Shown piece by piece: positions 1 to 64,000 of a DNA stretch of 64,000 nucleotides (positions are counted from its first letter, which is position 1; each line of letters starts with the position of its first letter). Location: the NCBI RefSeq assembly GCF_000714715.1, contig NZ_JMFO01000001.1, forward strand, positions 62,001 through 126,000. The letters run 5' to 3'. A program made the position numbers and the translations under genes. Origin of the DNA: Candidatus Magnetobacterium casense (GTDB lineage: Bacteria; Nitrospirota; Thermodesulfovibrionia; Thermodesulfovibrionales; Magnetobacteriaceae). The notes beneath the pieces were generated by a model, which saw nothing but the letters and a program-made list of their open reading frames with translations, was not told the DNA's origin and ran no database searches.

Positions 1-2
1 CA

Positions 3-776
3 CTCGTCAACAAGGACGTTGCAGGTGGCGTATCACCCCTGGAGCAATTTCTCATGGGGCAGAAGTCCGGCCATTGCGAGTACTACGCCACGGCAACAAC
101 ACTGATTCTCAGGGCGTTGGGCATCCCCGCCCGATACGTCACTGGCTACCTGGTCAGCGAACGTCAGGGCAGGGGGCAGTTTATCGTGCGGCAACGTCAT
201 GCCCATGCCTGGACGGTGGCGTGGCACAATGGCAGGTGGATTGATATTGACTCAACTCCGGCGACGTGGTTGGAGTATGAAGAGCAGGAGGCGTCGGTCT
301 TTCAGCCATTGTCGGACTCCTTTGACAAAGCCCTCTTTATCGTTCGCAGGTGGTTGGAGGCAGGCGGGATAAAGCAGTCGCATTACATTGTTTATGCGGG
401 CTTTGGCGTAGTGCTCTTGTATCTGCTTATAAGGAATCGGGCGTTATTTACGTTAAACATACGTGTTAAGCGGTCCGTGGCGGATAACGTTCAACGTCCG
501 GGCAGTGATGTGCCGGTGTCGCCGTTTGCGGAGCTTGAGGAGATGATTGCCCGGCGTGTCTTTCCGCGTCAGGCTTCGGAAAGCCTCCTGGAGTGGCTTG
601 AGCGCATCCGGCAGGGCGGTTACGATGGCATCAATACTGAGGAGTTGGCAGGGTTGGTGCGGTTGCATTATCGTCTGCGGTTTTGGACGGGCCAGGGCAA
701 CGACATGGCATTGGAAGAACTTAAAACCGGCGTTGAGAAAGAAAAGGAAAGAATCAGGACGTTTTCAGACGGTTAG
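3..776 (+). CDS. Transglutaminase-like membrane protein, TgpA family (5' partial)
   Basis: This is the C-terminal part of a transglutaminase-core protein whose start lies left of the window; the frame is open from base 3. The visible part begins in the catalytic region: the motif GQKSGHCEYYATA holds the presumed active Cys. It is followed by GIPARYVTGYL, and by the His in RHAHAWTVAW and the Asp in IDIDSTP, which complete a Cys-His-Asp triad. A single hydrophobic segment (YIVYAGFGVVLLYLLI) follows, then a charged cytoplasmic tail resembling DUF4129. In known TgpA-like proteins the N-terminus has several membrane helices and the catalytic domain is periplasmic. The stop overlaps the convergent histidine kinase gene by 12 bp. 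The substrate is unknown. Family assignment is firm. Confidence 0.88.
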   Translation, partial: LVNKDVAGGVSPLEQFLMGQKSGHCEYYATATTLILRALGIPARYVTGYLVSERQGRGQFIVRQRHAHAWTVAWHNGRWIDIDSTPATWLEYEEQEASVFQPLSDSFDKALFIVRRWLEAGGIKQSHYIVYAGFGVVLLYLLIRNRALFTLNIRVKRSVADNVQRPGSDVPVSPFAELEEMIARRVFPRQASESLLEWLERIRQGGYDGINTEELAGLVRLHYRLRFWTGQGNDMALEELKTGVEKEKERIRTFSDG

Positions 777-3700
777 GGATATTGTGAACTCTGCTCCGCC
801 GGGGATATTTTTTACTGTCAGGCTTCCACCCATGTTGGCCTCTATGATGGTCTTTGACATGTACAGACCGATGCCGGTGCCCTCTGAACCCTTGGTGGTG
901 AAATACGGCTCAAATATGCGACCCTTTACATCTGCGGGGATACCTCCGCCGTTGTCTCTGATCGAAATAACGATTTGCCCCTGCCGCTCCAATGGCCTGG
1001 CTATCTCTAACTCGATCTGACCTTGTACACTGGTGCCGGTGGCTGCACCGGATATGATTGCGTCCTTGGAGTTGTTGAGGATGTTGAGGATCACCTGCTT
1101 GAACTCATTGGGATAGCCATTGGCGATCAGACTCAGAACGGATGTGACCTTGATGTTGACTTTTATATTGTTTCTTGTAAAAATCGGACTAAACATCGAA
1201 ATTAACTCATCTATAGCATTTTTAACATCAAACGCCACCTTCTGCTTGGACGGCTTGAAGAAGTTCCTGAAATCATCTATCGTCTTACCCATGAATGTCA
1301 CTTGCCCCATTGTTGACTCAATCGTGCTATCTATATAATTCTTGTCGAGTTCGCCAAACCCATAGGCATCCCTGAGGTCCTGGACGATTATAGCTATAGC
1401 GCTGAGGGGCTGCTTCCACTGGTGGGCGATCAAGCCGATCATCTCGCCCATGGAGGCCATCTTGGACTGCTGAATGAGCATCTGTTCTTGCATTTGGCGT
1501 TTTGCGGTCTCTTCCCGCACCAGGGATGCAAGGTTGACGTTGAGTGTTTTAAGTTCATCCTCCAGGCGCTTGCGCTCAACCGCCAGGGCATAGATAGAGG
1601 CAAGACGCTTTATGATATCAATGTCAGCGTCCGTGTAATCCCTGTCGGCGTTTGCCAGGGCAATGTTGCCAATCAGCCTGTCACCTACCATTGCCGGTAC
1701 TGACAGGTACCTCGTTAACGGAATGTGTCCCTGTGGCAGACAACCCTTGTATGCCGGGTGTTGCGCAGGATCGTTTGTGTAAAACGCCTGCATTGTGTTG
1801 AGCACGTGTCCCCAGAGCGCATTATAACCATCCTTGCCCTTGTGGAAGGCCAACCTCCTGTGCCTCGTATCCACGTTGCACTGCCCATCTGACATCATCT
1901 CCGTAAGGGTATGACTCACCTGCTCCTCCGTTACACTGTCAATCTCCGATACATGCCCGTGCAGACTGTCCGTCAACCTCATCGCCTGCCGGTTTACCAA
2001 AATCGAAATGTCAACGATGTCCTTATCCGGCGACAACAGCGCCTCCAATAACTCCGCTACGGCCCTCTGAAAGTCAAGCTCACGATTCATCGTCAACTGT
2101 GCACGCTTGATCTCCGAAATATCATGCAGTAGCGTGAACTTCGATATTGAACCGTCATTGTTCCTGAGCGGGGTATCAAAGTGTGAGTATGTCTTATTGT
2201 TTTTGGGACAAAACCACTCCCACGTTATACTCTCTCCAGCAAAGACATCCTCTCTCATGCACCACGGACATTGCCCCATGCCGTCATGAAAGTACTCATA
2301 GCATTTGCGGCCATTGACTTCTCCAAACTCCCTCAGTGTCGCTGCATTTACAAACTCTATGTCGTAGTCTACGCTTACTATGTAGATGCAGTCTTGCATT
2401 GCATCCATGATCCCCATGAGCTTGTCACGCTCGGTCTTTACTGCTTCAGCCATTTGCCTCTGCTCTGTTACATCACGAGCGGTGGCATATGTCAGACCTG
2501 CCTCCGGAACGGGTGACGATCTCCATTGGATGTGTTTATATCTGCCGTCCTTACACAGATATCTGTTTTCAAAGTCTACTATCTGGATTCCTTGAGAGAG
2601 CTTTTTGATTTCGTTAAGTGTTTTTTCAATGTCATCGGGGTGGACAAATTCTATAAACGGCCCGGACTTAAGCTCCACTGCCGTATATCCCAGTATCTTG
2701 CTGAATGATGGACTGACAACCCTGAAATATCCATCGATGTCCGCAATACACAACATGTCAATAGAGAGGTCAAAGAACCTCTTCAGCTCTTCCTCTGAAT
2801 ACCGGAGCTGTACCGTTGTCTCACGGATACTTTCGATGAGGGCCTCTTGCTCCTTTAACGCATCCTTGAGCGATTCCTCTGCCTCTTTGCGTCCGGTAAT
2901 GTCGTATGAGAAACCACAGACGCCAACCGTATTGCCCTTTTCATCGCGCAGGGGAAACTTAAACGTCAGGTAATAACGGTATCCGGCACCCAGTGCGGTG
3001 TTTTCTATGCCCTCTGGAGCACCTGCCTCTTCGGTCTCTATGCACTGCCCGCTCTGCATTACATACCTGTCATTTTCGATAAGCTGTTGCGCCATCTGTT
3101 CGCTAAAGAAGTCAAAATCCGTATACGGACGTCTCTCTAAGTCCGCACGTGTGACGTTGAACAAGTCCTCGGTCTTTTTGTTGATGAAGGTGTAAGTGCT
3201 CTGTCTGTCTTTCATGTAGACATAGGCGTCGATACTGTCCATATAGTAGGCGAAGAATCGCTCCGAGTGTCCCAACGTCTGCTTCCTTGCCAGTCCCATA
3301 CCGCATATCTGTCCGGCAAGACGCAGCAGGAAGTCCATTAACCCCCTGACGTACTCTTCTGTAAAGATCGGCACCCTGGCCAGGGCCTCAAGATATTTAT
3401 CGCCGTCAAAGCCGAACTCCTCAGCCTGCCTGGCAAAGTATTGCACATCCGGGGGGGCAAAGAAGAACTGTCCGGTGAGGAGATTGCCCATGTGTATGCC
3501 ATCGATAACAATGGGCACGGCCACGTCAACGAGGCCGTTTTTACACCTGTAGACGTTATACCGCTCACCGCTCTTGAGCATACTTGCTAGTGCAGTATCA
3601 CTTTCCCTGCATCGCATGGCTGTTTCGGGATGCATACGGTGAAACCCCGTACAGATTGGCTGCCATCCGGTGGCTATAAGGACATTGCCCTCGATGTCGA

Positions 3701-3794
3701 GCAAGGCGGTGACCGCCCCCGTCAACCGGGTAAAGCTCTCAAACAGTCCGCGCAGTTCCTCTATGTTGAACAGCTCTGATAGCTTGTATGTCAT
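765..3794 (-). CDS. Multi-sensor histidine kinase (PocR-PAS-PAS-PAS-GAF-HisKA-HATPase)
   Basis: A 1009-residue sensor kinase without obvious membrane segments. Residues about 5-165 form a PocR-type ligand-binding domain with the Cys-rich pattern CTGFHRMHPETAMRC. Three PAS-type modules follow (about 175-305, 330-445 and 455-560), the third holding a CxWC-like motif. A GAF domain spans about 575-740 and a short coiled coil precedes the kinase core. The phosphoacceptor is probably H791 in HQWKQPLSA. The ATP-binding domain shows the N box NILNNSKDAI, the G1 box DNGGGIP and the G2 box GTGIGLYMSK. No receiver domain or adjacent response regulator is present, so the partner is unknown. The signal may be a small metabolite, as for other PocR proteins, but that is inference. 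It converges with the transglutaminase gene. Confidence 0.92.
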   Translation of the reverse strand: MTYKLSELFNIEELRGLFESFTRLTGAVTALLDIEGNVLIATGWQPICTGFHRMHPETAMRCRESDTALASMLKSGERYNVYRCKNGLVDVAVPIVIDGIHMGNLLTGQFFFAPPDVQYFARQAEEFGFDGDKYLEALARVPIFTEEYVRGLMDFLLRLAGQICGMGLARKQTLGHSERFFAYYMDSIDAYVYMKDRQSTYTFINKKTEDLFNVTRADLERRPYTDFDFFSEQMAQQLIENDRYVMQSGQCIETEEAGAPEGIENTALGAGYRYYLTFKFPLRDEKGNTVGVCGFSYDITGRKEAEESLKDALKEQEALIESIRETTVQLRYSEEELKRFFDLSIDMLCIADIDGYFRVVSPSFSKILGYTAVELKSGPFIEFVHPDDIEKTLNEIKKLSQGIQIVDFENRYLCKDGRYKHIQWRSSPVPEAGLTYATARDVTEQRQMAEAVKTERDKLMGIMDAMQDCIYIVSVDYDIEFVNAATLREFGEVNGRKCYEYFHDGMGQCPWCMREDVFAGESITWEWFCPKNNKTYSHFDTPLRNNDGSISKFTLLHDISEIKRAQLTMNRELDFQRAVAELLEALLSPDKDIVDISILVNRQAMRLTDSLHGHVSEIDSVTEEQVSHTLTEMMSDGQCNVDTRHRRLAFHKGKDGYNALWGHVLNTMQAFYTNDPAQHPAYKGCLPQGHIPLTRYLSVPAMVGDRLIGNIALANADRDYTDADIDIIKRLASIYALAVERKRLEDELKTLNVNLASLVREETAKRQMQEQMLIQQSKMASMGEMIGLIAHQWKQPLSAIAIIVQDLRDAYGFGELDKNYIDSTIESTMGQVTFMGKTIDDFRNFFKPSKQKVAFDVKNAIDELISMFSPIFTRNNIKVNIKVTSVLSLIANGYPNEFKQVILNILNNSKDAIISGAATGTSVQGQIELEIARPLERQGQIVISIRDNGGGIPADVKGRIFEPYFTTKGSEGTGIGLYMSKTIIEANMGGSLTVKNIPGGAEFTISLTV

Positions 3795-3948
3795 TGCCCT
3801 ATGTTGTCCAGCGCCTTAGTTATGAATGTAATTTGACAATGTAATATTATAGCATATTAAAGATGATATAATCCTCGAGTTTTCGAAAAACCTAATAAAA
3901 AATGTCTTTATTTTATCCATTATATTATGGTACAATTATTATCTATGG

Positions 3949-4141
3949 GTATCCTCTTAAAAAAGCAGGGTAAAATTTATTTCACGGTTAAAAGGCATGG
4001 ATTCCTGCTCCCTGTTCAAGCCAGGGACATGTGTCGCAGGAATGACAGTTACAGCCATTTTCCAAGTGTGTCATTCCTGGCTTGACCAGGAATCCAGGAT
4101 GCGTAAAAGTATAGTTACCATGAAATATAAAATAGGATACC
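3949..4141. mobile_element. MITE-like element A, copy 1 (intergenic)
   Basis: A roughly 193 bp non-coding element in the 384 bp gap between the histidine kinase and the ATPase gene. Its ends are GTATCCTCTT at the left and the near complement ATAGGATAC at the right. ATCTATGG flanks it at 3941-3948 and 4142-4149 as a probable target duplication, with one extra C at the right junction. The interior has two palindromes built on ATTCCTGG and CCAGGAAT. A second copy at 45013-45180 shares most of the sequence but lacks about 23 bp near the left palindrome. No ORF is present, so any mobility would depend on a transposase elsewhere. The rest of the gap is AT-rich promoter DNA. Confidence 0.8.
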
Positions 4142-4178
4142 ATCTATGGTAAGTTAAGAAAGGGAGACGATATCCATT

Positions 4179-5345
4179 ATGCTACTAGACAGACCACTGA
4201 GCATTGAGACCTTATTGGACAATGAAGCGCAGAGGAGACTTATAACCCCAACCCTCTCCCTGATCGCCAACATCGCATCATCCCATACGGGCGGGGTTCG
4301 TCTGTTGGTAAAGGGTGACTGTGGGAGCGGCAAGACTACCTGCCTGCGAATGTTGGAGAGCTTTTACAGGGATTACTGTGCCTATCCGGTTGTGTTTACA
4401 GACAGGTGGCAGGGGACGACCCCCCTGACAGATATACTCCTGAAGCTGGGAGAACTACAGGGGCTCAATCCACTTACTAAGACCAAACTCAGGCAGATAC
4501 TGAGGCCAATGCTCACCCACAGTGTGTTGCTGTCTGAGACCTTCCTGAGCAACCTGTTTTTACCCAACAACCACACGGTTGAAGATGCCATCAGGGTGGT
4601 TGAAGACCAGACTGAACGACTCACAGCGGAAGGCAGAAAGGTCGTTGGGATACTAAGAGGCATTATCTCAGAGGTCAGGGCAGACTACGAGGCAAGCAAG
4701 ACCCTCAGCGTTTACAAGAAGTGGCTGCAATACCTCCTGGACTTGCCCGTGGTGGAAAAACAAAAGAGGCTGCTAGTCCTTATCTTGGACAACATTGATG
4801 GCGGCAGGTATATTGATGTCATAGAGGCAATCAACACGCACTTTGACGCCGAAGGGGTGTTGGTGGTGGCCGCCGTCAACGATGCAGAATTAGGTCCGAC
4901 GGGTGTCATGTTGCTTGAGAGGGGGTTTCAGTTGAGCGTGGAGCTTTCACGCACTTCCCTGAGCGACCTTCATCTGACCGGCATAAGGGCCTGCGTTACC
5001 CCAAAACAGTTGGCGCACATACGGGCCGTCTTGTCGTCGTTAGACCCCTTGCCTCACAGAAAATGGATCAGGTTGCTTGACAGACTAGAGCAGGAGGTCA
5101 TCTCAGGGATGGGTAAGGAGCATGAAGCGTTTGAGAAGGTGTTTTTTGTCTCAGCGGTGAAGGAGTTGTTTCCAAGGCTTGAGGTGTTTTCGCGGCAGTT
5201 TCCGGGTCTGTTGGATAAGCTCTATGCTGCTGCCACGGACTCGCCTGCTTACCCCGCACTTGCCAGGGCCATCGAAATAGCACAAAGCGACACCACGTAC
5301 TTCCAGTTCCCCGCCGAAGCATTCAAACGACTAAAGGATACATGA
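4179..5345 (+). CDS. P-loop ATPase, KAP/AAA-like
   Basis: A 388-residue soluble P-loop NTPase. The Walker A motif GDCGSGKTT is at residues 46-54, and a Walker B-like strand LLVLILDNID is near residues 198-207, ending in Asp rather than the usual Glu. The spacing resembles KAP or STAND-type ATPases, which act as regulated switches, but no membrane segment or effector domain is visible. The start is supported by a GGGAGA ribosome site 11 bases upstream. It is followed after 9 bases by the peroxiredoxin gene, so the two are probably cotranscribed. The function is unknown. A DNA-associated ORC/Cdc6-like role is an alternative. Confidence 0.65.
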   Translation: MLLDRPLSIETLLDNEAQRRLITPTLSLIANIASSHTGGVRLLVKGDCGSGKTTCLRMLESFYRDYCAYPVVFTDRWQGTTPLTDILLKLGELQGLNPLTKTKLRQILRPMLTHSVLLSETFLSNLFLPNNHTVEDAIRVVEDQTERLTAEGRKVVGILRGIISEVRADYEASKTLSVYKKWLQYLLDLPVVEKQKRLLVLILDNIDGGRYIDVIEAINTHFDAEGVLVVAAVNDAELGPTGVMLLERGFQLSVELSRTSLSDLHLTGIRACVTPKQLAHIRAVLSSLDPLPHRKWIRLLDRLEQEVISGMGKEHEAFEKVFFVSAVKELFPRLEVFSRQFPGLLDKLYAAATDSPAYPALARAIEIAQSDTTYFQFPAEAFKRLKDT

Positions 5346-5354
5346 GGTGTAACA

Positions 5355-5822
5355 ATGATTGAAGAGGGAACAAAGGCGCCTGATTTCTGCCTTGAGGGCT
5401 TGGATACGGATGGTCAGGTGCGGGAGTTTTGCCTTGGCGGGCTGCTTGAGGGTGGCAGGATGCTCATCCTGTATTTCTACCCCAGGGACAATACCCCCGG
5501 ATGCACTACCGAGGCATGCGACTTCCGTGACAACCTAAACAGGTGGACTAGCCGTTGCACCGTTGCCGGGGTTAGCCCTGATGCCATCGGCAGTCACAGG
5601 AAGTTCCGGGACAAGCACGACCTCAACTTCCCCCTGTTGAGCGACCCCGAGCGCAATGTCCTGCGGATGTACGACGCATGGGGTGAAAAGGTGAGCTACG
5701 GCAAAACCTCAACCGGTGTTATACGTACCACCTGCCTTATTACACACGATGGCATAATAAAAAGGCTCTGGAGAAAGGTCAAGGTCAAAGGACACGTCGC
5801 AGAGGTGCTAAACGCCCTGTAG
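5355..5822 (+). CDS. bcp: Thioredoxin-dependent thiol peroxidase (Bcp/PrxQ)
   Basis: A 155-residue peroxiredoxin of the Bcp/PrxQ class, which reduces hydrogen peroxide and organic hydroperoxides with electrons from thioredoxin in the cytoplasm. The active-site motif is PRDNTPGCTTEACDFRD. The peroxidatic Cys is C50 and the resolving Cys is C55, the five-residue spacing of atypical two-cysteine PrxQ enzymes. The length and the C-terminal strand order fit the family. It follows the P-loop ATPase by 9 bases. It converges with the glycosyltransferase cluster, whose last gene ends only 6 bases away, leaving no room for a separate terminator. Confidence 0.95.
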   Translation: MIEEGTKAPDFCLEGLDTDGQVREFCLGGLLEGGRMLILYFYPRDNTPGCTTEACDFRDNLNRWTSRCTVAGVSPDAIGSHRKFRDKHDLNFPLLSDPERNVLRMYDAWGEKVSYGKTSTGVIRTTCLITHDGIIKRLWRKVKVKGHVAEVLNAL

Positions 5823-5828
5823 TTTACC

Positions 5829-7847
5829 TTATCGACTGGTCTCTTGCAACATACCCTTTGCGTGTGACAGGAAGTCGTCGTCCTTTTGCAACTGACCATA
5901 CCAGCGGGCAAAGAAATTCACAGAGCGTTTCCAGCCCCCCGTGTGATATCTTAAATCGTTGGGTTCTTCGTAACTGGGATATTTAAACAAGACGGCAATG
6001 TCATCCGTGCAATGCGTTACACGATAGCCTTTTTTCCGGGCAAGCAGACACAGGTCTACTACAAAAAAGATGACGTCATTATCAAAGCCACCAAAACTCT
6101 CAAATACATCTCTGTTGACACCAAACAAGAAGACCGGCACAAACTCCGACTTCTTACCTTCCGTGTTTATTGCATTTGGCGTAAAATTAAAATCCGTACC
6201 GGTGCCCAATCGAAACGGCGTCAGGTCTGCGTTATATATAGGCATACTCGCAAAGCCGTCTTTTATGGAATCCAGAAAATCATTATCCCTGACCAGGAGC
6301 ATCCCCGGCAAAATGAAGATCAGATACTCGCCCGATGCTACCTCAAGCCCGCAGTTAAAGAGGGTTGATATCCTGTCAGCATTTGTCTGCACTATGGTCA
6401 ACCCCTCGGACTTGTCCAAGATATCGGCCTTGATGGTTTCATCGGTGGCAACGACGATATATTCTATGTCTCTGGCTGCGCCACAGTACTTTGTGTTGGA
6501 CGACAGGTTGTTCATGGTCGCCATAAAGGCCAGGGGGTCGTTGCCAGTTGGTATGATAAAGCTGATCTTGCCGCTGATACGGGGCTTTTTAAAGGCAACC
6601 TTGGATGTCGCTCTGGTTTTTTCGTTCTTCACCCTGAGCACATACGATATCACGTCAATAGCACGCTGCACCGACATGCCGTCGAGTTTGTAGAAGACCT
6701 TTTCAAGGTACTCCTCGGTGGTGTCGATAATCTCTTGTGGTACGCCCTCCTGCATGGTCTTAAAGAGGTTCTCCCAGTTGCCCACCGGCGAAACGGTCTG
6801 GGCCACGTTTATGTCCTTGTAAAACTCATCGCCGTCAACCACGTTATAGAGGTCAAACAGCGGCTTTCTGAACGCCAACGCCTCCACCCCCAGGGTTGTC
6901 TTTCCCATGACAACGCAGTAGTCGGCCACAGCAAGCACCTTGTAGGGGTCATATCCAAAGACCACAATGGCCTCTGGCATGATATCGAGCAACAGCTTTT
7001 TGATCTCCTCAAAGACGGGGTGTGCCACCTGCGGGTGCCACTTAAAGACACACACGATATCAGGACGCTTAAGCTCCGCCAGCAACGTCGCCCACACCGC
7101 CCGCTCTGCCATCGCTGCCCAGTACGTGTTTGGTAAAAAGGCGATAACCTTCTTATCCGACGGGATTGAAAGCTCCTGCTTGATGGCTGCTACGCTTGCC
7201 GGTGTCGTGTATTCCTTGATAGCCTCATCTATGTGGGTGTTGCCTACTATTATCATCTTGCTGTAACTGCACCCGTGATTGACCAGGCGGTTTCTGGTCT
7301 CCTGTCCCCACAGGAGGTTAAGCATCGAGTACTCGGTGTGTGTGGTCAGGTTTATCAGGGTGTTGTAGTAGTCGCCTTCCTGCAGGGTGATATAGGCCAC
7401 GTCGTATTTCTTTGCCAGGTGGCCGATCTGTTTGCCCCAGGGATTCATCTCATGCAGCGTGATAAACATGTCAGGGCGTTCCGTCTTTATAAGCTCCTCC
7501 AGGCAGAAGTAGTCCTCGACGTTTCTCATCAGCGACCTGTGCTGCTGAAACAACGACCAATGACGAAACCCATGCCAGGTGAAGTTGACCTTGCTCCACT
7601 GGCTGAGTAGCTCGTTTGAGGCAGCTCGTATCTGTTGCGTTGTCTGCTCGGTGGCATACTCGATGAGAAACTTACACTTAAAGTTGTTCTTGATCACGTC
7701 CTTTTCAAAGGGATAGTCAACCAGCGAGGTAAAGAACATTATCTGAGCACCCTGCTTTTTGAGTCCCTGCGCAACGGGAAAGAGAAACCGACTGTGGTGG
7801 GGCAGGGCACTGAAAAAGGCAATCTTGCTGCGCTTTAGCTTAAACAT
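5829..7847 (-). CDS. Two-domain glycosyltransferase (GT-B-like plus GT2-like)
   Basis: A 672-residue protein. Residues about 1-400 resemble GT-B proteins of the CDP-glycerol glycerophosphotransferase / UDP-GlcNAc 2-epimerase fold: an N-terminal Rossmann start (SKIAFFSALPHHSRF), a central IIVGNTHIDEA, and a sugar-nucleotide site around VVMGKTTLGVEALAF. Residues about 430-640 resemble a GT-A family 2 domain (SFIIPTGNDPLAFMATM, later GGFDNDVIFF) without a clear DXD. The start is the ATG at 7847, which overlaps the upstream stop as TGATG and has AGGAG six bases before it; a TTG one codon earlier is less likely. It is the last gene of a minus-strand glycosylation cluster. The donor and acceptor are unknown. 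Confidence 0.75.
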   Translation of the reverse strand: MFKLKRSKIAFFSALPHHSRFLFPVAQGLKKQGAQIMFFTSLVDYPFEKDVIKNNFKCKFLIEYATEQTTQQIRAASNELLSQWSKVNFTWHGFRHWSLFQQHRSLMRNVEDYFCLEELIKTERPDMFITLHEMNPWGKQIGHLAKKYDVAYITLQEGDYYNTLINLTTHTEYSMLNLLWGQETRNRLVNHGCSYSKMIIVGNTHIDEAIKEYTTPASVAAIKQELSIPSDKKVIAFLPNTYWAAMAERAVWATLLAELKRPDIVCVFKWHPQVAHPVFEEIKKLLLDIMPEAIVVFGYDPYKVLAVADYCVVMGKTTLGVEALAFRKPLFDLYNVVDGDEFYKDINVAQTVSPVGNWENLFKTMQEGVPQEIIDTTEEYLEKVFYKLDGMSVQRAIDVISYVLRVKNEKTRATSKVAFKKPRISGKISFIIPTGNDPLAFMATMNNLSSNTKYCGAARDIEYIVVATDETIKADILDKSEGLTIVQTNADRISTLFNCGLEVASGEYLIFILPGMLLVRDNDFLDSIKDGFASMPIYNADLTPFRLGTGTDFNFTPNAINTEGKKSEFVPVFLFGVNRDVFESFGGFDNDVIFFVVDLCLLARKKGYRVTHCTDDIAVLFKYPSYEEPNDLRYHTGGWKRSVNFFARWYGQLQKDDDFLSHAKGMLQETSR

Positions 7848-8890
7848 CAATCATTCTCCTGCGTATTGGCACCAATCAGGTTGCAGACCCGACAGTTTCT
7901 GCGATAGTGACAGTTGCCTGCATCGGGGGGAAGCTGTCCAAGTTTTTCCATAAGCAGCCTCCTGGCAGCCCTGTGACAGGGGTTGACCTCCAGGCACCTT
8001 TGCAGATACTCCGTCCTTCCCTCCAGCCCATACAGGTGGTAGTAGGCCCCGGAGAGAAACTGCTCGTTATAGCACGCCCTTGTAATTTTCCTGAACATTG
8101 CGATGGCCTTGTCCTTGTCGATCAATTCAAACTGCGTGGCCGTGTTGTAAAAGACGTGCCAACTGTCATTGTGTTTAAAACTTTTAAACTGTTTAAGCTC
8201 CCTGATCTCAAGGAAGGCGGGGATAAAGTCCGCCCACTTTCTGGCAAAATAGGCCTGATCGTGCAGGAAGGTTGAAAACACGGCGGGGGTCTTCTTTATG
8301 TAATATCTGTAGTTGTGAATGACCTTGAGGTCCAGGACAGAGGCCACACGTCTGCCCTTCTGCCAGGCCTGCATACAGATGTCGAGGTCTTGCTGATATT
8401 TCTTGTAGTTTGTGTCAAAGTGATAATCCTTACAGTTTCGCACCATCAACACGGCACTGCAAAGCGTTGGGACATATATGGAGTTGTCGATGATCTCATC
8501 ACGTTCCATAACGGCGTCCGCCCAGAGGTGTGATATTGCCTCGGCGTCGATCCAGATGCCGTCGTGGTTGGGCTTACCGCTTTCAAAGACGTGTCGGCAT
8601 CCCACGATGTCTGCCCGCAGGTTTTCGGAAACCGCATAGAGGCGTTCGATCCAGTCAGGTTGTAGTATTTCGATGTCATCATCAATAAATATGGCAGACA
8701 TGCCTCTGCCTGCGCAGTAGCCCAACATGCGGTTCATCACGGTTGGGTGGTTGAAACCGCTGTCATAGTTGTTGTCGATGACAAAGAACTCTGCACGGCT
8801 GAGGTCGGATGCCTTGACGGACCGGATAGCCCGTCTGGTTATCAGGCGTCTTACGTCGGGGCAGCACATTACGATAACCGTATCTTTCAC
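7847..8890 (-). CDS. GT2-like glycosyltransferase with C-terminal Cys cluster
   Basis: A 347-residue protein with a family-2-like GT-A nucleotide-binding domain. The first strand is DTVIVMCCPDVRRL, and a DXD-like acidic motif lies in AIFIDDDIEIL. A second half contains TPR-like helical sequence (CLEVNPCHRAARRLL). The C-terminus carries a small Cys/His motif (HYRRNCRVC), which may bind metal. It is a clear paralogue of the next gene upstream (8904-9935): both share MKDT at the start, the acidic motif and a motif containing YQQDLDICMQAWQ or its equivalent. The start is GTG with no strong ribosome site, 13 bases after the upstream stop. The two copies probably arose by tandem duplication and may add consecutive sugars; that is inference. 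Confidence 0.75.
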   Translation of the reverse strand: MKDTVIVMCCPDVRRLITRRAIRSVKASDLSRAEFFVIDNNYDSGFNHPTVMNRMLGYCAGRGMSAIFIDDDIEILQPDWIERLYAVSENLRADIVGCRHVFESGKPNHDGIWIDAEAISHLWADAVMERDEIIDNSIYVPTLCSAVLMVRNCKDYHFDTNYKKYQQDLDICMQAWQKGRRVASVLDLKVIHNYRYYIKKTPAVFSTFLHDQAYFARKWADFIPAFLEIRELKQFKSFKHNDSWHVFYNTATQFELIDKDKAIAMFRKITRACYNEQFLSGAYYHLYGLEGRTEYLQRCLEVNPCHRAARRLLMEKLGQLPPDAGNCHYRRNCRVCNLIGANTQEND

Positions 8891-8903
8891 ATTCGGCTCG
8901 TAT

Positions 8904-9935
8904 CTATTGAGTCAGCAGATGGCACTGACGGCAGATTATTGGATGATCGCATTTGTTTACAAAGGACGGTGAGGGGTTCACATACAACCGTTGCAGGTTC
9001 TGCCGTGCCGGTGAGTGGCAGGGGTTAAACGTCAGACAGTTTTCAAGGTGTTGTCTGCCTCCCTCAAGCAGAAATAGCTGAAAATAAGCCTCTGCTATAT
9101 AACGTTCGTTAATGCACTCGGCCACCACACGGTTAAACATACTGCTTGCCAGCGTCTTGTTAAACGTCTTTAGCCGCATAGCCCTCTGAAAGAAGTGCGC
9201 CCACATGACGTCCTTGCAGAGACCTTTTTCGTAACGCCGCACCTGTGGCATATTGGTCAGCTTTGGGATATAGGATGCCCATTTGTCCGTGAAATAGGCG
9301 GAGTCTTCGTTGTATGTATCCGTACAGGAGGGATCTCTGTGCTCGTAGTATCTCAGGTGGTGTATGACCTTCAGGTCAATGGCACAGCCCACGGAGCTGC
9401 CCCTCTGCCAGGCCTGCAGGCAGATGTCTGCGTCGTGGTGATACTTTTTGTAAGCGGTGTCAATGCTATAGGCTGCGCAGTTTTTGATGAGCATTACGGC
9501 ACCACACAGGGCCGGGACATAGATGGCATTGCCTGTGACATCAGCCGGGTCTATCATCATATCCGTGTACGTCCACATGGAGAGGTCGTCGTCAATATAG
9601 ATACCCTCGTGGTTTGGAAGGCCGTTTTCGTATGTGTGGACACATCCCGTTATATCCGTCCCCAAGTTTTCGGATGCCGCATACAGGCGTTCGATCCAGT
9701 GGTAGTCGTTGATCTCCGTATCGTCTTCCATCAGTATCAGATTCTTACCGGTTTGGGCCGCAAAACTTAGCATCTTACTGACAACGCTTGGGTAGTGAAA
9801 GTGCTCGTCGTAGTTGTTGTCCATCACGACAAGATCGGCACGACCGAGGTCAGACTCCTTCACCGCACCTATTGCCCTTTTGGTAAACAGCCTGTCAACC
9901 GACGGGCAGCACATCAATATAATGGTATCCTTCAT
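8904..9935 (-). CDS. GT2-like glycosyltransferase, tandem paralogue
   Basis: A 343-residue paralogue of the downstream gene with the same architecture: a GT-A Rossmann start (KDTIILMCCPSVDRL), the acidic motif LILMEDDTEIND, the conserved HHDADICLQAWQ segment, a TPR-like helical region and a C-terminal Cys pair (CRQCHLL). I chose ATG 9935 because it aligns exactly with the paralogue's MKDT start; an upstream TTG at 9947 would add four residues. It is separated from the radical SAM gene by a hairpin with a pyrimidine-rich tail, so it may have its own promoter or be reached by readthrough. Its acceptor is unknown. Confidence 0.75.
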   Translation of the reverse strand: MKDTIILMCCPSVDRLFTKRAIGAVKESDLGRADLVVMDNNYDEHFHYPSVVSKMLSFAAQTGKNLILMEDDTEINDYHWIERLYAASENLGTDITGCVHTYENGLPNHEGIYIDDDLSMWTYTDMMIDPADVTGNAIYVPALCGAVMLIKNCAAYSIDTAYKKYHHDADICLQAWQRGSSVGCAIDLKVIHHLRYYEHRDPSCTDTYNEDSAYFTDKWASYIPKLTNMPQVRRYEKGLCKDVMWAHFFQRAMRLKTFNKTLASSMFNRVVAECINERYIAEAYFQLFLLEGGRQHLENCLTFNPCHSPARQNLQRLYVNPSPSFVNKCDHPIICRQCHLLTQ

Positions 9936-9949
9936 ACCAAAGCGCAAGA

Positions 9950-9993
9950 AAAGAAGAAGAAAAGAAGGGGGCCAGCCCCCTTGACCCCTTTAT
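9950..9993 (-). terminator. GC-rich hairpin with T-rich tail, downstream of the radical SAM gene
   Basis: On the minus strand the hairpin AAGGGGGC/GCCCCCTT (9965-9982) is followed by a long pyrimidine tract rich in T. This is the classic form of an intrinsic terminator for the radical SAM gene ending at 10030. The sequence belongs to a dispersed family also found at 24640, 29737 and 32632. Confidence 0.7.
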
Positions 9994-10029
9994 ACAGATA
10001 CGATGCTAAATCATTATTAAAAGTCATTT

Positions 10030-12114
10030 TTATTCGTCAACGACCTTGTCCTGGTTTCTGATAAACCATGTGGGGTCTGTGATTATCTTTCCGCTGTAGG
10101 GTTGCATTTCATCGGTGCCAAAGCGGCTTGCATACTGGGTTGTAAAGCCGTCGCAGATGAATCCTGCGGCGCAGAACATGCACTTGTCGCTCTGGCAAAA
10201 ACCGTCACGTTTGACCTTGTTGGCTACGTAGAGGTGGTACTCGTCTTCGGATTTAAAGATGCTGCTTATGTGTTCAGGGACGTGGTAGGCTATGTTGCGT
10301 GTATCCATGCAGAACCAGCTACAGTAGTCCCACTCGTGGCTGTCGTAGCTGAGTTGGGGGTAGTTGTAGCACTTATTTTCGTGACCCTTCATGATGCAGA
10401 ATGGCAGATAGCGGACGTTGGCCTCCAGACCTACCTCGTCGCAGTAGTCAAGGGCCTCTTTGAGGTATGGGGTTATTTCGAAGTGTCTTGACTGAAAATC
10501 TATATCCATCTTCGTAGACCATTCACCAAAGGGGTTGTAGTTTATGAAGTTTATCACCCTGCCGCCGGCGTTATAGACGAGTTCTGCGATAGTCCTGAGT
10601 TGGTGCCGGTTGACGGCGGTCATGGTACAGTTGGCGCGCCACTTCATGTCGATAGCGTGGAGGTTTTCCAGGGCAGTCATGACGTTCTTCCAACTGCCTC
10701 TGACCTTGGTCAGGTCATCGTAGGTATCTCCGAGGGCGTGGATGGAGCACAGGAAGTCGTAGACGCCGTATTCTTTAAATTTCAGGGTCTTGTCTTTTTT
10801 GGCCAGCGCCTGCATGTTGGTAATCAGCGTGGGGGTCAGGCCGATCTCCTTACAGTAGTCCAGGAGTTCAAAGATGTGTGGATAGACGGTTGGTTCACCG
10901 CCAGTGATGTCCACCCATTCGTTGCCATAGACCGTTCTATATTGATGGGCGTCCTTTTTGCATTCTTCAATGGTGTGCCAGTCCTTTGCGGGGGTGTAAG
11001 CGTAGTAGCAGAAGACGCATCGGACGTTGCACAGGTACCCCACGTAGAGGACGCCGCGTTTGGTGATGCTGCGTTGTCTGGTCTTTGTGAGGTTGGTGGC
11101 GGGATGTATAAAGGGTGCTGCAGAGGGTAGCACTTCAGAGTCCGTACTGCCCAGGGTGGTTGTCTTTTTGGCATTGCCATTTGCGGAGTCCCTGTAGGAG
11201 TCAAACCCGATTACCTTGCCGTCATCATATTGATCGCCAAGGAGTTCCTGGATGTACTTTCTGATCTCTGCCTCCCGGCCAAGCGGTGTTATCAGTATTG
11301 AGTCTACATCGTGGACATAGTCTTTTAGGGCATTTGGATGTGCTATGGTACGGCCCATAAATTGCTTTCCTGCGAGGTTCTTATCCACGATCAGCTTTAC
11401 GGTCTCTCCGAGTATGGGCAGCAGGGATGTGGCAACGGTGCCAGCGCCGTAGATGGCTATGGCCTTTTTACTGAGACTGTCTCTGAGGAGTGCCGCGGTT
11501 TTGGTGATTATTGCCATTTCGGTGTGGACCGTCATTGTCCTGGCCTCTCTCAGGTGAAACCCCGGAAGGTATTGGACGCCCGCTGAGAACTTAAATGGTC
11601 TTATGTAGTCATCGTTACCATCTGTTGTAAGCGATATGGATTGCACCTGGTGTCCCATGGCCTTCAGGTTCAGGCAGAGCGCCTCTTCCGGTGATGCATG
11701 GGCATCAGGGGTCGTAAACCACGAGTCTTCGTTGTGCTTGCAGACAAGGTCTCTTATGGCGGCAGCATCTGCCAGGATGGCGTCAAAGGGGGCGACGATT
11801 ACCGCATTGCCGGTATCGCAGGATTCTGCAACACTCACCATTTGTCTCAACGTTGAAAGACTTGCCTTGTCAATCCCCCGCACCCACAACAGGTACGTGA
11901 AGGTTTGATGATAGTCCTCAAGGGCTGCGGCCTTCAGCAGTGTCCTTCTTGTTCTGAGGGCATCGTCGTCGTGGTGGAAAAAGCAGAAGCTCTCAGCGTG
12001 AAAGTAGCGGGAGAGTTCCAGGTAAAACTCGTGTACTCTCAGGCGTATCTCCCCTGTGGCATTTTTGTCAAGCACTATGGCAGCGGCTATTTTGATGTCC
12101 AAAGGTTGTTTCAT
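10030..12114 (-). CDS. Radical SAM protein with SPASM-like C-terminus and Rossmann-like N-terminal half
   Basis: A 694-residue fusion. The radical SAM core begins near residue 355 with CNVRCVFCYY. Cys 362, 366 and 369 give the CX3CX2C cluster site, and DITGGEPTVYP is the SAM-binding GGE motif. The C-terminus is rich in paired Cys (YCSWFC, CQSDKCMFCAAGFIC), as in SPASM or twitch auxiliary-cluster domains. The N-terminal 340 residues contain a nucleotide-binding-like motif, AIYGAGTVATSLLP, as in sugar-modifying proteins. It sits in a glycosyltransferase cluster and its start overlaps the stop of the 12111 gene, so it may modify a sugar or peptide acceptor used by its neighbours. No exact family was recognised. 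Confidence 0.8.
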   Translation of the reverse strand: MKQPLDIKIAAAIVLDKNATGEIRLRVHEFYLELSRYFHAESFCFFHHDDDALRTRRTLLKAAALEDYHQTFTYLLWVRGIDKASLSTLRQMVSVAESCDTGNAVIVAPFDAILADAAAIRDLVCKHNEDSWFTTPDAHASPEEALCLNLKAMGHQVQSISLTTDGNDDYIRPFKFSAGVQYLPGFHLREARTMTVHTEMAIITKTAALLRDSLSKKAIAIYGAGTVATSLLPILGETVKLIVDKNLAGKQFMGRTIAHPNALKDYVHDVDSILITPLGREAEIRKYIQELLGDQYDDGKVIGFDSYRDSANGNAKKTTTLGSTDSEVLPSAAPFIHPATNLTKTRQRSITKRGVLYVGYLCNVRCVFCYYAYTPAKDWHTIEECKKDAHQYRTVYGNEWVDITGGEPTVYPHIFELLDYCKEIGLTPTLITNMQALAKKDKTLKFKEYGVYDFLCSIHALGDTYDDLTKVRGSWKNVMTALENLHAIDMKWRANCTMTAVNRHQLRTIAELVYNAGGRVINFINYNPFGEWSTKMDIDFQSRHFEITPYLKEALDYCDEVGLEANVRYLPFCIMKGHENKCYNYPQLSYDSHEWDYCSWFCMDTRNIAYHVPEHISSIFKSEDEYHLYVANKVKRDGFCQSDKCMFCAAGFICDGFTTQYASRFGTDEMQPYSGKIITDPTWFIRNQDKVVDE

Positions 12115-12857
12115 ATCATTGCCTCGTTATTTTTTTTTAAGTATTTTTCGAGCCACTTCAGCTCTTGCACGGTGTATAAGGAGGTATTAATAAATTTCTG
12201 CCACTTGTGGACAAAAATGTCTCTGTCACCGGAGTTGTCAGGTGCAGTGGGGGAGGTCATACGCTTTATACTTATATCCAAAGAGGTTGCTGTCTTTTTA
12301 CCCATACTCCAGGCCTGCATACACACGTCGGCATCACAGAGGCTGCCCCTGTAAGCGGCGTCAAAGTGTATCTTATCCGGTTGCGCAATAAAGACAACAC
12401 CATCCGCAACCACGGGCACATACAGGGGGGATTGCATCCCTGCCGGCAGGTCTGTAAGCTGCTCAAATATTGGTCTCTCAGATGGCCTCTCAGGTGGTCT
12501 CTCATAGGCACCGTCAGCGGCAATAATCGCCCCGACAAACTTCACGCCTGAGCCTTCAGCGTACTGTTGACACCCCACCACGAGGACATCGGAGTTAGCG
12601 GCAATAGCTCGCAATTTCGTAAGCCAGCGCACGTCTTCTATGAGCACGTCGTCAGAGAGCAGCACCAACGGACGACCATCGGCCAGCTTCTTGAATCCCT
12701 CAAGGTACTGCCCACGGTTAAAATCCTCACCGTAGGCGACATCCACAATAAAAAGCTCCGCCATGGAAAGGTCGGTCTTCTTCAGGTGCTCAACACACCT
12801 CCTAGCCCGTGGATGATTCATATCCAGCGTCTGGAATACCAGCAGCAGTTCCTTCAT
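12111..12857 (-). CDS. Short GT2-like glycosyltransferase
   Basis: A 248-residue protein, shorter than but related to the two tandem 343-347-residue glycosyltransferases downstream. The shared parts are the N-terminal strand (ELLLVFQTLDMNHPRA), an acidic motif VLLSDDVLIED and the segment SLCDADVCMQAWSMGKK. It lacks the helical and Cys-rich C-terminal half of the paralogues. Its last bases overlap the start of the radical SAM gene by 4 bp, implying translational coupling and a common operon. It contains a Pro/Glu/Arg repeat (RPPERPSERP). It is probably the first gene of the glycosylation operon; the promoter should lie in 12858-13000. Confidence 0.68.
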   Translation of the reverse strand: MKELLLVFQTLDMNHPRARRCVEHLKKTDLSMAELFIVDVAYGEDFNRGQYLEGFKKLADGRPLVLLSDDVLIEDVRWLTKLRAIAANSDVLVVGCQQYAEGSGVKFVGAIIAADGAYERPPERPSERPIFEQLTDLPAGMQSPLYVPVVADGVVFIAQPDKIHFDAAYRGSLCDADVCMQAWSMGKKTATSLDISIKRMTSPTAPDNSGDRDIFVHKWQKFINTSLYTVQELKWLEKYLKKNNEAMI

Positions 12858-13006
12858 AATCTCTCACCTATCATAACTGTTCTCAGCAACAAACAACAAG
12901 TCTATATCGGTCTGATATAATTTTACCTTTAACCGGACATGGCAATGGTGATATACAGAACGTTTAGAGGCTGTGCATAATTGCGATTGCCCTGGGGTGT
13001 GTGGTA

Positions 13007-13036
13007 TTGCCGTAGGTTTGTTATTTGGGCTATAAT
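13007..13036 (+). promoter_or_regulatory. Probable sigma-70 promoter for the AAA/nuclease gene
   Basis: TTGCCG and TATAAT are separated by 18 bp. Transcription would start near 13043, about 60 bases before the ATG at 13102, which has its own AGGAG ribosome site. Confidence 0.55.
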
Positions 13037-13101
13037 TAAGATATGTAGTTTGCAACCAGAGATGGATGAGTAACGATAGATGATGTGAGGAGATTTCTAC
13101 G

Positions 13102-14688
13102 ATGAGGAGTTTTTATTCATATGGCCCGGTTGACTGTCGGAGTAATTTCTGCGTACATCGCAGGGATTTAATAGAGAGGTGTGCCGGGCAGTTGGTTGGC
13201 GACATAATAGATGAAGGTGGGCGATATTTTACTATCTGGGCGCCCAGACAGACGGGCAAGACGTGGGTCATGAGACAGGTCAGGGATGATATCCTGGCTC
13301 GGTACAAAGACCATTTTATCGTTGGTACCATGTCCGTTCAGGGAACGGTTTTCAAGGACGATGACGACGTAGACCACCTTTTAGACAATGTCCCTATGCT
13401 GATCTGGGAGACCTTTAAGCTCAACATAGATACCCCTGATAATTGGCAGTCTTTCAGGAGAATCTTTGATCGTACCGGTGGAATTTTTGACCGCCCGGTT
13501 ATCCTGTTCATTGATGAGTTTGACAGTTTGCCGCCCAAGGTTATCGACATGCTGGTAAAGATGTTCAGGGACATGTACCTCAAGCGGGATTCGTACCTGT
13601 TGCACGGTCTTGCCCTCATTGGTGTACGAACGGTGCTCGGTGTAGAGAGCGAGCGCGGTTCTCCTTTTAACGTCCAACGTTCGATGCACATCCCCAACTT
13701 TAGCAAGGAAGAGGTCGCTGAACTGTTCCGGCAGTACGTGGACGAAAGCGGACAGGACGTTGCCCCCATCGTGGTTGATAAGCTCTACCGGGTAACCAGA
13801 GGACAACCGGGGCTTGTGTGCTGGTTTGGCGAGCTGCTCACGGAGAAGTACAACCCCGGAGTTGGCACTACAATTGACGATGCGCTGTGGGGCGATGTCT
13901 ATGGCAGCGCCTTGAGCGTAGAATTCAACAATACCACGCTCAACCTCATAAAGAAGGTCAAGGGGGCGTATCAGCAATACGCAGTGAGTCTGTTTACGAG
14001 GGCCGATATACCGTTTAACATGGACAAGGACTGGTGCAACTACCTCTACATGAACGGGGTCATAGATACGGAGGTCGTCGTTGACGACAAAGGTCAGAAG
14101 GTGCATGTCTGTCGGTTTTCGTCTTCGTTCGTGCAGGAGCGCATTTATAATGTCCTGACTGACATCTTGGCTGACATTCCGATCTTGCCGATAGGGATTT
14201 TGGATGCACTAACGGACGTCTTTGAACCCGATCGATTAAATCTCCCGGCCCTCCTGGAGAGATACAAGGATTACCTGCGACGCTTGAGCGCAAAGGGGAT
14301 CAACCCCTGGCAGGGACAGCCGCGACGTGCCGACCTGCATTACACGGAGGCGGTGGGGCATTTCCACCTCTATGCCTGGTTGCAGGCCGCCGTTGGACGC
14401 CGGTGCATCATAAGCCCGGAGTTTCCCACGGGCAACGGCAAGGTAGACCTGCATCTGAGGTGTGGTGGCGTCGAGGGGATCATCGAGGTAAAGAGCCTAA
14501 CGAACGTCTCTGCCCTGGTCACTGACAGGGAACAGGCGGCAGGATATGCAGCCGGTCTCGGCAGGGACGCAGTGACCATTGCCCTCTTTGTGCCCTCCGA
14601 AGACGAAGACGTACATGCGCAATTATCCGGGGTGCATGTGGTTGGGCAGGTGACGGTGACCGTGGTGTCCATTGGATGTGCAATTTGA
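13102..14688 (+). CDS. AAA ATPase fused to PD-(D/E)XK nuclease-like domain
   Basis: A 528-residue protein. The N-terminal AAA-type domain has Walker A APRQTGKT at residues 47-54 and Walker B VILFIDEFDSLP near 134-145, followed by a winged-helix-like region. The C-terminus carries a PD-(D/E)XK signature: an Asp in GNGKVDLHLRCGG, then GIIEVKSLTN (the ExK) near residues 460-466. Proteins of this arrangement are common in Bacteroidetes and environmental genomes. They are usually annotated as ATP-binding proteins of unknown role, with defence or DNA processing suspected. It stands alone between its promoter and a transporter gene 46 bases downstream. Confidence 0.78.
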   Translation: MRSFYSYGPVDCRSNFCVHRRDLIERCAGQLVGDIIDEGGRYFTIWAPRQTGKTWVMRQVRDDILARYKDHFIVGTMSVQGTVFKDDDDVDHLLDNVPMLIWETFKLNIDTPDNWQSFRRIFDRTGGIFDRPVILFIDEFDSLPPKVIDMLVKMFRDMYLKRDSYLLHGLALIGVRTVLGVESERGSPFNVQRSMHIPNFSKEEVAELFRQYVDESGQDVAPIVVDKLYRVTRGQPGLVCWFGELLTEKYNPGVGTTIDDALWGDVYGSALSVEFNNTTLNLIKKVKGAYQQYAVSLFTRADIPFNMDKDWCNYLYMNGVIDTEVVVDDKGQKVHVCRFSSSFVQERIYNVLTDILADIPILPIGILDALTDVFEPDRLNLPALLERYKDYLRRLSAKGINPWQGQPRRADLHYTEAVGHFHLYAWLQAAVGRRCIISPEFPTGNGKVDLHLRCGGVEGIIEVKSLTNVSALVTDREQAAGYAAGLGRDAVTIALFVPSEDEDVHAQLSGVHVVGQVTVTVVSIGCAI

Positions 14689-14734
14689 CACGTCCCCGCT
14701 GTCGTGTCTTGATTGTGGATAGGACTCCGGTAAC

Positions 14735-15967
14735 GTGAAACGGGCAGAGATACTGAGCTGGTGTCTCTACGACCTGGCAAGTGCCAGTTATCGTGCCATT
14801 ATAATGACGGTCGTCTATCCGGTCTATTTCGTGGACAAGGTGGTTGGCAATGCCGGTGGCGATGGTGACCTGTGGTGGGGGCGGGTTATTTCGTTGAGCA
14901 TGGCCATTGTGGCTGTGATGGCGCCTGTTATCGGCGTTTTTGCAGACTACGGCGGAGTAAGAAAACGCTTCCTGGCTGTATCTACGCTGGTATCCGTGAC
15001 GGCCATTGCTGCCCTGTACGTGGTCAAACCGGGGATGGTACTCTATGGTGTTGTCCTGGTGGTCATCGCCAATATCGGATATGAGACCGCTATGGTCTTT
15101 TACAACGCCTACCTCAACGACATAGCAGAGACGCACTACCAGGGACGTGTATCGGCATGGGGCTTTGCCCTTGGATACCTGGGATCGCTGATGTCACTTG
15201 GCATCGCCTGGCCGCTTGTCAAGGCACAGGCGTTGGAGACGCTGTGGCTTGCAACGGCGGCGTTTTTCCTGGTCTTTTCGCTGCCGGCATTTATCTGTCT
15301 GCCCGCCGATAAAAAGACCGCCACTGTCATCGGTTCCATCTCCGGGCATCTCGGAACGCTCGCCGACAACTTCAGACAACTGTGGCAGATGAGTCAACTG
15401 AAGAAGTTCATGCTTGCCTACTTCTTCTACGCAGACGGCACAAACACGGTTATCGCATTTTCAAGCATCTACGCCGCCACCACCATAAAAGTACCCAACG
15501 CTCAACTAATCTACCTGTTTTTGATAGTCCAGGTTACGGCCATCGTTGGCGCCGTGGTCATGGCCAAACCCATTGACAAGTGGGGCGGTAAAAGGGTCAT
15601 TGTCATATCCCTGCTGCACTGGAGCTGTATAACCATCAGTGCATACTTTATCACGACAAAGCCGGCGTTTTTTCTGCTGTGTGCCGCAGCCGGCCTGGGA
15701 CTTGGCACCATACAGGCTGCCTCGCGGACGTACTTTGCCGGTTTTATCCCCCACGGCAGACAGGCCGAGTTCTTTGGCCTCTACGCCATGATCGGAAAGA
15801 CTTCGGCCATCTTAGGTCCCCTGCTCTTTGGCGCCCTGTCGGCACACTTCAAAAGCCAACGACCTGCCATCATCTCCATCACCCTGCTCTTTGTCGTCGG
15901 ACTTGCTTTCATCCTCACGGTAAAAAAACAAAATTCCCTAGTCTACCCCGTCAGCAATTCTCAGTGA
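14735..15967 (+). CDS. MFS transporter, UMF1/Atg22-like
   Basis: A 410-residue polytopic membrane protein with about 12 hydrophobic segments. The N-terminus LSWCLYDLASASYRAIIMTVVYPVYF is the hallmark of the UMF1 (Atg22-like) branch of the major facilitator superfamily. A further typical loop is PIDKWGGKR. The start is GTG at 14735, with weak AGGA upstream. It lies 46 bases after the AAA/nuclease gene and could be cotranscribed. Bacterial members are uncharacterised exporters; the substrate cannot be read from the sequence. Confidence 0.88.
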   Translation: MKRAEILSWCLYDLASASYRAIIMTVVYPVYFVDKVVGNAGGDGDLWWGRVISLSMAIVAVMAPVIGVFADYGGVRKRFLAVSTLVSVTAIAALYVVKPGMVLYGVVLVVIANIGYETAMVFYNAYLNDIAETHYQGRVSAWGFALGYLGSLMSLGIAWPLVKAQALETLWLATAAFFLVFSLPAFICLPADKKTATVIGSISGHLGTLADNFRQLWQMSQLKKFMLAYFFYADGTNTVIAFSSIYAATTIKVPNAQLIYLFLIVQVTAIVGAVVMAKPIDKWGGKRVIVISLLHWSCITISAYFITTKPAFFLLCAAAGLGLGTIQAASRTYFAGFIPHGRQAEFFGLYAMIGKTSAILGPLLFGALSAHFKSQRPAIISITLLFVVGLAFILTVKKQNSLVYPVSNSQ

Positions 15968-16203
15968 GTTTGCAATGTGGCTTTTTATAAGAATGTTGCT
16001 GTGTAAAAAAATTTTCCCCGTAATAACTTTAGAGCATATCGCTTATATATCAATAATCTATAGGTATTTTTAATGAGAACCTCTGATATGAAAAAAAACA
16101 CTTTACAAAACCGGTCCGTTTATATTAAACTACATATTATAGGGTTGGATAGTAATGCCGGCGGTACTTAATCCGGTGTATAGGCTCTTGCGGATAAGGT
16201 GAT

Positions 16204-16275
16204 GCCACCGTAGCTCAGGGGTAGAGCAGCTGATTTGTAATCAGCCGGTCGGGGGTTCAAATCCCTTCGGTGGCT
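16204..16275 (+). tRNA. tRNA-Thr (anticodon TGT)
   Basis: A complete 72-base cloverleaf. The acceptor arms are GCCACCG and CGGTGGC, the D arm is GCTCAGGGGTAGAGC, the anticodon loop TTTGTAA carries TGT, and the T arm is GGGGGTTCAAATCCC. The discriminator is T and CCA is not encoded. The sequence around it (15968-16545) holds no protein gene. Confidence 0.95.
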
Positions 16276-16376
16276 TAGTTTTTTCAGGTCATTCTAAAAT
16301 TGTTCTAAAATATTTCTAAAATCATCAGAATTTGATTGGTCGGTATATTCCTATTGATCTTGATGCTTCGAGTGTA

Positions 16377-16402
16377 GGTAGCACTCCAATCAACCGTGGG
16401 TG
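16377..16402. mobile_element. Fragment of MITE-like element B
   Basis: About 26 bases beginning GGTAGCACTCCAATCAACCG match the left end of the element found complete at 32306 and 51306. The right end is missing, so this is a degenerate end. It lies between tRNA-Thr and nuoF. Confidence 0.5.
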
Positions 16403-16545
16403 ATGTATAGAGTATTGAAAAAAGTGAGTTTATGTGTAATAATATTTGTATGTAATCACACATACAGAAAGGAGCAGGACATGAACTGGATTTTGTGCTG
16501 TTGACATGAGCAATAGAATTGTGGTAAGGTTAACATATACATTGT

Positions 16546-17823
16546 ATGTTAGAAGGTATATTGCTCAGGAACACAGACAGCCATGACTCGGCCAACATAG
16601 ACGAGTACATAAGGGGTGGCGGCTATAAGAGCCTCGAAAAGGGAGTGCTTGAGCTGACCCCGCGCGACATCATAGACGAGGTCAAGGCCTCGGGATTACG
16701 TGGCAGGGGGGGGGCTGGATTCCCCACGGGAATGAAGTGGCAGTTTGCCGCACTGGACCCCAAGTTTCCTAAGTACCTCATCTGCAACGCCGACGAGGGA
16801 GAACCCGGAACCTTTAAGGACAGACCGATACTCGAAAAGAACCCGCACCTCCTCATAGAGGGAATGGTACTCTCTGCCTATGCGTTGCAATCGACGCAGG
16901 GTTACATATACCTGCGCGGGGAATATCCACAGGCTCGGATTATCCTCGAACGTGCCATACAGGAGGCCTACGACAGGGGCTACCTGGGCAACAACATCAT
17001 GTCACGTCACTTCCGCTTTAACCTGACGGTGCATATGGGTGCGGGGGCGTACATATGCGGCGAGGAGACGGCACTTATCGAGTCGCTTGAGGGCAAGAGG
17101 GGGCAACCACGGATCAAGCCACCGTTTCCGGTCAATGCTGGTGCCTGGGGCAAGCCAACGATAATCAACAACGTCGAAACCCTTGCAAACATCCCCTACA
17201 TTGTCAGTGAGGGGGCCAAGGCGTATACCGGCATAGGAAATAGGGATTGCCCTGGACCAAAGCTATTCTCCGTAAGCGGGTGCGTAAACCGTCCCGGTGT
17301 CTACGAACTGCCAATGGGCACAAGACTGCGAGAGATTATCTATGACCACTGCGGAGGGCTCAAAGAAGGCAGGACTCTCAAGGGCGTGATCCCCGGAGGG
17401 GTATCAACCCCAATACTGGCGGCAGATAACATAGACTGTGCAATGGACTTCACCAGTCTGCCCAGGGCCGGTAGTCAGCTAGGCTCGGGGGCCGTGATCG
17501 TCATTGACGACTCCGTGTGTCTGGTGAAGGTCTATGAGCGGGCAATGGCATTCTTTGAACACGAATCCTGCGGCAAGTGTACACCGTGCCGTGAGGGAAC
17601 CGGATGGATGAGGAATATACTCGCCAGGATTGAACGAGGACAGGCCACCGCAACTGACGTGGATACGTTGCGTGACGTTGCCGGAAACATAGTGGGCAAG
17701 ACCTTCTGTCCCCTCGGCGATGGTGCCGCAAACGTACTGTTGACGTTTCTGAAACTATACCCCGAGGAGATCGAGTACCATATAAAGCATAAACGCTGTC
17801 CACAAAGCCACAAGCCTGAATAA
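16546..17823 (+). CDS. nuoF: NADH-quinone oxidoreductase subunit F (NuoF-like)
   Basis: A 425-residue flavoprotein subunit that oxidises NADH with FMN and passes electrons to a 4Fe-4S cluster. The FMN/NADH motif GRGGAGFPTG is at residues 53-62 and NADEGEPGTFKDR follows. AYICGEETALIESLEG is the conserved NADH-site motif. The cluster ligands include C342, C345 and C348 in SCGKCTPCREGT and a Cys in KTFCPLGDG. Length is standard. No other nuo gene lies nearby, so it may be a scattered complex I subunit or the diaphorase of a hydrogenase or formate dehydrogenase. Those usually carry extra ferredoxin domains that are absent here. Confidence 0.9.
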   Translation: MLEGILLRNTDSHDSANIDEYIRGGGYKSLEKGVLELTPRDIIDEVKASGLRGRGGAGFPTGMKWQFAALDPKFPKYLICNADEGEPGTFKDRPILEKNPHLLIEGMVLSAYALQSTQGYIYLRGEYPQARIILERAIQEAYDRGYLGNNIMSRHFRFNLTVHMGAGAYICGEETALIESLEGKRGQPRIKPPFPVNAGAWGKPTIINNVETLANIPYIVSEGAKAYTGIGNRDCPGPKLFSVSGCVNRPGVYELPMGTRLREIIYDHCGGLKEGRTLKGVIPGGVSTPILAADNIDCAMDFTSLPRAGSQLGSGAVIVIDDSVCLVKVYERAMAFFEHESCGKCTPCREGTGWMRNILARIERGQATATDVDTLRDVAGNIVGKTFCPLGDGAANVLLTFLKLYPEEIEYHIKHKRCPQSHKPE

Positions 17824-17946
17824 GAACCGGAGCTTTGCCTTCCCCCACTTGACCCCAATCCAACCCGGAACTGATATTGAAAGACAGCGTAAAATATCAA
17901 CAACCCATAAACATTTTCCGAGGCACTTGCCCTGCTTACGTAACTC

Positions 17947-17975
17947 TTGACACAGCGGGGGTATTCTCTTAGATT
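17947..17975 (+). promoter_or_regulatory. Probable sigma-70 promoter
   Basis: TTGACA and TAGATT are separated by 17 bp. It lies just upstream of the rhodanese-rubrerythrin gene, which has an AAGGAG site before its ATG. Confidence 0.6.
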
Positions 17976-18010
17976 TAATGTAGACAAAGAAATAAGGAGT
18001 AAAGAAGAAT

Positions 18011-18826
18011 ATGCCAGTAGTTGATTTTTATAGAAAGATACCAACAAAGAGTGCAGACCAGGTTCGGGAGATTATAAGCGGTCAGCATCGTGACGACTAT
18101 AGTGTGTTAGATGTGCGCCAGCCACAGGAGTACGAGCGTGGTCATATCCCCGGAGCGATACTAATCCCCCTGGGTGAGATACCGGATCGAATGTCTGAAC
18201 TTTCAAGCAACCGCCCTGTTATCGTCTACTGCCGCAGCGGTAACAGGAGCATGTCGGCAGCGGCCATGCTCATCAACGGCAACTTCACCGACGTGTATAA
18301 TCTCGATGGCGGCATAAACGTCTACAACGGCCTTAAGGCACAGGGGCATCCGGAGGTAAAGAGTCTCTTTTTTCCTGTTGGTGCTGCCTTTGAAACCGTT
18401 GTCTCCCTTGCCTGGTCACTTGAGGAGGGATTGCGCATATTCTACAGCAGTTGCAAGGACTTATCCAAAAAACCGGAGGCCATCGCCCTGTTTACAAAGC
18501 TCGCCGAGGCCGAAGACAAACACAAGGCAAATATCGAAAAACAGTATTCCAACATCACCGGTAAGTACGACATGGAAAAGATCGGTAAAGAGACTCCACA
18601 CCTGATGGAGGCCCTGCTCAACATAGAAGAAACCATCCAGTGGTGTCAGGGCAAAGACGTCGCCGACATCATAGAGCTATCCATGACTATAGAGGCCAAC
18701 TCCTATGACCTGTACGCCTATCTTCAGAGGATGGCAGGGGATGAGCAACAACGGACTTTCTTCAGGACAATGGCTGATGAGGAACTCTTACACATAAGGC
18801 AGATGGCCAGTGTCCTGGTTGTTTGA
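18011..18826 (+). CDS. Rhodanese-rubrerythrin (ferritin-like) fusion protein
   Basis: A 271-residue fusion. Residues about 10-115 are a rhodanese domain: DVRQPQEYERGHIPGA is the entry motif and C74 in VYCRSGNRS is the sulfur-carrying catalytic residue. Residues about 125-270 are a ferritin-like four-helix domain of the rubrerythrin type, with Glu/His ligands such as EAEDKH, MTIEANSYDLY and MADEELLHIRQM. No rubredoxin domain is visible. Such fusions occur in anaerobes and link sulfur transfer with peroxide or oxygen detoxification, but the reaction has not been settled. It has its own promoter at 17947 and converges with the PilZ gene. Confidence 0.9.
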   Translation: MPVVDFYRKIPTKSADQVREIISGQHRDDYSVLDVRQPQEYERGHIPGAILIPLGEIPDRMSELSSNRPVIVYCRSGNRSMSAAAMLINGNFTDVYNLDGGINVYNGLKAQGHPEVKSLFFPVGAAFETVVSLAWSLEEGLRIFYSSCKDLSKKPEAIALFTKLAEAEDKHKANIEKQYSNITGKYDMEKIGKETPHLMEALLNIEETIQWCQGKDVADIIELSMTIEANSYDLYAYLQRMAGDEQQRTFFRTMADEELLHIRQMASVLVV

Positions 18827-18847
18827 GCTGACTATGGGTCTCCCCGT

Positions 18848-20740
18848 TTATATCGGTTTTCTGTTAACAATGGGAGGGGTTTTTTCCTCGGGTGGTTTTT
18901 TGGCTGATGCCGGCGACTTTGGCTCTACTGTTTGTACCTTTGGTAGTAATTCGGTGCCCCTTATTTGATTCATTGACACAATGTCCTGCAAATACTTTGC
19001 ACCTGTAAAGTCCGTGTTGCCCGAGTAGGGATTTGTATAGGACAAGGTCTGTTCGACCATTTTCCTGTATATCTTTTCATCGCTAAATGGCGACGGGAAG
19101 TCAATTATGTACGGGTTCAGGAAGTTAAACAAGTCTCTCATCTGATAGTCAAAGATGCCGTATGTGGAAAAGGTCATTATAATGCTGCCATCAAACGTAC
19201 CCCATAGCTTGAGCAGACTTCGTAGTAGATTTTTATTCAGCCTGTCAAAGTTTTTCAGGATAATGAGTCCGAAATAACTAAAGGATTCAAGAGGCATATC
19301 ATCCTGCACAAGGTTCTCACAGGGGATTACGCAAAACATACTTGAGTACATGCTGAAGTCCTCGGAGTCGATGAGCTTGCTCAGGATGTAGTGTGTGTAG
19401 ATTTCATCTTCATATCTGATAATCAATCGCCCTGTTTGGGCAAACCGGGTAATGTTGTTTACAAACATGGTGCTCTGCGGGTCCTTTGCAAACAAGTCCC
19501 TTGTCCTGACGGATGTTCTGGTCGTGCTCATGGTCTTGATGCTACCCTTGCGACCAATGTCTTTGAGGATGGAGTTGGCCTCCTTTACGATGTTTTCCAT
19601 GAAGGTAAGCAGTCTGTCACTATCCATACCGGTCTTGAGCAGTCTGTTCAGCAGGACGTTTATGGAGGTTTTTTTGCTTTCTATGATGGCCTCGGCAGTC
19701 ATAAATATCAGGTATGCGATGTATCCAAAGCTCAGGTTTAGCTTATTTACGCTGATCTTTATTTTCTTATCGATGTTGTAGTGGGGGTTGCGGCAGAGAT
19801 AGGCCAGCAGATAGCCATCAAATAGTTCTATTAGCGATTTCATAAAATTATGCACGTAGAGGTGGTTTATCTGTATAAGGTCTTTGTCATAGGCCATGGT
19901 TTCAAGGAACCTGGTCATCTCCGAGTATATCTGGGAAGGCTCCTTGTAGTAGGCATTCATGTTTTTTCTGCCCTTTGCCAGGAGTACCTCTATACCTTTT
20001 GTCTCCATATTCATTATGTTATTGGCTATGCCGTTCTGATCCTTATAGCCAAAGAACGGAGACAACTTTGGGAGCATCACGGCCTTTAAGGTCTTGAGCA
20101 TATCAAAGGAGCTGTCTTCATCGGCCATATCTGACCTGTCATGTTCGATCTTGACGTAATCGGATGAAACCTTCTTGACCATATCTATGCCAAGGCGTTT
20201 GATGGCGAAGTCCACGTCCTGCAAGACGAAATCGTCGTCCTTCCTGAATATGCTGGCCTTTTCTGCCACCATCTTGGTCAGTTCGGGGATTTTGTATATC
20301 AGGTCTTTTAATATTGCCAGGTTGGTATCCTTGGATTCCAGTTCGGCCATGAGGGTGATGATGGTGGATAAAGACTCCTTGCGTATGAATTCTGTGACAG
20401 CCTCGTCGGAGAGTTTGTTTTGTGCCCTGAAGGAAGCGTCTTTTAGACGTCTGACATTTTTCTGTATGTACTGCCAATCGTCAAATGGCGTAAGGAAAGC
20501 CAAGCCGGCCTGTTTGTCGTCCTGCCATACAACCCGAACCTTTAGCTGTCTGCCAACCAGAGGTATTACCATCTCAGGCTTTTCAAACATCTCAGTCTTG
20601 TTCTTTTTGAGTCTTGCCCCCCTGGAGCTGAGTTCGACAATGCTGCCAGGTGCACCCACGGCTACCTTGTTTATGTAATATCTAAGGTGCTTTCTGCGAT
20701 TTAAAACTACACTTTCTTCGTTTGTCTCCATATCAGACAT
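18848..20740 (-). CDS. PilZ-domain protein with long helical C-terminus
   Basis: A 630-residue protein. Residues about 13-90 form a PilZ-like domain: RRKHLRYY resembles the RxxxR c-di-GMP motif and VELSSRGARL the D/NxSxxG motif. Residues about 115-200 (LIYKIPELTKMVAEKA, VDFAIKRLGIDMV) resemble an HDOD-type helical domain. The remaining 420 residues have no family I recognise. The C-terminal tail is low-complexity Pro/Lys. Known PilZ proteins bind c-di-GMP and control motility, polysaccharide or stress outputs, which fits the GGDEF and HD-GYP enzymes in this window. It has a separate promoter region to its right. Confidence 0.72.
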   Translation of the reverse strand: MSDMETNEESVVLNRRKHLRYYINKVAVGAPGSIVELSSRGARLKKNKTEMFEKPEMVIPLVGRQLKVRVVWQDDKQAGLAFLTPFDDWQYIQKNVRRLKDASFRAQNKLSDEAVTEFIRKESLSTIITLMAELESKDTNLAILKDLIYKIPELTKMVAEKASIFRKDDDFVLQDVDFAIKRLGIDMVKKVSSDYVKIEHDRSDMADEDSSFDMLKTLKAVMLPKLSPFFGYKDQNGIANNIMNMETKGIEVLLAKGRKNMNAYYKEPSQIYSEMTRFLETMAYDKDLIQINHLYVHNFMKSLIELFDGYLLAYLCRNPHYNIDKKIKISVNKLNLSFGYIAYLIFMTAEAIIESKKTSINVLLNRLLKTGMDSDRLLTFMENIVKEANSILKDIGRKGSIKTMSTTRTSVRTRDLFAKDPQSTMFVNNITRFAQTGRLIIRYEDEIYTHYILSKLIDSEDFSMYSSMFCVIPCENLVQDDMPLESFSYFGLIILKNFDRLNKNLLRSLLKLWGTFDGSIIMTFSTYGIFDYQMRDLFNFLNPYIIDFPSPFSDEKIYRKMVEQTLSYTNPYSGNTDFTGAKYLQDIVSMNQIRGTELLPKVQTVEPKSPASAKKPPEEKTPPIVNRKPI

Positions 20741-21424
20741 TATCCTCCTGTGTCATATTTTTGCTACCCTGGCCTGTCATTGTCTTCAATACATGCAAAT
20801 ACATTCTCCTAAAGTATATAACAACTCAAATGCATTTATCAAGACAATAAAGCGTAGTGCGTAGTGCCAAATTTTGGAACGAACCACCCACCGATGTTAA
20901 TGTGCAAAAAAATGGCGCAATGGTGCTCTTGACATGGACGCCGGAAGAAATTGCATCAAAACAGAAATATTTACAGGAAGAAAAATTTTAACCCGTCAAA
21001 AAAATTCCTCTTGACATTTGTATATTGACCGTAATATAATAAGTTAATGGGGGCTATGTTAGATAGTCTTACTGAATTAAAAAAGGAACTGAATAACGGT
21101 AACATAAAGTATTGAGTAGTTTTTGTACAATAGCAACACCAGTGAAGTCATTGGTAACCGTAACAAACAACTCACACACATTGTTGTCAGAAAAAGAAGA
21201 CTCCGTTTTAGAAAAAGTAAGATGCTCTTTTGTAATCAAAAACACGGCTCACCATAAGTGTAACTATAGAGGTACTATTAATCATGATGGCAGACAAATA
21301 TCCAGATACAACTACAATTACCACTCTATAGATAAATATATCGGCTTTAATAGTTAATGTTAGGGTATAACAAAAAATAGCTTGATTTAATAGGCTAACA
21401 AAATCAACAAGGAGATGTTTAAGT
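20741..21424. other. 684 bp intergenic region upstream of the cold shock gene
   Basis: No convincing gene. Near 20890-20990 an open stretch reads VLLTWTPEEIASKQKYLQEEKF and then stops; it has no start and looks like a decayed gene tail. A strong promoter (21011-21040) is followed by a possible 22-codon ORF at 21047-21115. An 81-codon TTG-start frame at 21112-21357 has poor composition. The region may be the long structured leader of the cold shock mRNA. Confidence 0.5.
21011..21040 (+). promoter_or_regulatory. Strong sigma-70-like promoter
   Basis: A perfect TTGACA and a perfect TATAAT are separated by 18 bp. The next firm gene is the cold shock gene 385 bases downstream, so the transcript would have an unusually long leader unless a second promoter is used. 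Confidence 0.65.
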
Positions 21425-21631
21425 ATGTCGGTAGAAGGAACAGTTAAGTGGTTCAGTGAAAAGAAAGGGTATGGTTTTATTACGCAGAGTAATGGACAGG
21501 ATATATTCGTCCACCACACCTCAATCAAAGGAACGGGCTTCAAGACATTAAACGAGGGTCAGCGTGTATCTTTTGACGTTGTCGAAGACAGAAAGGGTTT
21601 CAAGGCAGAAAACGTCGTAACGCTTGACTAA
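21425..21631 (+). CDS. csp: Cold shock protein, CspA family
   Basis: A 68-residue single-domain OB-fold RNA/DNA-binding protein that melts RNA secondary structure. RNP1 is KGYGFIT (residues 14-20) and RNP2 is DIFVHHT (26-32). Start and end match the family length exactly. The ribosome site is AAGGAG before ATG. Upstream lies a long leader (promoter at 21011), as is usual for cold-regulated csp genes, so post-transcriptional control is plausible. RNase HI follows on the same strand after 128 bases. Confidence 0.97.
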
Positions 21632-21759
21632 GTGCCTATAGATTTAAGGCTGTAATACCAAAGTCTTAGAAAAACTCATAACAAGCAACATACAAACAAA
21701 ACAAGACCCTCCGGTGGTAGCAGGTAGCAAAGGCAAACTGCCCAACCGGGGGGGTCTGT

Positions 21760-22257
21760 ATGGCGTTGGAAGATTCGCAGCCACTCAAAGAGATAACGAT
21801 ATATACCGATGGCGCCTGCTCGGGAAATCCAGGGCCGGGCGGATATGCCGCCGTCTTGCTCTACAACAACCTCAGAAAAGAAATATCAGGCGGCTTCAGA
21901 CTGACAACCAACAACAGAATGGAAATCATGGCCGCTATAAAGGCCCTGACCGCCCTAAAATACAAATGCCGTGTGACTATAAAAACAGATTCAAGACTCC
22001 TTGTCAACTCAATAATGCTGGGATGGGCAAGGCGATGGCAGGAAAATGATTGGAAAAAAAATAATAAAGAAAAAGCCCTCAACGCAGACCTCTGGCAGCA
22101 ACTGCTCGACCTCTGCGACAAACACGTCGTGGAATTTAAGTGGGTCCAAGGGCACAGCTCGGATGAACTCAATGACCACTGCGACAAACTCTGCAGGAAT
22201 GCAGCAAAACAACCAGACCTCGAAATTGACGTCGTATACGAAAACACTGCTCTGTAA
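21760..22257 (+). CDS. rnhA: Ribonuclease HI
   Basis: A 165-residue enzyme that cleaves the RNA strand of RNA-DNA hybrids and removes R-loops and primers. Catalytic residues are visible: D17 in YTDGACSGNPGPGG, E55 in NNRMEIMAA, D77 in IKTDSRLLVNSI, and D142 in NDHCDKLC. H132 in VQGHSS is the general-base loop residue. The basic handle region WQENDWKKNNKE is present. Length is normal. The sulfatase gene follows after about 22 bases, possibly in the same transcript. Confidence 0.97.
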   Translation: MALEDSQPLKEITIYTDGACSGNPGPGGYAAVLLYNNLRKEISGGFRLTTNNRMEIMAAIKALTALKYKCRVTIKTDSRLLVNSIMLGWARRWQENDWKKNNKEKALNADLWQQLLDLCDKHVVEFKWVQGHSSDELNDHCDKLCRNAAKQPDLEIDVVYENTAL

Positions 22258-22279
22258 TTATGAATAAAAGTCGGCACGG

Positions 22280-24292
22280 TTGATATCAGTCAAGCCAAGA
22301 GTACCACAAACTGCCAACAGGTTAGGCGGATTGGGCAGGTTGGCCAGTCAGACCAGACTAGTGGGCAGGTGGCGACTTATTTCACTGTTGTATGTGGTGT
22401 GCATTGCGATCTCTTCCCTGACCAGGGTTGTGCTGACAGTAAAGAGTTGGTCGGTCTTGGATGCGAATGTGGCTGTTGTCATGAAGATATTTTCGGTGGG
22501 GGTATTGTTTGATCTTGTGACGATGACATACTTTGCCGTACCGGTTGTGCTCTATATCACGGTGGTGCCACGCCGGGTATTCAACCACAGACTGCATGAG
22601 CCGGTGTTTTATGCTATGGGTGTTGCCGCTATATATTTTGTGCTCTTTGTCAGTGTTGCGGAGGTGGTGTTTTTTGATGAATTTGGTGTTCGGTTCAATT
22701 TCATAGCCGTAGATTACCTGATTTACACAACGGAGGTTGTAAACAACATACGTGAGTCTTATCCCCTGGGTGCCATTTTGTTTGCGATTGGTCTTGTAAG
22801 TCTGTCCGTTTTTATGTGTGTGTACAGGAGGGTTGCAGATGTGTTGCGGACTTCTCAGGAGGGCATTGCCGTGCGGGTTAAATCTGCCGTGTTGTTCTTA
22901 TTGCTGCCGGTGTTGTTTGGCTCGTTTTTCTCCAAGGCTTATTTCGATAACATATCAGCCAACACCTACGTAAAAGAGATAGCCTCTAACGGGATATATG
23001 ATTTTCTTGTTGCCCTCAACACCAACAAGCTCGACTATAAGCAGTTCTATCAAACCAGAGACGATAAATTCGTCTCAGAGATGCTCCGCACTCTTGTAAG
23101 GGATAACAACAGTGTATTTGTTTCTGCCGATAAGCCATACGACATCGAAAGGATGATCAGGGGTGCAGGCGTTGACGCTGAGAGGTTAAACGTAGTAGTT
23201 GTGGTAGTTGAGAGCCTCAGTGCGGAGTATCTGGGGGTCTTTGGCGGCAAAGCAAACCTGACCCCAAATCTTGACAAATTAAGTGCAGAGGGAATGTTTT
23301 TCACGAATTTCCTTGCCACAGGCACTCGCACTGTGAGGGGACTTGAGGCCGTTACGCTATCTATACCTCCCACCCCGGGCGGGTCTATAGTAAAGCAGCA
23401 GCACAATGAGGAGTTGCCTTCGTCATGGGGGAGACTCATGAAACAGAAGGGGTATCAAACGAGCTTCATGTATGGCGGAGACGGATTATTCGATAACATG
23501 AATTACTTCTTCAGTCACAATGGCTTTGATACGATAATTGATCGCAATGATTTTGACAAAGACGAAGTTGTCTTTGAAAACGCCTGGGGCGTCTGCGATG
23601 AGGCATTGTTTTCCAAGGCAATCAGAGAATTTGACAGATCATATGCGAGTAAAAAACCATTCTTTACGCTCATAATGACTACATCCAATCATCGTCCCTA
23701 CACCTACCCTGACGGCAGAATAGACATAGCCTCGCACTCTGGCAGAAACGGTGCCATCAAGTACACCGATTACGCCATTGGCAAGTTCATCAGGGACTCC
23801 AGTCAACGTCCGTGGTTTAAGGACACCGTCTTTGTGATACTGGCCGACCACTGTGCCAACTCCGCAGGGAAGACGGAGTTGCCCGTCAGAAATTACAGGA
23901 TACCGTTACTCATATATAGCCCGGCTCACATAACCCCCATGAGGATTGACAGGCTCTCAAGCCAGATCGATGTAGCCCCCACGCTGCTTGCCATACTGGG
24001 CCAGGGGTATCGGAGCAACTTCTTCGGCAAGGACATCCTGAAGTCACCAAAAGGGGATGAGAGGGCATTTATCGGGACATACGAAACACTCGGTTACATC
24101 AAATACAACAAACTGGTCATACTTCACCCCAAAGGGAGGGCAGAGGTCTTTGAGCTTGACCATGACTCCCGGCTAGGTGCAACCACCGATGAGCAACTCC
24201 TCAACGAGGCCATCGCCTACTACCAGGGTGCATACGAAATGGTTGGCTCACTGCAAAGGAGGGGATTGAAAAAAAGGCACCTTATATTTTAG
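22280..24292 (+). CDS. LTA synthase/phosphoethanolamine-transferase-like sulfatase family membrane protein
   Basis: About 670 residues. The N-terminal third has five hydrophobic segments (for example LISLLYVVCIAISSL, LFDLVTMTYFAVPVVLYITVV, AVLFLLLPVLFGSFF). The large extracytoplasmic domain is of the LTA synthase/alkaline phosphatase superfamily. Metal and nucleophile motifs are VVVVVESLSAEYLG (Glu), ATGTRTVRGLEA (nucleophile Thr), and ILADHCAN (Asp-His). Such enzymes move glycerol phosphate or phosphoethanolamine onto membrane or periplasmic glycans. The TTG start at 22280 has no good ribosome site, so the true start is uncertain within the first 40 codons. The substrate is unknown. Confidence 0.85.
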   Translation: MISVKPRVPQTANRLGGLGRLASQTRLVGRWRLISLLYVVCIAISSLTRVVLTVKSWSVLDANVAVVMKIFSVGVLFDLVTMTYFAVPVVLYITVVPRRVFNHRLHEPVFYAMGVAAIYFVLFVSVAEVVFFDEFGVRFNFIAVDYLIYTTEVVNNIRESYPLGAILFAIGLVSLSVFMCVYRRVADVLRTSQEGIAVRVKSAVLFLLLPVLFGSFFSKAYFDNISANTYVKEIASNGIYDFLVALNTNKLDYKQFYQTRDDKFVSEMLRTLVRDNNSVFVSADKPYDIERMIRGAGVDAERLNVVVVVVESLSAEYLGVFGGKANLTPNLDKLSAEGMFFTNFLATGTRTVRGLEAVTLSIPPTPGGSIVKQQHNEELPSSWGRLMKQKGYQTSFMYGGDGLFDNMNYFFSHNGFDTIIDRNDFDKDEVVFENAWGVCDEALFSKAIREFDRSYASKKPFFTLIMTTSNHRPYTYPDGRIDIASHSGRNGAIKYTDYAIGKFIRDSSQRPWFKDTVFVILADHCANSAGKTELPVRNYRIPLLIYSPAHITPMRIDRLSSQIDVAPTLLAILGQGYRSNFFGKDILKSPKGDERAFIGTYETLGYIKYNKLVILHPKGRAEVFELDHDSRLGATTDEQLLNEAIAYYQGAYEMVGSLQRRGLKKRHLIF

Positions 24293-24721
24293 CCGGTAAA
24301 CTCTGCCGGCACAGGCAACCTCTAACGTGCGGGTAATCTCACCGGAGCTTCAGTTCAATGCGGAAACAACCTCATCAACACCGCCTGCTCTTCGGTAAAT
24401 CCCGCTGCCCTGAGACGCTTAACATAAGTATGCGTATTGTAAAGAATCAAATATCAGTGTGTTTTTCATAAACTACCTCCATGCCTCATTATAACATAAT
24501 AGGCATTTATAAATGTGTCAACAACTTCATCTGCAAGCAAATTATTTCTTTTGGAGGCATAAATTTTCCTGCTGTAAAAAAATACCCTCATGTGAAGAAA
24601 AATGCGTATCCTCTTTATATGTCATGGTAGCAAAAGAAAGAAAGGGGCGGCTCCGCCCCCCTTCAGAACCCCCTGCAAGGGGGCCAGCCCCCTTGACGCG
24701 CCGTTTTACCATGCTTTTTTA
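24293..24721. other. 429 bp intergenic region between sulfatase and phage-like island
   Basis: No gene is supported. The left part contains scattered inverted repeats. The right end (24640-24705) is a GC-rich double hairpin described separately. It forms the left boundary of the phage-like island. Confidence 0.5.
24633..24705 (-). terminator. Dispersed GC-rich double hairpin, terminator-like
   Basis: It contains the palindromes GGGGCGGCTCCGCCCC and AAGGGGGCCAGCCCCCTT. On the minus strand the first stem is followed by TTTCTTTCTTTT, so it can terminate the HTH gene ending at 24722. Closely related copies lie at 29737-29803 and 32632-32728. Confidence 0.65.
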
Positions 24722-25345
24722 CTACCACTGACCCTTCTGGATGTATCTGTATATCTGCGATCTTGACTTGCGGAACAATTCGGCAATCTCCACCACGGGC
24801 ACCCTGGCATAGAGCATGACGGCGATAGCGCGTAGTTTTAAGTCTCTGATCTGTCTGATTTTGTTAATGTTGATCTTGCGATGTCCAACAAGGGCCTCCC
24901 TTATCTCTACCAGTACTTCGTTGTAGTCTTTTGTTAGTCTTTCGTCTTCGTATTGCAGGGTTGCCTCAAATGATGAGTCCTCACGTTTGAGTATTTCTTC
25001 CACGTAGATGCAGGCCTCGTTGCACCTGATGTAGTTTCTGCATCTGTGACAGGAGTGTTTGGTGCGACTCGCTACCTGGCAACGGCGCCGAGGGGTCAGC
25101 GAGGGGCGAGCCGCCCCTAGCTCAGTCCCCCCGCTCAATCCCGTTGTGCCAGTGTTGCCAGTGGGTCCCGCTACCGGAGGACGTCGGCGCCCCCCTGTCA
25201 GAGCACCATTGAGCCGGGGGGGGTCAGCGACCCCTGGCTCAATGTCGCTGACCCCTTTTATGCCGGGGGCGGCTCGCCCTTTTTTATGCCAGGGGTCGCT
25301 GACCCCCTCGCTGCCCCCCACAGGGACTAAAATGTCAGCGTCCAC
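24722..25345 (-). CDS. HTH protein with repeat-derived N-terminal half (phage-like)
   Basis: About 207 residues from a GTG start at 25345, which has AGGAGG seven bases upstream and overlaps the stop of the loader gene by 11 bp. The C-terminal 110 residues carry a Cys cluster (CHRCRNYIRCNEAC), a helical segment, and a final helix-turn-helix (AVMLYARVPVVEIAELFRKSRSQIYRYIQKG) typical of resolvase- or terminase-like HTH units. Residues about 8-86 are almost entirely encoded by GC-rich palindromic repeats (GVSDPWHKKGRAAPG, DIEPGVADPPRLNG) and are probably unstructured. It is the last gene of a leftward three-gene replication module. A regulatory role is inferred from the HTH only. Confidence 0.62.
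   Translation of the reverse strand: MDADILVPVGGSEGVSDPWHKKGRAAPGIKGVSDIEPGVADPPRLNGALTGGRRRPPVAGPTGNTGTTGLSGGTELGAARPSLTPRRRCQVASRTKHSCHRCRNYIRCNEACIYVEEILKREDSSFEATLQYEDERLTKDYNEVLVEIREALVGHRKININKIRQIRDLKLRAIAVMLYARVPVVEIAELFRKSRSQIYRYIQKGQW
25091..25316. repeat. Cluster of palindromic elements inside the HTH gene
   Basis: At least four copies or part-copies of the core GGGGTCAGCGACCCC with its flank TGAGCC/GGCTCA lie in this stretch in alternating orientation, near 25091, 25210, 25245 and 25290. The flank AGGGGCGAGCCGCCCC also recurs. The gene stays open through all of it, adding about 75 codons. Similar elements sit in five other genes of this window. Confidence 0.85.
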
Positions 25346-26321
25346 TACCTGCCTCCTGTGGCGCCTTGCAACGGCCAACCGCTGTACTCTGTGCAGGATG
25401 TGATAACAAGCCCTTTTTAAGTATGAGCACCTTGCCCATCTCACTTATGCGCATGACAACGCTCGTACCGGTAAACTCACTGACGGCGTTAAAACTCCTC
25501 TCCACCTCTCCAAGACCGTAATTGCTGATAATGATAAGTGGCAAATTGTTTATATAACGCCTGTTTATAATAGAGTACATGGTCTTCACCGACCACCCGG
25601 TAACCTTTTCGGCCATAAAGTCATCCATGACCACAAGGGGCGCACTACAGTACTTGTCATATACGTCCCCCTCGGAGAGGGGGGTCAGCGACCCCCGGCT
25701 CAATTCGGGGTTATTAAACGTCTTTCGGATATCTGCAAGCATGTCCGATACGATGGTAAAGATGGGATAACGTGGCTCTATGGGAGCCTCCGAGTAACAG
25801 TCCCGGAAGGAGGGGGTGAGCATCCGGATATAAGCCTTTAAGATGGCTGCTGCCAGATACGTCTTTCCCGTTGCGGGCGGCCCAAAGATATACAGTCCTC
25901 CGGGGGCTTGGGGGTCAGCGCCCCCCGGCTTAATTTGTTGCGTGTGGGTGGCATCCCCTGACTGAAAGCCGTCACCGCAATGCAACCTCTGCAAGACTCC
26001 CTGCACTACCTCTGCAACCTCCCGATTCACCGAAGAGATATCCGCCGTCAAGTACCTCTGCGGCACCCCACAGCTCCTTAACACGCTGTCCATGCGTCCG
26101 CTTATCCTCTGTCGCCACTTGCGCACAATGTCCTCCTGACGCAGCATCGTAAGGGACACCTTGCAGTTGTGACACACATCGGAAACCGCAATCCACCGCA
26201 ATGTAAGCGGATTAAACCACCCCACGTCCTCCCGTCCACAACGACTGCACTTATGTGCATCACCCCTGATGCCCTCAAACAGACGCACGATATCATCCCA
26301 GAAGACCTCCGTCCTGTACAT
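25335..26321 (-). CDS. DnaC/DnaI-like helicase loader ATPase (phage-type)
   Basis: About 328 residues from ATG 26321, chosen because AGGAGG lies five bases upstream and because the longer frame overlaps the upstream gene out of frame. A zinc-finger-like region comes first (CSRCGRED, DVCHNCKVS). The AAA+ core follows: Walker A FGPPATGKTYLA, Walker B PLVVMDDFMAEK, and ISNYGLGEVE near sensor I. It resembles DnaC/DnaI and IstB loaders that place replicative helicase at an origin. Two palindromic elements (25679-25706 and 25905-25935) are in frame between core motifs. The neighbours on both sides are replication-type phage genes and the stop/start overlaps indicate an operon. Confidence 0.8.
   Translation of the reverse strand: MYRTEVFWDDIVRLFEGIRGDAHKCSRCGREDVGWFNPLTLRWIAVSDVCHNCKVSLTMLRQEDIVRKWRQRISGRMDSVLRSCGVPQRYLTADISSVNREVAEVVQGVLQRLHCGDGFQSGDATHTQQIKPGGADPQAPGGLYIFGPPATGKTYLAAAILKAYIRMLTPSFRDCYSEAPIEPRYPIFTIVSDMLADIRKTFNNPELSRGSLTPLSEGDVYDKYCSAPLVVMDDFMAEKVTGWSVKTMYSIINRRYINNLPLIIISNYGLGEVERSFNAVSEFTGTSVVMRISEMGKVLILKKGLLSHPAQSTAVGRCKAPQEAGSGR
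25679..25706. repeat. In-frame palindromic element in the loader gene (1)
   Basis: The core GGGGTCAGCGACCCCCGGCT is read in the gene as ELSRGSLTP, a different frame from the GVSDPRLN reading seen in the glucan dikinase and TolC genes. It lies before the Walker B motif. Confidence 0.85.
25901..25935. repeat. In-frame palindromic element in the loader gene (2)
   Basis: A diverged core (GGGGGTCAGCGCCCCCCGGC) is read as IKPGGADPQAPGG just before the Walker A strand, where DnaC relatives have only a short linker. Confidence 0.75.
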
Positions 26322-26343
26322 GAGGGCCTCCTGGCGTGCCTGT

Positions 26344-27033
26344 TCAGGATTGTTCGCTAACAAGTCCGATATATAGGTGAGCGTATGGGTCTGCTTCTGC
26401 TGCTTTGTTGTTTTCGACACGGGGGCGAGTTTCCTGTGTGTTTGCTCCGGGGTGTTCCCGACCGACGGCGACCCCTGACTTATTGCCATCGGAGTCGTGA
26501 TGGCATTGCGCATGGTATGTTTGCTCTGCATCGTTGCTATTGTCCTCCTTCTTGTTCTTTTTTGCTGTTGGGCGCTTAATTGAGCCGGGGGTCGCTGACC
26601 CCTTGGGCTCCGGCATATGGTTGCCGGATGATCGCTCAGACGTATTTCTTGTATTAGCTCTGTTTGCATGACCGCTAGTATTTTGATACTTTTCCCAGTT
26701 ACTGATAAATATAACTGAACCCATAGCATTGCTTGTAACATTAATAATGCCATTTTGTTCGAGCCATCTCAGCACGCTTCCGATGGTTTTTTTTGAGGGT
26801 ATACGCTCTATTCCTCGTTCATAGTGAGCCACGCCTCTGGCTATGATATCGTAACTTGTCACCACCATTCCTGGAGATACCCACATGCCCAGACCGCGGT
26901 TGGTTGGCACACACTCTGTCTTCCATCTTGCCTTCTGACGCAGGTAATAAAAGATGCGATGATACAACGGTGGCATCTGCCACACCAGGCTGTCTAACTC
27001 CCTACGCCATGCCAATGTAAAGCCTCGTTCCAT
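26344..27033 (-). CDS. Phage-type replication initiator/organiser protein
   Basis: A 229-residue protein. The N-terminal 125 residues form a winged-helix-like unit common to phage replisome organisers and DnaD-like proteins: ERGFTLAWRRELDSLVWQMPPLYHRIFYYLRQKARW, later SKKTIGSVLRWLEQNGIINV. The C-terminal 100 residues are polar, low in hydrophobics and probably disordered. They include a palindromic element at 26576-26611 read as PKGSATPGSIKRP. It lies directly upstream of the helicase loader, the usual order initiator then loader in phage replication modules. The promoter must lie in 27034-27524, shared with the divergent terminase genes. Confidence 0.7.
   Translation of the reverse strand: MERGFTLAWRRELDSLVWQMPPLYHRIFYYLRQKARWKTECVPTNRGLGMWVSPGMVVTSYDIIARGVAHYERGIERIPSKKTIGSVLRWLEQNGIINVTSNAMGSVIFISNWEKYQNTSGHANRANTRNTSERSSGNHMPEPKGSATPGSIKRPTAKKNKKEDNSNDAEQTYHAQCHHDSDGNKSGVAVGREHPGANTQETRPRVENNKAAEADPYAHLYIGLVSEQS
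26576..26611. repeat. In-frame palindromic element in the initiator gene
   Basis: The core GAGCCGGGGGTCGCTGACCC is read in a third reading frame (GSATPGSI) within the disordered tail. Confidence 0.85.
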
Positions 27034-27524
27034 ACTTTTTCTATGCTAACACATATATTATCACTTGTCAAGAGAAAATATAATACCTTAAAAAATTTTT
27101 TAAAAAAATCGACATATGTGTTTTATCAGTGAAAATTATTCTTTATTTATGGCTTGTTTCTGGAACCAAATACACGCATAATTGCGGTAATGTGCATACA
27201 ATTATTCTTGTAAGTACCTGGTGATATCTCATGTAAATTTTGTGATGTAATATTTATTATACTAATAATGCAACATAAGTGTATAATAGATAACTTTAGT
27301 TGTGTAACATAAATAAGTAAATATTAAGCAATAGTTGGACAGTATTGGAACATTACTGTTTGAAGTCAAGGCTACCTGGGGTTAATGTTGAGATTTTATG
27401 CACAATTTGTTGTCTCAGAGGTGTTTCTCCGGCGTTTACCTGCGACACTAATAACCTTGTAAATAAAGGATTTTAGTGCTATCAATGCGAAATTAAACTA
27501 TATGTAGCACGGAGGATATAGCAC
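27034..27524. promoter_or_regulatory. 491 bp AT-rich divergent promoter region of the phage-like island
   Basis: No gene is visible. The AT content is far higher than in flanking genes. TATAAT occurs at about 27282 within GTGTATAATAGATAAC, and several short direct repeats of the form GTAACATAA or GCAACATAA occur nearby. The layout, with replication genes leftward and packaging genes rightward, is that of a phage early/late control region. No individual operator can be proven. Confidence 0.45.
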
Positions 27525-27875
27525 ATGGAAAGCGATAAAAATCAAGGGGGTACGCCCCCAGCGGTGGCAATGCCGCCTGACCTGACACCGGTAGCCCAAA
27601 AGCGGCAACCAAACCGGAGCAGACGCAGAGGTAAACTAAAGGGTGCCCAGAAGGTGCTTGAGTCTATGGCCTTTGACCCCATTGCGGCAATGGCGGTCAT
27701 CGCCGACGACCCCGACGTTGACGTTGCACTGAGGGCCAAGCTCCTGATGGAACTTGCCCAGTACGTCTACCCAAAGCGCAAGGGCGACCAAACCGAAGAA
27801 GGTACCACGACAGAGACCTACGAGCAACGACTCAGGCGGATACGTGCCCTGGCCGACGAAGCAGGAGCGTACTAG
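27525..27875 (+). CDS. Small terminase-like protein
   Basis: A 116-residue basic-to-acidic small protein directly before the large terminase gene. The middle section (GKLKGAQKVLESMAFDPIAAMAVIADDPDVDVALRAKLLMELAQYVYPKRKG) resembles phage small-terminase or terminase-associated proteins that have an N-terminal basic patch and a helical body. GGAGG precedes the ATG. The assignment rests mainly on position and this pattern. No catalytic motif is expected. Confidence 0.55.
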   Translation: MESDKNQGGTPPAVAMPPDLTPVAQKRQPNRSRRRGKLKGAQKVLESMAFDPIAAMAVIADDPDVDVALRAKLLMELAQYVYPKRKGDQTEEGTTTETYEQRLRRIRALADEAGAY

Positions 27876-27888
27876 AGCATGGCAACCA

Positions 27889-27908
27889 GGAGCGTCCTGG
27901 AGCGAAAA
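27889..27908. repeat. Short palindrome supplying the terminase upstream region
   Basis: CCAGGAGCGTCCTGGAGCGA lies directly before the terminase ATG and provides its GGAG-type ribosome site. The same sequence occurs in inverse orientation inside the glucan dikinase gene (33012-33047) and in the hairpin at 32632-32728. Confidence 0.7.
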
Positions 27909-27913
27909 AGAAA

Positions 27914-29695
27914 ATGAAAGCAATTGAGACAATAGAACAGGAGATTTGCAACGTCTTTAGTATCTACGCCGGTGCCTGTCTGAAGGTGCAGAGCGACAAC
28001 GGGCAACTCCTGCCGTTTTTGCTCAACGAAATACAGCGGCTTCTGGAAGAGATAATCCGCGACATCCGCAACCAGGGCAGACTCGTCAGACTGCTGATCC
28101 TCAAGGCCAGACGCGAGGGGGTCAGCACCTGGGTGGCAGGACGCTTCTACTGGAAGACCACCACGCACTTCAACCGCTACGCCGCCATGTTGACACACGA
28201 ACCGGAGGCCACGGAGTTCATATTCAATATGACGCGGCGATTTCACAGACACATTCCCTGGGAGTTTCGTCCCGCACAACTGCACAACAACAAAAAGGAG
28301 ATCGAGTTCAACACGGCATCGGGGCTGGGGCTTGACGGCGCCATCAGGGTGGGAACGGCGGGTAAGACGGACTTTGGCAGCGGACAACTGATCCACTACC
28401 TGCACCTGTCGGAGGTGGCAAAGTGGCCGACACACACGGCCTCTGACCTGCTGACCTCCCTGCTGCAGTGTGTCCCGGATCAGCCGGAGACCGAGGTTAT
28501 CTTTGAAAGCACTGCCAAGGGGCCGTCGGGTGAGTTCTACGAACGATTCTTCAGTGCCCGTTACGTCTATGAACTCTACAGGGACGCCACCGGCAAGGCG
28601 CAGTTTAAAAGCCGTATCAACGAACGCTCCAGTGTCAGCAACGTATACAGTGCCGTTTTTATCCCGTGGTTTGTCTTTGACGGTTATCGTCTGGATGGTG
28701 GTCAACCACTGGAGGGGTCAGCGAGGGGCGAGCCGCAATCTTGTCGCAGCGGGTCGCACCCGCCCCTGGCTCAGTCCCCCGGCTTAATATTGAATGAAGA
28801 TGAATCGGCGCTGAGGGACATCTGCGGTGTGGACGAGGCACAGTTGCTGTGGCGCAGGCAGGCCATCGAAAACCGTTGTGGGGGCGATATCCTCCGATTC
28901 AGGCAGGAGTATCCGGCCTCTGCCGTGGAGGCATTTGTCAGCACCAGTGCGTCGGTCTTTAACACGCAGAAGATTCTGAGACTGATGGCCGATGCCAGGG
29001 AGCCTGCGCAGAGGTACGAGTGTGAGTTGGGTACGGGGCAGTGGCGTCCGGCAGCCGATGGCAGGTTGCGTGTGTGGGAGGAGCCTGTTGCGGGCGGGCA
29101 ATATCTGATCAGTGCGGATGTCTCCGAGGGGCTTGAGGGGCATGATTACTCCTGTGCCGAGGTCATCTGGCGTCCGGTATCAGGGGGTAAAGGGCAGGTT
29201 GCGCATATGGCCAGACAGGTGGCCGAGTGGCATGGGTTTATCGAACCTGACCTCTTTGGCGTGCTCCTGGCACATCTGGGTGGGCGCTACAACAATGCAT
29301 GGTTGGTGCCGGAGAGGAACAACCACGGCCTTACCACCATCACAAAGCTCGTGGAACTCAACTACCCACGCATATACTCGGAGATGGTGCTGGTGCCTCC
29401 GGTTAAGCCAAGGAGGCGGCTGGGTTGGCTCAGTACCAGGACCAGCAAGGAACTTATCATCAACAACCTAATCGCAGAAATCAGGGACGACTGCCACGGC
29501 ATTGTCAGCAGGGAGGTCTTTGAGGAGATGCTAACCTTTATCAGGACTCAGGGTGGGCAATGTCGTGCACAAAACGCAATGCACGACGACCGTGTCATGG
29601 CAATGGCCATTGGCAGGTTTGTCTGCTCAAAGCTGCCACCTCTGACACACACACAACAACGCGGGGTTGTTATATCGACAGAGGCATGGACATGA
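27914..29695 (+). CDS. Phage large terminase (ATPase-nuclease)
   Basis: A 593-residue DNA-packaging motor subunit. The ATPase part has a Walker A-like KARREGVST (residues 64-72), Walker B-like YLHLSEVAKW (162-171) and the coupling motif ESTAKG (198-203). The nuclease part has ISADVSEGLEGHDYS (about 396), VPERNNHG (about 465) and HDDRVMAMA (about 557), giving the acidic residues of an RNase H-like fold. Length is complete. A 77 bp palindromic element (28713-28789) lies in the linker between the two domains without breaking the frame. No portal, protease or capsid gene follows, which is unusual for a functional prophage. Confidence 0.9.
   Translation: MKAIETIEQEICNVFSIYAGACLKVQSDNGQLLPFLLNEIQRLLEEIIRDIRNQGRLVRLLILKARREGVSTWVAGRFYWKTTTHFNRYAAMLTHEPEATEFIFNMTRRFHRHIPWEFRPAQLHNNKKEIEFNTASGLGLDGAIRVGTAGKTDFGSGQLIHYLHLSEVAKWPTHTASDLLTSLLQCVPDQPETEVIFESTAKGPSGEFYERFFSARYVYELYRDATGKAQFKSRINERSSVSNVYSAVFIPWFVFDGYRLDGGQPLEGSARGEPQSCRSGSHPPLAQSPGLILNEDESALRDICGVDEAQLLWRRQAIENRCGGDILRFRQEYPASAVEAFVSTSASVFNTQKILRLMADAREPAQRYECELGTGQWRPAADGRLRVWEEPVAGGQYLISADVSEGLEGHDYSCAEVIWRPVSGGKGQVAHMARQVAEWHGFIEPDLFGVLLAHLGGRYNNAWLVPERNNHGLTTITKLVELNYPRIYSEMVLVPPVKPRRRLGWLSTRTSKELIINNLIAEIRDDCHGIVSREVFEEMLTFIRTQGGQCRAQNAMHDDRVMAMAIGRFVCSKLPPLTHTQQRGVVISTEAWT
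28713..28789. repeat. Long palindromic element inside the terminase gene
   Basis: About 77 bp, read as EGSARGEPQSCRSG followed by HPPLAQSPG. A near-identical element at 34389-34466 in the glucan dikinase gene has the same orientation relative to its gene and the same reading frame. Both end in the CTCAGTCCCCCGGCTTAAT-like flank. Confidence 0.9.
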
Positions 29696-29730
29696 AATCA
29701 CTACGGGCGTATCTCCTTTATATTTCACGG

Positions 29731-29803
29731 TAAAAGAAAGAAGGAGGGCGGCTCCGCCCCCTCCTCAGACCTCCCCTGCAAGGGGGCCAGCCCCCTTGAC
29801 CCC
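29731..29803. terminator. Dispersed GC-rich double hairpin between convergent genes
   Basis: The same two stems as at 24633: GGGCGGCTCCGCCC and AAGGGGGCCAGCCCCCTT. It lies between the terminase gene and the convergent DUF167 gene. On the minus strand a CTTCTTTCTTTT tail follows the first stem, so it can act in both directions. Confidence 0.65.
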
Positions 29804-29849
29804 ATTATTCTTAACCCTAATGTTCTAAGCATTTATGCTCCGTTATTTA

Positions 29850-30152
29850 TTATATGGAGTCTATGCCTGTTATTTCGACAAGCTTGTTTTTTGACTTTTT
29901 GCCTTTGATAATCCTGATATCGGATTTTTTGATCCTTGCGGAGGCGTCCCTGGATTTGATGTGCTTACAGAGCAGTTCGACAAGTAATTTGTTGGCCTGT
30001 CCATCGACGGGGGCGGCCGTGACCCTGATGCGCAGAACACCATCAACACAGCCAACAACCTCGTTGCCGGCAGCACGCGGGATCACCTTTATACTCACAA
30101 CAATGCCTGTAGCACTCTTGTTATAACACGGCTGCATGTTAAACTCTGACAC
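29850..30152 (-). CDS. UPF0235/DUF167 family protein (YggU-like)
   Basis: A 100-residue conserved small protein. The family signature VVSIKVIPRAAGNEVVG at the N-terminus and RIRVTAAPVDGQANKLLVELL in the middle are clear, with a final strand KSKNKLVEI. Its biochemical role is not known. The start is GTG at 30152 with AGGTGAT just upstream; an ATG five codons inside is possible. It stands alone, with the DUF262 gene upstream on the same strand after 87 bases. Confidence 0.92.
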   Translation of the reverse strand: MSEFNMQPCYNKSATGIVVSIKVIPRAAGNEVVGCVDGVLRIRVTAAPVDGQANKLLVELLCKHIKSRDASARIKKSDIRIIKGKKSKNKLVEITGIDSI

Positions 30153-30239
30153 ATATCACCTATAATTTTGCACTTTTCGGTTTATAAAAAAATGCGAAAG
30201 TACAGGATTGTATCATAAATTCAAGAATTGTTTGTTGTC

Positions 30240-31994
30240 CTATGTTACACCCAGAAGGTGTTTTAATTGATTACGAATCAGATATTTTCGTTCTTCGATA
30301 AAGTTCATGAAATTACTTAAGGAAAGATCAACATCAGGGATGTAATGCCGTTTCCTATAGCTATCTTGCATATCTTTAGTTGGGTTATTCCCTCCAAACC
30401 AATCCGCAAACGCTGTATCGTTTTTTTCCTGATTAGGAATGCCTTCCAGAAGTTGCAGATTTGGAAGTGTGTTCACATGCTCAATGTAAAGCTCTGTATC
30501 ATTGTCACGAATTCCCCGTCGGCGTAACTTGGTACGAGTAAAATGACTAAAGGGATGAATATGATCGATATGGAAGTTGTTCCTAAAATCCAATGAAGGA
30601 TAAAGCAAAGCAAGGGTCGAAAATGTGTAAGTTTGATCGTATCTATAGTCAAGTATGAGTTCTATATCATCATCCACGAAAGATAGAGACTTGTTTGTTC
30701 CTTTGAATTTATCTATGATTTCAGTTAATGGGAATCCGTTATGGGTCTCCTTCAAAATTTCTCGTATTGGACGTAGAACCGAATCAGGCGTACCACCGAA
30801 AACCCGCTTTATCAATGAAAGAATTAACCATTTCTGGATTGCTTTACGCTCCCCTGAGTACTTTTGGGCTACATCAAAATTTGCCGGAGAACCAATCTTT
30901 TTCATATAATATGCTATCGGTATGACGGCATAGTTTGAGGTAAGCGTATTCCGGCAATATCCAAGACCTGACACCAGAGTAACCGCTTTAAGTAAGGCTT
31001 GTGTTATTTCATCCCATTGTTGTTCAATCTTTCGCATATTGGTCTTGTTGAAATTATCAACTTTAAATGCAATTTCTGTAAAATCGCTTAAGACAAGACT
31101 GCTCTTGAGAACAAAATCCTTATCAAAATTGAAACCGTCACCGATGTCATTAAGTTGGTCTACCAAAGCGGTTACTTCCTCTCTCGCATCTCGCTCTTCC
31201 CATTGAGCAGTTGCCGTTGATAAAAGTAAGTCAGAGTAACTTAGAGTGGTACCTCCGCTGTTGATCCTTATAAAGATATTCAACACCTTATGTAAACTTG
31301 TATCTCTCTCGAGGAAATAATTAATCACTGGTTTTTCGTGTATTATCGACCATAGCTTGAAAAGTGCCTCATTGGCAAAAATTGCCTGCTCCTCTGGTCT
31401 TTGCATGAGTTGCTGGTTAATCATGTACGTATTAACCGATGCTTGATTTTTAAAGCTCAAGATATGACCGACCATGAACCAGAAAGCCCCCTCGTCATGT
31501 TGATTAGCTTCTTGATCTGTAAGAAATGCGAAATCAAACTGCATGTCGATTTGATCGTTGCCCTCGTATGGAGATAGCAGGTTTAGGTAGAGCTTTCTGG
31601 CAGGAAAAGCCAAAGGATTGTTCCATCTTTTTCTCGGTTCTTTATAGGCATAAGAACCCCTAAGACCAATGTATAGAGAAGTCAAACGCTGTTGACCGTC
31701 AAGAACTCCAGTGATGTCATCCTGCCCGTTTAGATTAGCTTTTGCATTATGACAATTGTCTCGTTCATGATATTCACGGACGAATTCATAGAACTGATAT
31801 TTGTCAGTATTGTTTCTTGTCACATACCAAAAGAGAAAAGAACCGATTGGATAGTCGCGCATCAATGAATCGAATAAGCATACTATCTGGTCAGTATCCC
31901 AAACAACCTCTCTTTGGATAGCAGGGAGCAAGTACTTCTTGGTATGAATGTTATCAACTGCTTCTTTCACTGTTATTGGCGTTTGAAATGCCAT
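30240..31994 (-). CDS. DUF262/DUF1524 GmrSD-type nuclease-like protein
   Basis: About 584 residues. The N-terminal DUF262 domain resembles ParB/sulfiredoxin folds and shows LPAIQREVVW, DGQQRLTSLY (D101) and YPIGSFLFW. The C-terminal region carries an HNH-like motif, FHIDHIHPFSHF, near residue 475. This is the arrangement of GmrSD type IV restriction enzymes, which hydrolyse NTP and cut modified phage DNA. GmrSD-like proteins are also found as stand-alone defence genes. ATG 31994 was preferred over 32000 because the AGGAGG site is six bases from it and abuts the other. The gene lies beside the phage-like island and several MITEs. Confidence 0.82.
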   Translation of the reverse strand: MAFQTPITVKEAVDNIHTKKYLLPAIQREVVWDTDQIVCLFDSLMRDYPIGSFLFWYVTRNNTDKYQFYEFVREYHERDNCHNAKANLNGQDDITGVLDGQQRLTSLYIGLRGSYAYKEPRKRWNNPLAFPARKLYLNLLSPYEGNDQIDMQFDFAFLTDQEANQHDEGAFWFMVGHILSFKNQASVNTYMINQQLMQRPEEQAIFANEALFKLWSIIHEKPVINYFLERDTSLHKVLNIFIRINSGGTTLSYSDLLLSTATAQWEERDAREEVTALVDQLNDIGDGFNFDKDFVLKSSLVLSDFTEIAFKVDNFNKTNMRKIEQQWDEITQALLKAVTLVSGLGYCRNTLTSNYAVIPIAYYMKKIGSPANFDVAQKYSGERKAIQKWLILSLIKRVFGGTPDSVLRPIREILKETHNGFPLTEIIDKFKGTNKSLSFVDDDIELILDYRYDQTYTFSTLALLYPSLDFRNNFHIDHIHPFSHFTRTKLRRRGIRDNDTELYIEHVNTLPNLQLLEGIPNQEKNDTAFADWFGGNNPTKDMQDSYRKRHYIPDVDLSLSNFMNFIEERKYLIRNQLKHLLGVT

Positions 31995-32033
31995 AGACAT
32001 CCTCCTTAAGTTTCAATTACGTTTTTACACTTC

Positions 32034-32218
32034 CAGGGCTAATTTGTTCTCCGTGGCCGTTGCCCATCCCACCCTCCCCTAGCCCCTCCCATAAAGGGAG
32101 GGGGATTGCGCTAGTGTCTCATAAATTTCCCTCCCCTTGTGGGAGGGATAAAAGGGAGGGGGTCATTCTAAAAAAACAGCCTGCAATCTTGATCTTCAGA
32201 CAGAACAAATTAGCCCTG
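32034..32218. mobile_element. MITE-like element C with 17 bp perfect ends and 9 bp target duplication
   Basis: The ends CAGGGCTAATTTGTTCT (32034-32050) and its exact complement (32202-32218) enclose 185 bp. TTACACTTC is duplicated at 32025-32033 and 32219-32227. The interior is made of CCCTCCC/GGGAGGG palindromes, one of which recurs at 54675-54716. No ORF is present. Perfect ends and an intact target duplication suggest a recent insertion. Confidence 0.88.
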
Positions 32219-32305
32219 TTACACTTCTGAGTCTCTTGAAAATATGACACAAAAGCAATTATCATACAAAAAAATACCGTTTATTATCAGTGATTTCTAA
32301 TATAT

Positions 32306-32420
32306 GGGTAGCACCACAATCAACCGTGGTTACCAGTATTTTAGCCACTTGTATATTTTCGTAGTATGGCATTGTTACTGTGCTTAAGCGATGTGACCAC
32401 GCCAGACTGGAGTGCTACCC
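32306..32420. mobile_element. MITE-like element B, copy 1
   Basis: The ends GGGTAGCAC and GTGCTACCC enclose 115 bp; TATAT flanks both sides (32301-32305 and 32421-32425). The interior shares the words GTAGTATGGCATT and GCTTAAGCGATGTGACCACG with the copy at 51306-51419. Confidence 0.82.
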
Positions 32421-32631
32421 TATATTTTTGCACCTTTCATAATTAAGATAAACATTGTGCTCAGGGTAACATAAAAAATAATCTGTTGTCAACAGTCAGT
32501 CACGGTTAATTTGTTCTCACGTCATGCCCTTAAAGTATGTGACGAATATTGTGATCAAGTTTTAGTATTTTCTTTGCTACACAACGTATACCCTTCGAGT
32601 TTATAATACCAACGGCAAATCGTCTAAGGAA

Positions 32632-32728
32632 GGGGTCAAGGGGGCTGGCCCCCTTGCGGGGGGGTTCTAAAGGGGGGCCAGGAGCGTCCTGGAGCGACAA
32701 AGAAGCGGAGCCGCCCCTTTCTTTCTTT
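32632..32728 (-). terminator. GC-rich hairpin cluster after the glucan dikinase gene
   Basis: On the minus strand, just after the stop at 32735, the region reads as GGGGCGGCTCCGCTTC, then the CGCTCCAGGACGCTCCTGG palindrome, then AAGGGGGCCAGCCCCCTT. It is probably a terminator. It combines both short-repeat families in one place. Confidence 0.6.
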
Positions 32729-32734
32729 GTATTG

Positions 32735-35700
32735 CTACAACATCTGTGCGCGGCTCTGGACAACGTAGTATGTGCCCTTGCAATAGGCACCCTCTATGTC
32801 CTGAGGCGATCCCGTGATGTCTTCAATAGATATCCCTATCTCTGCAATGGCACGCATTAGCCCCTCCTGAAATTGTTTATCCCATAGCAGCGGCTCATCG
32901 GCATAGTCGAGGACGACCTCCCTGGATGCCGGTAACAGGATGCTGTCATACAGTCCCGCCCCCGCATACCCCATGAGGTCTTCAGCGTTTGTGTCGGAGC
33001 GAAATATCAGTCCGCTTCTTTTTCGCTCCAGGACGCTCCTGGCTCCATACAGTCCTACCCCCTTGCTTGGGTAAAAGATGGGCGACAGGGTCTTGTCTGC
33101 CTTGTTGCAGGTAAAGCTCAACGCCCGACCCGGGAAGTTACCCACCAGCGTTTCGCCAAGCCCCAGGACGACTTCGGCATATAGCTCATCTCTGCTGTTG
33201 TTTAGGGGGTTTAGCGTGTGGATGACAAATGCGTACTCTGCCTCGATAACCCCCTGGATGAGGACGGCCATGGAGAGTGCCTCATGCGGTATGCCCATGT
33301 TTCTGCGACTGAGGTATGCACGCTCATTCCATGCGGAGGCATAGACCTGCTTGATACAACGCCATCCTTCGGTCCAATCATCGGGAGGCGATATCCCCTC
33401 TTGCTGCATTGTATCAGTGAGTGCCTGAAAGAGGGCATCGGGTGGGGTTAGCGACATGATGGTTTGCTTGATGGCGTCCAGGGCTGCCGTTAAACACTGG
33501 TCTGTTGTAGCCAGGGCGTTCACCTGGTTGTCGTAGAGCCTCTTGACGTCGGCATTGACGGGGAGTTGCATCAGGTGATCGAATATGCCAAAGGGGATAA
33601 CCACAGATGCCGGTGTGTGAATCCAGTTTGGGAGTTTGTCCCTGAGCGCTGCAAGGTTGTTGGACTTGAGGCCTGCCGTTGCGGCGCTGAATTGCCCGGA
33701 TGTCAGGGCGTATGTCTCAAATGCGTTATTACGTGGAGTCAGCGATATCTGGTGGCGTGCCTCTGAGTGTTGTGCAGAGGTGGCATCCGGATTAAGCCGG
33801 GGGTCGCTGACCCCTGTCGCTGTATCCTCAAATAATACCTCTCCGGCAGCCGTAACCAGGAGGTTCAGGCAATGCCCCTTAAACGACTTCAGACGCTCTA
33901 TGACATCTTTATTGTAGCAGGTGGCAAAGAGCACCGCACCGTTTCGTGCCCTGACCCCAAGGTGGGAGACAACATCTATGTTATTGGCCGATATAATGGC
34001 CGTTACCCCCTTTGGAATTTCCTCGTCCCCTACCACCTTGTCGGTTATTATAATCGTGGATGAGTTAAAGGTCGAGTGTGTGACCCTGTGCAGGGTGTCA
34101 ACGACTTCCACCGTACCAACGGCGTTGTGTCGGCTGATGACCTGCCACTGTGGAAGTATGCCCTGCTTCAGGAGTACCGTTTCAAGGTACTGCAACAGCA
34201 GCGACAGGGCAAAGATCAGGCGGGTGCGTATGACTTCTTCCGTAAAGAGGTTAACCGTCCAGGAGTCGGCGTTAAAGGCCTTGCCGAGGAACTGGGCGTT
34301 GTCGTGAAACATCCTGTAGTATCTGTCAATGAAGCTACCCAGGAGGCGCTTGAGGCGTTCCAGGATGGCAAGGCAGTGATACCGCCACATTGAGCCAGGG
34401 GACTGAGCCAGGGGCGGGGGCGCCCCGCTGCGACAAGATTGCGGCTCGCCCCTCGCTGACCCCTCGTTGTCCTGAAACGACAACCTGCCAAGGTGTCTGG
34501 AGCAGGCCCTGAGTTCATCGGTTGTGTTGGTAAAGAGGATGTTTTCCACCACTATGCCAATCAGGCGTGTAAGCTCCTCTATGCCCATGTGCTGGTTTAC
34601 GTTTCGCTCTATCAGCATCCGGAGGTGTTCCTCCAGCGCCAGGGATAGAAAAAGCAGGTCTCTGACCCGTTTGCGGTCCCGTTCGGTATTCAGACGCAGG
34701 GCGATCTCTCTGCACACCTCCGTGATGGCAGAGGCAACACTAAACAGTGACAGTTCTCTGTTGTGCAGGATTGAGTGCAGCTTGTGTTGGGCGCTATGGT
34801 CGAAGAGGTACAGGGCTGCATTGGTTGCCCTGTAGAGGTCTGTGCCTGAGTGAACGGCCTTGAGGGTATTGAGGTAGTTGCCAAAGTCGTGCAGCAGGGC
34901 ATCCTTGAGGTGTGGTACGAAGTCCGGGGGAGTTTTGATGGGGCGTTCGAAACCGGCAAGCCTTTCCCTGTTGATCCCGGCTGCCATGAGCGTGGAGTAG
35001 AACACGTCGTGGTTGCCGTTGCTGTGGAGGAACTGTATGTACGCCTCACAGATGGCGATGTCATCGGCGGTTGTGTTGTTATGCAGCTTCTGGTGCCACT
35101 CTTCGAGGAAGTGTCCCGTGACTTCTTTTATTCTGTGTCGGTGCATGATCTGCAGGATTTCGTCACGGATGCGTTGTCCGTCTCCGCCGGCGCCGAGTGT
35201 GGTCATCATCAGTGTGATGATTTCGTGCAGGTCTGATTCGTTTATGAACTTCTCTGCCAGTTTGAGTGTCAGACGCTCAACGGAGTGACTGAGTTCCCTG
35301 GGTTGGGTGTTGTAGTTACGTTGCCAGTCTAGTTGTCGGAGGAACGAGTAACGCAGCCAGACAAATAGCAGGCTGAAACCCACCCCGCGCAGGCCATCAC
35401 AGAGGTCGTGGCAGAGGTTGAACCTGTGCATGAGAGTCCAGGAGTGGTTGCCCATTTCGCCGTTTATGATCCGCTCGGCGATGTGCAAAAGCCCTTCGTC
35501 CTTGAGTGTGGACCCCGTCTGAGTGTGCGATACAAAGGGGACCTGATAGTTCTTGCCGTGGTTGTTGTCCCAGCGGTTTTCCTCGGGGAAGAACAGGACA
35601 AAGGACAGGACGCTAAACCCCATGTCCCTGGCAATCCTGATGGTAAGTTTACCCCCGGAGTGGTTGGGTTGAAAGGGGCTTTGTATGGCCGTGTGCTGGA

Positions 35701-35899
35701 ACGGTACGCTCTCCTGCGGCCAGTAAGGTTGCGGTGGCACCTGCCACTTGGCCCATCTGTTGGCACACAGCCCCCAGTGCAGGAGACACTTGCGCGGGTA
35801 CTGCAAGGACAGCCGCAGTTCAATGTGGTCATCCAGCTCATGACTCTCAACTAGCAGCTTGATGGCCCTGTCAATGTTTATTTCGTGTGACGTCGTCAT
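32735..35899 (-). CDS. Alpha-glucan water dikinase (GWD-like)
   Basis: A 1054-residue homologue of plant GWD. The enzyme phosphorylates glucose units of starch or glycogen-like glucan, using both beta and gamma phosphates of ATP. A CBM45-like segment comes first (CLLHWGLCANRWAKWQVPP). The next signature is EEWHQKLHNNTTADDIAIC, then LKAVHSGTDL. The phosphohistidine is probably H646 in DVVSHLGVRARNG, exactly as in plant enzymes. The C-terminal ATP-grasp part has AEVVLGLGETLVGNFPG, FRSDTNAEDLMGYAGAGLYDS and QDIEGAYCKGTYYVVQSRAQ. Three in-frame palindromic elements interrupt it between conserved blocks. Glycogen synthase lies 19 kb away. A GC-rich hairpin follows the stop. Confidence 0.92.
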   Translation of the reverse strand: MTTSHEINIDRAIKLLVESHELDDHIELRLSLQYPRKCLLHWGLCANRWAKWQVPPQPYWPQESVPFQHTAIQSPFQPNHSGGKLTIRIARDMGFSVLSFVLFFPEENRWDNNHGKNYQVPFVSHTQTGSTLKDEGLLHIAERIINGEMGNHSWTLMHRFNLCHDLCDGLRGVGFSLLFVWLRYSFLRQLDWQRNYNTQPRELSHSVERLTLKLAEKFINESDLHEIITLMMTTLGAGGDGQRIRDEILQIMHRHRIKEVTGHFLEEWHQKLHNNTTADDIAICEAYIQFLHSNGNHDVFYSTLMAAGINRERLAGFERPIKTPPDFVPHLKDALLHDFGNYLNTLKAVHSGTDLYRATNAALYLFDHSAQHKLHSILHNRELSLFSVASAITEVCREIALRLNTERDRKRVRDLLFLSLALEEHLRMLIERNVNQHMGIEELTRLIGIVVENILFTNTTDELRACSRHLGRLSFQDNEGSARGEPQSCRSGAPPPLAQSPGSMWRYHCLAILERLKRLLGSFIDRYYRMFHDNAQFLGKAFNADSWTVNLFTEEVIRTRLIFALSLLLQYLETVLLKQGILPQWQVISRHNAVGTVEVVDTLHRVTHSTFNSSTIIITDKVVGDEEIPKGVTAIISANNIDVVSHLGVRARNGAVLFATCYNKDVIERLKSFKGHCLNLLVTAAGEVLFEDTATGVSDPRLNPDATSAQHSEARHQISLTPRNNAFETYALTSGQFSAATAGLKSNNLAALRDKLPNWIHTPASVVIPFGIFDHLMQLPVNADVKRLYDNQVNALATTDQCLTAALDAIKQTIMSLTPPDALFQALTDTMQQEGISPPDDWTEGWRCIKQVYASAWNERAYLSRRNMGIPHEALSMAVLIQGVIEAEYAFVIHTLNPLNNSRDELYAEVVLGLGETLVGNFPGRALSFTCNKADKTLSPIFYPSKGVGLYGARSVLERKRSGLIFRSDTNAEDLMGYAGAGLYDSILLPASREVVLDYADEPLLWDKQFQEGLMRAIAEIGISIEDITGSPQDIEGAYCKGTYYVVQSRAQML
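33012..33047. repeat. In-frame palindrome in the glucan dikinase gene (C-terminal)
   Basis: CGCTCCAGGACGCTCCTGG is read in the gene as GARSVLERKRSG. In plant GWD the flanking motifs (YPSKxxGL and IFRSDxNxED) are joined by only a few residues, so about nine residues look inserted. Confidence 0.75.
33789..33817. repeat. In-frame palindrome in the glucan dikinase gene (middle)
   Basis: The core is read as TGVSDPRLNPD just after the phosphohistidine domain. The GVSDPRLN octapeptide is identical to that in the TolC-family protein at 53789. Confidence 0.88.
34389..34466. repeat. Long in-frame palindromic element in the glucan dikinase gene
   Basis: About 78 bp nearly identical to the terminase element at 28713-28789 and read in the same frame (EGSARGEPQSCRSG, then PPPLAQSPG). 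Confidence 0.9.
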
Positions 35900-35982
35900 A
35901 TAACCTTTCTTTTGCGCATATCGGGTAAGCTAACTATTTTAGCGGTTAATAATTACCGTAGTCTCAAATTCCGTACCCTTAC

Positions 35983-37086
35983 TTATTTGTCTCTGAATTG
36001 ATTGGCGATTTTGATAAACGCCTCCTCCTGAGCCACAAATGCATCCACCACATCGGGGTCAAACTGAGTCCCCTTTCCCTGGACGATGATATTCTTTGCC
36101 TGTTCGTGTGTCATGGGGGTCTTGTACACACGCTTGCAGATCAGTGCATCATAGACGTCGGCAACGGCCATGATCCTTGCCAGGATGGGGATATCATCAC
36201 CGGAGAGGCCATCGGGATACCCCCCGCCATCCCATCTCTCATGGTGCGACAGGGCGATCTCCTTGGCAAAGCGCAAGAATTCCACCTCCGTACCCAACCT
36301 CTGCTCTGCGTCCTCTATGGCCTTCTTGCCCAGTACCGTGTGTGTCTTCATGACGGCAAACTCGTTGTCGTCGAGTTTTCCTGGTTTTAACAGGACGTTG
36401 TCGGGGATGCCCACCTTGCCGATGTCATGCAACGGGGCAGTCTTAAATAGCGACACGATGTTTTTGTCGGTCAGAAACCACCCAAAACGCGGGTTTGTAC
36501 GGAGGTGATTGGCCAGGGCGATGACATAGTGCTGCGTGCGGCGGATGTGGTTGCCGGTGTCGCTGTCGCGTGTTTCGGCAAGGGAGCCAAGGGCAAGCAC
36601 CGTGACATCCTGGATGGCCGTAATCTCTTCGGTGCGACGTCTGACCTCCTGTTCAAGGAACTCGTTCTTTTGCCTCAGAAAATCGCGCATGGCCTTCAAT
36701 TGCAGGTGATTGCCCACGCGCGCCATCACAATGGGCGGGCTGATTGGCTTGGTGATATAGTCAACGGCCCCCAGGGAAAGCCCCAGACGCTCATCCTCGA
36801 CTTCGGCCTTGGCCGTGAGGAAGATCACCGGTATGTCACCCGTAGCCGGACTGGTCTTCAACCTCCGCAGCACCTCATAGCCGTCCATCTCCGGCATCAT
36901 TATATCAAGCAGGATCAGGTCAGGGGGAGAATCGGAGTTGGCTATCTTTAATGCCCGCTCACCTGAGTTGGCCACCTTGACCTTGTACTTGTCCTTTAAA
37001 AGACCGCTCATCAGCGTGAGGTTATCCGGTGTGTCATCAACCACCAACACTACGTCCCTCTTTATCTGTTGCGTCTGTTCGTTCAT
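35983..37086 (-). CDS. Response regulator with HD-GYP c-di-GMP phosphodiesterase domain
   Basis: A 367-residue RpfG-like protein. The receiver domain (residues 10-130) has phosphoacceptor D61 in LLDIMMPEMDGYE, preceded by the acidic pair VVDDTPDN, and the conserved Lys in ITKPIS. A coiled linker follows. The HD-GYP domain (about 155-355) has H210-D211 in PLHDIGKVGIPD and HHERWDGGGYPDGLSG (261 onward), so the catalytic residues for c-di-GMP hydrolysis are intact. No sensor kinase is adjacent. It opposes the GGDEF enzyme of the Sia operon. It stands alone, with the glucan dikinase gene 83 bases downstream. Confidence 0.95.
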   Translation of the reverse strand: MNEQTQQIKRDVVLVVDDTPDNLTLMSGLLKDKYKVKVANSGERALKIANSDSPPDLILLDIMMPEMDGYEVLRRLKTSPATGDIPVIFLTAKAEVEDERLGLSLGAVDYITKPISPPIVMARVGNHLQLKAMRDFLRQKNEFLEQEVRRRTEEITAIQDVTVLALGSLAETRDSDTGNHIRRTQHYVIALANHLRTNPRFGWFLTDKNIVSLFKTAPLHDIGKVGIPDNVLLKPGKLDDNEFAVMKTHTVLGKKAIEDAEQRLGTEVEFLRFAKEIALSHHERWDGGGYPDGLSGDDIPILARIMAVADVYDALICKRVYKTPMTHEQAKNIIVQGKGTQFDPDVVDAFVAQEEAFIKIANQFRDK

Positions 37087-37431
37087 TGCACCCTCCTGAG
37101 TATTTACCCGTGCTGTCAGTTAGCTCCTTTCAGATATAAATTCATGGTTTAATTTTACCAGAAACTCGCCTCTTTTTGGAAGTGTCATTTAACGCTGGAA
37201 CTATCAGGGGGACGTGTTACCTCACGTAAAAAATCTATACACGAAACCAGGTATTTTTATAACGACAAGAATTATGGTATAATTGAGCCTCTTGCAAAAC
37301 TCCTAAATTTTAATGATATTTTAGCCCTCCCTATGATAAAATAAATCTCGTAAAAACATCTTAAATCATAAGGAGAACCCCAAGAACGGTGAAACTTTGT
37401 TTTTAAAAATATGTTATAATATGCTAAACAG
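37087..37431. promoter_or_regulatory. 345 bp intergenic region with extended -10 promoter
   Basis: It is AT-rich and no gene is visible. TGTTATAAT (TATAAT at 37415-37420) is an extended -10 element only 11 bases before the DUF4160 start codon, so that mRNA should be nearly leaderless. Left of it lies the promoter area of the HD-GYP gene. Confidence 0.55.
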
Positions 37432-37692
37432 ATGCCAGAGGTGAGCAGATTTTCAGGAATCGTTATTATGATTTATTATAAGGACCATAATCCGGCACAT
37501 TTTCATGCCAAGTATGGAGAACAGACTGGTGTTTTTACCATTGATGATCTAAGACTTATTGAGGGGTATCTCCCTGAAAGAATTGCATCCTTGACTATTG
37601 AATGGGCATTTGAGCATAGAAAAGAGCTTATGGAAAATTGGGAACTCGCAATGGCTAAAAAACCATTACGTTGCATATCACGTAAGGGATAG
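37432..37692 (+). CDS. DUF4160 protein, putative toxin-antitoxin component
   Basis: An 86-residue protein with the DUF4160 signature YYKDHNPAHFHAKYGE and a C-terminal helix ending KKPLRCISRKG. DUF4160 genes are typically followed by a DUF2442 gene, as here (11 bases away). The pair is treated in the literature on toxin-antitoxin prediction as a likely system, but the mechanism is unproven. There is no ribosome site; a TATAAT box ends 11 bases before the ATG, suggesting leaderless translation. Confidence 0.88.
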   Translation: MPEVSRFSGIVIMIYYKDHNPAHFHAKYGEQTGVFTIDDLRLIEGYLPERIASLTIEWAFEHRKELMENWELAMAKKPLRCISRKG

Positions 37693-37702
37693 GAGGTTTG
37701 TT

Positions 37703-37966
37703 ATGAAATTTGTGAGAAAGGTATCGTATATATCGGATTATAAACTTATGATTACCTTTGACTATGACATTGTAAGATACGTTGATTTAGAGGAGCATCT
37801 GGACGGTGAGATATTTGAACCATTAAGGGATATAAGCTATTTTAAGACTGTTTGCGTTAACCGTGATATAGATACTATATGCTGGGATAATGGAGCAGAC
37901 ATGTCACCGGACTTTTTGTATGAGATAGGGGTAGAGAAGGAAGACGAGGTACTATCGGTCAGGTAA
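37703..37966 (+). CDS. DUF2442 protein, partner of DUF4160
   Basis: An 87-residue protein. ATG 37703 was chosen because AGGAGG stands seven bases before it; a longer frame starting at 37598 overlaps the upstream gene. It matches DUF2442: YKLMITFDYDIVRYVDLEEHLDGEIFEPLRD, then VCVNRDIDTICWDNGADMSPDFLYE. It is the second gene of the pair and the usual inferred antitoxin or regulator, often DNA-binding. Confidence is high for family, low for role. Confidence 0.9.
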   Translation: MKFVRKVSYISDYKLMITFDYDIVRYVDLEEHLDGEIFEPLRDISYFKTVCVNRDIDTICWDNGADMSPDFLYEIGVEKEDEVLSVR

Positions 37967-38068
37967 TGAGCCGGGAGATAAATCTCATGTTACATCCGTT
38001 GATATTGTTCAGCTAATAACTGGTTAGGCCGTGACCGAATCTATTCACACCGTAAGGAGGTTTTCACA

Positions 38069-38815
38069 ATGGACATTCCACGAATATTCAACATCACTGA
38101 AAGTGCTCACCGCATCCACAACCCGATCACACCCGAAAAGCTCGCCACTCTCGGCGTGGCACTGCGTCTGGAATCGGGGTCCCGAGTGCTCGACCTCGGC
38201 AGCGGTTCGGGGGAGATGCTGTGCACCTGGGCACGCGATCACGGTGTCATCGGCACCGGCATCGATATGAGCCAGTTGTTCACCGAGCAAGCGAAACTAC
38301 GTGCTGAAGAACTCGGCGTCGCCGATCAAGTCAAGTTCATCCATGGCGATGCTGCCGGCTACGTCTCTGACGAGAAGGTCGATATGGCAGCCTGTGTCGG
38401 GGCCACTTGGATCGCCGGGGGAGTCGTCGGCACTATCGAGCTTCTGGCGCGGAGCCTGCGCACCGGAGGGATCATCCTCATCGGCGAGCCCTACTGGCGG
38501 AAGTTTCCGCCGACAGAAGATGTTGCCAATGGGTGTCTTGCCAACTCAATCTCCGACTTTCTCATGCTTCCTGAACTTCTCGCCTCTTTCGGCCACCTTG
38601 GCTATGACGTCGTTGAAATGGTTCTGGCTGACCAAGACGGCTGGGACAGATACGAGGCGGCCAAATGGCTCACCATGCGCCGATGGCTTGAAGCCAATCC
38701 CAACGACAAGTTAGCGAAAGATGTTCGAGCCAAACTGACCTCGGAACCCGAGCGCTACGCCGCTTACACGCGTGAATATTTGGGCTGGGGGGTATTTGCG
38801 CTGATGCCGCGTTGA
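38069..38815 (+). CDS. Class I SAM-dependent methyltransferase
   Basis: A 248-residue small-molecule methyltransferase. Motif I is VLDLGSGSGEML, preceded by LRLESGSR; motif II is GTGIDMSQLF; motif III area is IHGDAAGYVSDEKVDMAACVGATWI, then LLARSLRTGGIILIGEPYW. AGGAGG lies before the ATG at 38069. The N-terminal ESAHRIHNPITPEKL is shared with a conserved family of unknown substrate. Its GC-rich codon use at the third position is higher than in the neighbouring DUF4160/DUF2442 pair, possibly a sign of separate acquisition. Confidence 0.88.
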   Translation: MDIPRIFNITESAHRIHNPITPEKLATLGVALRLESGSRVLDLGSGSGEMLCTWARDHGVIGTGIDMSQLFTEQAKLRAEELGVADQVKFIHGDAAGYVSDEKVDMAACVGATWIAGGVVGTIELLARSLRTGGIILIGEPYWRKFPPTEDVANGCLANSISDFLMLPELLASFGHLGYDVVEMVLADQDGWDRYEAAKWLTMRRWLEANPNDKLAKDVRAKLTSEPERYAAYTREYLGWGVFALMPR

Positions 38816-38866
38816 TGCGTTGGCGCATCCGGCGGGATCGTTAGTTGAGCCTCGGCAACTCACTTG

Positions 38867-39724
38867 TCATTTGCATGACAGGGCGATGCGCAGGTTTTTG
38901 AGATTGTCCTGCATGATGGCGATGTAGTCCTTGCCGTCTTGGGCGTCGTCCGTGGTTAGGCCCTCGCAGGGGTTAAGCGGCAGGGTCACCGCTCCCGTTT
39001 CGGAGGCTATCGACTGCGCTATCTTGGGGCTGACCAGGGACTCAAAAAAGATGTGCCTGATCCCCTTGGTCTTGACGATCCGTGCGATCCGGGCAAGTTT
39101 GCGTGCCGAGGGTTCCTCGATCGGGGATAGTCCTGCCAGCGTCAGGGTTGTAAGGTCATAGCGCCTGGCCAGGTAGCTGAAGGCGTTGTGGGTGACGACT
39201 ATTTCGCGGTGTTGGCAGGTCTTGAGGCCCTCTCTGAAGGCGGAGTCCAGGGCAGTCAGCTTTTTTATGTATTCCTCAGCGTTTTTCTTATACGTAGATT
39301 CATTTTTCGGATCGATCCTGCCGAGGGTATCGCTGATGAGTCGCACCTCTTCGATGGCCAGGACGGGGTCAATCCAGAAGTGCGGGTCGTCGTGTTTTAC
39401 CAGTTGGCAGGCCATGCACAGGGTGACCACGCCTTTTGCACTGAGGTCGTTTTGTAGCTTTTCTGCCCAAGGGTCAATACCCCCGCCGTTGAAGATGAAC
39501 AGTTGGGACGCAAATGCACGTTTGATATCCAGGGGCTTTGGTTCAAACTCATGCGGTTCAACGCCCGTTGGAGTGACGTTTGTCACATGCACGAGGTTGC
39601 CACCCACCTGCCCCGCAAAATGCGCAAGCGGATAGAAACTAGCCGTGACCTGCACCTGTGCCATTGCAAGTGCGTGGCTCAGGAGTAATACAACAGTCAA
39701 CAAAACGGTTCTCGTTATAAGCAT
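38867..39724 (-). CDS. znuA: Zinc/manganese ABC transporter substrate-binding protein (ZnuA-like)
   Basis: A 285-residue periplasmic binding protein with a signal peptide (about 1-22, LLTVVLLLSHALAMAQ). Metal ligands fit the cluster A-I family: H58 in TPTGVEPHEFEP, H115 in DPHFWIDP, a His in IVVTHNAFSYL and an acidic residue near the C-terminus. The His-rich loop of true ZnuA is nearly absent, so zinc specificity is not certain. No permease or ATPase gene is adjacent, so the transporter is either scattered or incomplete. Confidence 0.9.
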   Translation of the reverse strand: MLITRTVLLTVVLLLSHALAMAQVQVTASFYPLAHFAGQVGGNLVHVTNVTPTGVEPHEFEPKPLDIKRAFASQLFIFNGGGIDPWAEKLQNDLSAKGVVTLCMACQLVKHDDPHFWIDPVLAIEEVRLISDTLGRIDPKNESTYKKNAEEYIKKLTALDSAFREGLKTCQHREIVVTHNAFSYLARRYDLTTLTLAGLSPIEEPSARKLARIARIVKTKGIRHIFFESLVSPKIAQSIASETGAVTLPLNPCEGLTTDDAQDGKDYIAIMQDNLKNLRIALSCK

Positions 39725-39794
39725 ACTGCATTGATTATAATTAATTCAATCCGCATCTGTCAAGGACGGTTAAAACTTGTCTTTATAGCAGATT

Positions 39795-40151
39795 TCAGTC
39801 GGGATAGCTACTGTAATCGATCTGCATCCCGCAGTCAATACATTGCGTGAAGTCCTCTCCTTCGCATTTAACGTAGATGATAAGCCCGCAGCTACCGCAT
39901 ACGACACGCAGACCGTCTTGGTCCCTTATGACTGCCGACGTTACGTTATTGCCTCTTATTGCAATGACGGAGATTGGATATCTGCGTATATCGAGTGTTT
40001 GTCCGCAGTGGGTACATTGGTTGTGATGACTCTCTATGGATATAACGTTATTGGTCAAACAGTTTGAGCATAGCGTGTGGTAGTTATCATCCAGGCCGTA
40101 TCTCAGGCAGTATTTGTCTATATCCAGCTCCAGGTTATCTCTGTACAACAT
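39795..40151 (-). CDS. Double zinc-ribbon-like small protein
   Basis: A 118-residue protein with four CXXC pairs: LCSNCL, CTHCGQ, VCGSCG and CIDCGM. This is the pattern of two zinc ribbons. No enzyme motif is visible. It lies in the same direction as the TerD genes, downstream of them, but a repeat-rich hairpin separates it. The role is unknown; nucleic acid or protein binding is plausible. Confidence 0.65.
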   Translation of the reverse strand: MLYRDNLELDIDKYCLRYGLDDNYHTLCSNCLTNNVISIESHHNQCTHCGQTLDIRRYPISVIAIRGNNVTSAVIRDQDGLRVVCGSCGLIIYVKCEGEDFTQCIDCGMQIDYSSYPD

Positions 40152-40189
40152 TACGGGCCTCTTTTTCTTTCATAAACCGTTCTTTTTTT

Positions 40190-40260
40190 TGAAAGGGGGA
40201 TGGCTCACCCCCTGGCCCACCCCCGTTGCAGCTAAAGAAGCGGAGCCACCACCCTCATTT
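40190..40260 (-). terminator. GC-rich repeat after the TerD gene
   Basis: On the minus strand it reads TGGCTCCGCTTCTTT, then a stem GGGGGTGAGCCATCCCCC, then TTTC. It is related to the repeats at 24633 and 32632 and could end the stress cluster transcript. Confidence 0.5.
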
Positions 40261-40264
40261 CTCT

Positions 40265-40843
40265 TTAACCTACGTTGACACCGTAGCTGCCTGCCATTGC
40301 GGCGTGTCCGCCGGAGAATCCCTCCCCTATGGCCTTGAACTTCCACTCGTCGTTGTGTTTGTAGAGTTCACCAAAGAGCATGGCCGTCTCCGTGCTGTAG
40401 TCCTCGGACAGGTCATAGCGGGCAACCTCCTTGTTGTCGTCCTGGTTTACGATACGAATAAATGCGGCACGTACCATGCCAAAATTCTGTTTGCGTTTAT
40501 CGGCGTCGTAGATCGTCACGCCAAAGACCAGCTTGGAGACATCGGCAGGTATCTTGTCCAGGTCTACTTTTACCATCTCATCATCGCCCTCGCCGGCACC
40601 GGTGAGGTTGTCACCCATATGTTCAACTGATCCCTCGGCCGACTTCAGGTTGTTAAAGAAGATAAAATCGGCGTCACTGCGCACCTTACCGTTGGCGCCA
40701 AGTAAATAAACACTGGCATCCAGGTCAAAGGCAGACCCGTCAGTTATACGGGCATCCCACCCAAGCCCTACAAACATCTTCTTCAGCCCCGGAGCACTCT
40801 TGGTTAATGATACATTACCACCTTTTGTCAGACTAATAGCCAT
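40265..40843 (-). CDS. terD: TerD-family calcium-binding stress protein (1)
   Basis: About 192 residues from the ATG at 40843, which has AAGGAGG seven bases before it. The TerD domain is complete. The calcium-coordinating motifs are [10 protein letters not shown], with DADFIFFNN, and [12 protein letters not shown]. The second half holds [14 protein letters not shown] and [16 protein letters not shown]. TerD proteins are linked to tellurite, phage and general stress resistance; the mechanism is unsettled. It is the last gene of a three-gene cluster with a paralogue and an AIM24-family protein. Confidence 0.93.
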
Positions 40844-40903
40844 TGTCAAACCTCCTTAGTTTTTTTATTTGAAGTATAAACATTATTCCAAAGCCCTGCC
40901 GGC

Positions 40904-41485
40904 TCAAAGGGCCTGACGCATAACCGGCATCAAGTCCTTGAACGTGCGTCCGCTTGCGTTTTCGCCAATGGCTTGCATCTTCCACTCGCCGCCGTGACGA
41001 TAGACCTTCGCCATGACCTGTGCCGTGTGAGACCCCTGCGAGCTGAGATTGAACCGTGCCACCTCCTTGCCGTTCTGCTGGTCTATGAGACGGCAGAAGG
41101 CGTTTTCCACATCCTTAAAGCTCTGTCCGGTAAAGCTGTTGACTACAAACATCAACGTCTTGACGTTGGCAGGGACGGCGGTGAGATCAACGATTATCTG
41201 TTCGTCGTCGCCCTCACCGGCACCCGTGCGATTGTCGCCCGTGTGTGTGATGCTGCCATCCTTGCTCTTAAGCTGCTTGAACCACACCACATCGACCTGT
41301 TCACCGGCCTCGTCAAAGAGCACGCAGGAGGCATCCAGGTCGATGGTCTGACTCTTTTGACCAAACCCCAGAAATCCACCCGACTTTTTGACGTCCCAGC
41401 CAAGCCCCATTATCACCTTTGTGAGCCTGCCGCCCGCCTCCTTCTCTAACGATATCTTCTGTCCCTTGGAAAGATTGACAGCCAT
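40904..41485 (-). CDS. terD: TerD-family calcium-binding stress protein (2)
   Basis: About 193 residues from ATG 41485, with AGGAGG seven bases upstream; longer frames lack a ribosome site. It is a paralogue of the downstream TerD protein. It has [28 protein letters not shown] and MFVVNSFTGQSFKDVENAF, and a GWDVKKSGGFLGFGQKSQ insertion rich in Gly that the other copy lacks. The pair may form a membrane-associated stress complex, as proposed for Ter proteins generally; that is inference. Confidence 0.93.
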   Translation of the reverse strand: MAVNLSKGQKISLEKEAGGRLTKVIMGLGWDVKKSGGFLGFGQKSQTIDLDASCVLFDEAGEQVDVVWFKQLKSKDGSITHTGDNRTGAGEGDDEQIIVDLTAVPANVKTLMFVVNSFTGQSFKDVENAFCRLIDQQNGKEVARFNLSSQGSHTAQVMAKVYRHGGEWKMQAIGENASGRTFKDLMPVMRQAL

Positions 41486-41511
41486 AGTTACATCCTCCTT
41501 ATAGTAAGTAT

Positions 41512-42261
41512 TTACAGTAAGTCTCTGGAGATATTGATATTGGAGCCACTGCCTCTGCTGCTGCCAGCGGTGGGCAGACTTGAGGCAATCCAGCCCAGGA
41601 ATCCGCTGCGGTTGCGTGAGCACACGTAGACCTTTCCATTGCCGCTGAAGCGATTGACGACGCCCTCACCGGTGGTCACACTGCCCACAAGGTTGCTCAG
41701 GAATCCGCCCTTGGACGTAGAGAGCGATATGTTGTAGTTGAGATTCCTGTCCCAGGCAACGACGTGAAAGTTGTCCACGATGACGTCCGAACCGGCCTTG
41801 ACGTCCAGCCCAAACATCGTTCCAAACCCTGACACTGCCAACTTGCCCTGACCCGAGGTCTCCATGATAAAGAACCCACCCGTTCCACCAAATAACGCCT
41901 GGCCGATCCCCTGAGACTTAACGCTGATCTGTACGGTGTCTGAGGCCGCCACAAAGGCTCCGTCATTTAAGCGGTACTGGTTTACGCCAACATCGAGGAT
42001 TTCAATATCCCCCGGCAGGGTGGGCGATAACAGTGCCTGTCCCTCTCCGTGGGTAGCCTCCAGAGACTGCTGAAAAAAGGACTCCCCCGACGTAAATTTC
42101 CGCGCCAGAGAGCTGAAAAAACCTCCGGCCATCTTGCCCTTAAGCTCCAGCACCGCATCCATTGTGACCATTGCGTTGGACTCGGCATAGATGCGTTCTC
42201 CCTTCTTGAGCGTTATCAGCAGAAAGGGGTCTACATTTCCCACTACTTGAAATTCAGGCAT
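41512..42261 (-). CDS. AIM24/TIGR00266 family protein
   Basis: A 249-residue beta-rich protein of the TIGR00266/AIM24 family. Typical features are ERIYAESNAMVTMDAVLELKGKM near the N-terminus and the Gly-rich GFFIMETSGQGKLAVSGFG and NLVGSVTTGEGVVNRFSGNGKVYV. The C-terminus ends in a Ser/Gly-rich tail. The family is often found with TerD genes, as here, 26 bases upstream of the second terD. The function is unknown; membrane or lipid association is suspected from mitochondrial AIM24. Confidence 0.88.
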   Translation of the reverse strand: MPEFQVVGNVDPFLLITLKKGERIYAESNAMVTMDAVLELKGKMAGGFFSSLARKFTSGESFFQQSLEATHGEGQALLSPTLPGDIEILDVGVNQYRLNDGAFVAASDTVQISVKSQGIGQALFGGTGGFFIMETSGQGKLAVSGFGTMFGLDVKAGSDVIVDNFHVVAWDRNLNYNISLSTSKGGFLSNLVGSVTTGEGVVNRFSGNGKVYVCSRNRSGFLGWIASSLPTAGSSRGSGSNINISRDLL

Positions 42262-42343
42262 AGATACACTCCTTCTTTATTATTTTTAATGCCCCTGAGA
42301 TAGCAGGCTTTGGTCTTTTGCAAGTGCAGGATAACTACCCTCA

Positions 42344-42661
42344 TCAGGAGGCCCTTAGCTCTTGGGCTGTCAGAGACGGGGCATCCAGCCAGAGCCGCTC
42401 CAGTTGATAGTAGTCCCTCATCTGCGGTGTAAAGACGTGTATGATCACATCGTTGTAGTCCATCAATACCCACTGTGCGTGTCTGAGGCCCTCGATGCTT
42501 AAGGGTTTAACGCCGGAGTCTCTCAGGCGTCTCTCCACGTTGTCTGCTATAGCCTTTATCTGTGGCGGATTTGTACCGGTGCATATCACGAAGTAGTCGG
42601 TGATGGCCGTCAGCGATTGCAGCCTGAGTATTGAAATGTCTTCGGCCTTCTTGTCCTCCAA
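42344..42661 (-). CDS. rsfS: Ribosomal silencing factor RsfS
   Basis: A 105-residue RsfS-type protein (Iojap family). It binds ribosomal protein L14 and blocks subunit joining in starvation. DKKAEDISILRLQ, ITDYFVICTGTN and HAQWVLMDYNDVIIHVF are diagnostic. The first canonical start is TTG 42661, which leaves the protein about 12 residues short at the N-terminus. The frame is open upstream to a TAA at 42707-42709. The extra codons (IADKLKTIVNALEDKKAED) match the family. An ATT at 42703 with GAGG-like sequence upstream could be a non-canonical start. The usual upstream partner nadD is missing; a truncated ORF and an IS lie there. Confidence 0.92.
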   Translation of the reverse strand: MEDKKAEDISILRLQSLTAITDYFVICTGTNPPQIKAIADNVERRLRDSGVKPLSIEGLRHAQWVLMDYNDVIIHVFTPQMRDYYQLERLWLDAPSLTAQELRAS

Positions 42662-42706
42662 GGCGTTGACGATGGTCTTTAGTTTGTCTGCTATTGTTAT
42701 AATATC

Positions 42707-42874
42707 TTACCTCAGCATAAGTTTTTTCGCTCTGGCATACGACCAAGATTGACCTACGTCATCCGGCCTGTAGAAAATACCTGTTCTATTATATAATGAC
42801 TGCATGGTTTTATGCAACAGGGAGGGGTAGCGCTCCACGGTGAATTTATTCTGGTTGAGAGAGCAAGGCGACAT
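42707..42874 (-). pseudogene. Short ORF remnant between IS and rsfS
   Basis: A 55-codon frame beginning ATG 42874, reading MSPCSLNQNKFTVERYPSLL and continuing to SYARAKKLMLR. It is in the same frame as rsfS, separated from it by a single TAA. Its composition looks coding. It abuts the IS end at 42906, so it may be the 3' remnant of a gene cut by that IS. No family was recognised. Confidence 0.4.
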
Positions 42875-42905
42875 CAGCTTCTAAAAATACTTCTGGACTT
42901 TTTTC

Positions 42906-44354
42906 GGGTGCATAAATTTTTGGTGGCATCAGGCTGCAACCTTTAGATGTGTGACAATATTGCTCCATCGTCCAGATAGATATAATGCTCTTAGTGATAC
43001 CATAGGTTGGACGTTTTTCTTGTTCCAATGCATGCCCGATTGTTTCATTCTGCTTTGCACTATAATACGATGGGAACTCTCTATAACTCCACTGCCTATA
43101 TCAATACCATCTTGCCGATACTTGCCATAATTCATTCTAAAACGATTATTCCGATAATAACGCAAGCAATCTACAATTTCCTTGTGTTTTGGCATTTTTT
43201 CAAGAAACAAGATTATCTCGTCAATTTTACCTTCCCATAACCAATCTTTTAATTGTTTGCCTTGCTCTTCTATTTGCTTGTTTTGTTTGTCATCTTTAGG
43301 TTTAATGGCATTTATCGCATTGCCTAAATATTCATCTGCATGATAATAATCTAATATCTGTATGGCATAAGGATGATAGATAGAGGCATAATCCCATATC
43401 CACGGCGCACCATCCCCCAAAATAACGGGTTTAGCATAATTGTGAAATCCAAATTTGTATGCCTCTAAGGTAGTCCTATTTTTAAAAGCATCCAGAGAAT
43501 TTTTCCCATCGTTAAATACTGAGAAATATTTCTTCCGATATACTTCGTTATGGTTTTTGTCTACTTCAAATCTATCCTTTTGGGCAAATAGTACTCCATT
43601 TCTTACTTCTTTCCAACCTTCTTCCCTTGTTTGTACCATACTGCCATCTAATTCCATATACGCTATATCATTTACTCGTTCACCGTCTTTCCAATCTTTC
43701 ACATATCCATTGTCATTTATTTCGTTTGCTACTATTTCCATTTCCTCTTTTGATATCTTTTCACCTGTACCCTCCACCAATTCCTGTATGCTTTCATGAC
43801 TTATCTCTACCTTTAATAGCTTTTTAATGTAAGAACTCGCTTCTTCAAATGGTATACGCTGACCTAACAACACCATCGCTTCTTTAACCTCTAATGTGAT
43901 TTGTCCCGTATTGCCGATTATCTTATCTAATGGTCTTTCATAACGGTCACACTTGTCACAATAAAACACTCTGACCTGTATATCGTAGTCCACTAAACCC
44001 TTTATCTTTCTGTGTTTTTCCCCCTTACTTCTCATCTTGTTGCCACATTCTTTACACTCTGTATGTTCAATATCCATTTGTTGGAATATTTCTTCCGTCA
44101 CTTTCTTGCGAAGTATCATGAACAATTCTGTAAAATTGCTTTCCACCGCATTTATATCAAAAACATCTCCCAACATTGCTTGTACAGCGCCTTTTAACAT
44201 ATCTCCTAATTCTGAGATTAGTCTATCCCTTGTTTCTTCTCCTATGTTTGTTATATTATTCATATAGCCCTCCAGTGTTTTAGGTTTTTGTTCTAACTAT
44301 ATTCTAAAACATTTGTGAGGGCTAAAAAAACCGCCACTACTTTTTTATGCACCC
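42906..44354. mobile_element. IS element, ISKra4/ISLre2-like, 1449 bp
   Basis: Imperfect 22 bp terminal inverted repeats begin GGGTGCATAAA at both ends (42906 onward and the complement of 44333-44354). They enclose one transposase gene. No clear target duplication was found at the junctions. The left end touches a truncated ORF and the right end abuts a promoter used by the adjacent toxin-antitoxin pair. Confidence 0.82.
42929..44263 (-). CDS. Transposase, ISKra4/ISLre2-like (UPF0236-type)
   Basis: A 444-residue DDE-type transposase. An N-terminal zinc motif pair (CKECGNK, CDKCDRY) precedes a helical segment and the catalytic part: MELDGSMVQTREEGWKE (first Asp), LGDGAPWIWDYASIYHP (second Asp), LDYYHADEYLG, and GSGVIESSHRIIVQSRMKQSGMHW, which supplies the Glu. 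These motifs are shared by ISKra4 and ISLre2; I cannot separate the two without alignment. The gene fills the IS and looks intact. Its low GC content differs from neighbouring genes, indicating recent arrival. Confidence 0.88.
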   Translation of the reverse strand: MNNITNIGEETRDRLISELGDMLKGAVQAMLGDVFDINAVESNFTELFMILRKKVTEEIFQQMDIEHTECKECGNKMRSKGEKHRKIKGLVDYDIQVRVFYCDKCDRYERPLDKIIGNTGQITLEVKEAMVLLGQRIPFEEASSYIKKLLKVEISHESIQELVEGTGEKISKEEMEIVANEINDNGYVKDWKDGERVNDIAYMELDGSMVQTREEGWKEVRNGVLFAQKDRFEVDKNHNEVYRKKYFSVFNDGKNSLDAFKNRTTLEAYKFGFHNYAKPVILGDGAPWIWDYASIYHPYAIQILDYYHADEYLGNAINAIKPKDDKQNKQIEEQGKQLKDWLWEGKIDEIILFLEKMPKHKEIVDCLRYYRNNRFRMNYGKYRQDGIDIGSGVIESSHRIIVQSRMKQSGMHWNKKNVQPMVSLRALYLSGRWSNIVTHLKVAA

Positions 44355-44356
44355 GC

Positions 44357-44386
44357 TTGCATTAATTTTAACACTATATTTATAAT
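44357..44386 (+). promoter_or_regulatory. Promoter of the toxin-antitoxin pair (duplicated sequence)
   Basis: TTGCAT and TATAAT with an 18 bp spacer. About 75 bp around it are closely repeated at 45523-45600 before the large surface protein gene, where the promoter boxes are identical. Confidence 0.65.
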
Positions 44387-44522
44387 AATATTTATAAGAG
44401 CTGGATGAAGGTAATTGTATGATTTCGTTAAGCTGATATGCTAAACTACAGGTAGAGACCTTAGCTTTTATTTTATGAAAAGCATTAAACACTCAGAAAT
44501 GGAGCTAAAAGGAGGGAACGAG

Positions 44523-44789
44523 ATGATAACAACATTTGAGGTTAGAGTTTTACATGGCGTTCTGGAGCCAATGGAACCAGTAGATTTACCAGAGGGTAAG
44601 AAGTTTAAGGTTATCCCATTAGATGAAATAGAGAGCAGTCAACCGGAAGAAGCCGTTGATTTAAACAGTAACGATATTTGGGAAAACGACCCTTTATTTA
44701 GATTAGCTGGGATTATTAAAAACGGAGAATATGATTTATCAGAAAATCACGACAAATATCTCTATGGTTTAGTAAAAAACAATAAGTAA
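44523..44789 (+). CDS. Antitoxin of PIN-type toxin-antitoxin pair
   Basis: About 88 residues from ATG 44523, with GGAGG upstream. The N-terminal strand (TTFEVRVLHGVLEPMEPVDLPEGKKFKV) resembles DUF104/AF2212-like antitoxins, and the C-terminal NHDKYLYGLVK matches the HDxYLYG tail of many PIN-toxin partners. It ends 11 bases before the PIN gene. The antitoxin is intact while its toxin gene is interrupted. Confidence 0.78.
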   Translation: MITTFEVRVLHGVLEPMEPVDLPEGKKFKVIPLDEIESSQPEEAVDLNSNDIWENDPLFRLAGIIKNGEYDLSENHDKYLYGLVKNNK

Positions 44790-44800
44790 TTACAAACAGT

Positions 44801-45402
44801 ATGTTTACAGTCTTTCTTGATACCAGTGCCTTGCCGGCGTTTTTTAACAAAAAAGATAAAAACCATACGGCAGCAATGGAGGTCATGACAGTTATAAAAA
44901 AACAAAGAACAAAAATGGTATCAACCAATTTTATTTTTGATGAGGCTCTCACTTTGTGTTTAGCCAGAACTAACCATGAAATAGCTGTAAAAATGGGAGA
45001 GTTTGTTTTAAGGTATCCTCTTTAAAAAGCAGGGTAATTTTTATTTCACGGTTAAAAGGCATGGATTCCTGCTTTCGCAGGAATGACAGTTACAGCCGTT
45101 TTCCAAGTGTGTCATTCCTGGCTTGACCAGGAATCCAGGATGCGTAAAAGCATAGTTACCATGAAATATAAAGAGGATACGTTTTAAGCAGTAATGTAAT
45201 AGAGTTTGTGTGGCTTACCGAGGAACTTCAAAAAGAAGCATGGGGGTATTTTAAAAAGTATAGCGATAAAATTTATTCCTTTACCGACTGTACCAGTTTT
45301 GTTTTGATGAAAGAAAAAAATATCTTGGAGTATTTTTCGTTTGACGAAGATTTTAGACGGGCAGGGTTTACGGATTTTTACGAAAGATGTAAAGAAAGTT
45401 AA
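44801..45402 (+). pseudogene. PIN-domain toxin gene (VapC-like) split by a MITE
   Basis: The first part (44801-45025) begins MFTVFLDTSALPAFFN, with the first PIN Asp, and includes FIFDEALTL with the Glu. The second part resumes after 45189 and holds the acidic FTDCTSFVLM and FSFDEDFRRAGF. Removing the MITE at 45013-45180 and one copy of the GTTTTAAG duplication joins the two in one frame (VLSSNVIEFVWLTEE). The rebuilt protein is about 142 residues, the normal length for a PIN RNase. As it stands the first part ends in four foreign codons (RYPL) and a stop, so the toxin is probably inactive. Confidence 0.9.
45013..45180. mobile_element. MITE-like element A, copy 2, inserted in the PIN toxin gene
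   Basis: 168 bp with perfect 11 bp ends GTATCCTCTTT / AAAGAGGATAC and a perfect 8 bp target duplication GTTTTAAG (45005-45012 and 45181-45188). The interior carries the same ATTCCTG palindromes as copy 1 at 3949. No ORF. Confidence 0.95.
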
Positions 45403-45737
45403 ACTTATATTAAAGCCCGACTTTACCAGTTACATGGCATACCCCCTTGATAATAAACAAATTACATAAAAATTTGTAGACGTAATTATCTGTACTGATC
45501 TATCGTTCTATAGAAATAATTTGCTTGCATTATTTTTAACGCTATGTTTATAATAGTCTGACGAGGCAATTGTATAATGTCGTTATAAGGAGGTGGTGTA
45601 TTATGTGTTGATGTATTGTGAGCATCGACAGTTGTGTTGCAGTTTCGTGTTATTAAGCAAGATTGGTGACATTGGTACCCCTTGGCATTAGTCGGGGGAA
45701 TGAGCAATTTCATTGAGACTTAAGGAGGTTACGGAAC
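45403..45737. promoter_or_regulatory. 335 bp leader region of the large surface protein gene
   Basis: It contains the promoter TTGCAT-18-TATAAT (45525-45554). This is followed by AAGGAGG and a minimal ATG-TGT-TGA, and by an overlapping 26-codon frame (MYCEHRQLCCSF and on) that ends near 45692. The true gene start has its own AAGGAGG. The arrangement could be a leader peptide, but this is weakly supported. Confidence 0.45.
45525..45554 (+). promoter_or_regulatory. Promoter of the large surface protein gene
   Basis: TTGCAT and TATAAT with an 18 bp spacer, nearly the same sequence as the toxin-antitoxin promoter at 44357. Transcription would begin near 45561. Confidence 0.62.
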
Positions 45738-48700
45738 ATGTTTAAGAAAGGTTACAGAGCAGGAAGTATTTTTTTGACACTCCTCGCGTTTGGCATGGTT
45801 TTTGCTTACGGGGGGGGGGTAGCAAGAGGCGCTGACCAATACGAATATGCCTGGACAAAAACCCTATTGTCCGGGTGGAGTAATGGCGGCAACGACTGTA
45901 GGTTTGATACAGCGACACAAAACCTGATAACGGTAGGTTTTTTCACACAGACTATCAACTTTCATCCGGCAGGGGGCAGCGATAGCCGCTCTTCAAGTTC
46001 ATTTAGGGACTGGTATGTATGGAAGATGGATAGTGATGCAACATACACCAAAGGTGGATGGTCGAGGACTGGCTATAGCGGCTCGGTCAACGACTGGCTC
46101 ACTAGTGTAGTATCAGATTCAAGTGGTAACATTTATACATGTGGCGGTGAGGATACCGGTTCATACCCTTCAGCTTGGGGACCAGCGGGTATTATCACTA
46201 AATTCAGTCCTGACGGTACCAGAGGTTGGTCTTTGCAATATGGAAGCCTTAACAATTACGCTCCCTGTAACTCTATAGAGCTTTCAAGTGATGGCTATCT
46301 ATATGCTACTGGTGGATTTCAGGGAACTGTGACATTTGCTGCCGGTATAACCAAGACATCGGTCGGAGCTCATGATGTCTATCTCCTCAAGGCAACGAAA
46401 GACGGTACCGTGGTTTGGGTACAGACGTTTGGTGGTGCGTATACCGATTATGGTAACTCCGTTGCAACAGATGCTCAAAACAACATTTACCTGGGTGGAT
46501 ATAGTTATCCCTCAAGTGATGTTACAAATGGTTTTTTGAGAAAGTATGACTCCAGTGGTAACATGTTGTGGAAGACTGATTTCACTGGTGCAGTCACCTC
46601 TAAGCCAAACTTTGTTCACCAAGTAAAAGTAAACTCCGAGGGTAACGTTTTAGTTGGGGGATATTTTTCAGGGACTCTAACGATTGGTACGACTACTCTC
46701 ACTTCTTCAGTAAATAACTCCTTTATATCAAAGATATCACCGTCAGGTCAGGTTACCTGGCTCAAGTCTTTGAGTGGTAGCGGGAGTAACGGGTTAGCTA
46801 AGATGATGTTAGATGCCAATAACAACATTTACCTTGGCGGAGCTTTTCAGGGGACGTTTGATCTGGACCCTGGCTCTGGTGTAGTCAGCAAGACGGCAGT
46901 TGGATCAAACGATTCATACATGCTTAAGCTGTCTAAAGATGGCGATTACCTATGGAGCCGCACAATTGGTTCAGCTTCAGGTACGGTAGGTCTTAGCGGA
47001 TTTTGTTTGAATCCTGCAAACAATGACATATACGTCACAGGAGAATTTAGCGGTACCATTAATTTCAACACCGATACAGGCGGTGAACCGGTATCGGACC
47101 CTGCCGTTGATTCTTCTATGTTTGTGTCCAAGTATAAAGCTACTTCAACAACCATCCCTTTAACACCAGCTAATTGGAATGAATACAAAGAGTGGGTTTT
47201 CGATAGCACTGGCAATATGTCAGTGACATCAGACGGGCTACAATTTAATGGTTATGGCTACCGTGTAGGAGCTGAATTAGCATCAAAGTCTACCTTTAAC
47301 TTTATAGGCTCTGAGACATATATAAAGTGGAAGGCTCATGGTGCAGGGTATATGGGAGCTGGTATTTTACTATGGAATACATCCCCACCAACTAAAGCTA
47401 TTTCTATTGGATCTATGACGACACATCACTCTTGGGAAGGTTCTGTTGTTATATCTGATGATACCTGGTATTACACTAGGATTAAGGTTAACAGCGATAA
47501 CACCTACCAATCAGTAACCGCTACGGGTAACTATGATAACAATGGTGGTACTGTATTTCTGACTGTACCAGGTACTATCACCAACCAGAGTGATTTCCAA
47601 AATGGTGCTATCTCTGCACTGTTAGGTGATAATTATGGTGGCACAGCATCATATGTAACCCTTGGAGAGGTTAAGACAACAGCTACATCCGGTGTTACAC
47701 CCACCCCAACCCCCACCTACACCTACACGGTAACGCCGTCAGCGGGCACGGGCGGGACAATAACCCCGTCAACGCCTCAGACCGTTACCTCCGGCGCGAC
47801 AACGCAATTCACGGTAACGCCAAACACAGGATACTCCATCGGATCAGTAACCGGATGCGGCGGCTCTCTATCCGGCAACACGTATACAACAGGCGCTATC
47901 ACCGCTAACTGCACGGTAATGGCAACGTTTTCGATCATCCCACCGACAACTTACACCGTAACAGCAACAGCCAACACGGGCGGCTCAATCTCCTGCACGC
48001 CCACAAGCGTATCAAGCGGCGGGTCATCCACATGCACGATAACGCCGAACTCCAACTTCAACCTGTCAGCACTGACGGACAACGGCGCAAGCGTCTTTAC
48101 CGGTGCATCCCAAACTACCTACACGATAACCAACATCACCGCAAATCACACGGTAGTTGCAACGTTTACACTCATCCCAACGCCACCACCTACACCAACA
48201 CCAACGCCAACGCCATGCACCTACACAATCTCTCCGACAATCAAGTCATTCCCCGCAGCAGGCGGCAGCGATACCGTTAGCGTGGCCGTAAACAGCAGTT
48301 GTTCATGGACGGCAACGAGCAACGTATCATGGATAAAGTTTGCATCGGGGAATTCAGGGGCCGGAATCGGTACAATCGGTTACACCGTTGAGGCATACAC
48401 GGGTACAACCTCCCGCACCGGTACGATAACGATTGAGGGAAAGACCTTGACAGTGACCCAGTTGCCACCTGATTGTGCCATAACAATCAATCCAACGAGC
48501 AAAACCTTCACATCACCATCCGGTGATAGTGGCAGCTTTAGCGTAAGCAGTGGTTGCACATGGACAGCGACAAGCAACAACACCTCATGGCTGACTGTAA
48601 CTACCTCCGGCACCGGCACGGTCAATTACACCGTTGCGGCAAACACGGCTACAACCCCTCGCACCGGTACGATAACCGTTGCAGGACAAAACGCTACAGC

Positions 48701-50420
48701 GACCTTTACTGTAACGCAGCCTGGAAGTAGCAACTGCACCTATACAATCACCCCAACTATCAAGGATTTCCTTGCAACAGGCGGTACCGGTGATGTAACG
48801 GTAAAGACCTCAACAAGCGCCTGCCAGTGGACTGCAACAAGCGGCGTTGACTGGATCACCGTAACATCAGGCAGCGCGGTAACCGGCGCAGGTGTGGTAT
48901 CCTATTCCGTTGCGGTAAACACAACCCAAGCCTCCCGCACCGGCACGATAACTATCGCCGGACAGACATTTACTGTGAATCAGGAACCTGCCTGCACCTA
49001 TACAATTGCCCCTACGAACAAAAAGTTCAATGTATCTGGTGGAAAGGACAGCGTCATTGTCACAGCAGCAGGGAGCGGATGTTCATGGACTGCGGCAAGC
49101 AACAACAGTTGGATAACGATAACCTCCGGCAGCTCCGGTAGCGGCAGTGACACGGTGTACTATTTAGTGGCAGCCAATACAAGTACAGAACCGCGACTTG
49201 GTACGATGACCATAGCCGGGCAGACATTCACGGTTACGCAGGACAGTGGAGGTGTAACTCTCACCCTCAAGATAACCGGCAACGGCAGCGGCACCGTAGC
49301 AGCATCCACCGGAAAACTCAACTGTAGCAGCGATGGCAAGACATGTCTGGCATCGTATGTCATAAACGACGTTGTTATCCTTACCGCGACCCCAGCACAA
49401 GGCTCAACTGTAAAGGGCTGGACGGGTTGCGACACAACAACAGTCACAGGAGGCAGCCAATGTACGCTCACGATGTCTAAAGACATGGACGTCAGCGTCG
49501 AGTTTTCAGTCCCCATAACGCCGATATACGATTTTGACGGCGACGGCAAGAGCGACGTCATCTGGCGTAGCAGTCAATCCGGCGATGTCTTCATCTGGCT
49601 TATGAACAAGTTCAGTCTGACCGGCGGCGATTACGTCGTCAAGGGGATCACGGCGGATTGGGACATCAAGGGAATAGCCGACTTCAACGGCGACGGCAAG
49701 AACGACATAGTCTGGCAGCACAAGGACAAGGGCGATGTCTACATGTACATCATGAACGGCACGCAGATATCGGCCCACGATTATGCACTGAAGGGTCTGC
49801 CCAAGGAGTGGGAGTTCAAGAAGGCCGGCGACTTCGATGGCGACGGCAAGGCGGACATCCTGTGGCAGAGCACCGAATCTGGCGACGTGGCCGTGTGGTT
49901 GATGAACGGCAAGGACATCAAGAGCGGCGGATTTATCGTCAAGGGGATGAGGCCGGAGTGGACGATCAGGGCCGTGGCCGATCTCGATGGCAACAAGAAG
50001 GCCGATATCATCTGGCAAAACACCGACGGCGACATAGTTGTCTGGCTGATGGACGGCACGACGATCTCAAAGATGGATTATTCATCACGTGGTATTCCAG
50101 GCAGTTGGCAGATAAAGGCGGTCGTTGACTTTGATGGCGATGGCAAGGCCGACCTGCTCTGGCAGGACATCGTATCGGGTGACGTTGCCATGTGGCTGAT
50201 GGACGGGTTCAAGATAGTTGGCGGCGGTCTTGTGAGTCATGGGATGCCCAACGTCTGGCAGATACTCAGCGTGGCTGACTACGACGGCAACGGCAAGGCC
50301 GACATCTTCTGGAAGAACACCGGCAATGGCGACGTGTATGCGTGGTTCATGGACGGCGTGGCTATATCCGACAAGGGTTACGTTGTGATGGGTATGCCCC
50401 CGGAATGGCAGGCTAAATAG
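45738..50420 (+). CDS. Giant secreted surface protein: propeller repeats, InlB-like repeats, BACON domains, FG-GAP/VCBS repeats
   Basis: A 1560-residue exported protein. The signal peptide covers about residues 1-32. Residues about 35-480 are SBBP-type propeller repeats (WxxxxGS, NIYLGG, KYDSSGN). About 480-655 may be a LamG-like sandwich. Two InlB-B-like repeats lie at 660-810 after a TPTPTPT linker. Four BACON domains at about 826-1170 carry CSWTATSNVSWI and TGTITIxGQTFTVTQ. Another InlB-like unit spans 1172-1250. The C-terminus has six FG-GAP/VCBS repeats of about 49 residues (DFDGDGKxDxxWQ) that probably bind calcium. These modules bind sugars or proteins, so adhesion is likely. A 10-base G run at 45810-45819 lies in the signal peptide. 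There is no visible anchor. Confidence 0.9.
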   Translation: MFKKGYRAGSIFLTLLAFGMVFAYGGGVARGADQYEYAWTKTLLSGWSNGGNDCRFDTATQNLITVGFFTQTINFHPAGGSDSRSSSSFRDWYVWKMDSDATYTKGGWSRTGYSGSVNDWLTSVVSDSSGNIYTCGGEDTGSYPSAWGPAGIITKFSPDGTRGWSLQYGSLNNYAPCNSIELSSDGYLYATGGFQGTVTFAAGITKTSVGAHDVYLLKATKDGTVVWVQTFGGAYTDYGNSVATDAQNNIYLGGYSYPSSDVTNGFLRKYDSSGNMLWKTDFTGAVTSKPNFVHQVKVNSEGNVLVGGYFSGTLTIGTTTLTSSVNNSFISKISPSGQVTWLKSLSGSGSNGLAKMMLDANNNIYLGGAFQGTFDLDPGSGVVSKTAVGSNDSYMLKLSKDGDYLWSRTIGSASGTVGLSGFCLNPANNDIYVTGEFSGTINFNTDTGGEPVSDPAVDSSMFVSKYKATSTTIPLTPANWNEYKEWVFDSTGNMSVTSDGLQFNGYGYRVGAELASKSTFNFIGSETYIKWKAHGAGYMGAGILLWNTSPPTKAISIGSMTTHHSWEGSVVISDDTWYYTRIKVNSDNTYQSVTATGNYDNNGGTVFLTVPGTITNQSDFQNGAISALLGDNYGGTASYVTLGEVKTTATSGVTPTPTPTYTYTVTPSAGTGGTITPSTPQTVTSGATTQFTVTPNTGYSIGSVTGCGGSLSGNTYTTGAITANCTVMATFSIIPPTTYTVTATANTGGSISCTPTSVSSGGSSTCTITPNSNFNLSALTDNGASVFTGASQTTYTITNITANHTVVATFTLIPTPPPTPTPTPTPCTYTISPTIKSFPAAGGSDTVSVAVNSSCSWTATSNVSWIKFASGNSGAGIGTIGYTVEAYTGTTSRTGTITIEGKTLTVTQLPPDCAITINPTSKTFTSPSGDSGSFSVSSGCTWTATSNNTSWLTVTTSGTGTVNYTVAANTATTPRTGTITVAGQNATATFTVTQPGSSNCTYTITPTIKDFLATGGTGDVTVKTSTSACQWTATSGVDWITVTSGSAVTGAGVVSYSVAVNTTQASRTGTITIAGQTFTVNQEPACTYTIAPTNKKFNVSGGKDSVIVTAAGSGCSWTAASNNSWITITSGSSGSGSDTVYYLVAANTSTEPRLGTMTIAGQTFTVTQDSGGVTLTLKITGNGSGTVAASTGKLNCSSDGKTCLASYVINDVVILTATPAQGSTVKGWTGCDTTTVTGGSQCTLTMSKDMDVSVEFSVPITPIYDFDGDGKSDVIWRSSQSGDVFIWLMNKFSLTGGDYVVKGITADWDIKGIADFNGDGKNDIVWQHKDKGDVYMYIMNGTQISAHDYALKGLPKEWEFKKAGDFDGDGKADILWQSTESGDVAVWLMNGKDIKSGGFIVKGMRPEWTIRAVADLDGNKKADIIWQNTDGDIVVWLMDGTTISKMDYSSRGIPGSWQIKAVVDFDGDGKADLLWQDIVSGDVAMWLMDGFKIVGGGLVSHGMPNVWQILSVADYDGNGKADIFWKNTGNGDVYAWFMDGVAISDKGYVVMGMPPEWQAK

Positions 50421-50464
50421 TGGCAGGCTAAGTAAGTGACTAAGTAAAAAAAGAAGAAACTGCA

Positions 50465-50518
50465 AAGGGAGGGGTTTACCCCATTACACCAGGGGGTGCT
50501 GCCCCTCCCTCAACCCCC
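50465..50518 (+). terminator. Hairpin after the large surface protein gene
   Basis: GGGAGGGG and CCCCTCCC form a stem about 45 bases after the stop. A GGGGTT/ACCCC inner pairing is possible. There is no T tract, so the terminator call is tentative; the sequence resembles the other GC-rich repeats. Confidence 0.4.
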
Positions 50519-50602
50519 AACAAATACCTGACAAGGCGTGAAGCCACTGCACAAGTATCCAAGTTATACGATCAGCGCTCAAATCATCAGGCAAAGCTGT
50601 CG

Positions 50603-51256
50603 TTACTTTGCAAATGCCCGAAGGATGACAATCATAACTGCTATCTGCCCTATCCAGAACAGAAACATCCACTTGGTGATATCTGCTTTAGTCTCTGAGA
50701 GTTTTTGCTCTAATTTGGCGACTTCAGTGGTGATACGCTCATTGAGTCTTCCTTCCAGCGCCACCATCTCTGTCCTCAATGCCGCTGACTCGGCCTTCAT
50801 CTCAGTCCTTAACGCCGTTGAGTCGGTTTTCATCTCAGTCCTTAACGCCGCCATCTCAGTCCTCAATGCCGCTGACTCGGCCTTCATCTCAGTCCTTAAC
50901 GCCGTTGAGTCGCTTTTCATCTCAGTCCTTAACGCCGTTGAGTCGCTTTTCATCTTACCTTCCAGCGCAACGAATTCAGACTTTAACGAGTTTTCCAGCG
51001 CCACGATGTCGGCCTTCAACGCCGTTGAGTCGGTTTTCATCTCAGTCTTTAACGCATTTGAGTCGTTTTTAATCTTGCCTTCGAGGATAATCAGGTCGGC
51101 CTTTAATGAGCCTTCCAGCGCCATCAGGTCGGCCTTTGTTGCCATCTCGGTTTTTGCATGTTCGGCCACATCGTCAATTGCATCGATGATGGCAATAGTC
51201 CCATCTTCCCCAATTTTGTCCTTGAGCAGGTTATACAGTTCTATCTTTCTATACAT
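50603..51256 (-). CDS. Coiled-coil protein with C-terminal membrane anchor
   Basis: A 217-residue protein. After a globular start (ELYNLLKDKIGEDGTIAIIDAID), residues about 40-170 are an almost perfect run of 11-residue units of the form LRTEMKSDSTA, interrupted by seven-residue units (LRTEMAA). This pattern gives a right-handed or mixed coiled coil. A final hydrophobic segment (WMFLFWIGQIAVMIVILRAF) anchors it, as in DUF1640/CCDC90-type proteins. Repeats are conserved at DNA level in 33 bp units, so repeat number may vary between strains. The function is unknown. Confidence 0.75.
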   Translation of the reverse strand: MYRKIELYNLLKDKIGEDGTIAIIDAIDDVAEHAKTEMATKADLMALEGSLKADLIILEGKIKNDSNALKTEMKTDSTALKADIVALENSLKSEFVALEGKMKSDSTALRTEMKSDSTALRTEMKAESAALRTEMAALRTEMKTDSTALRTEMKAESAALRTEMVALEGRLNERITTEVAKLEQKLSETKADITKWMFLFWIGQIAVMIVILRAFAK

Positions 51257-51305
51257 AGCATTTATTGTACAATACTTGGTATAAAAAATTCAAGTGCAAA
51301 AAATC

Positions 51306-51419
51306 GGTAGCACCACAAACAACCGTGGTTGCCAAGATTTAAGCCACTTTTATATTTTTCGTAGTATGGCATTATTACTGTGCTTAAGCGATGTGACCAC
51401 GCCGAACTGGAGTGCTACC
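51306..51419. mobile_element. MITE-like element B, copy 2
   Basis: The ends GGTAGCAC and GTGCTACC enclose 114 bp. The internal words AACCGTGGTT, GTAGTATGGCATT and GCTTAAGCGATGTG match the copy at 32306-32420. No target duplication is evident. Confidence 0.8.
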
Positions 51420-51468
51420 GGTAGGGGGGCGGCCAACAAGGGAGCCAGCCAGCTCCTCTTTAAAAAAA

Positions 51469-51520
51469 CAGGAAGGTATGGTGTGAACCACCACTGCGGG
51501 TATATTCCAACCATACCTTC
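51469..51520. repeat. Perfect 12 bp inverted repeat
   Basis: GGAAGGTATGGT and ACCATACCTTCC are 27 bases apart between two minus-strand genes. It could be a hairpin RNA or a protein-binding site. No T tract follows, so a terminator is less likely. Confidence 0.5.
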
Positions 51521-51577
51521 CCGGGACTTCCTGATCTAATAATCAACTATACCAATAAGTGTCTCATCCACGGGGGA

Positions 51578-51859
51578 TTAGCACCCGGCGACTGCTTTTC
51601 TGATGGTCTTCTTTCCGTCCTTTTCCTGTACGGTAATCTCGGTGCCTTCCGATACGGGGGTCTTGACTTCGCACTCACCAGCGCCGCAGGTCACGGTGAC
51701 GTCCTTACCAGACTTCTTATCGGCTACCACTACGCTTTCGACTGCATCACCTTTTTTGACAACACTTTTTACCTTACCGGATATCTTGTCTGATGCGATA
51801 AGCACGGTTACTGTCACAAAGAGAGAGACTACCAGCATCATTGCTGTTAACTTTTTCAT
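51578..51859 (-). CDS. Small exported protein
   Basis: A 93-residue protein with a signal peptide (MKKLTAMMLVVSLFVTVTVLIAS). The mature part is short and beta-rich with Lys/Val alternation (ISGKVKSVVKKGDAV, SVVVADKKSGKDVTVTCG) and three Cys (CGAGEC and a final C). It resembles small periplasmic proteins of unknown role. AGGAGG precedes the ATG. It is probably monocistronic; an AT-rich promoter region lies to the right. Confidence 0.8.
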   Translation of the reverse strand: MKKLTAMMLVVSLFVTVTVLIASDKISGKVKSVVKKGDAVESVVVADKKSGKDVTVTCGAGECEVKTPVSEGTEITVQEKDGKKTIRKAVAGC

Positions 51860-52511
51860 GTATTCACCTCCTTTTAATTTAGAATAAGTTTTATTATCGT
51901 CCTAATATGGATTAGCAGATTGTATCATAAGTTTTTTATTCTTGTCAATAGCAAAGTTTGCTGTGACATAGCAACGTTTGTTGTCATTAGTTTAACCCCA
52001 GTCAGGGCGCTTCACAGTGCTGTTATTAGTTGGTAGCAAGTTTCTTGCCAGAGGTAAACAGCTCAATATAAGACGACCTTGCCTCTATGACACCGATAAA
52101 AGTTCCCCATTTGGGGTGGTTGTCCTCATATGGGGATATTTTTACCCCCGCTTGATTACCTTGACAATGTCATATTCCAATCCTTGCAATTAAAGATGTC
52201 TGAACCACGATTTAACGGATTAAGAGATTATCAGGATTTTGCTAAAAAAAGGTCTTATCTCTTTTTCCTCTATACTTTCGCACTTTTTTATAAACCAGCA
52301 TTTTATGCAATTCTTGAAAATGGATTCCCGTTTTCACGGGAATGACAGTAAATGGCGATTTTGGCTGTTCTATGTCATTCCTGCGTAAGCAGGAATCCAG
52401 AAAGTGCGAAACCATAGTTTCCTGTAAATCCTTTAATCTGTGGAATCCTAGTTCAGACAATCCCTATGTTTACTTGTGACATTGTCAAATTAGGCGTACA
52501 ACGGGTAGTGC
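51860..52511. other. 652 bp intergenic region with nested inverted repeats
   Basis: No gene is supported. The left 300 bases hold the promoter of the small exported protein. The right part is a nested repeat structure described separately. A possible 71-codon plus-strand frame inside it (52130-52345) is an artefact of the repeats. Confidence 0.6.
52161..52488. repeat. Four-level nested inverted repeat
   Basis: The outer pair is TTGACAATGTCA (52161) and TGACATTGTCAA (52477). Inside it, GTCTGAACCACGATT (52198) pairs with the complement ending at 52458. Inside that, ACTTTCGCACTTT (52274) pairs with AAAGTGCGAAA (52401). The innermost part has ATTCCCG/CGGGAAT and ATTCCTGC/GCAGGAAT palindromes like those in MITE A. 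The pattern suggests elements inserted into elements. Confidence 0.75.
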
Positions 52512-53114
52512 CTATTTCGCATTGCCGGTTTTTGGGGTGCTCACATTGCCAAATTTCATAAACAGCTCCATCAGCATCTCCTGGTTTATTTTCAGGATGT
52601 CATAGGAGATAAACATGCTCTGCCTGATGCCGTCTATAAGTATGGCGTTAATATTACACGTTTGAGCCGCCATCACATCGCACAACTTGTTAAAGGTCAC
52701 GATGTTTTCAACAAAAACTGACATACTGCCGGGTGCCGTCTCCTCAATTACGACGTCAGAGCCAGGCACAGTTTTAGCTTTGACAGCAGTCACGTCATCG
52801 GCAGTCTGCACCGGCGTCTCATCGACAACTGAGCCATCGACAACGGGCTGCATCGGCAACGACTGCATAGGCACCTCCGGAATCAAAACCGCCTGCAACT
52901 CTATGACCCCTGCTGCCACCACAACCGGCGGAGGTATCACCACATTGTCCTGTGCCGGTTTAGCAGGTGTGGGTTTTTTACTTTTTGAGACCTTTTTTGC
53001 CGGTTTTTTGGCAGAGGTCTTCTTCTCCGCTGCAGGTGGGGTCAGTTGCTCCTGAGTTGAAATGTACTCCTGTGATTGCCCTTTGGCTTTGTCCTTCTGT
53101 CTGCCTTTAACCAT
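52512..53114 (-). CDS. Lys/Ala/Pro-rich protein with phasin-like C-terminus
   Basis: A 200-residue protein. The first 60 residues are basic and low complexity (KKPAKKVSKSKKPTPAKPA). A Val/Pro-rich linker follows, then a helical C-terminal 60 residues (VENIVTFNKLCDVMAAQTC, ILKINQEMLMELFMKFG) that resemble phasin or other amphipathic helical proteins. AGGAGA precedes the ATG. The basic tail suggests binding to DNA or an acidic polymer. No family is proven. Confidence 0.6.
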   Translation of the reverse strand: MVKGRQKDKAKGQSQEYISTQEQLTPPAAEKKTSAKKPAKKVSKSKKPTPAKPAQDNVVIPPPVVVAAGVIELQAVLIPEVPMQSLPMQPVVDGSVVDETPVQTADDVTAVKAKTVPGSDVVIEETAPGSMSVFVENIVTFNKLCDVMAAQTCNINAILIDGIRQSMFISYDILKINQEMLMELFMKFGNVSTPKTGNAK

Positions 53115-53206
53115 GTTTTTATTTCTCCTGTGTCTGTAGGGTTACAGGCAATTATAGCTTAAACGACATACAAATTTGCAAATCGGGTTTTGTCATTAAA
53201 AAAAAA

Positions 53207-54565
53207 TCACCGGGTTTGTCCCATCGCCTTTTCCAGATTTGCCTGTGCTATCTTGTAATCGGTTATTGCCTGTACGTAGGCGGTGTTTGCGTTTCCGTAG
53301 GAGACGTCGGCATCCGTTACCTCGATGGGATTGCCCACGCCGGCGGCATATCTGCCGTTTGCGATGTCGAGGTTTTCCCTAGCCTGTCTGACCGTCATGG
53401 CGGCAGCGGAGATGGCCTCCTGCGCCGACATGAGCTGGAGGTAGTACTGCTGCACCTCCACGATAATGCTCTGCCGCAGGGCAGCTTCGTTGGCCTTGAG
53501 GACGTTGAGGTTTGCCTGTGCTTCTTGTATCTGATGCTTGGTCAGGTAGCCACTAAATACTGATATCGACGCCTGAGCACCAATGTTCCAACCGCTGTTA
53601 AGAGGAAAGGACTCTCCACCCCACGTGTAGCCGGCACTGCCCGAAATGGTTGGGTAGTAGTCCTTCTTTTTGAGTTCGATGGTCTGTCGGGCGGCCTCTT
53701 GCTTGGTTATGATGGTCTTCAGGTCTGCCCTGTTCTTAAACGCCTGCTCGATTATGTCGTCGAGCGTGACTTCATAGGGTTGAAACACATTGAGCCGGGG
53801 GTCGCTGACCCCGAGGTTGTCCTCAACCAGATAGTCCCGTGCATATGGCAGTCCCATTGCATTGTTGAGGTTGATCCGTGCCAGTTGCAGGGCGTTTTCT
53901 GCCTTTATGCGGTTGAGTCTGGCGTTGCTGAGGTCCACTTCGGCCTTTGTGACGTCAAACTTTGCTTTCTCCCCCACTTCGTAGAAGCCTCTGGCCTGTT
54001 TCAGGTGCTGCTGGAACTGTCCAACGGTTTCATTTGCAATATCGAGGTTCTTTATTGCCTGAAGCAGCGTGTAGTAGGCCTGTTTGACGTTGTAGACGAC
54101 CTGCACGGTGGCACTCTTGAGGTCTGAGTCAGAGGCATCGGTGTTAAGACGCTGGATGTCTGCCTGGGTCTTGATCCGTCCGAAGTCGTAGATGTTTTGC
54201 TTTGCCGTGGCGGTGTTTGTGAACTGGTTATACGACCCTGACGGGCCTCCGCCGGAGACGGGTGCGTATCGGCTGTAAGCGGTTGAGACATCCACCTGGG
54301 GATAGTTTCCGGCCAATGCCTGGGCTATCTTGCTCTGGTTTGCCATAACGGTGTATGAGGCGGCAATGATGTTTGGCTGATTCTTGATGGCTATGTCGAT
54401 GCACCTGTCCAAGGACAATGTCTCTCCCGCTGAGATAACCGGTGCCCCACCGCCGTCATTGCGCCGGGGGGAGTCACGGTCGGCAGCGTCCGCTAAAAGG
54501 CACACTGGCGGCGTCAACAACATCATGCCCGTTAATATCAATATGTATACGCTTGTAAGTTTCAC
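53207..54565 (-). CDS. TolC-family outer membrane efflux protein
   Basis: A 452-residue outer membrane channel with a signal peptide (residues 1-27). Two repeated helical halves are visible: SLDRCIDIAIKNQPNIIAA then the YNQFTNTATAKQNIYDFGRI and TKAEVDLSNARLNRIKAENALQ segments, and again ITKQEAARQTIELKKKDYYPTISG and YGNANTAYVQAITDYKIAQANLEKAMG. It exports substrates together with an inner-membrane pump and adaptor, none of which lies nearby. A palindromic element at 53788-53813 adds NLGVSDPRLNVF just before the second half. Confidence 0.93.
   Translation of the reverse strand: MKLTSVYILILTGMMLLTPPVCLLADAADRDSPRRNDGGGAPVISAGETLSLDRCIDIAIKNQPNIIAASYTVMANQSKIAQALAGNYPQVDVSTAYSRYAPVSGGGPSGSYNQFTNTATAKQNIYDFGRIKTQADIQRLNTDASDSDLKSATVQVVYNVKQAYYTLLQAIKNLDIANETVGQFQQHLKQARGFYEVGEKAKFDVTKAEVDLSNARLNRIKAENALQLARINLNNAMGLPYARDYLVEDNLGVSDPRLNVFQPYEVTLDDIIEQAFKNRADLKTIITKQEAARQTIELKKKDYYPTISGSAGYTWGGESFPLNSGWNIGAQASISVFSGYLTKHQIQEAQANLNVLKANEAALRQSIIVEVQQYYLQLMSAQEAISAAAMTVRQARENLDIANGRYAAGVGNPIEVTDADVSYGNANTAYVQAITDYKIAQANLEKAMGQTR
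53788..53813. repeat. In-frame palindrome in the tolC-like gene
   Basis: TTGAGCCGGGGGTCGCTGAC is read as GVSDPRLN in the gene, the same octapeptide in the same frame as at 33789 in the glucan dikinase gene. It falls in the linker between the two halves, where length variation is tolerated. Confidence 0.9.
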
Positions 54566-54657
54566 GTTGTCATCTTCTTAAACATTCACCATATATAATA
54601 AACAGGTAAACATTATCGGATTGATTCTACCATATCCGTAAGAATTTTGTGTACATT

Positions 54658-54767
54658 ATGGTTCTTTCTTAAAGTGAATGGGTCCCCCTCCCTTTATGGG
54701 AGGAGCTAGGGGAGGGTGCTCTCACAAGAGGAGGCAAAGTTACCCATATGAAATGAGAAGGAACCAT
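54658..54767. mobile_element. MITE-like element D, 110 bp
   Basis: Imperfect ends of about 26 bp start ATGGTTCTTTCT at the left and ATGGTTCCTTCT on the complement of the right. The core CCCTCCCTTTATGGGAGG recurs inverted inside element C at 32066-32108. No clear target duplication. It sits between tolC and glgA and could also act as a terminator. Confidence 0.6.
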
Positions 54768-54783
54768 ATTTATGTTTTGCTGT

Positions 54784-56253
54784 TTACTTTTCCCTTATAA
54801 ACTCATAGATGTTGAGGTAGTGTTGTGCGGGATTGTTCCATGAGTAGTCGTAGTTCATACAGGTAATCATGGCCTCTCTGAATCGCTCAGGGAACTCGTA
54901 GTATAGTCCTACGGCGCGGTGCATGGCGTGTTCGAGTGCCTCGTTGGTGGCTTCGTAGAAGACGTAGCCGTTGCGTTCGTTTTCGGGTCTGTCGGAGTGG
55001 TTGATGTCAAAGACGGTGTTAGCGAGTCCGCCGGTGCCCCGGACTATGGGGATGGTGCCGTACTTCATGGCGATCATCTGCGTCAGACCGCAGGGTTCAA
55101 ACATGCTGGGGATGACTATCATGTCTGCCCCGGCGTATATGAGGTGCGACAAGGCGTCGTCGTAGGATATTTCGAGGTGACAGTCGGGGTTGTCGTTGAA
55201 TGTGCGCTTGAGGTGGCAGAACTCTTCGTTTACGGCATGTTCCGGGCTTGAGCCCAGGAGGACAAACTGCCATCCGCAGTGCATCGCATAAAACAGGGCT
55301 TGCTTGATGAGGTGAACGCCCTTCTGGTGGTCAAGACGTCCGATGACACAGATGATCGGCTTGAGTTCGTCCCTGAGCAGGAGTCTGTGTCTGAGGGCTG
55401 CCTTGTTGTTGTACTTGTCGTCGATGTTGTTGACGCCGTACCTGGATGGTATGTGCGGGTCGATTTCGGGGTTCCAGATGTCGTAGTCGATGCCGTTGAG
55501 GATACCTCCGAACTTACCCTGGTGTGAGTGCAGGGTGTGTCCGAGGCCGTATCCCTGGTCGGAGTGTCTGATGTCCCAGGCGTACATGGGCGAAACGGTG
55601 GTGACAAAGTTGGAGTAGACGATACCGCCTTTCATGAGATTTATGGCGTATGGATTGTGGTCATCCTGGATGCGGTCGCTTCTGTGGTACTCACCCGGGT
55701 CGAGACCGACTTCTCTTAGGATGTGATCGCTGGTTGTTCCCTGGTGTTTGAGGTTGTGCAGGGTATAGCACACGCGCGGATGAGTCATGCCCAAGTGTTG
55801 GTAGATGCCGTACAGCAGCACGGGGACCAAACCGGTTTGCCAGTCATGGCAGTGAATGATGTCGGGGTGCTTGCCGGCCTTGAACATAAACTCCAGGGCG
55901 GCCCGACAAAAGAACGCAAAACGCTCGGCATCGTCATAGTGCCCGTAGAACAACCCACGGTTAAAGAAGTTCTTGTCGGCGTGCGGGTCTATGAAGAAAC
56001 ACTTCCGCCCATGGACAAAGCCAAAGTACACGGTGCAGTGTATCCAGTGCTCAAAGTATGGCACCCACAGGCCGTTAAAGACCTCCTGAAAACCCCATAT
56101 CTGGTCATACCACATACAGTCGTACTTGGGCAGGATGATCTCCACTGAATGGCCCCTAATCTCAAGCTCACGGCTTAACCCATACACCACGTCCGCAAGC
56201 CCTCCCACCTTGGCTACAGGTGCGATCTCCGGCGATATCATAACTATATACAT
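54784..56253 (-). CDS. glgA: Glycogen synthase (ADP-glucose type, GT5)
   Basis: A 489-residue glucosyltransferase that extends alpha-1,4-glucan from ADP-glucose. The N-terminal donor motif is KVGGLADV (residues 15-22). PDIIHCHDWQTGL, TLHNLKHQG, NFVTTVSPMYAWDI, NGIDYDIWNP and the catalytic-side SMFEPCGLTQMIAMKYGTIPIVRGTGGLANTV are all present. Length is normal. There are no other glg genes nearby, but an alpha-glucan water dikinase lies at 32735. Together they point to a phosphorylated glucan reserve. Confidence 0.96.
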   Translation of the reverse strand: MYIVMISPEIAPVAKVGGLADVVYGLSRELEIRGHSVEIILPKYDCMWYDQIWGFQEVFNGLWVPYFEHWIHCTVYFGFVHGRKCFFIDPHADKNFFNRGLFYGHYDDAERFAFFCRAALEFMFKAGKHPDIIHCHDWQTGLVPVLLYGIYQHLGMTHPRVCYTLHNLKHQGTTSDHILREVGLDPGEYHRSDRIQDDHNPYAINLMKGGIVYSNFVTTVSPMYAWDIRHSDQGYGLGHTLHSHQGKFGGILNGIDYDIWNPEIDPHIPSRYGVNNIDDKYNNKAALRHRLLLRDELKPIICVIGRLDHQKGVHLIKQALFYAMHCGWQFVLLGSSPEHAVNEEFCHLKRTFNDNPDCHLEISYDDALSHLIYAGADMIVIPSMFEPCGLTQMIAMKYGTIPIVRGTGGLANTVFDINHSDRPENERNGYVFYEATNEALEHAMHRAVGLYYEFPERFREAMITCMNYDYSWNNPAQHYLNIYEFIREK

Positions 56254-56496
56254 AATAAGTTGGCTCCTTTTACTGCTTACTTAACTTGCCTTGGTTCTTC
56301 GTGTACTACACAAAGCAATTTATTATATACAAACTCAGGAGTATAAATAAAGGTAATTTTTTCAGAGAAGACAGGGCTTGACATCAAAATCACGGAGATG
56401 GAATTCATGCCCCTGTTAGCCGCATAAATCGAACAGAGGTCGCTGCTCCCCCCTTATGTGGAGCAAGCATATAACTTGGCACTTACTAAGGAGGGG

Positions 56497-57498
56497 TCAA
56501 CGTATACGCTTCATAATGTCTGCAACGTTGTCTGACTTGCGGATATACTCTTTTATCTTTTTTAGGGTAGCAATGTTATCGACCTTTTTTATCTGTTCCA
56601 GCAGGGCCAGGCCATCATCACCAAACTTAATATCAAGCGCAAGCTCTATACCTTCCACCAATCCCTTCTTTTCGCCCTTCTTTTCACCTATTTTTTCGCC
56701 CTTCTTTTCGCCTATCTTTTCGCCCTCTGCCATCCCCTTTGCCATCCCCTTTTCCATCCCCTGGCGAAACCTTATATCCCTCTCTATGTCATATGTTAAT
56801 GCCATCTTCTCTATCTCCTTACATATATACTCTTGCAAATCCCTTGTCAGCGACATTACCTCTATCTGTTTTATATACTTACTGCGAAGCGTTTCCTCAC
56901 TTACGAAGTCCCTGATGCGCTGAAGCAGTTCCGTCAAATATACCTCGGCTCCCTTGCCCTGAAGATTACACAGCATCGATATGATCATCTCCTTAGGCCT
57001 GGTTGAATACAAAAACTGCTCACAATCAATCTTTCTCATATCTATCAGATTATACCGATAGTTTACATCCGGCTCAACGATTATATCTGACATCGTTAGC
57101 GGCTTGTTCCCAATATAGAAGACATACTGTATCACGGGAAGTTTATGTATCTGCGTCATGTGACACCAGTATCTCAGCATCCTGTAGACCATATCTGCAT
57201 CATTGGTCAGTTGAAACTCTATGTGAATAATGACAGTCTCTCCCTGCACCGTAACCACCCTTAACAGGAAGTCGGCCTCCCTCTCATCGGTAACCTGCAT
57301 CTTGCTATCTATGCTGGTGACACTTACAACGTCTATCTTCATCACCTTTGAGATCAAAACGTCAACCACATCACGCATGGTCTCCTTGATTATCCTGTCA
57401 TACTGCCCTGACATCCTGTCTATAGCATACACCATTTGCACCTGCTTTGACAACCACGGTGAGTCTGGTGCCAACCATTCGATGTGGAGAGACCTCAA
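56497..57498 (-). CDS. Rpn/PD-(D/E)XK family putative nuclease
   Basis: Up to 333 residues; the first TTG (57498) has no ribosome site and the true start may be the ATG at MVYAIDRMSGQYDRII. The N-terminal part fits the Rpn/DUF4351-like family: DEREADFLLRVVTVQGETVIIHIEFQLTND contains the PD-(D/E)XK-like acidic residues, here HIEFQ in place of ExK. It resembles recombination-promoting nucleases. The C-terminus holds a Gly/Lys/Glu repeat (EKIGEKKGEKIGEKKG), usual for these proteins and possibly variable in length. Such genes are often multicopy and mobile. Confidence 0.8.
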   Translation of the reverse strand: MRSLHIEWLAPDSPWLSKQVQMVYAIDRMSGQYDRIIKETMRDVVDVLISKVMKIDVVSVTSIDSKMQVTDEREADFLLRVVTVQGETVIIHIEFQLTNDADMVYRMLRYWCHMTQIHKLPVIQYVFYIGNKPLTMSDIIVEPDVNYRYNLIDMRKIDCEQFLYSTRPKEMIISMLCNLQGKGAEVYLTELLQRIRDFVSEETLRSKYIKQIEVMSLTRDLQEYICKEIEKMALTYDIERDIRFRQGMEKGMAKGMAEGEKIGEKKGEKIGEKKGEKKGLVEGIELALDIKFGDDGLALLEQIKKVDNIATLKKIKEYIRKSDNVADIMKRIR

Positions 57499-57636
57499 AA
57501 TGAATTTTTTTACACATCATAGATGAATTTATGTTATACTCTTTTGTAAGAAAAAGATCGCATGATTTTGTAAAAAAGAATTTTTGTATAGCGAGTAAAA
57601 TATCGAGAGCATTGATTTGAAAGGAGGCTTATTTTA

Positions 57637-58524
57637 ATGCCAGAAAGCAGCAACATATCATATGACAAGGTTCCAACGGGTATAAACATCCTGGTCGTGG
57701 AAGACGAGATCGTTATAGCCAGGGATATTGAGTCCAAGCTCAAGAAGATAGGTTATAACGTCCCTGCCATTGCGGCCTCGGGTGAGGAGGCCATTAAGCT
57801 GGCAGGAGAGGTTCACCCGACCCTGATACTTATGGATATCATGTTGGAAGGCAAGATGGACGGCGTGGAGGCAGCCGGCCAGATAGACAAACTCTACGGT
57901 ATCCCGATCATATATCTCACCGCTCACTCAGACCTTGACACCCTGCACCGGGCAAAGATAACCGAACCGTTTGGCTATATCCTCAAGCCCTTCTCACAGC
58001 GCGACCTGCTGGTGACCATCGGTATGGCCCTGTACAAACACAGAATGGAGGCCAAGCAGAAGATTGTAAACACCGTCCTGCGGGTATTTCTCGAACCCAT
58101 AGACCTCAGCGCCAAACTGGAAAAGACCCTTAAACTACTGGTGTCTATCCCACGTCTGTTTCTCCAGACCAAGGGCACCGTCTATCTCGTCGATAACGAC
58201 AGACCTGACATGCTTGTGGTAAAGGCAGCGATAGGTACACCCGTATGCACGACTGTCCCATTTGGGCAGTGCCTCTGCGGACATGCTGCATCGGATAATG
58301 CAATAATCTTTGCCGACAGAATTGACAAACGTCACGAACTCCACCAGGATGGTATGCCACACGGACACTACTGCGCCCCCATCAGGGCAAATAACAGGGT
58401 TGTCGGCGTCATCAACACATACGTCATGGAAGGTTACAAGAGGGATGTCTCCGACGAAGCCGTACTGAGCACCGTAAGCGATATTATTGCAAATTACCTG
58501 ATTGCATCGGGAACTGTCAAATAA
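57637..58524 (+). CDS. Response regulator with GAF output domain
   Basis: A 295-residue protein. The receiver domain (about 17-130) has phosphoacceptor D67 in LILMDIMLEGKMDGVE, the acidic VVEDEI, and the conserved Lys in YILKPFS. The second half is a GAF domain (about 150-290), with the Cys pair motif GQCLCGHAA and HGHYCAPIRANNRVVGVIN as in GAF domains of the sigma-54 and PAS kinase type. AAAGGAGG precedes ATG 57637. It has no catalytic output, so it may act through protein contacts, possibly with the Sia operon that follows on the other strand. Confidence 0.9.
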   Translation: MPESSNISYDKVPTGINILVVEDEIVIARDIESKLKKIGYNVPAIAASGEEAIKLAGEVHPTLILMDIMLEGKMDGVEAAGQIDKLYGIPIIYLTAHSDLDTLHRAKITEPFGYILKPFSQRDLLVTIGMALYKHRMEAKQKIVNTVLRVFLEPIDLSAKLEKTLKLLVSIPRLFLQTKGTVYLVDNDRPDMLVVKAAIGTPVCTTVPFGQCLCGHAASDNAIIFADRIDKRHELHQDGMPHGHYCAPIRANNRVVGVINTYVMEGYKRDVSDEAVLSTVSDIIANYLIASGTVK

Positions 58525-58555
58525 AACAGGTTAATGATAGATATACATGCGTAGG

Positions 58556-58581
58556 AAGGGGTCAAATGGGTGTGACCCCTT
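58556..58581. terminator. Hairpin between convergent genes
   Basis: AAGGGGTCA and TGACCCCTT form a 9 bp stem with an 8 base loop between the REC-GAF gene and the convergent TPR gene. No T tract follows, so it is only a possible bidirectional terminator. Confidence 0.4.
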
Positions 58582-58619
58582 TGGAATGGGTTGGATGTGC
58601 TCTAATCCGAGGGCTTGGA

Positions 58620-59075
58620 TTACCAGGTGATGCCCTTGGCCCGTAAGATGTCTTGCGCGTAGGCATCCCCAAGCTGCGCGCCTTTCTTTAGGGCAGCTAT
58701 GGCTTTGTCCGGTTCTCCTTTTTTACCCCAGGACAGCCAGAGGCCATAGTACGCCAGAGAATATCGGGGATTAATCTCTACCGACCTGTTGTAATCGGCT
58801 ATAGCCCTGTCGTAGTCTTTCTTTTTTCTCCAGGCCGTGCCACGAGCGGTGTATGCCTCCGCATAGCGTGGGATTATCTCAATGGCCTTCGTGAAATCGG
58901 CAATGGCCATGTCATAGTTGCCGCTTTTATGCAACTCAAGACCCCTGTTGTAGAATGTCGCCGCATCTTCAGCATAAACAACACCGCCATGCGTATTGCC
59001 ATCCCACGGATATCCCAACAGGCTGGCGATTAAGAAAATCAGCGTGCAGATGATTCTCAAATTTTTAAAATACAT
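58620..59075 (-). CDS. TPR-repeat lipoprotein-like or secreted protein
   Basis: A 151-residue protein with an N-terminal export signal (LRIICTLIFLIASLLGYPW). Three tetratricopeptide repeats follow: FYNRGLELHKSGNYDMAIADFTKAIEI, AYTARGTAWRKKKDYDRAIADYNRSVEI and LAYYGLWLSWGKKGEPDKAIAALKKG. These form protein-binding surfaces. AGGGGG precedes the ATG at 59075. It lies 24 bases downstream of the GGDEF gene, in the same direction, and may be part of that operon. Confidence 0.88.
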   Translation of the reverse strand: MYFKNLRIICTLIFLIASLLGYPWDGNTHGGVVYAEDAATFYNRGLELHKSGNYDMAIADFTKAIEIIPRYAEAYTARGTAWRKKKDYDRAIADYNRSVEINPRYSLAYYGLWLSWGKKGEPDKAIAALKKGAQLGDAYAQDILRAKGITW

Positions 59076-59099
59076 AAGTTTCCCCCTAAATTTAACACA

Positions 59100-59903
59100 C
59101 TAAACGTCTTCCGATGGCTTGTCCGGTAATTCCCAAGTCTCCTGCCACATCACGATCCTGTTTCTGCCGCCTTGTTTGGCCTTGTACAGGGCCTGGTCTG
59201 CCCTGAACAGGTGCACATCCTTGTTGTCAATCAGATTGGCCACCATCACGCACACCCCAACACTTACGGTAACATAGTTTGACACCTTTGACATGCGATG
59301 CGGTATACACTGCGCCTCTATAGCCGCCCTGATACCTTCTGCAACATTTAACGCACCAGCCTCATCGGTCTCGGGGAGGATCACGGCAAACTCCTCTCCC
59401 CCATAGCGTGCCGGGAGGTCCTGCGGGCGCTTGAGTGTCTGCTTTATGGTCTGTGCAACCCTTGTAAGACAGACATCCCCTTTGGTATGTCCGTAGGAAT
59501 CGTTATACTGTTTGAAGAAGTCTATGTCCATCATAATCAGGGCCAACGGTGTACCATTTCTCAGGGAACGCTTCCACTCGGTATTGTACGTATCCTCAAG
59601 ACATCGTCTGTTGGCAACGTCGGTTAGTTGGTCAACAGTGCATAGGATAGATAGCTTGTCCGTTACAACATTAAGGTCTCGCTGGAGGTTGTCTGCCATC
59701 CTTACGATTCGCTTTGTCTGCCTTAAGAGCTTTTTATAGGCGCCGGAGAGCTTGTCAAAGTGAGGCAACAACGCATTGCCTTGCCACTGCGCCGAGTTGA
59801 GGATGTCATCTGCCTCGCTTACCATGGCCTCTTCCTCTTCAAACAGACTCATAATAAATGTGTATAACTGCTCATCATCATCCATTGCTGAGGGCTTACT
59901 CAA
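59100..59903 (-). CDS. siaD: GGDEF diguanylate cyclase (SiaD-like)
   Basis: A 267-residue enzyme that makes c-di-GMP from two GTP. The helical N-terminus has no membrane segment. The catalytic loop is RYGGEEFAVILPE, with GGEEF at residues 168-172. An inhibitory site RxxD (R159-D162) sits five residues before it, so product inhibition is likely. The start is TTG 59903, overlapping the stop of the siaC-like gene; an ATG at 59885 is possible. It is the last of four genes with the order SiaA, SiaB, SiaC, SiaD, the order known in Pseudomonas aeruginosa. Confidence 0.92.
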   Translation of the reverse strand: MSKPSAMDDDEQLYTFIMSLFEEEEAMVSEADDILNSAQWQGNALLPHFDKLSGAYKKLLRQTKRIVRMADNLQRDLNVVTDKLSILCTVDQLTDVANRRCLEDTYNTEWKRSLRNGTPLALIMMDIDFFKQYNDSYGHTKGDVCLTRVAQTIKQTLKRPQDLPARYGGEEFAVILPETDEAGALNVAEGIRAAIEAQCIPHRMSKVSNYVTVSVGVCVMVANLIDNKDVHLFRADQALYKAKQGGRNRIVMWQETWELPDKPSEDV

Positions 59904-60276
59904 GCTCTACAAGGTTAAAATCAAGGGCAGGGGCATCTTCCTTAAACTCCTCCCCGCACTCCATGGCCGTATCGTTATCGGCATGGTACTTCCAGTTGAC
60001 GATGATAGTTCTGCCATGCAGGTAACGCTCAAGCATACTGAAGAGATTCAACAGGGCCTTTGAGCTGCTACTGTTGAAGTAGAGCAACTCTATGTCAAAG
60101 ACCAGGGGCTGCGATTGCCCTAAAGACAGGAAGGCCTCCAGCCACGCAAAAATGGGCGTGAAAAACGCAGCAGCGTTCTCAGGATAGCACTCACCCTTGA
60201 TGGTAAATGTATCCGAGTCCGGGTCAAAACACACATGAGGAGTGGATTTCGTGGCCTGTATGCAAAGTTTTTCCAT
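59896..60276 (-). CDS. siaC: SiaC-family partner-switch protein (DUF1987)
   Basis: A 126-residue protein of the SiaC/DUF1987 family, which in Pseudomonas is phosphorylated by SiaB, dephosphorylated by SiaA, and activates SiaD when unphosphorylated. The N-terminus (ATKSTPHVCFDPDSDTFTIKGECYPENAAAFF) and the core LLYFNSSSSKALLNLF are diagnostic; S69 or a neighbouring Ser lies where the phosphorylated Thr of Pseudomonas SiaC is expected. It overlaps the GGDEF gene start and is 16 bases after siaB. The ribosome site AGGAGG precedes it. Confidence 0.9.
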   Translation of the reverse strand: MEKLCIQATKSTPHVCFDPDSDTFTIKGECYPENAAAFFTPIFAWLEAFLSLGQSQPLVFDIELLYFNSSSSKALLNLFSMLERYLHGRTIIVNWKYHADNDTAMECGEEFKEDAPALDFNLVELE

Positions 60277-60291
60277 ATTTGCCTCCTTTAT

Positions 60292-60837
60292 CTAAATATA
60301 TACCGTCACGGATAAAAACGAAATTGCCTCATCCACCGTGGTATAGTCTATCTCAATAGGTTGACTGGCCTTTCTGGCCATCTCTATGAACCCCAAACCA
60401 CCCCCCTTGCTACCCTCGGGAGACGGCTCTTTGCGGCGCCGGCGATAGAGAGCCTTTAACTCTTCACTGTTGAGACCCCGTAGTTCGTCCACCTGTTCCC
60501 TGATCATGTTTAACTTATTGTTGCGTATCTTGTTACCGCAGCGTACATAGAAATGCCCGTCTTTAAAGCCGACAACAAATATCCCGATACCAAGGTCACT
60601 GCCATCCCGCTCCTGAGATATCCGCTCTGCGGAGTAGTTCATAAGGTTCTGCATCTGCTCGACGAATATGGAAAATACCCTCTGTATGGTGTTTATATCC
60701 TGCTCCTCGATCTCCATCTTGAGCTTCAGGGTGGCCCCTATACCCTCTACAACATGCTGTGACACGGGACCGCTAAAACAAATGACTATCTTTTCCCTCA
60801 ACATTTGCTGGTAAAGTTCATACAGGTCCGTTAACAT
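60292..60837 (-). CDS. siaB: SiaB-family kinase (DUF6272)
   Basis: A 181-residue protein of the SiaB/DUF6272 family, anti-sigma-like kinases that phosphorylate SiaC. The helix VFSIFVEQMQNLMNYSAER holds the N-box-like residues of a GHKL fold. The Gly-rich GSKGGGLGFIEMARKASQPIEI resembles the ATP lid. It sits between siaA and siaC, with 21 and 16 base gaps. AGGAGG-type sites are present before the start. Confidence 0.85.
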   Translation of the reverse strand: MLTDLYELYQQMLREKIVICFSGPVSQHVVEGIGATLKLKMEIEEQDINTIQRVFSIFVEQMQNLMNYSAERISQERDGSDLGIGIFVVGFKDGHFYVRCGNKIRNNKLNMIREQVDELRGLNSEELKALYRRRRKEPSPEGSKGGGLGFIEMARKASQPIEIDYTTVDEAISFLSVTVYI

Positions 60838-60858
60838 ATTATATTCCTCCTTGCATAT

Positions 60859-62760
60859 TTAAACTCTAAACCCTATCACCGTGATGTCATCCCTTTGCTG
60901 TTGTTGGCCGCGGTAAAGCTCAAATTCCTCGGTCAACAGTGCCTGCTGTTCCTTAAAGGGCCTTGTGCTGTGCCGTGCGATCAACTCCTTAAAGCGTTTC
61001 TTTCCAAATGGGAGGCCTTGTTCTCCGCCGATCTGGTCACTGATGCCATCGGTCATCATGTAAAAGGACATGGCGCTGTTTGTGTCGAGTTTGTGGTTGG
61101 TAAAGACGTAGTCGGGGTCTGAGGTCTGATATCCGATGCTGTGGCGGTCGCCCCTGATCTCCTTTACGGTTGCTCCGCTGACGCAGAAGAGGGATATCTT
61201 TGCTCCGGCAAAGGTCAGACTCCCGGTCTGTTTATCCACATAGCACATGCCGATGTCAAGGCCGTTGTCATGCAGTCCTCCACCGCCCTCACCGCTTAAC
61301 ATTTCCCTGACCAGCTTGTTCATGTTGTTTAAGATGGCTGAGGGGTCTGTATAGCCCAGTTCGTTGACCACCCGGCTTAACGTAGAGCCGGCTAGCATTG
61401 TCATAATGGCCCCGGGGACGCCATGTCCGGTACAGTCGATGATGGCCAGCATGAAGTTGTTGTGTTGACCATTGAAGCAGTAGATGTCGCCACCGATGAT
61501 GTCACGCGGACGCCATATCACAAAGTAATCGTCCATGTGGGCGCTCAGGCCATTGAGGTGTGGCATGATGGAGCTTTGGATGTTGCTTGCGTAGTGGATG
61601 CTGTCCATGATTTGGTTATTTGCGGCCTCAAGTTGTTCATAACTATCTGCGAGTTTTTCTTCGGCCTTTTTTCTTTCGGAGAGTTCACGGTTCAGGTCCC
61701 GCTGCGTTGCGTTTAAGATGATGTTTAAGCGGAATATATATAGCGAAAAAAAGACCACAAGAATAATGAATATCGCAATGCCGGCAATTGTCTTCCAGTG
61801 CTGACGCAGTATATCACGCCACGTCACCTTGCCATAGTCCTCATAAGGGCTGATACGGAGTCCCTTGAGGAGGTTGTCTACGGATTCGTAGTTAAGGGGT
61901 ATTGTCCAGCCTTCGATTTTGGCTGCTTTGGCTGCGGGGCTGTCTTTTGGCAGTTCCAGGAGTGCTGATGCCACCAGCTTTGCCAGTGCATCCGGGGTGT
62001 GTCTGACCTTTGCTATCGGCCACTCAGGATACAGGGGCGTGCTCAACAGGAACGGGAAGTCTTTATACCCCGGGCCGGTACCCTTATAGGGGATGACCTT
62101 GAATTGCCTGATGTCTATTTCCTGTTTTGCAGCCATCCTCTCAAGCGTATCCGTTCTGACGGTTGCGGCATCCACCACGCCCTTTTTAACGGCATAGACG
62201 ACGTCCTGGTGGTTGTTGAGAAACTCAAGGGAGGCAAAGTCCTTTACGGGGTCTATGCCGTGTTTTTTGATTTCACCCCAGGCCATGTGCCAGCCTCCAA
62301 GTGAGGTCTTGTCCACGCCCATGAATCTCTTGCCGCGGAGGTCTTTTATGCCGTTTATATCGGAGCGGTCGGCCCTCGTGAATATGACCCCGCCAAAGAC
62401 CGTATGGCCCTTGCCGGAAAAAGACAGATTTTCCATCGTTGCAATCCTGCTTACATAGTGCTTCACCTCCATCTCTATGTAAATTGAGGGGTTGACGATG
62501 ATAAACTCCACCGAGCCGGTTCTGACAAGAGTGTCTATTTCGTCAAACGTCATAGGGATGAGGGTAAAAGAGTAGCCGCTCATATGAGAGGACAGATAAT
62601 CCATCGTAGGTTGCCAGCTACTTTTGCAGATTTCCTGACCCTTGTGAGCCAGCACGCCGATCCGCACTTGCCGGGATGACTCTGAAGTTGTCGCCATCGC
62701 AGGCAGTGTCATTGAAACCACAAGGGTTATAACCAAGATTATTCTAAATAACATTCTCAT
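60859..62760 (-). CDS. siaA: SiaA-like PP2C phosphatase with PhnD-type sensor domain
   Basis: A 633-residue membrane phosphatase. A signal anchor (residues 1-24) is followed by a PhnD-like periplasmic binding domain (about 30-290: VRIGVLAHKGQEICKSSW, EFIIVNPSIYIEM, GVDKTSLGGWHMAW). A membrane helix (WKTIAGIAIFIILVVFFSLYIF, about 315-340) and a coiled coil lead to the SpoIIE/PP2C domain (about 400-633), with GGDIYCF, IIDCTGHGVPGAIM and TDGISDQIGG as metal-binding motifs. In Pseudomonas SiaA has a different sensor. Here a phosphonate-, phosphate- or other oxyanion-like ligand may control SiaC dephosphorylation. It is the first gene of the operon. Confidence 0.92.
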   Translation of the reverse strand: MRMLFRIILVITLVVSMTLPAMATTSESSRQVRIGVLAHKGQEICKSSWQPTMDYLSSHMSGYSFTLIPMTFDEIDTLVRTGSVEFIIVNPSIYIEMEVKHYVSRIATMENLSFSGKGHTVFGGVIFTRADRSDINGIKDLRGKRFMGVDKTSLGGWHMAWGEIKKHGIDPVKDFASLEFLNNHQDVVYAVKKGVVDAATVRTDTLERMAAKQEIDIRQFKVIPYKGTGPGYKDFPFLLSTPLYPEWPIAKVRHTPDALAKLVASALLELPKDSPAAKAAKIEGWTIPLNYESVDNLLKGLRISPYEDYGKVTWRDILRQHWKTIAGIAIFIILVVFFSLYIFRLNIILNATQRDLNRELSERKKAEEKLADSYEQLEAANNQIMDSIHYASNIQSSIMPHLNGLSAHMDDYFVIWRPRDIIGGDIYCFNGQHNNFMLAIIDCTGHGVPGAIMTMLAGSTLSRVVNELGYTDPSAILNNMNKLVREMLSGEGGGGLHDNGLDIGMCYVDKQTGSLTFAGAKISLFCVSGATVKEIRGDRHSIGYQTSDPDYVFTNHKLDTNSAMSFYMMTDGISDQIGGEQGLPFGKKRFKELIARHSTRPFKEQQALLTEEFELYRGQQQQRDDITVIGFRV

Positions 62761-62817
62761 ATCGGTCGCTCACGTTGGCCTCTCTAAATGGAGCAGAGGG
62801 CAGAGGATTTGAGCTAA

Positions 62818-62899
62818 TGCCGAAGAGGGGACTCGAACCCCTATGAGTTTCCCCACACGCCCCTCAAACGTGCGTGTCTACCAGTTCCACCACTTCGGC
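62818..62899 (-). tRNA. tRNA-Leu (anticodon GAG)
   Basis: A complete 82-base class II tRNA. The acceptor pairs GCCGAAG with CTTCGGC. The anticodon stem CACGT/GCGTG has the loop TTGAGGG, giving GAG. A variable arm precedes the T arm GGGGTTCGAGTCCCC. The discriminator is A and CCA is not encoded. It lies 57 bases upstream of the siaA start, on the same strand. Confidence 0.95.
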
Positions 62900-63031
62900 T
62901 TAACTATGTATAGCATACTATAAACGTATCTCTGTTTGCAAGTAAAAAAGTTGACGGGTGGATTTTTTTCTCAACTTCGGTATTTACTCGAGTTGTCGAA
63001 AGATAAATCTTAACAGTGGCATATACATTGC

Positions 63032-63060
63032 TTGACTAAATACTTGAGTTAGGGTACAAT
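63032..63060 (+). promoter_or_regulatory. Probable sigma-70 promoter
   Basis: TTGACT and TACAAT with a 17 bp spacer. It lies about 96 bases before the nucleotidyltransferase gene. A short palindrome ACACCACATGCCTGGTGT follows at 63107-63124, possibly an operator. Confidence 0.58.
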
Positions 63061-63155
63061 AAAGTGATAGGATTGTCAGGATGAAAAATTAAGGAGATGT
63101 AAAAAAAACACCACATGCCTGGTGTCCTGGATAGACTTCCTTTTCCATATCAGTT

Positions 63156-64000
63156 ATGGCATACTTGGTGACACATGAGCTGAATAACATCTGCAAGAGA
63201 CTGATTGACTTCCTGCCCGAATTCTGTCCTGGGAGTGAGATGTACGTTGTAGGTGGTACGGTCCGTGACATCCTGATGGGGCGTGTTGTCAAGGATGTTG
63301 ACATTGTCCTTGGCGGAGACCCTATTGCGGTAGCGCGGGCGTTTGCCGGTGAGGTGAGAGGCAGCTTTGTGTGGCTCCATGAGGGGGATGGTATACCCGG
63401 CAATAAATTCTCCCCTACGGCCCGGGTTGTCAAGGGCACCGGCATCGTTGACTTTACTGCCTTGCGTGGAGGCTGTCTTAAGGACGACCTGTTGAGCAGG
63501 GACTTCACACTCAACGCTCTTGCCATGCCCCTGAGCGCCCTGTCAAGTGACGCCGTCGGCGACATGATAGTGGACGTCACCACGGGACTGGATGACCTCG
63601 GAAGCGGCACCATCAGGATGATCAACAGGGAAAACCTCGTGGAAGACCCGCTGAGACTCCTGCGAGCATATCGTTTTAGCGCACAGTTGGGATTCCGGAT
63701 CGAACCGGACACCCTTGAGGCGATCACTGAACTGAGGACACTGATCCACAAGGCTGCAGCCGAAAGGATATGGAGCGAGTTAAAGGGGGTCCTTTCTGCG
63801 GAGAGTTCTGCCGGTGTTATTGGCTCGATGATTGACAGCAGGCTCCTGTTTGAGCTGCTCCCGGAATTGCACGCCACAGAGGCAGTAAAACAAAACGCAC
63901 ACCACAACCTCGATGTCTTGCAACACACGCTGGCTGCATACCAGGCAGCCGAAACCGAAATCAATGACCCCCAAGGCAGGGGTCTGCCATTCCCCGAAGG
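63156..64000 (+). CDS. CCA-adding/poly(A) polymerase-type nucleotidyltransferase (3' partial)
   Basis: The frame runs from ATG 63156 past the right edge and has 281 visible codons. The head domain of the class II nucleotidyltransferase family is clear: MYVVGGTVRDILMGRVVKDVDIVLGG supplies the Gly-Gly and the DxD metal-binding acids, then VVKGTGIVDFTALRGG, DLLSRDFTLNALAM and EDPLRLLRAYRFSAQLGF (helical neck). The last visible part (ELLPELHATEAVKQNAHHNLDVLQHTLAAYQ) enters an HD-like region, as in bacterial CCA enzymes with an HD phosphohydrolase tail. These enzymes add or repair tRNA CCA ends, which fits tRNAs here that lack encoded CCA. The ribosome site is weak. Confidence 0.9.
   Translation, partial: MAYLVTHELNNICKRLIDFLPEFCPGSEMYVVGGTVRDILMGRVVKDVDIVLGGDPIAVARAFAGEVRGSFVWLHEGDGIPGNKFSPTARVVKGTGIVDFTALRGGCLKDDLLSRDFTLNALAMPLSALSSDAVGDMIVDVTTGLDDLGSGTIRMINRENLVEDPLRLLRAYRFSAQLGFRIEPDTLEAITELRTLIHKAAAERIWSELKGVLSAESSAGVIGSMIDSRLLFELLPELHATEAVKQNAHHNLDVLQHTLAAYQAAETEINDPQGRGLPFPE

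Follow-up and report, generated by a model that had tools for sequence, protein, structure and literature searches.

A 24-nt hairpin, here called unit A, is inserted in frame in unrelated protein genes of Candidatus Magnetobacterium casense and of related bacteria. The best explanation is that these repeats are non-autonomous, REP-like palindromic mobile elements whose hairpin unit is copied into genes, a reading to which we assign a probability of roughly 0.7. Palindromic inserts that keep the reading frame have been described chiefly in Rickettsia and in a small number of REP-rich bacteria. Unit A provides the example of a miniature, parasite-like repeat that has apparently spread through coding DNA in a Nitrospirota lineage. 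Here we describe the structure of the unit, its insertions in protein genes and its relationship to published palindromic repeats.

Structure and abundance of the units

Unit A (GGGGTCAGCGACCCCYGGCTYAAT) spans 24 nt, or eight codons. Alignment of the copies resolves it as GGGGTCAGCGACCCC-YGGCTYAAT, with a six-pair stem (GGGGxx/x'x'CCCC), a three-base loop (AGC or GGC) and a nine-base tail. One strand begins with GGGG and ends with YAAT, and the other begins with ATTRAG and ends with CCCC. The inner stem bases co-vary (TC/GA, CG/CG, TT/AA, GC/GC and AC/GT). In a search of the family that allowed any base at the four inner stem positions, pairing was complete in 45 of the 52 pattern hits. Among distinct 15-mers, 7 of 13 are fully paired, compared with 1 in 16 by chance (P about 5e-6). 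These paired stem changes indicate that the hairpin is under constraint.

In the window (the whole stretch of 64,000 nt that was analysed) the core GGGGTCAGCGACCCC, with up to 3 mismatches allowed, occurs 16 times where 1.34 occurrences are expected, and 0 of 100 shuffles equal this count. A unit is present at every site where the first-pass annotation of this DNA had reported a repeat. The repeats also extend beyond the window: pattern searches of the 3.4-Mb genome gave 32 exact cores and about 100 places at 3 mismatches, related modules included, while the reversed pattern and the other control patterns for unit A gave 0 matches. The core followed by GGC was found in 4 of 198 genomes sampled across the phylum, all 4 from the same family. 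Public matches to the 24-mer come from metagenome-assembled genomes (MAGs) named 'Nitrospirae bacterium' (MYbinv3, nDJH13bin1). A search of Rfam gave no match above the gathering score, and IMG/VR gave no unit fitting the unit A pattern. The first-pass annotation knew of no such family in this kind of bacterium; our literature search likewise found no paper tying such repeats to the group.

Intergenic copies of unit A lie within larger composites that start with GGGGTCAAGGGG and hold other palindromic modules. These composites often close with a GC-rich hairpin that leads into a T-rich run, and the tail of their unit A is often CATAAAA, the length then being 25 nt. At several loci unit A is split after GGGGTCAGCGA by other units, and once by its own inverted copy, which enters at the same point or one base away. 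The 48 nt at 25092..25139 (+) resolve, by sequence and nested junctions, into unit A with a further unit (GGGGCGAGCCGCCCCTAGCTCAGT) nested after GGGGTCAGCGA. A cluster in both orientations is found at 25210..25306: a copy at 25220-25243 (+), another that is inverted and nested at the internal site just named, and one at 25282-25306 (-) that has the CATAAAA tail. The whole region 25092-25306 lies between the stop of a helicase-loader ORF (25335) and the conserved residues 202-236 of an HTH gene; it is therefore probably intergenic, with a frame that is open by chance. Two 75-nt composites, in the terminase and dikinase genes, are nests of unit A (24 + 51 nt) and are 95% alike. The same core had been claimed for every site, and this holds for most of them but not for 28714 and 34389, where the intact 15-mer is missing because unit A is interrupted by other units.

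A second palindromic unit (CCAGGAGCGTCCTGGAGCGAAAAAGAA) spans 27 nt, or nine codons. One copy, at 27886..27912 (+), lies just ahead of the ATG of the terminase gene, and another, differing at one position, is at 32678-32704; the chance expectation for a 27-mer is none. The latter copy belongs to an intergenic composite downstream of the dikinase gene (32632..32728), which ends with a GC hairpin and a T-rich run. The same-genus genome G199 has relatives of the 27-nt unit within its antiporter gene, within a MiaB-like ORF and ahead of CusB; the CusB gene itself carries unit A. More palindromic modules (GGGGTCCGTGACCCCTTGC, GGGGTGAGCCACCCCGGGC, GGGGTTGGCAACCCCTGGC) recur genome-wide, on contig C19 and many others, and may be sister units. 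Intergenic composites of other palindromic modules (GGGGCGGCTCCGCCCC, CAAGGGGGCCAGCCCCCTTG) are present at 24632..24708 and 29732..29811.

Insertions in protein genes

The gene for a TolC-family outer membrane efflux protein (53207..54565, -; Pfam OEP) carries unit A at 53789..53812 (-), read as GVSDPRLN, and its same-genus orthologues show an exact 24-nt gap. Orthologues of GspJ and of a Hyf/Nuo-like antiporter (C11) in the genus also lack exactly 24 nt each. Three inserts are hosted by an alpha-glucan water dikinase-like gene (32735..35899, -; Pfam). The site of the 75-nt composite at 34389..34463 (-) is exactly empty in G198, G199 and G200, all of the same genus: the junction GACAACGA-75 nt-GTGG corresponds there to GACAACGA-GTGG. 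The 24-nt copy at 33791..33814 (-), read as GVSDPRLN, sits in a variable loop, where the alignment tells only whether it is present or absent. The 27-nt unit at 33016..33042 (-), which the first reading had missed, is in frame and is missing in 7 of 7 orthologues. Insertions had been described as falling between conserved blocks, and often they do; this one lies between the GLYG and FRSD blocks but directly beside FRSD. No target-site duplication is seen at the TolC, GspJ, antiporter and dikinase sites, where the ambiguity is at most 1 nt. The units have sharp ends, and the scattered sites at which they lie share no flanking similarity.

A copy in RimO (C29:37432), in the UPF0004/radical-SAM linker, was considered as a further empty site, but alignment with relatives shows no clean gap, and it was left uncounted. 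The RimO linker of G198 holds a long insert of a different kind, which contains VIPAKAGIHH, a peptide characteristic of a further REP-like palindrome. In G199 (L182, complement of about 1174-1635), the antiporter gene contains an insert of ~54 residues made of intergenic composite modules, near the site of the 8-residue insert in the Magnetobacterium genome.

Positions 24722-29695 of the window form a phage-like block with a helicase loader, a replisome organiser, a terminase and several unit copies. The phage-type terminase large subunit gene (27914..29695, +; phage and viral homologues) contains unit A with nested units at 28714..28788 (+), a 75-nt composite read as 25 residues (EGSARGEPQSCRSGSHPPLAQSPGL). 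A comparable segment is missing in five viral terminases, and the gap in a Roseobacter phage homologue is exactly 25 residues. The helicase loader-like ORF (AAA/IstB-like; 25335..26753, -; Pfam and phage homologues), whose true start is probably near 26531, has two copies. Unit A at 25681..25704 (+), read as LSRGSLTP from the minus-strand gene, matches a gap of eight residues in an IstB-like homologue from a phage, at low identity. The variant GGGGTCAGCGCCCCCCGGCTTAAT at 25911..25934 (+), read as IKPGGADP, lies shortly upstream of the Walker A motif and inside gaps of three phage homologues. A search of IMG/VR for helicase-loader homologues gave none. Another copy, at 26579..26602 (-) and read as GSATPGSI, is located in the C-terminal tail of a replisome-organiser-like ORF (26344-27033, -).

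The first-pass annotation had proposed in-frame insertion in at least six genes. The inserts are indeed in frame, absent from homologues, whose alignments lack the inserted peptides, and repeated genome-wide, so that neither of the two results named beforehand as refuting the proposal was seen. The gene count holds for the genome; in the window, four genes have homologue support: the helicase loader (weaker), the terminase, the dikinase and TolC. The HTH gene and the initiator-like gene had also been named as hosts; a unit is present at each site, but both assignments are weak: the HTH cluster is the one described above as probably intergenic, and the initiator copy is the one in the C-terminal tail.

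Unit insertions occur in either orientation. At least three reading frames had been noted earlier, and five are used across the family. Over 28 genic sites the use is f1 6, f2 9, f3 1, r1 7 and r2 5. The sixth frame, which has TGA twice in the unit sequence of the Magnetobacterium genome, is used at 0 of the 28, an absence partly built into the criteria that recognise genic copies. The five frames give the peptides GVSDPRLN, GSATPGSI, GGQRPLAQ, IEPGVADP and LSRGSLTP, and because these differ no conserved peptide function is plausible. The flanks of the 28 sites, compiled by hand, contain no motif (at most 0.20 bit per position).

In other genera the unit recurs with a different stem or tail. 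The glyS genes of G062 and G083 share an insert, which is spanned by an 11-residue gap against a solved GlyRS beta subunit. Copy number changes between close relatives, a MiaB-like gene having 4 units in G062 and 2 in G204. Units are also present in TolC, M16 peptidase and glycosyltransferase genes of G208 and in phage terminase, Mu-like portal, NRPS and CobA/HemD fusion genes of G062. The host genes are under purifying selection (dN/dS 0.09-0.27), and by sequence criteria their function is retained. Selection or conversion acting on the hairpin could have explained why the glyS insert is nearly identical in the two species, but this reading was set aside because other stretches show as much: 10 of 691 seven-codon windows are also unchanged.

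Possible routes of movement

In the proposed mechanism unit A resides mainly in the intergenic palindromic composites and is also copied into genes as a discrete unit. An insertion comprises exactly one unit, or nested or tandem units, in either orientation and with neither target-site duplication nor target motif. Most insertions would fall in tolerant loops and linkers, leave the gene working and survive, because 24 nt are eight codons and 5 of the 6 frames are free of stops. Damaging insertions would be purged by selection. What the sequences demonstrate is exact insertion of units, free choice of orientation and frame, a constrained hairpin, nesting, differing copy number among close relatives and selection that preserves the host genes. 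Movement we infer from comparisons that are all between species (dS about 0.2-0.9). The mobile entity would be the hairpin itself. It would probably move in single-stranded form, handled in trans by an enzyme that is lost, encoded on another replicon or too diverged to detect; replication or repair may carry it instead.

The enzyme could have been a HUH tyrosine transposase of TIRYT/RAYT type, now lost here, which would make the family a tag-less REP in substance. The conserved hairpin and the lack of target duplication are consistent with such an origin. The first 8 nt of unit A (GGGGTCAG) agree with GGGGWSAS, which has been published as a motif of the TIRs of TIRYT transposase genes (PMC3733652), a lead and not a test, but the variants GGGGTTAG, GGGGCGAG and GGGGGCAG do not fit it. 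In G201 a Y1 gene is flanked by GGGGACAG...CTGTCCCC, with GGGGACAG repeated on either side, and the only Y1 sequence in same-genus G199 is a remnant of 56 positions with a stop. Against this, the Y1_Tnp search gave no Y1 or RAYT gene in the unit carriers G198, G200, G099 and the Magnetobacterium genome, the last being about 92% complete, so that a missing gene is not proof of absence. Conversely, G174, G154 and G202 have RAYT-like genes and gave no units. IS200/IS605-type insertion normally requires a fixed left target, a short sequence 5' of the insertion, and none is seen in the 28 left flanks. These elements also recognise their hairpin as single-stranded DNA, with which the stem covariation of unit A is compatible. 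Taken together, we consider a lost TIRYT/RAYT-type enzyme unlikely. RAYT as a resident mobiliser is not supported, the RAYT-like protein of G062 having no counterpart found in the same genus as Magnetobacterium. The RAYT-like genes of G062 contain GTAG-type palindromes of another family and not unit A; at L213 of that genome, GTAG-tagged palindromes (GTAGGGGCGACCGG...) lie at 2619-2642 and 2971-2998, in RAYT-like genes or their immediate surroundings.

Spread might also proceed by replication or repair with no transposase, through template switching at hairpins or fragment capture at breaks. This would account for the absence of motif and duplication, for tandem and nested growth and for the repeated interruption at one internal point (after GGGGTCAGCGA). 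The flanks of the dikinase 27-nt insert (GGAG/GCGG) also resemble those of its intergenic home (GGGG/GCGG). Sharp ends at scattered sites without flanking similarity are nevertheless unlike random capture, and we regard this route as rather doubtful. Were the segments simply linker peptides peculiar to the lineage, or expansions of tandem repeats, the several sites in variable linkers would be explained, but the same DNA appears in unrelated genes, in five frames, on both strands and between genes. Orthologues that are short by exactly one unit already contradict this explanation, to which we give almost no weight. Finally, the genome is a 70-contig assembly and probably a MAG, as an artefact of assembling or binning metagenome-derived genomes would suppose. 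The same behaviour is seen in several independent assemblies, including the one-contig G083, the frames are open throughout and the glyS insert is common to two species; an artefact is extremely improbable. The preferred reading remains that of non-autonomous REP-like elements copied into genes as hairpin units. A stronger proposal, made tentatively and with the odds against it, is that the 24-nt and 27-nt units are both codon-multiple mobile hairpins, without target motif, duplication or HUH transposase, for which coding DNA is a regular habitat.

Relationship to known palindromic repeats

With its eight codons, exact ends and empty sites in sister species, unit A provides a clean system for studying how a minimal hairpin moves. 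It is also useful that copy number differs between close relatives and that two unrelated modules (24 and 27 nt) enter genes. The family also lets one ask how bacterial proteins, a subunit of an aminoacyl-tRNA synthetase among them, take in foreign segments and still function.

Rickettsia palindromic elements (RPEs) are palindromic repeats found in frame in many unrelated protein genes and have been termed selfish DNA (PMC10969869, PMC3733652). Unit A also inserts in frame in unrelated protein genes, and the parallel drawn in the first reading is apt. However, RPEs are reported to be ~150 bp with a conserved peptide, whereas unit A has 24 nt and gives five peptides in five frames. RPE-4 and RPE-6 end with CGTC; unit A lacks this tag, and its host belongs to the Nitrospirota.

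The closest published phenomenon is broader and consists of intragenic GTAG/CGTC REPs, which are published in several bacteria (PMC3733652). These are short, mostly intergenic palindromes in clusters or dimers that are sometimes genic, as here (PMC3733652). As palindromes of 20-40 bp in many copies, REPs resemble unit A (24 nt, 32 exact cores). The mark of GTAG/CGTC REPs is GTAG or CGTC at one end. The unit A family lies outside these families because this defining tag was looked for and neither form is present. GTAG REPs are tied to RAYT (Y1 HUH), whereas the Magnetobacterium genome has no Y1_Tnp match and the G062-type RAYT is not in the genus; CGTC REPs, like unit A, are without a known transposase. 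Unlike GTAG/CGTC REPs, unit A is an exact codon multiple, grows by nesting and has exact empty sites in related species.

BIMEs and REPINs resemble the intergenic composites in being mosaics whose several palindromic modules follow a recurring order. They come with RAYT, whereas none is detected in the genus of unit A and one module also enters genes alone. Like MITEs, unit A is small, non-autonomous and both genic and intergenic, but it has no target-site duplication and no separate terminal repeats and is far shorter. The unit A family is a new group of gene-tolerant REP/RPE-like elements without a GTAG or CGTC tag. The kind is already known from the published intragenic REPs and RPEs; the marks of this family are its length, the lack of a published tag, its freedom of frame, its host group and the resolution of its empty sites.

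Follow-up and report, generated by a model that had tools for sequence, protein, structure and literature searches.

The window, a 64-kb stretch of DNA (positions 62001–126000 of contig C1 in G000, a 3.4-Mb assembly of 70 contigs that is 92% complete), contains a terminase-like gene (27914–29695, plus strand; named via PHROGs) and an alpha-glucan water dikinase gene (32735–35899, minus strand; named via Pfam) with a common internal segment, and the question is how two such genes came to share it. A preliminary description of this DNA had reported a near-identical stretch in the same reading frame of both genes. The stretch is real, whereas its coordinates were off by 1–2 nt: a repeat finder places it as an inverted pair of 77 nt with 95% identity (28712–28788 on the plus strand and 34389–34465 on the minus strand), of which the inserted part is 75 nt long (28714–28788, plus, and 34389–34463, minus) and identical at 71 of 75 positions. 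The whole 77-mer was matched at just two places in the assembly (E 1.9e-34 and 4.9e-29) and parts of it at 44 further places with E up to 10, which excludes chance as the source of the shared stretch. Both 75-nt copies are read in the identical frame relative to the gene as EGSARGEPQSCRSG[SH/AP]PPLAQSPG, EGSARGEPQSCR being an example of the insert-encoded segment in the dikinase. By itself this agreement says little, since only three frames of the terminase copy and four of the dikinase copy are free of stops, and a chance match is expected roughly one time in four.

Four substitutions separate the two 75-mers (T41G, A45C, C67T and T72C). Within the inner hairpin, T41G and A45C together replace one T-A pair by G-C and change Ser-His to Ala-Pro; with codons taken from the sequence, C67T is synonymous and T72C is nonsynonymous. 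Comparing synonymous differences, which had been proposed as a check on a selected peptide, speaks against one: a single change is synonymous and three are nonsynonymous, two of the latter representing one compensatory pair exchange. What is kept in the insert is the hairpin structure, rather than the encoded peptide.

The insert can be dissected into a smaller repeated element. In the basic unit of 24 nt, a 15-nt hairpin with a stem of 6 bp and a loop of 3 nt precedes an unpaired tail of 9 nt, YGGCTYAAT; its consensus is GGGGTCAGCGACCCCYGGCTYAAT, and the point of nesting is marked in GGGGTCAGCGA^CCCCYGGCTYAAT. In the 75-mer, a 24-nt unit encloses a second 24-nt unit, which encloses a 27-nt unit, giving layers of 11+12+27+12+13 nt (GGGGTCAGCGA, GGGGCGAGCCGC, AATCTTGTCGCAGCGGGTCGCACCCGC, CCCTGGCTCAGT and CCCCCGGCTTAAT) that in the terminase copy are recognized from the sequence. 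The outer parts join into the 24-nt unit GGGGTCAGCGACCCCCGGCTTAAT and the intermediate parts into the second one, GGGGCGAGCCGCCCCTGGCTCAGT, whereas the central 27-nt unit lies on the opposite strand, with the hairpin GCGGGTGCGACCCGC and the tail TGCGACAAGATT. All stages of the nest (24, 48 and 75 nt) are present in the window. Repeat and sequence comparison identified a two-layer 48-nt intermediate, GGGGTCAGCGA[GGGGCGAGCCGCCCCTAGCTCAGT]CCCCCCGCTCAAT, at 25092–25139 (plus), and a pattern match revealed a 24-nt unit of the same phage-like cluster at 25220–25243 (plus). Similar nesting was found at two other loci: in L026 a 27-nt unit is interrupted precisely by a 24-nt unit, and the corresponding interruption in L021 measures 25 nt, with one extra nucleotide. 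This series bears out the earlier suggestion that the shared stretch is a longer composite form of an element. Since both 75-mers share the identical three-layer nest, the composite was probably copied as a whole unit to give the second 75-nt copy.

Empty sites in relatives provide the evidence for insertion. The dikinase has its nearest relatives in bins of uncultured Nitrospirae, at protein identities of 81, 80 and 71%. All three (L061–L063) lack exactly 25 codons, with flanks alignable on both sides; at the DNA level, 75 nt are missing at CAACGA^GTGG with intact flanks in L061 and L062, and no target duplication was found at this site in comparison with the relatives. Being absent from these three proteins, the dikinase insert is recent, in line with the proposed recent spread of one copy. 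The terminase linker varies in length among orthologues from the same genus, one of which (from G003) has the length expected after subtraction of 75 nt; this site is consistent with a 75-nt insertion, less clean than that in the dikinase.

For the 24-nt units, the orthologue comparison covered species-representative genomes and genic copies other than those in the DnaC- and DnaD-like genes. Clean alignments show the orthologue to be shorter by exactly 24 nt at four sites, in the genes for an outer-membrane efflux protein (TolC/OEP), a GspJ-like protein, a PepF-like protein and the dikinase. The dikinase site is a free-standing unit at 33791–33814 (minus) that reads GVSDPRLN and is absent from L062; the unit in the efflux gene (53789–53812, minus) encodes the same peptide, and precisely these 24 nt are absent from its orthologues L189 and L197. 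In general, same-genus orthologues are shorter by about 8 codons at the sites of 24-nt units. At o594 and o642, at least one relative each has 8 codons fewer, whereas exactness cannot be claimed at o385, o694 and RimO because the surrounding loop also differs in length among orthologues. No target-site duplication was seen at the clean 24-nt and 75-nt empty sites. A unit at the matching site is missing from every orthologue compared, and the insertions are therefore specific to this lineage. Insertion is preferred over loss because several relatives all lack the unit, a reading drawn from comparison of species representatives.

Genome-wide counts were derived from pattern and similarity searches and from the stretches around the matches. 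With up to two mismatches, GGGGTCAGCGACCCCNGGC gave 74 matches in the genome, and GGGGNNNGCNNCCCCNGGC gave 91 compared with 0 for the reversed control. Matches to the tail (NGGCTYAAT) in the stretches around matches fall into two classes, 28 that follow stems of 5–6 pairs and the rest that mostly follow unrelated sequence. Intergenic copies reside mainly within longer mosaic repeats, whereas free-standing copies are mainly genic (12 of about 15). Genes with free-standing 24-nt units, at no fewer than 12 sites, encode a DnaC-like protein (two units), a DnaD-like protein, the outer-membrane efflux protein, the dikinase, GspJ-like and GspL-like proteins, two membrane proteins of the proton-antiporter type, a RimO-like radical SAM protein, an M3 peptidase and a repeat protein. 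The GspJ-like protein is so named solely for its N-methylation motif and its neighbourhood. The DnaC-like helicase-loader gene (25335–26753, minus) has two units on the plus strand, one at 25681–25704 that lies in the opposite orientation and reads LSRGSLTP, and another at 25911–25934 that reads IKPGGADP directly ahead of the Walker A motif. The unit in the DnaD-like gene (26344–27033, minus) is located at 26579–26602 (minus), reads GSATPGSI and also overlaps the 5' part of the open DnaC-like frame. Pre-existing dyads (hairpin loops) were not enriched at the genic sites of insertion (P 0.63), and across 14 sites the target showed a weak excess of C at -4/-3 and of T at +2, which is not convincing as a motif.

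The preliminary description had raised the idea that a tolerated peptide is selected in a single frame, and had proposed to count frames over all genome copies. Such selection would have a parallel in the in-frame palindromic elements of Rickettsia. Among 12 genic copies, the unit is read as GVSDPRLN in three, GSATPGSI in two, GQRPLAQ in one, LSRGSLTP in four and IEPGVADP in two, six of them lying in the same and six in the opposite orientation to the gene. All five open frames are thus used, with no departure from uniformity (Monte-Carlo P = 0.82), and equal use of six frames is impossible because the sixth contains a stop. The refuting outcome named in the preliminary description can thus arise for five frames only, and for these it did. 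That no copy occupies this sixth frame (0 of 12, chance 0.11) is as expected if broken genes are lost. Although the avoided stop and the common frame of the two 75-nt copies would both suit peptide selection, this explanation is contradicted by the use of five frames and both strands and by the mainly nonsynonymous, structure-preserving differences between the 75-mers, and we regard it as highly improbable.

The hairpin, on the other hand, shows the marks of conservation. The outer four stem pairs were set by the search pattern, and the structure test is that of the inner two pairs, which were left free in the search. Both covary, one position occurring as T-A, C-G, A-T or G-C and the other as C-G, G-C or T-A. 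For these two pairs, 11 cells are changed on both sides, the covariation score was reached by 0 of 500 shuffles, and slid controls were near zero. The stem of the unit is conserved through compensatory changes. Folding energies of single 24-nt and 75-nt units are only mildly better than those of shuffled sequences (z -0.9 to -1.4), and the argument for structure therefore rests on covariation rather than on energy. A scan of 24.5–36.5 kb against Rfam identified no RNA family.

The distribution of the family is narrow in phylogeny and uneven along the genome. The tail-bearing unit (at most one mismatch) was found in three of 396 sampled Nitrospirota genomes, all from the same genus; the shorter hairpin pattern extends to further genera of the family, with no match in 21 genomes drawn from the order's other families. 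No 24-nt unit was detected in viral contigs. Of 18 free or composite copies, eight lie within 9.4 kb of contig C1, among the phage-like genes and the dikinase, and two further pairs of copies are at most 2 kb apart elsewhere (simulated P about 0.0009 for these alone). Adjacent copies are often different variants, and the local clustering is thus not a simple recent duplication; it may stem from short-range copying or from a shared property of the targets.

We conclude, with a probability of roughly 80%, that the inserts belong to a family of very small, nonautonomous, coding-compatible mobile hairpin repeats that are nested in the 75-nt form. The empty sites show that the 24-nt hairpin unit has entered genes since the species split from its relatives in the genus, at the clean sites precisely and without target-site duplication. 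Units also insert into other units to yield the 24-, 48- and 75-nt forms, and the 75-nt composite was probably itself copied to the second site. Insertions probably survive because each of these lengths is divisible by three and the majority of frames are free of stops, so that a tolerant loop would merely gain 8 or 25 residues, neither the peptide nor the frame being under selection. The weakest step is the copying itself, which may involve machinery that recognizes the single-stranded hairpin and acts mainly at short range, as suggested by the clustering of copies within kilobases. Candidates are replication-linked copying and a trans-acting enzyme; replication-linked copying of single-stranded hairpins would fit the clustering, whereas variant differences between neighbouring copies count against very recent local copying.

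Among the enzymes that could act in this way, a Y1 (HUH) tyrosine transposase of the RAYT or IS200/IS605-like type recognizes a single-stranded hairpin and makes no target duplication, so that a REP-type element moved by such an enzyme would match the hairpin and the empty sites described here, and Y1 genes do occur in some relatives. Their occurrence is patchy, however, and does not track the copy number of the unit: the present assembly holds the most copies and has no match to PF01797, an absence that is not final at 92% completeness, and of the same-genus genomes, G001 and G003 have none and G002 only a fragment. The unit also lacks a GTAG/CGTC tag, and where it stands free it lies mostly inside genes and not between them, which together make this explanation unlikely. 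Even less probable in our judgement is spread through RNA, with a reverse transcriptase copying the hairpin, e.g., from the two diversity-generating retroelements (DGRs) of this genome. The genome does have two DGR-type RVT_1 genes, and conservation of the stem suits an RNA intermediate as well as a single-stranded DNA one. Nevertheless, no link was seen between the DGR loci and the units, the strong local clustering does not suggest a free RNA intermediate, and insertion of new sequence at other sites is not known for reverse transcriptases of DGRs. Finally, ordinary recombination or gene conversion could have moved one 75-nt segment between the genes with no mobile element involved, which the short distance of 5.6 kb between the two inverted copies would suit; the end of identity at the unit boundaries (within 2 nt) and the 24- and 48-nt forms standing alone at many sites, with precise empty sites, contradict such a transfer and leave it with very little credibility.

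The mobile hairpin repeat can be compared with several known systems. Movement of repeats shorter than 30 nt has been known mainly from one cyanobacterial group. The small dispersed repeats (SDRs) of Nostoc and relatives, attributed to Elhai et al. 2008, are reportedly 21–27 nt long and are said to keep a hairpin through compensatory changes, to nest in their own copies and in other repeats, and to be apparently mobile with no known enzyme. The same features recur here in the lengths (24 nt by empty-site alignment, 27 nt for the inner unit by sequence), the compensatory changes at two inner pairs and the nested self-insertion (24/48/75 nt; precise in L026, with the extra nucleotide in L021). 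By size, compensatory hairpin, nesting and the lack of a known enzyme, the unit works like SDRs, a likeness of features. It differs from them in belonging to Nitrospirota instead of cyanobacteria, in its GC-rich GGGG..CCCC stem and YGGCTYAAT tail, in its many copies in protein genes as 8-codon insertions, and in that no fixed target like HIP1 was seen; SDR5 is cited as inserting precisely inside HIP1 (PMC4390886).

Palindromic elements of Rickettsia and Wolbachia (RPE/WPE) are likewise in-frame repeats in conserved, presumably functional genes. RPEs are Rickettsia-specific and 105–146 bp long (PMC2229807, PMC3733652), in contrast to the present 24-, 48- and 75-nt units, which occupy five frames in either orientation. 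REP/REPIN elements with their RAYTs are similarly palindromic, dispersed and about 20 nt in size. In the two large super-families, REPs bear GTAG/CGTC tags and lie for the most part outside genes (PMC3733652, PMC3116915), whereas the consensus given above has no such tag at the hairpin foot, and neither a mostly extragenic location nor the Y1 transposase (PF01797) was found in this assembly. Bacterial MITEs (Correia, ERIC, RUP, YPAL) are also nonautonomous and dispersed, some forming in-frame fusions. They measure about 70–300 bp, have terminal inverted repeats and in most cases duplicate their target (PMC3733652, PMC2229807); here, clean empty sites show no duplication, and the unit is a hairpin plus an unpaired tail whose ends are not inverted repeats. 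In the literature searched, no papers on repeats in magnetotactic Nitrospirota were found.

The family represents a second, apparently independent case of mobile repeats below 30 nt, in another phylum. We tentatively propose, as a possibility that remains doubtful in its entirety, that the 24-nt hairpin is among the smallest mobile DNA units known and spreads within one genus of Nitrospirota, through genes as well as intergenic repeats, in a short-range and duplication-free manner, neither bound to a transposase in the usual sense nor frame-selective, its lengths in multiples of three allowing it to supply proteins with new segments of 8 and 25 residues. With clean empty sites in conserved genes, a nesting series and restriction to one genus, an enzyme-, RNA- or replication-driven mechanism is testable by comparison of strains. 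Protein genes can evidently absorb segments of 8 or 25 residues with no sign of selection on the peptide sequence. At o694, the orthologue from G002 has a different, longer repeat in the same loop, which suggests that tolerance may belong to the site and not to the inserted sequence.

Between genes, loci L003-L030 contain approximately 20 or more mosaic repeats (e.g., positions 1431-1620 of L004), the ends of which resemble ATGGGGTCAAGGGGACTTCTTCGTGCCCGGGG. The mosaics each combine more than one type of hairpin module, and among these modules is the 27-nt unit that forms the innermost layer of the composite shared by the terminase-like and dikinase genes. Within genes, the same-genus orthologue of the proton-antiporter-type gene o694 (locus L219, contig C5 of G002) possesses an in-frame GC-rich repeat that differs from the 24-nt unit and exceeds it in length. 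This repeat occupies the same loop of the antiporter gene as the 24-nt unit of o694 in G000, the window's own genome.

The repeat search also identified other repeats in the window. Copies of one pair, located at 3948-4131 and 45012-45172 with 41 kb between them, share matching blocks of 62 nt (95%) and 98 nt (98%) and have no relation to the hairpin unit. A 64-nt repeat with 95% identity is found at 32356-32419 and 51356-51419, its copies separated by 19 kb. Tandem-like repeats with spacings of 33 nt and 12 nt are located at 50766-51125 and 56663-56724. A GmrSD-type restriction endonuclease gene (30240-32000) is flanked by phage-like genes on one side and by the dikinase gene on the other.

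Two reverse transcriptase ORFs of G000, L291 (C10:40281-40964) and L292 (C3:180054-180737), are of the diversity-generating retroelement type; in both, the 5' side of the reverse transcriptase is fused to a template-like repeat. The template of L291 shows 24 substitutions relative to an Lcl_C variable repeat close by, and 22 of these fall at template adenines.
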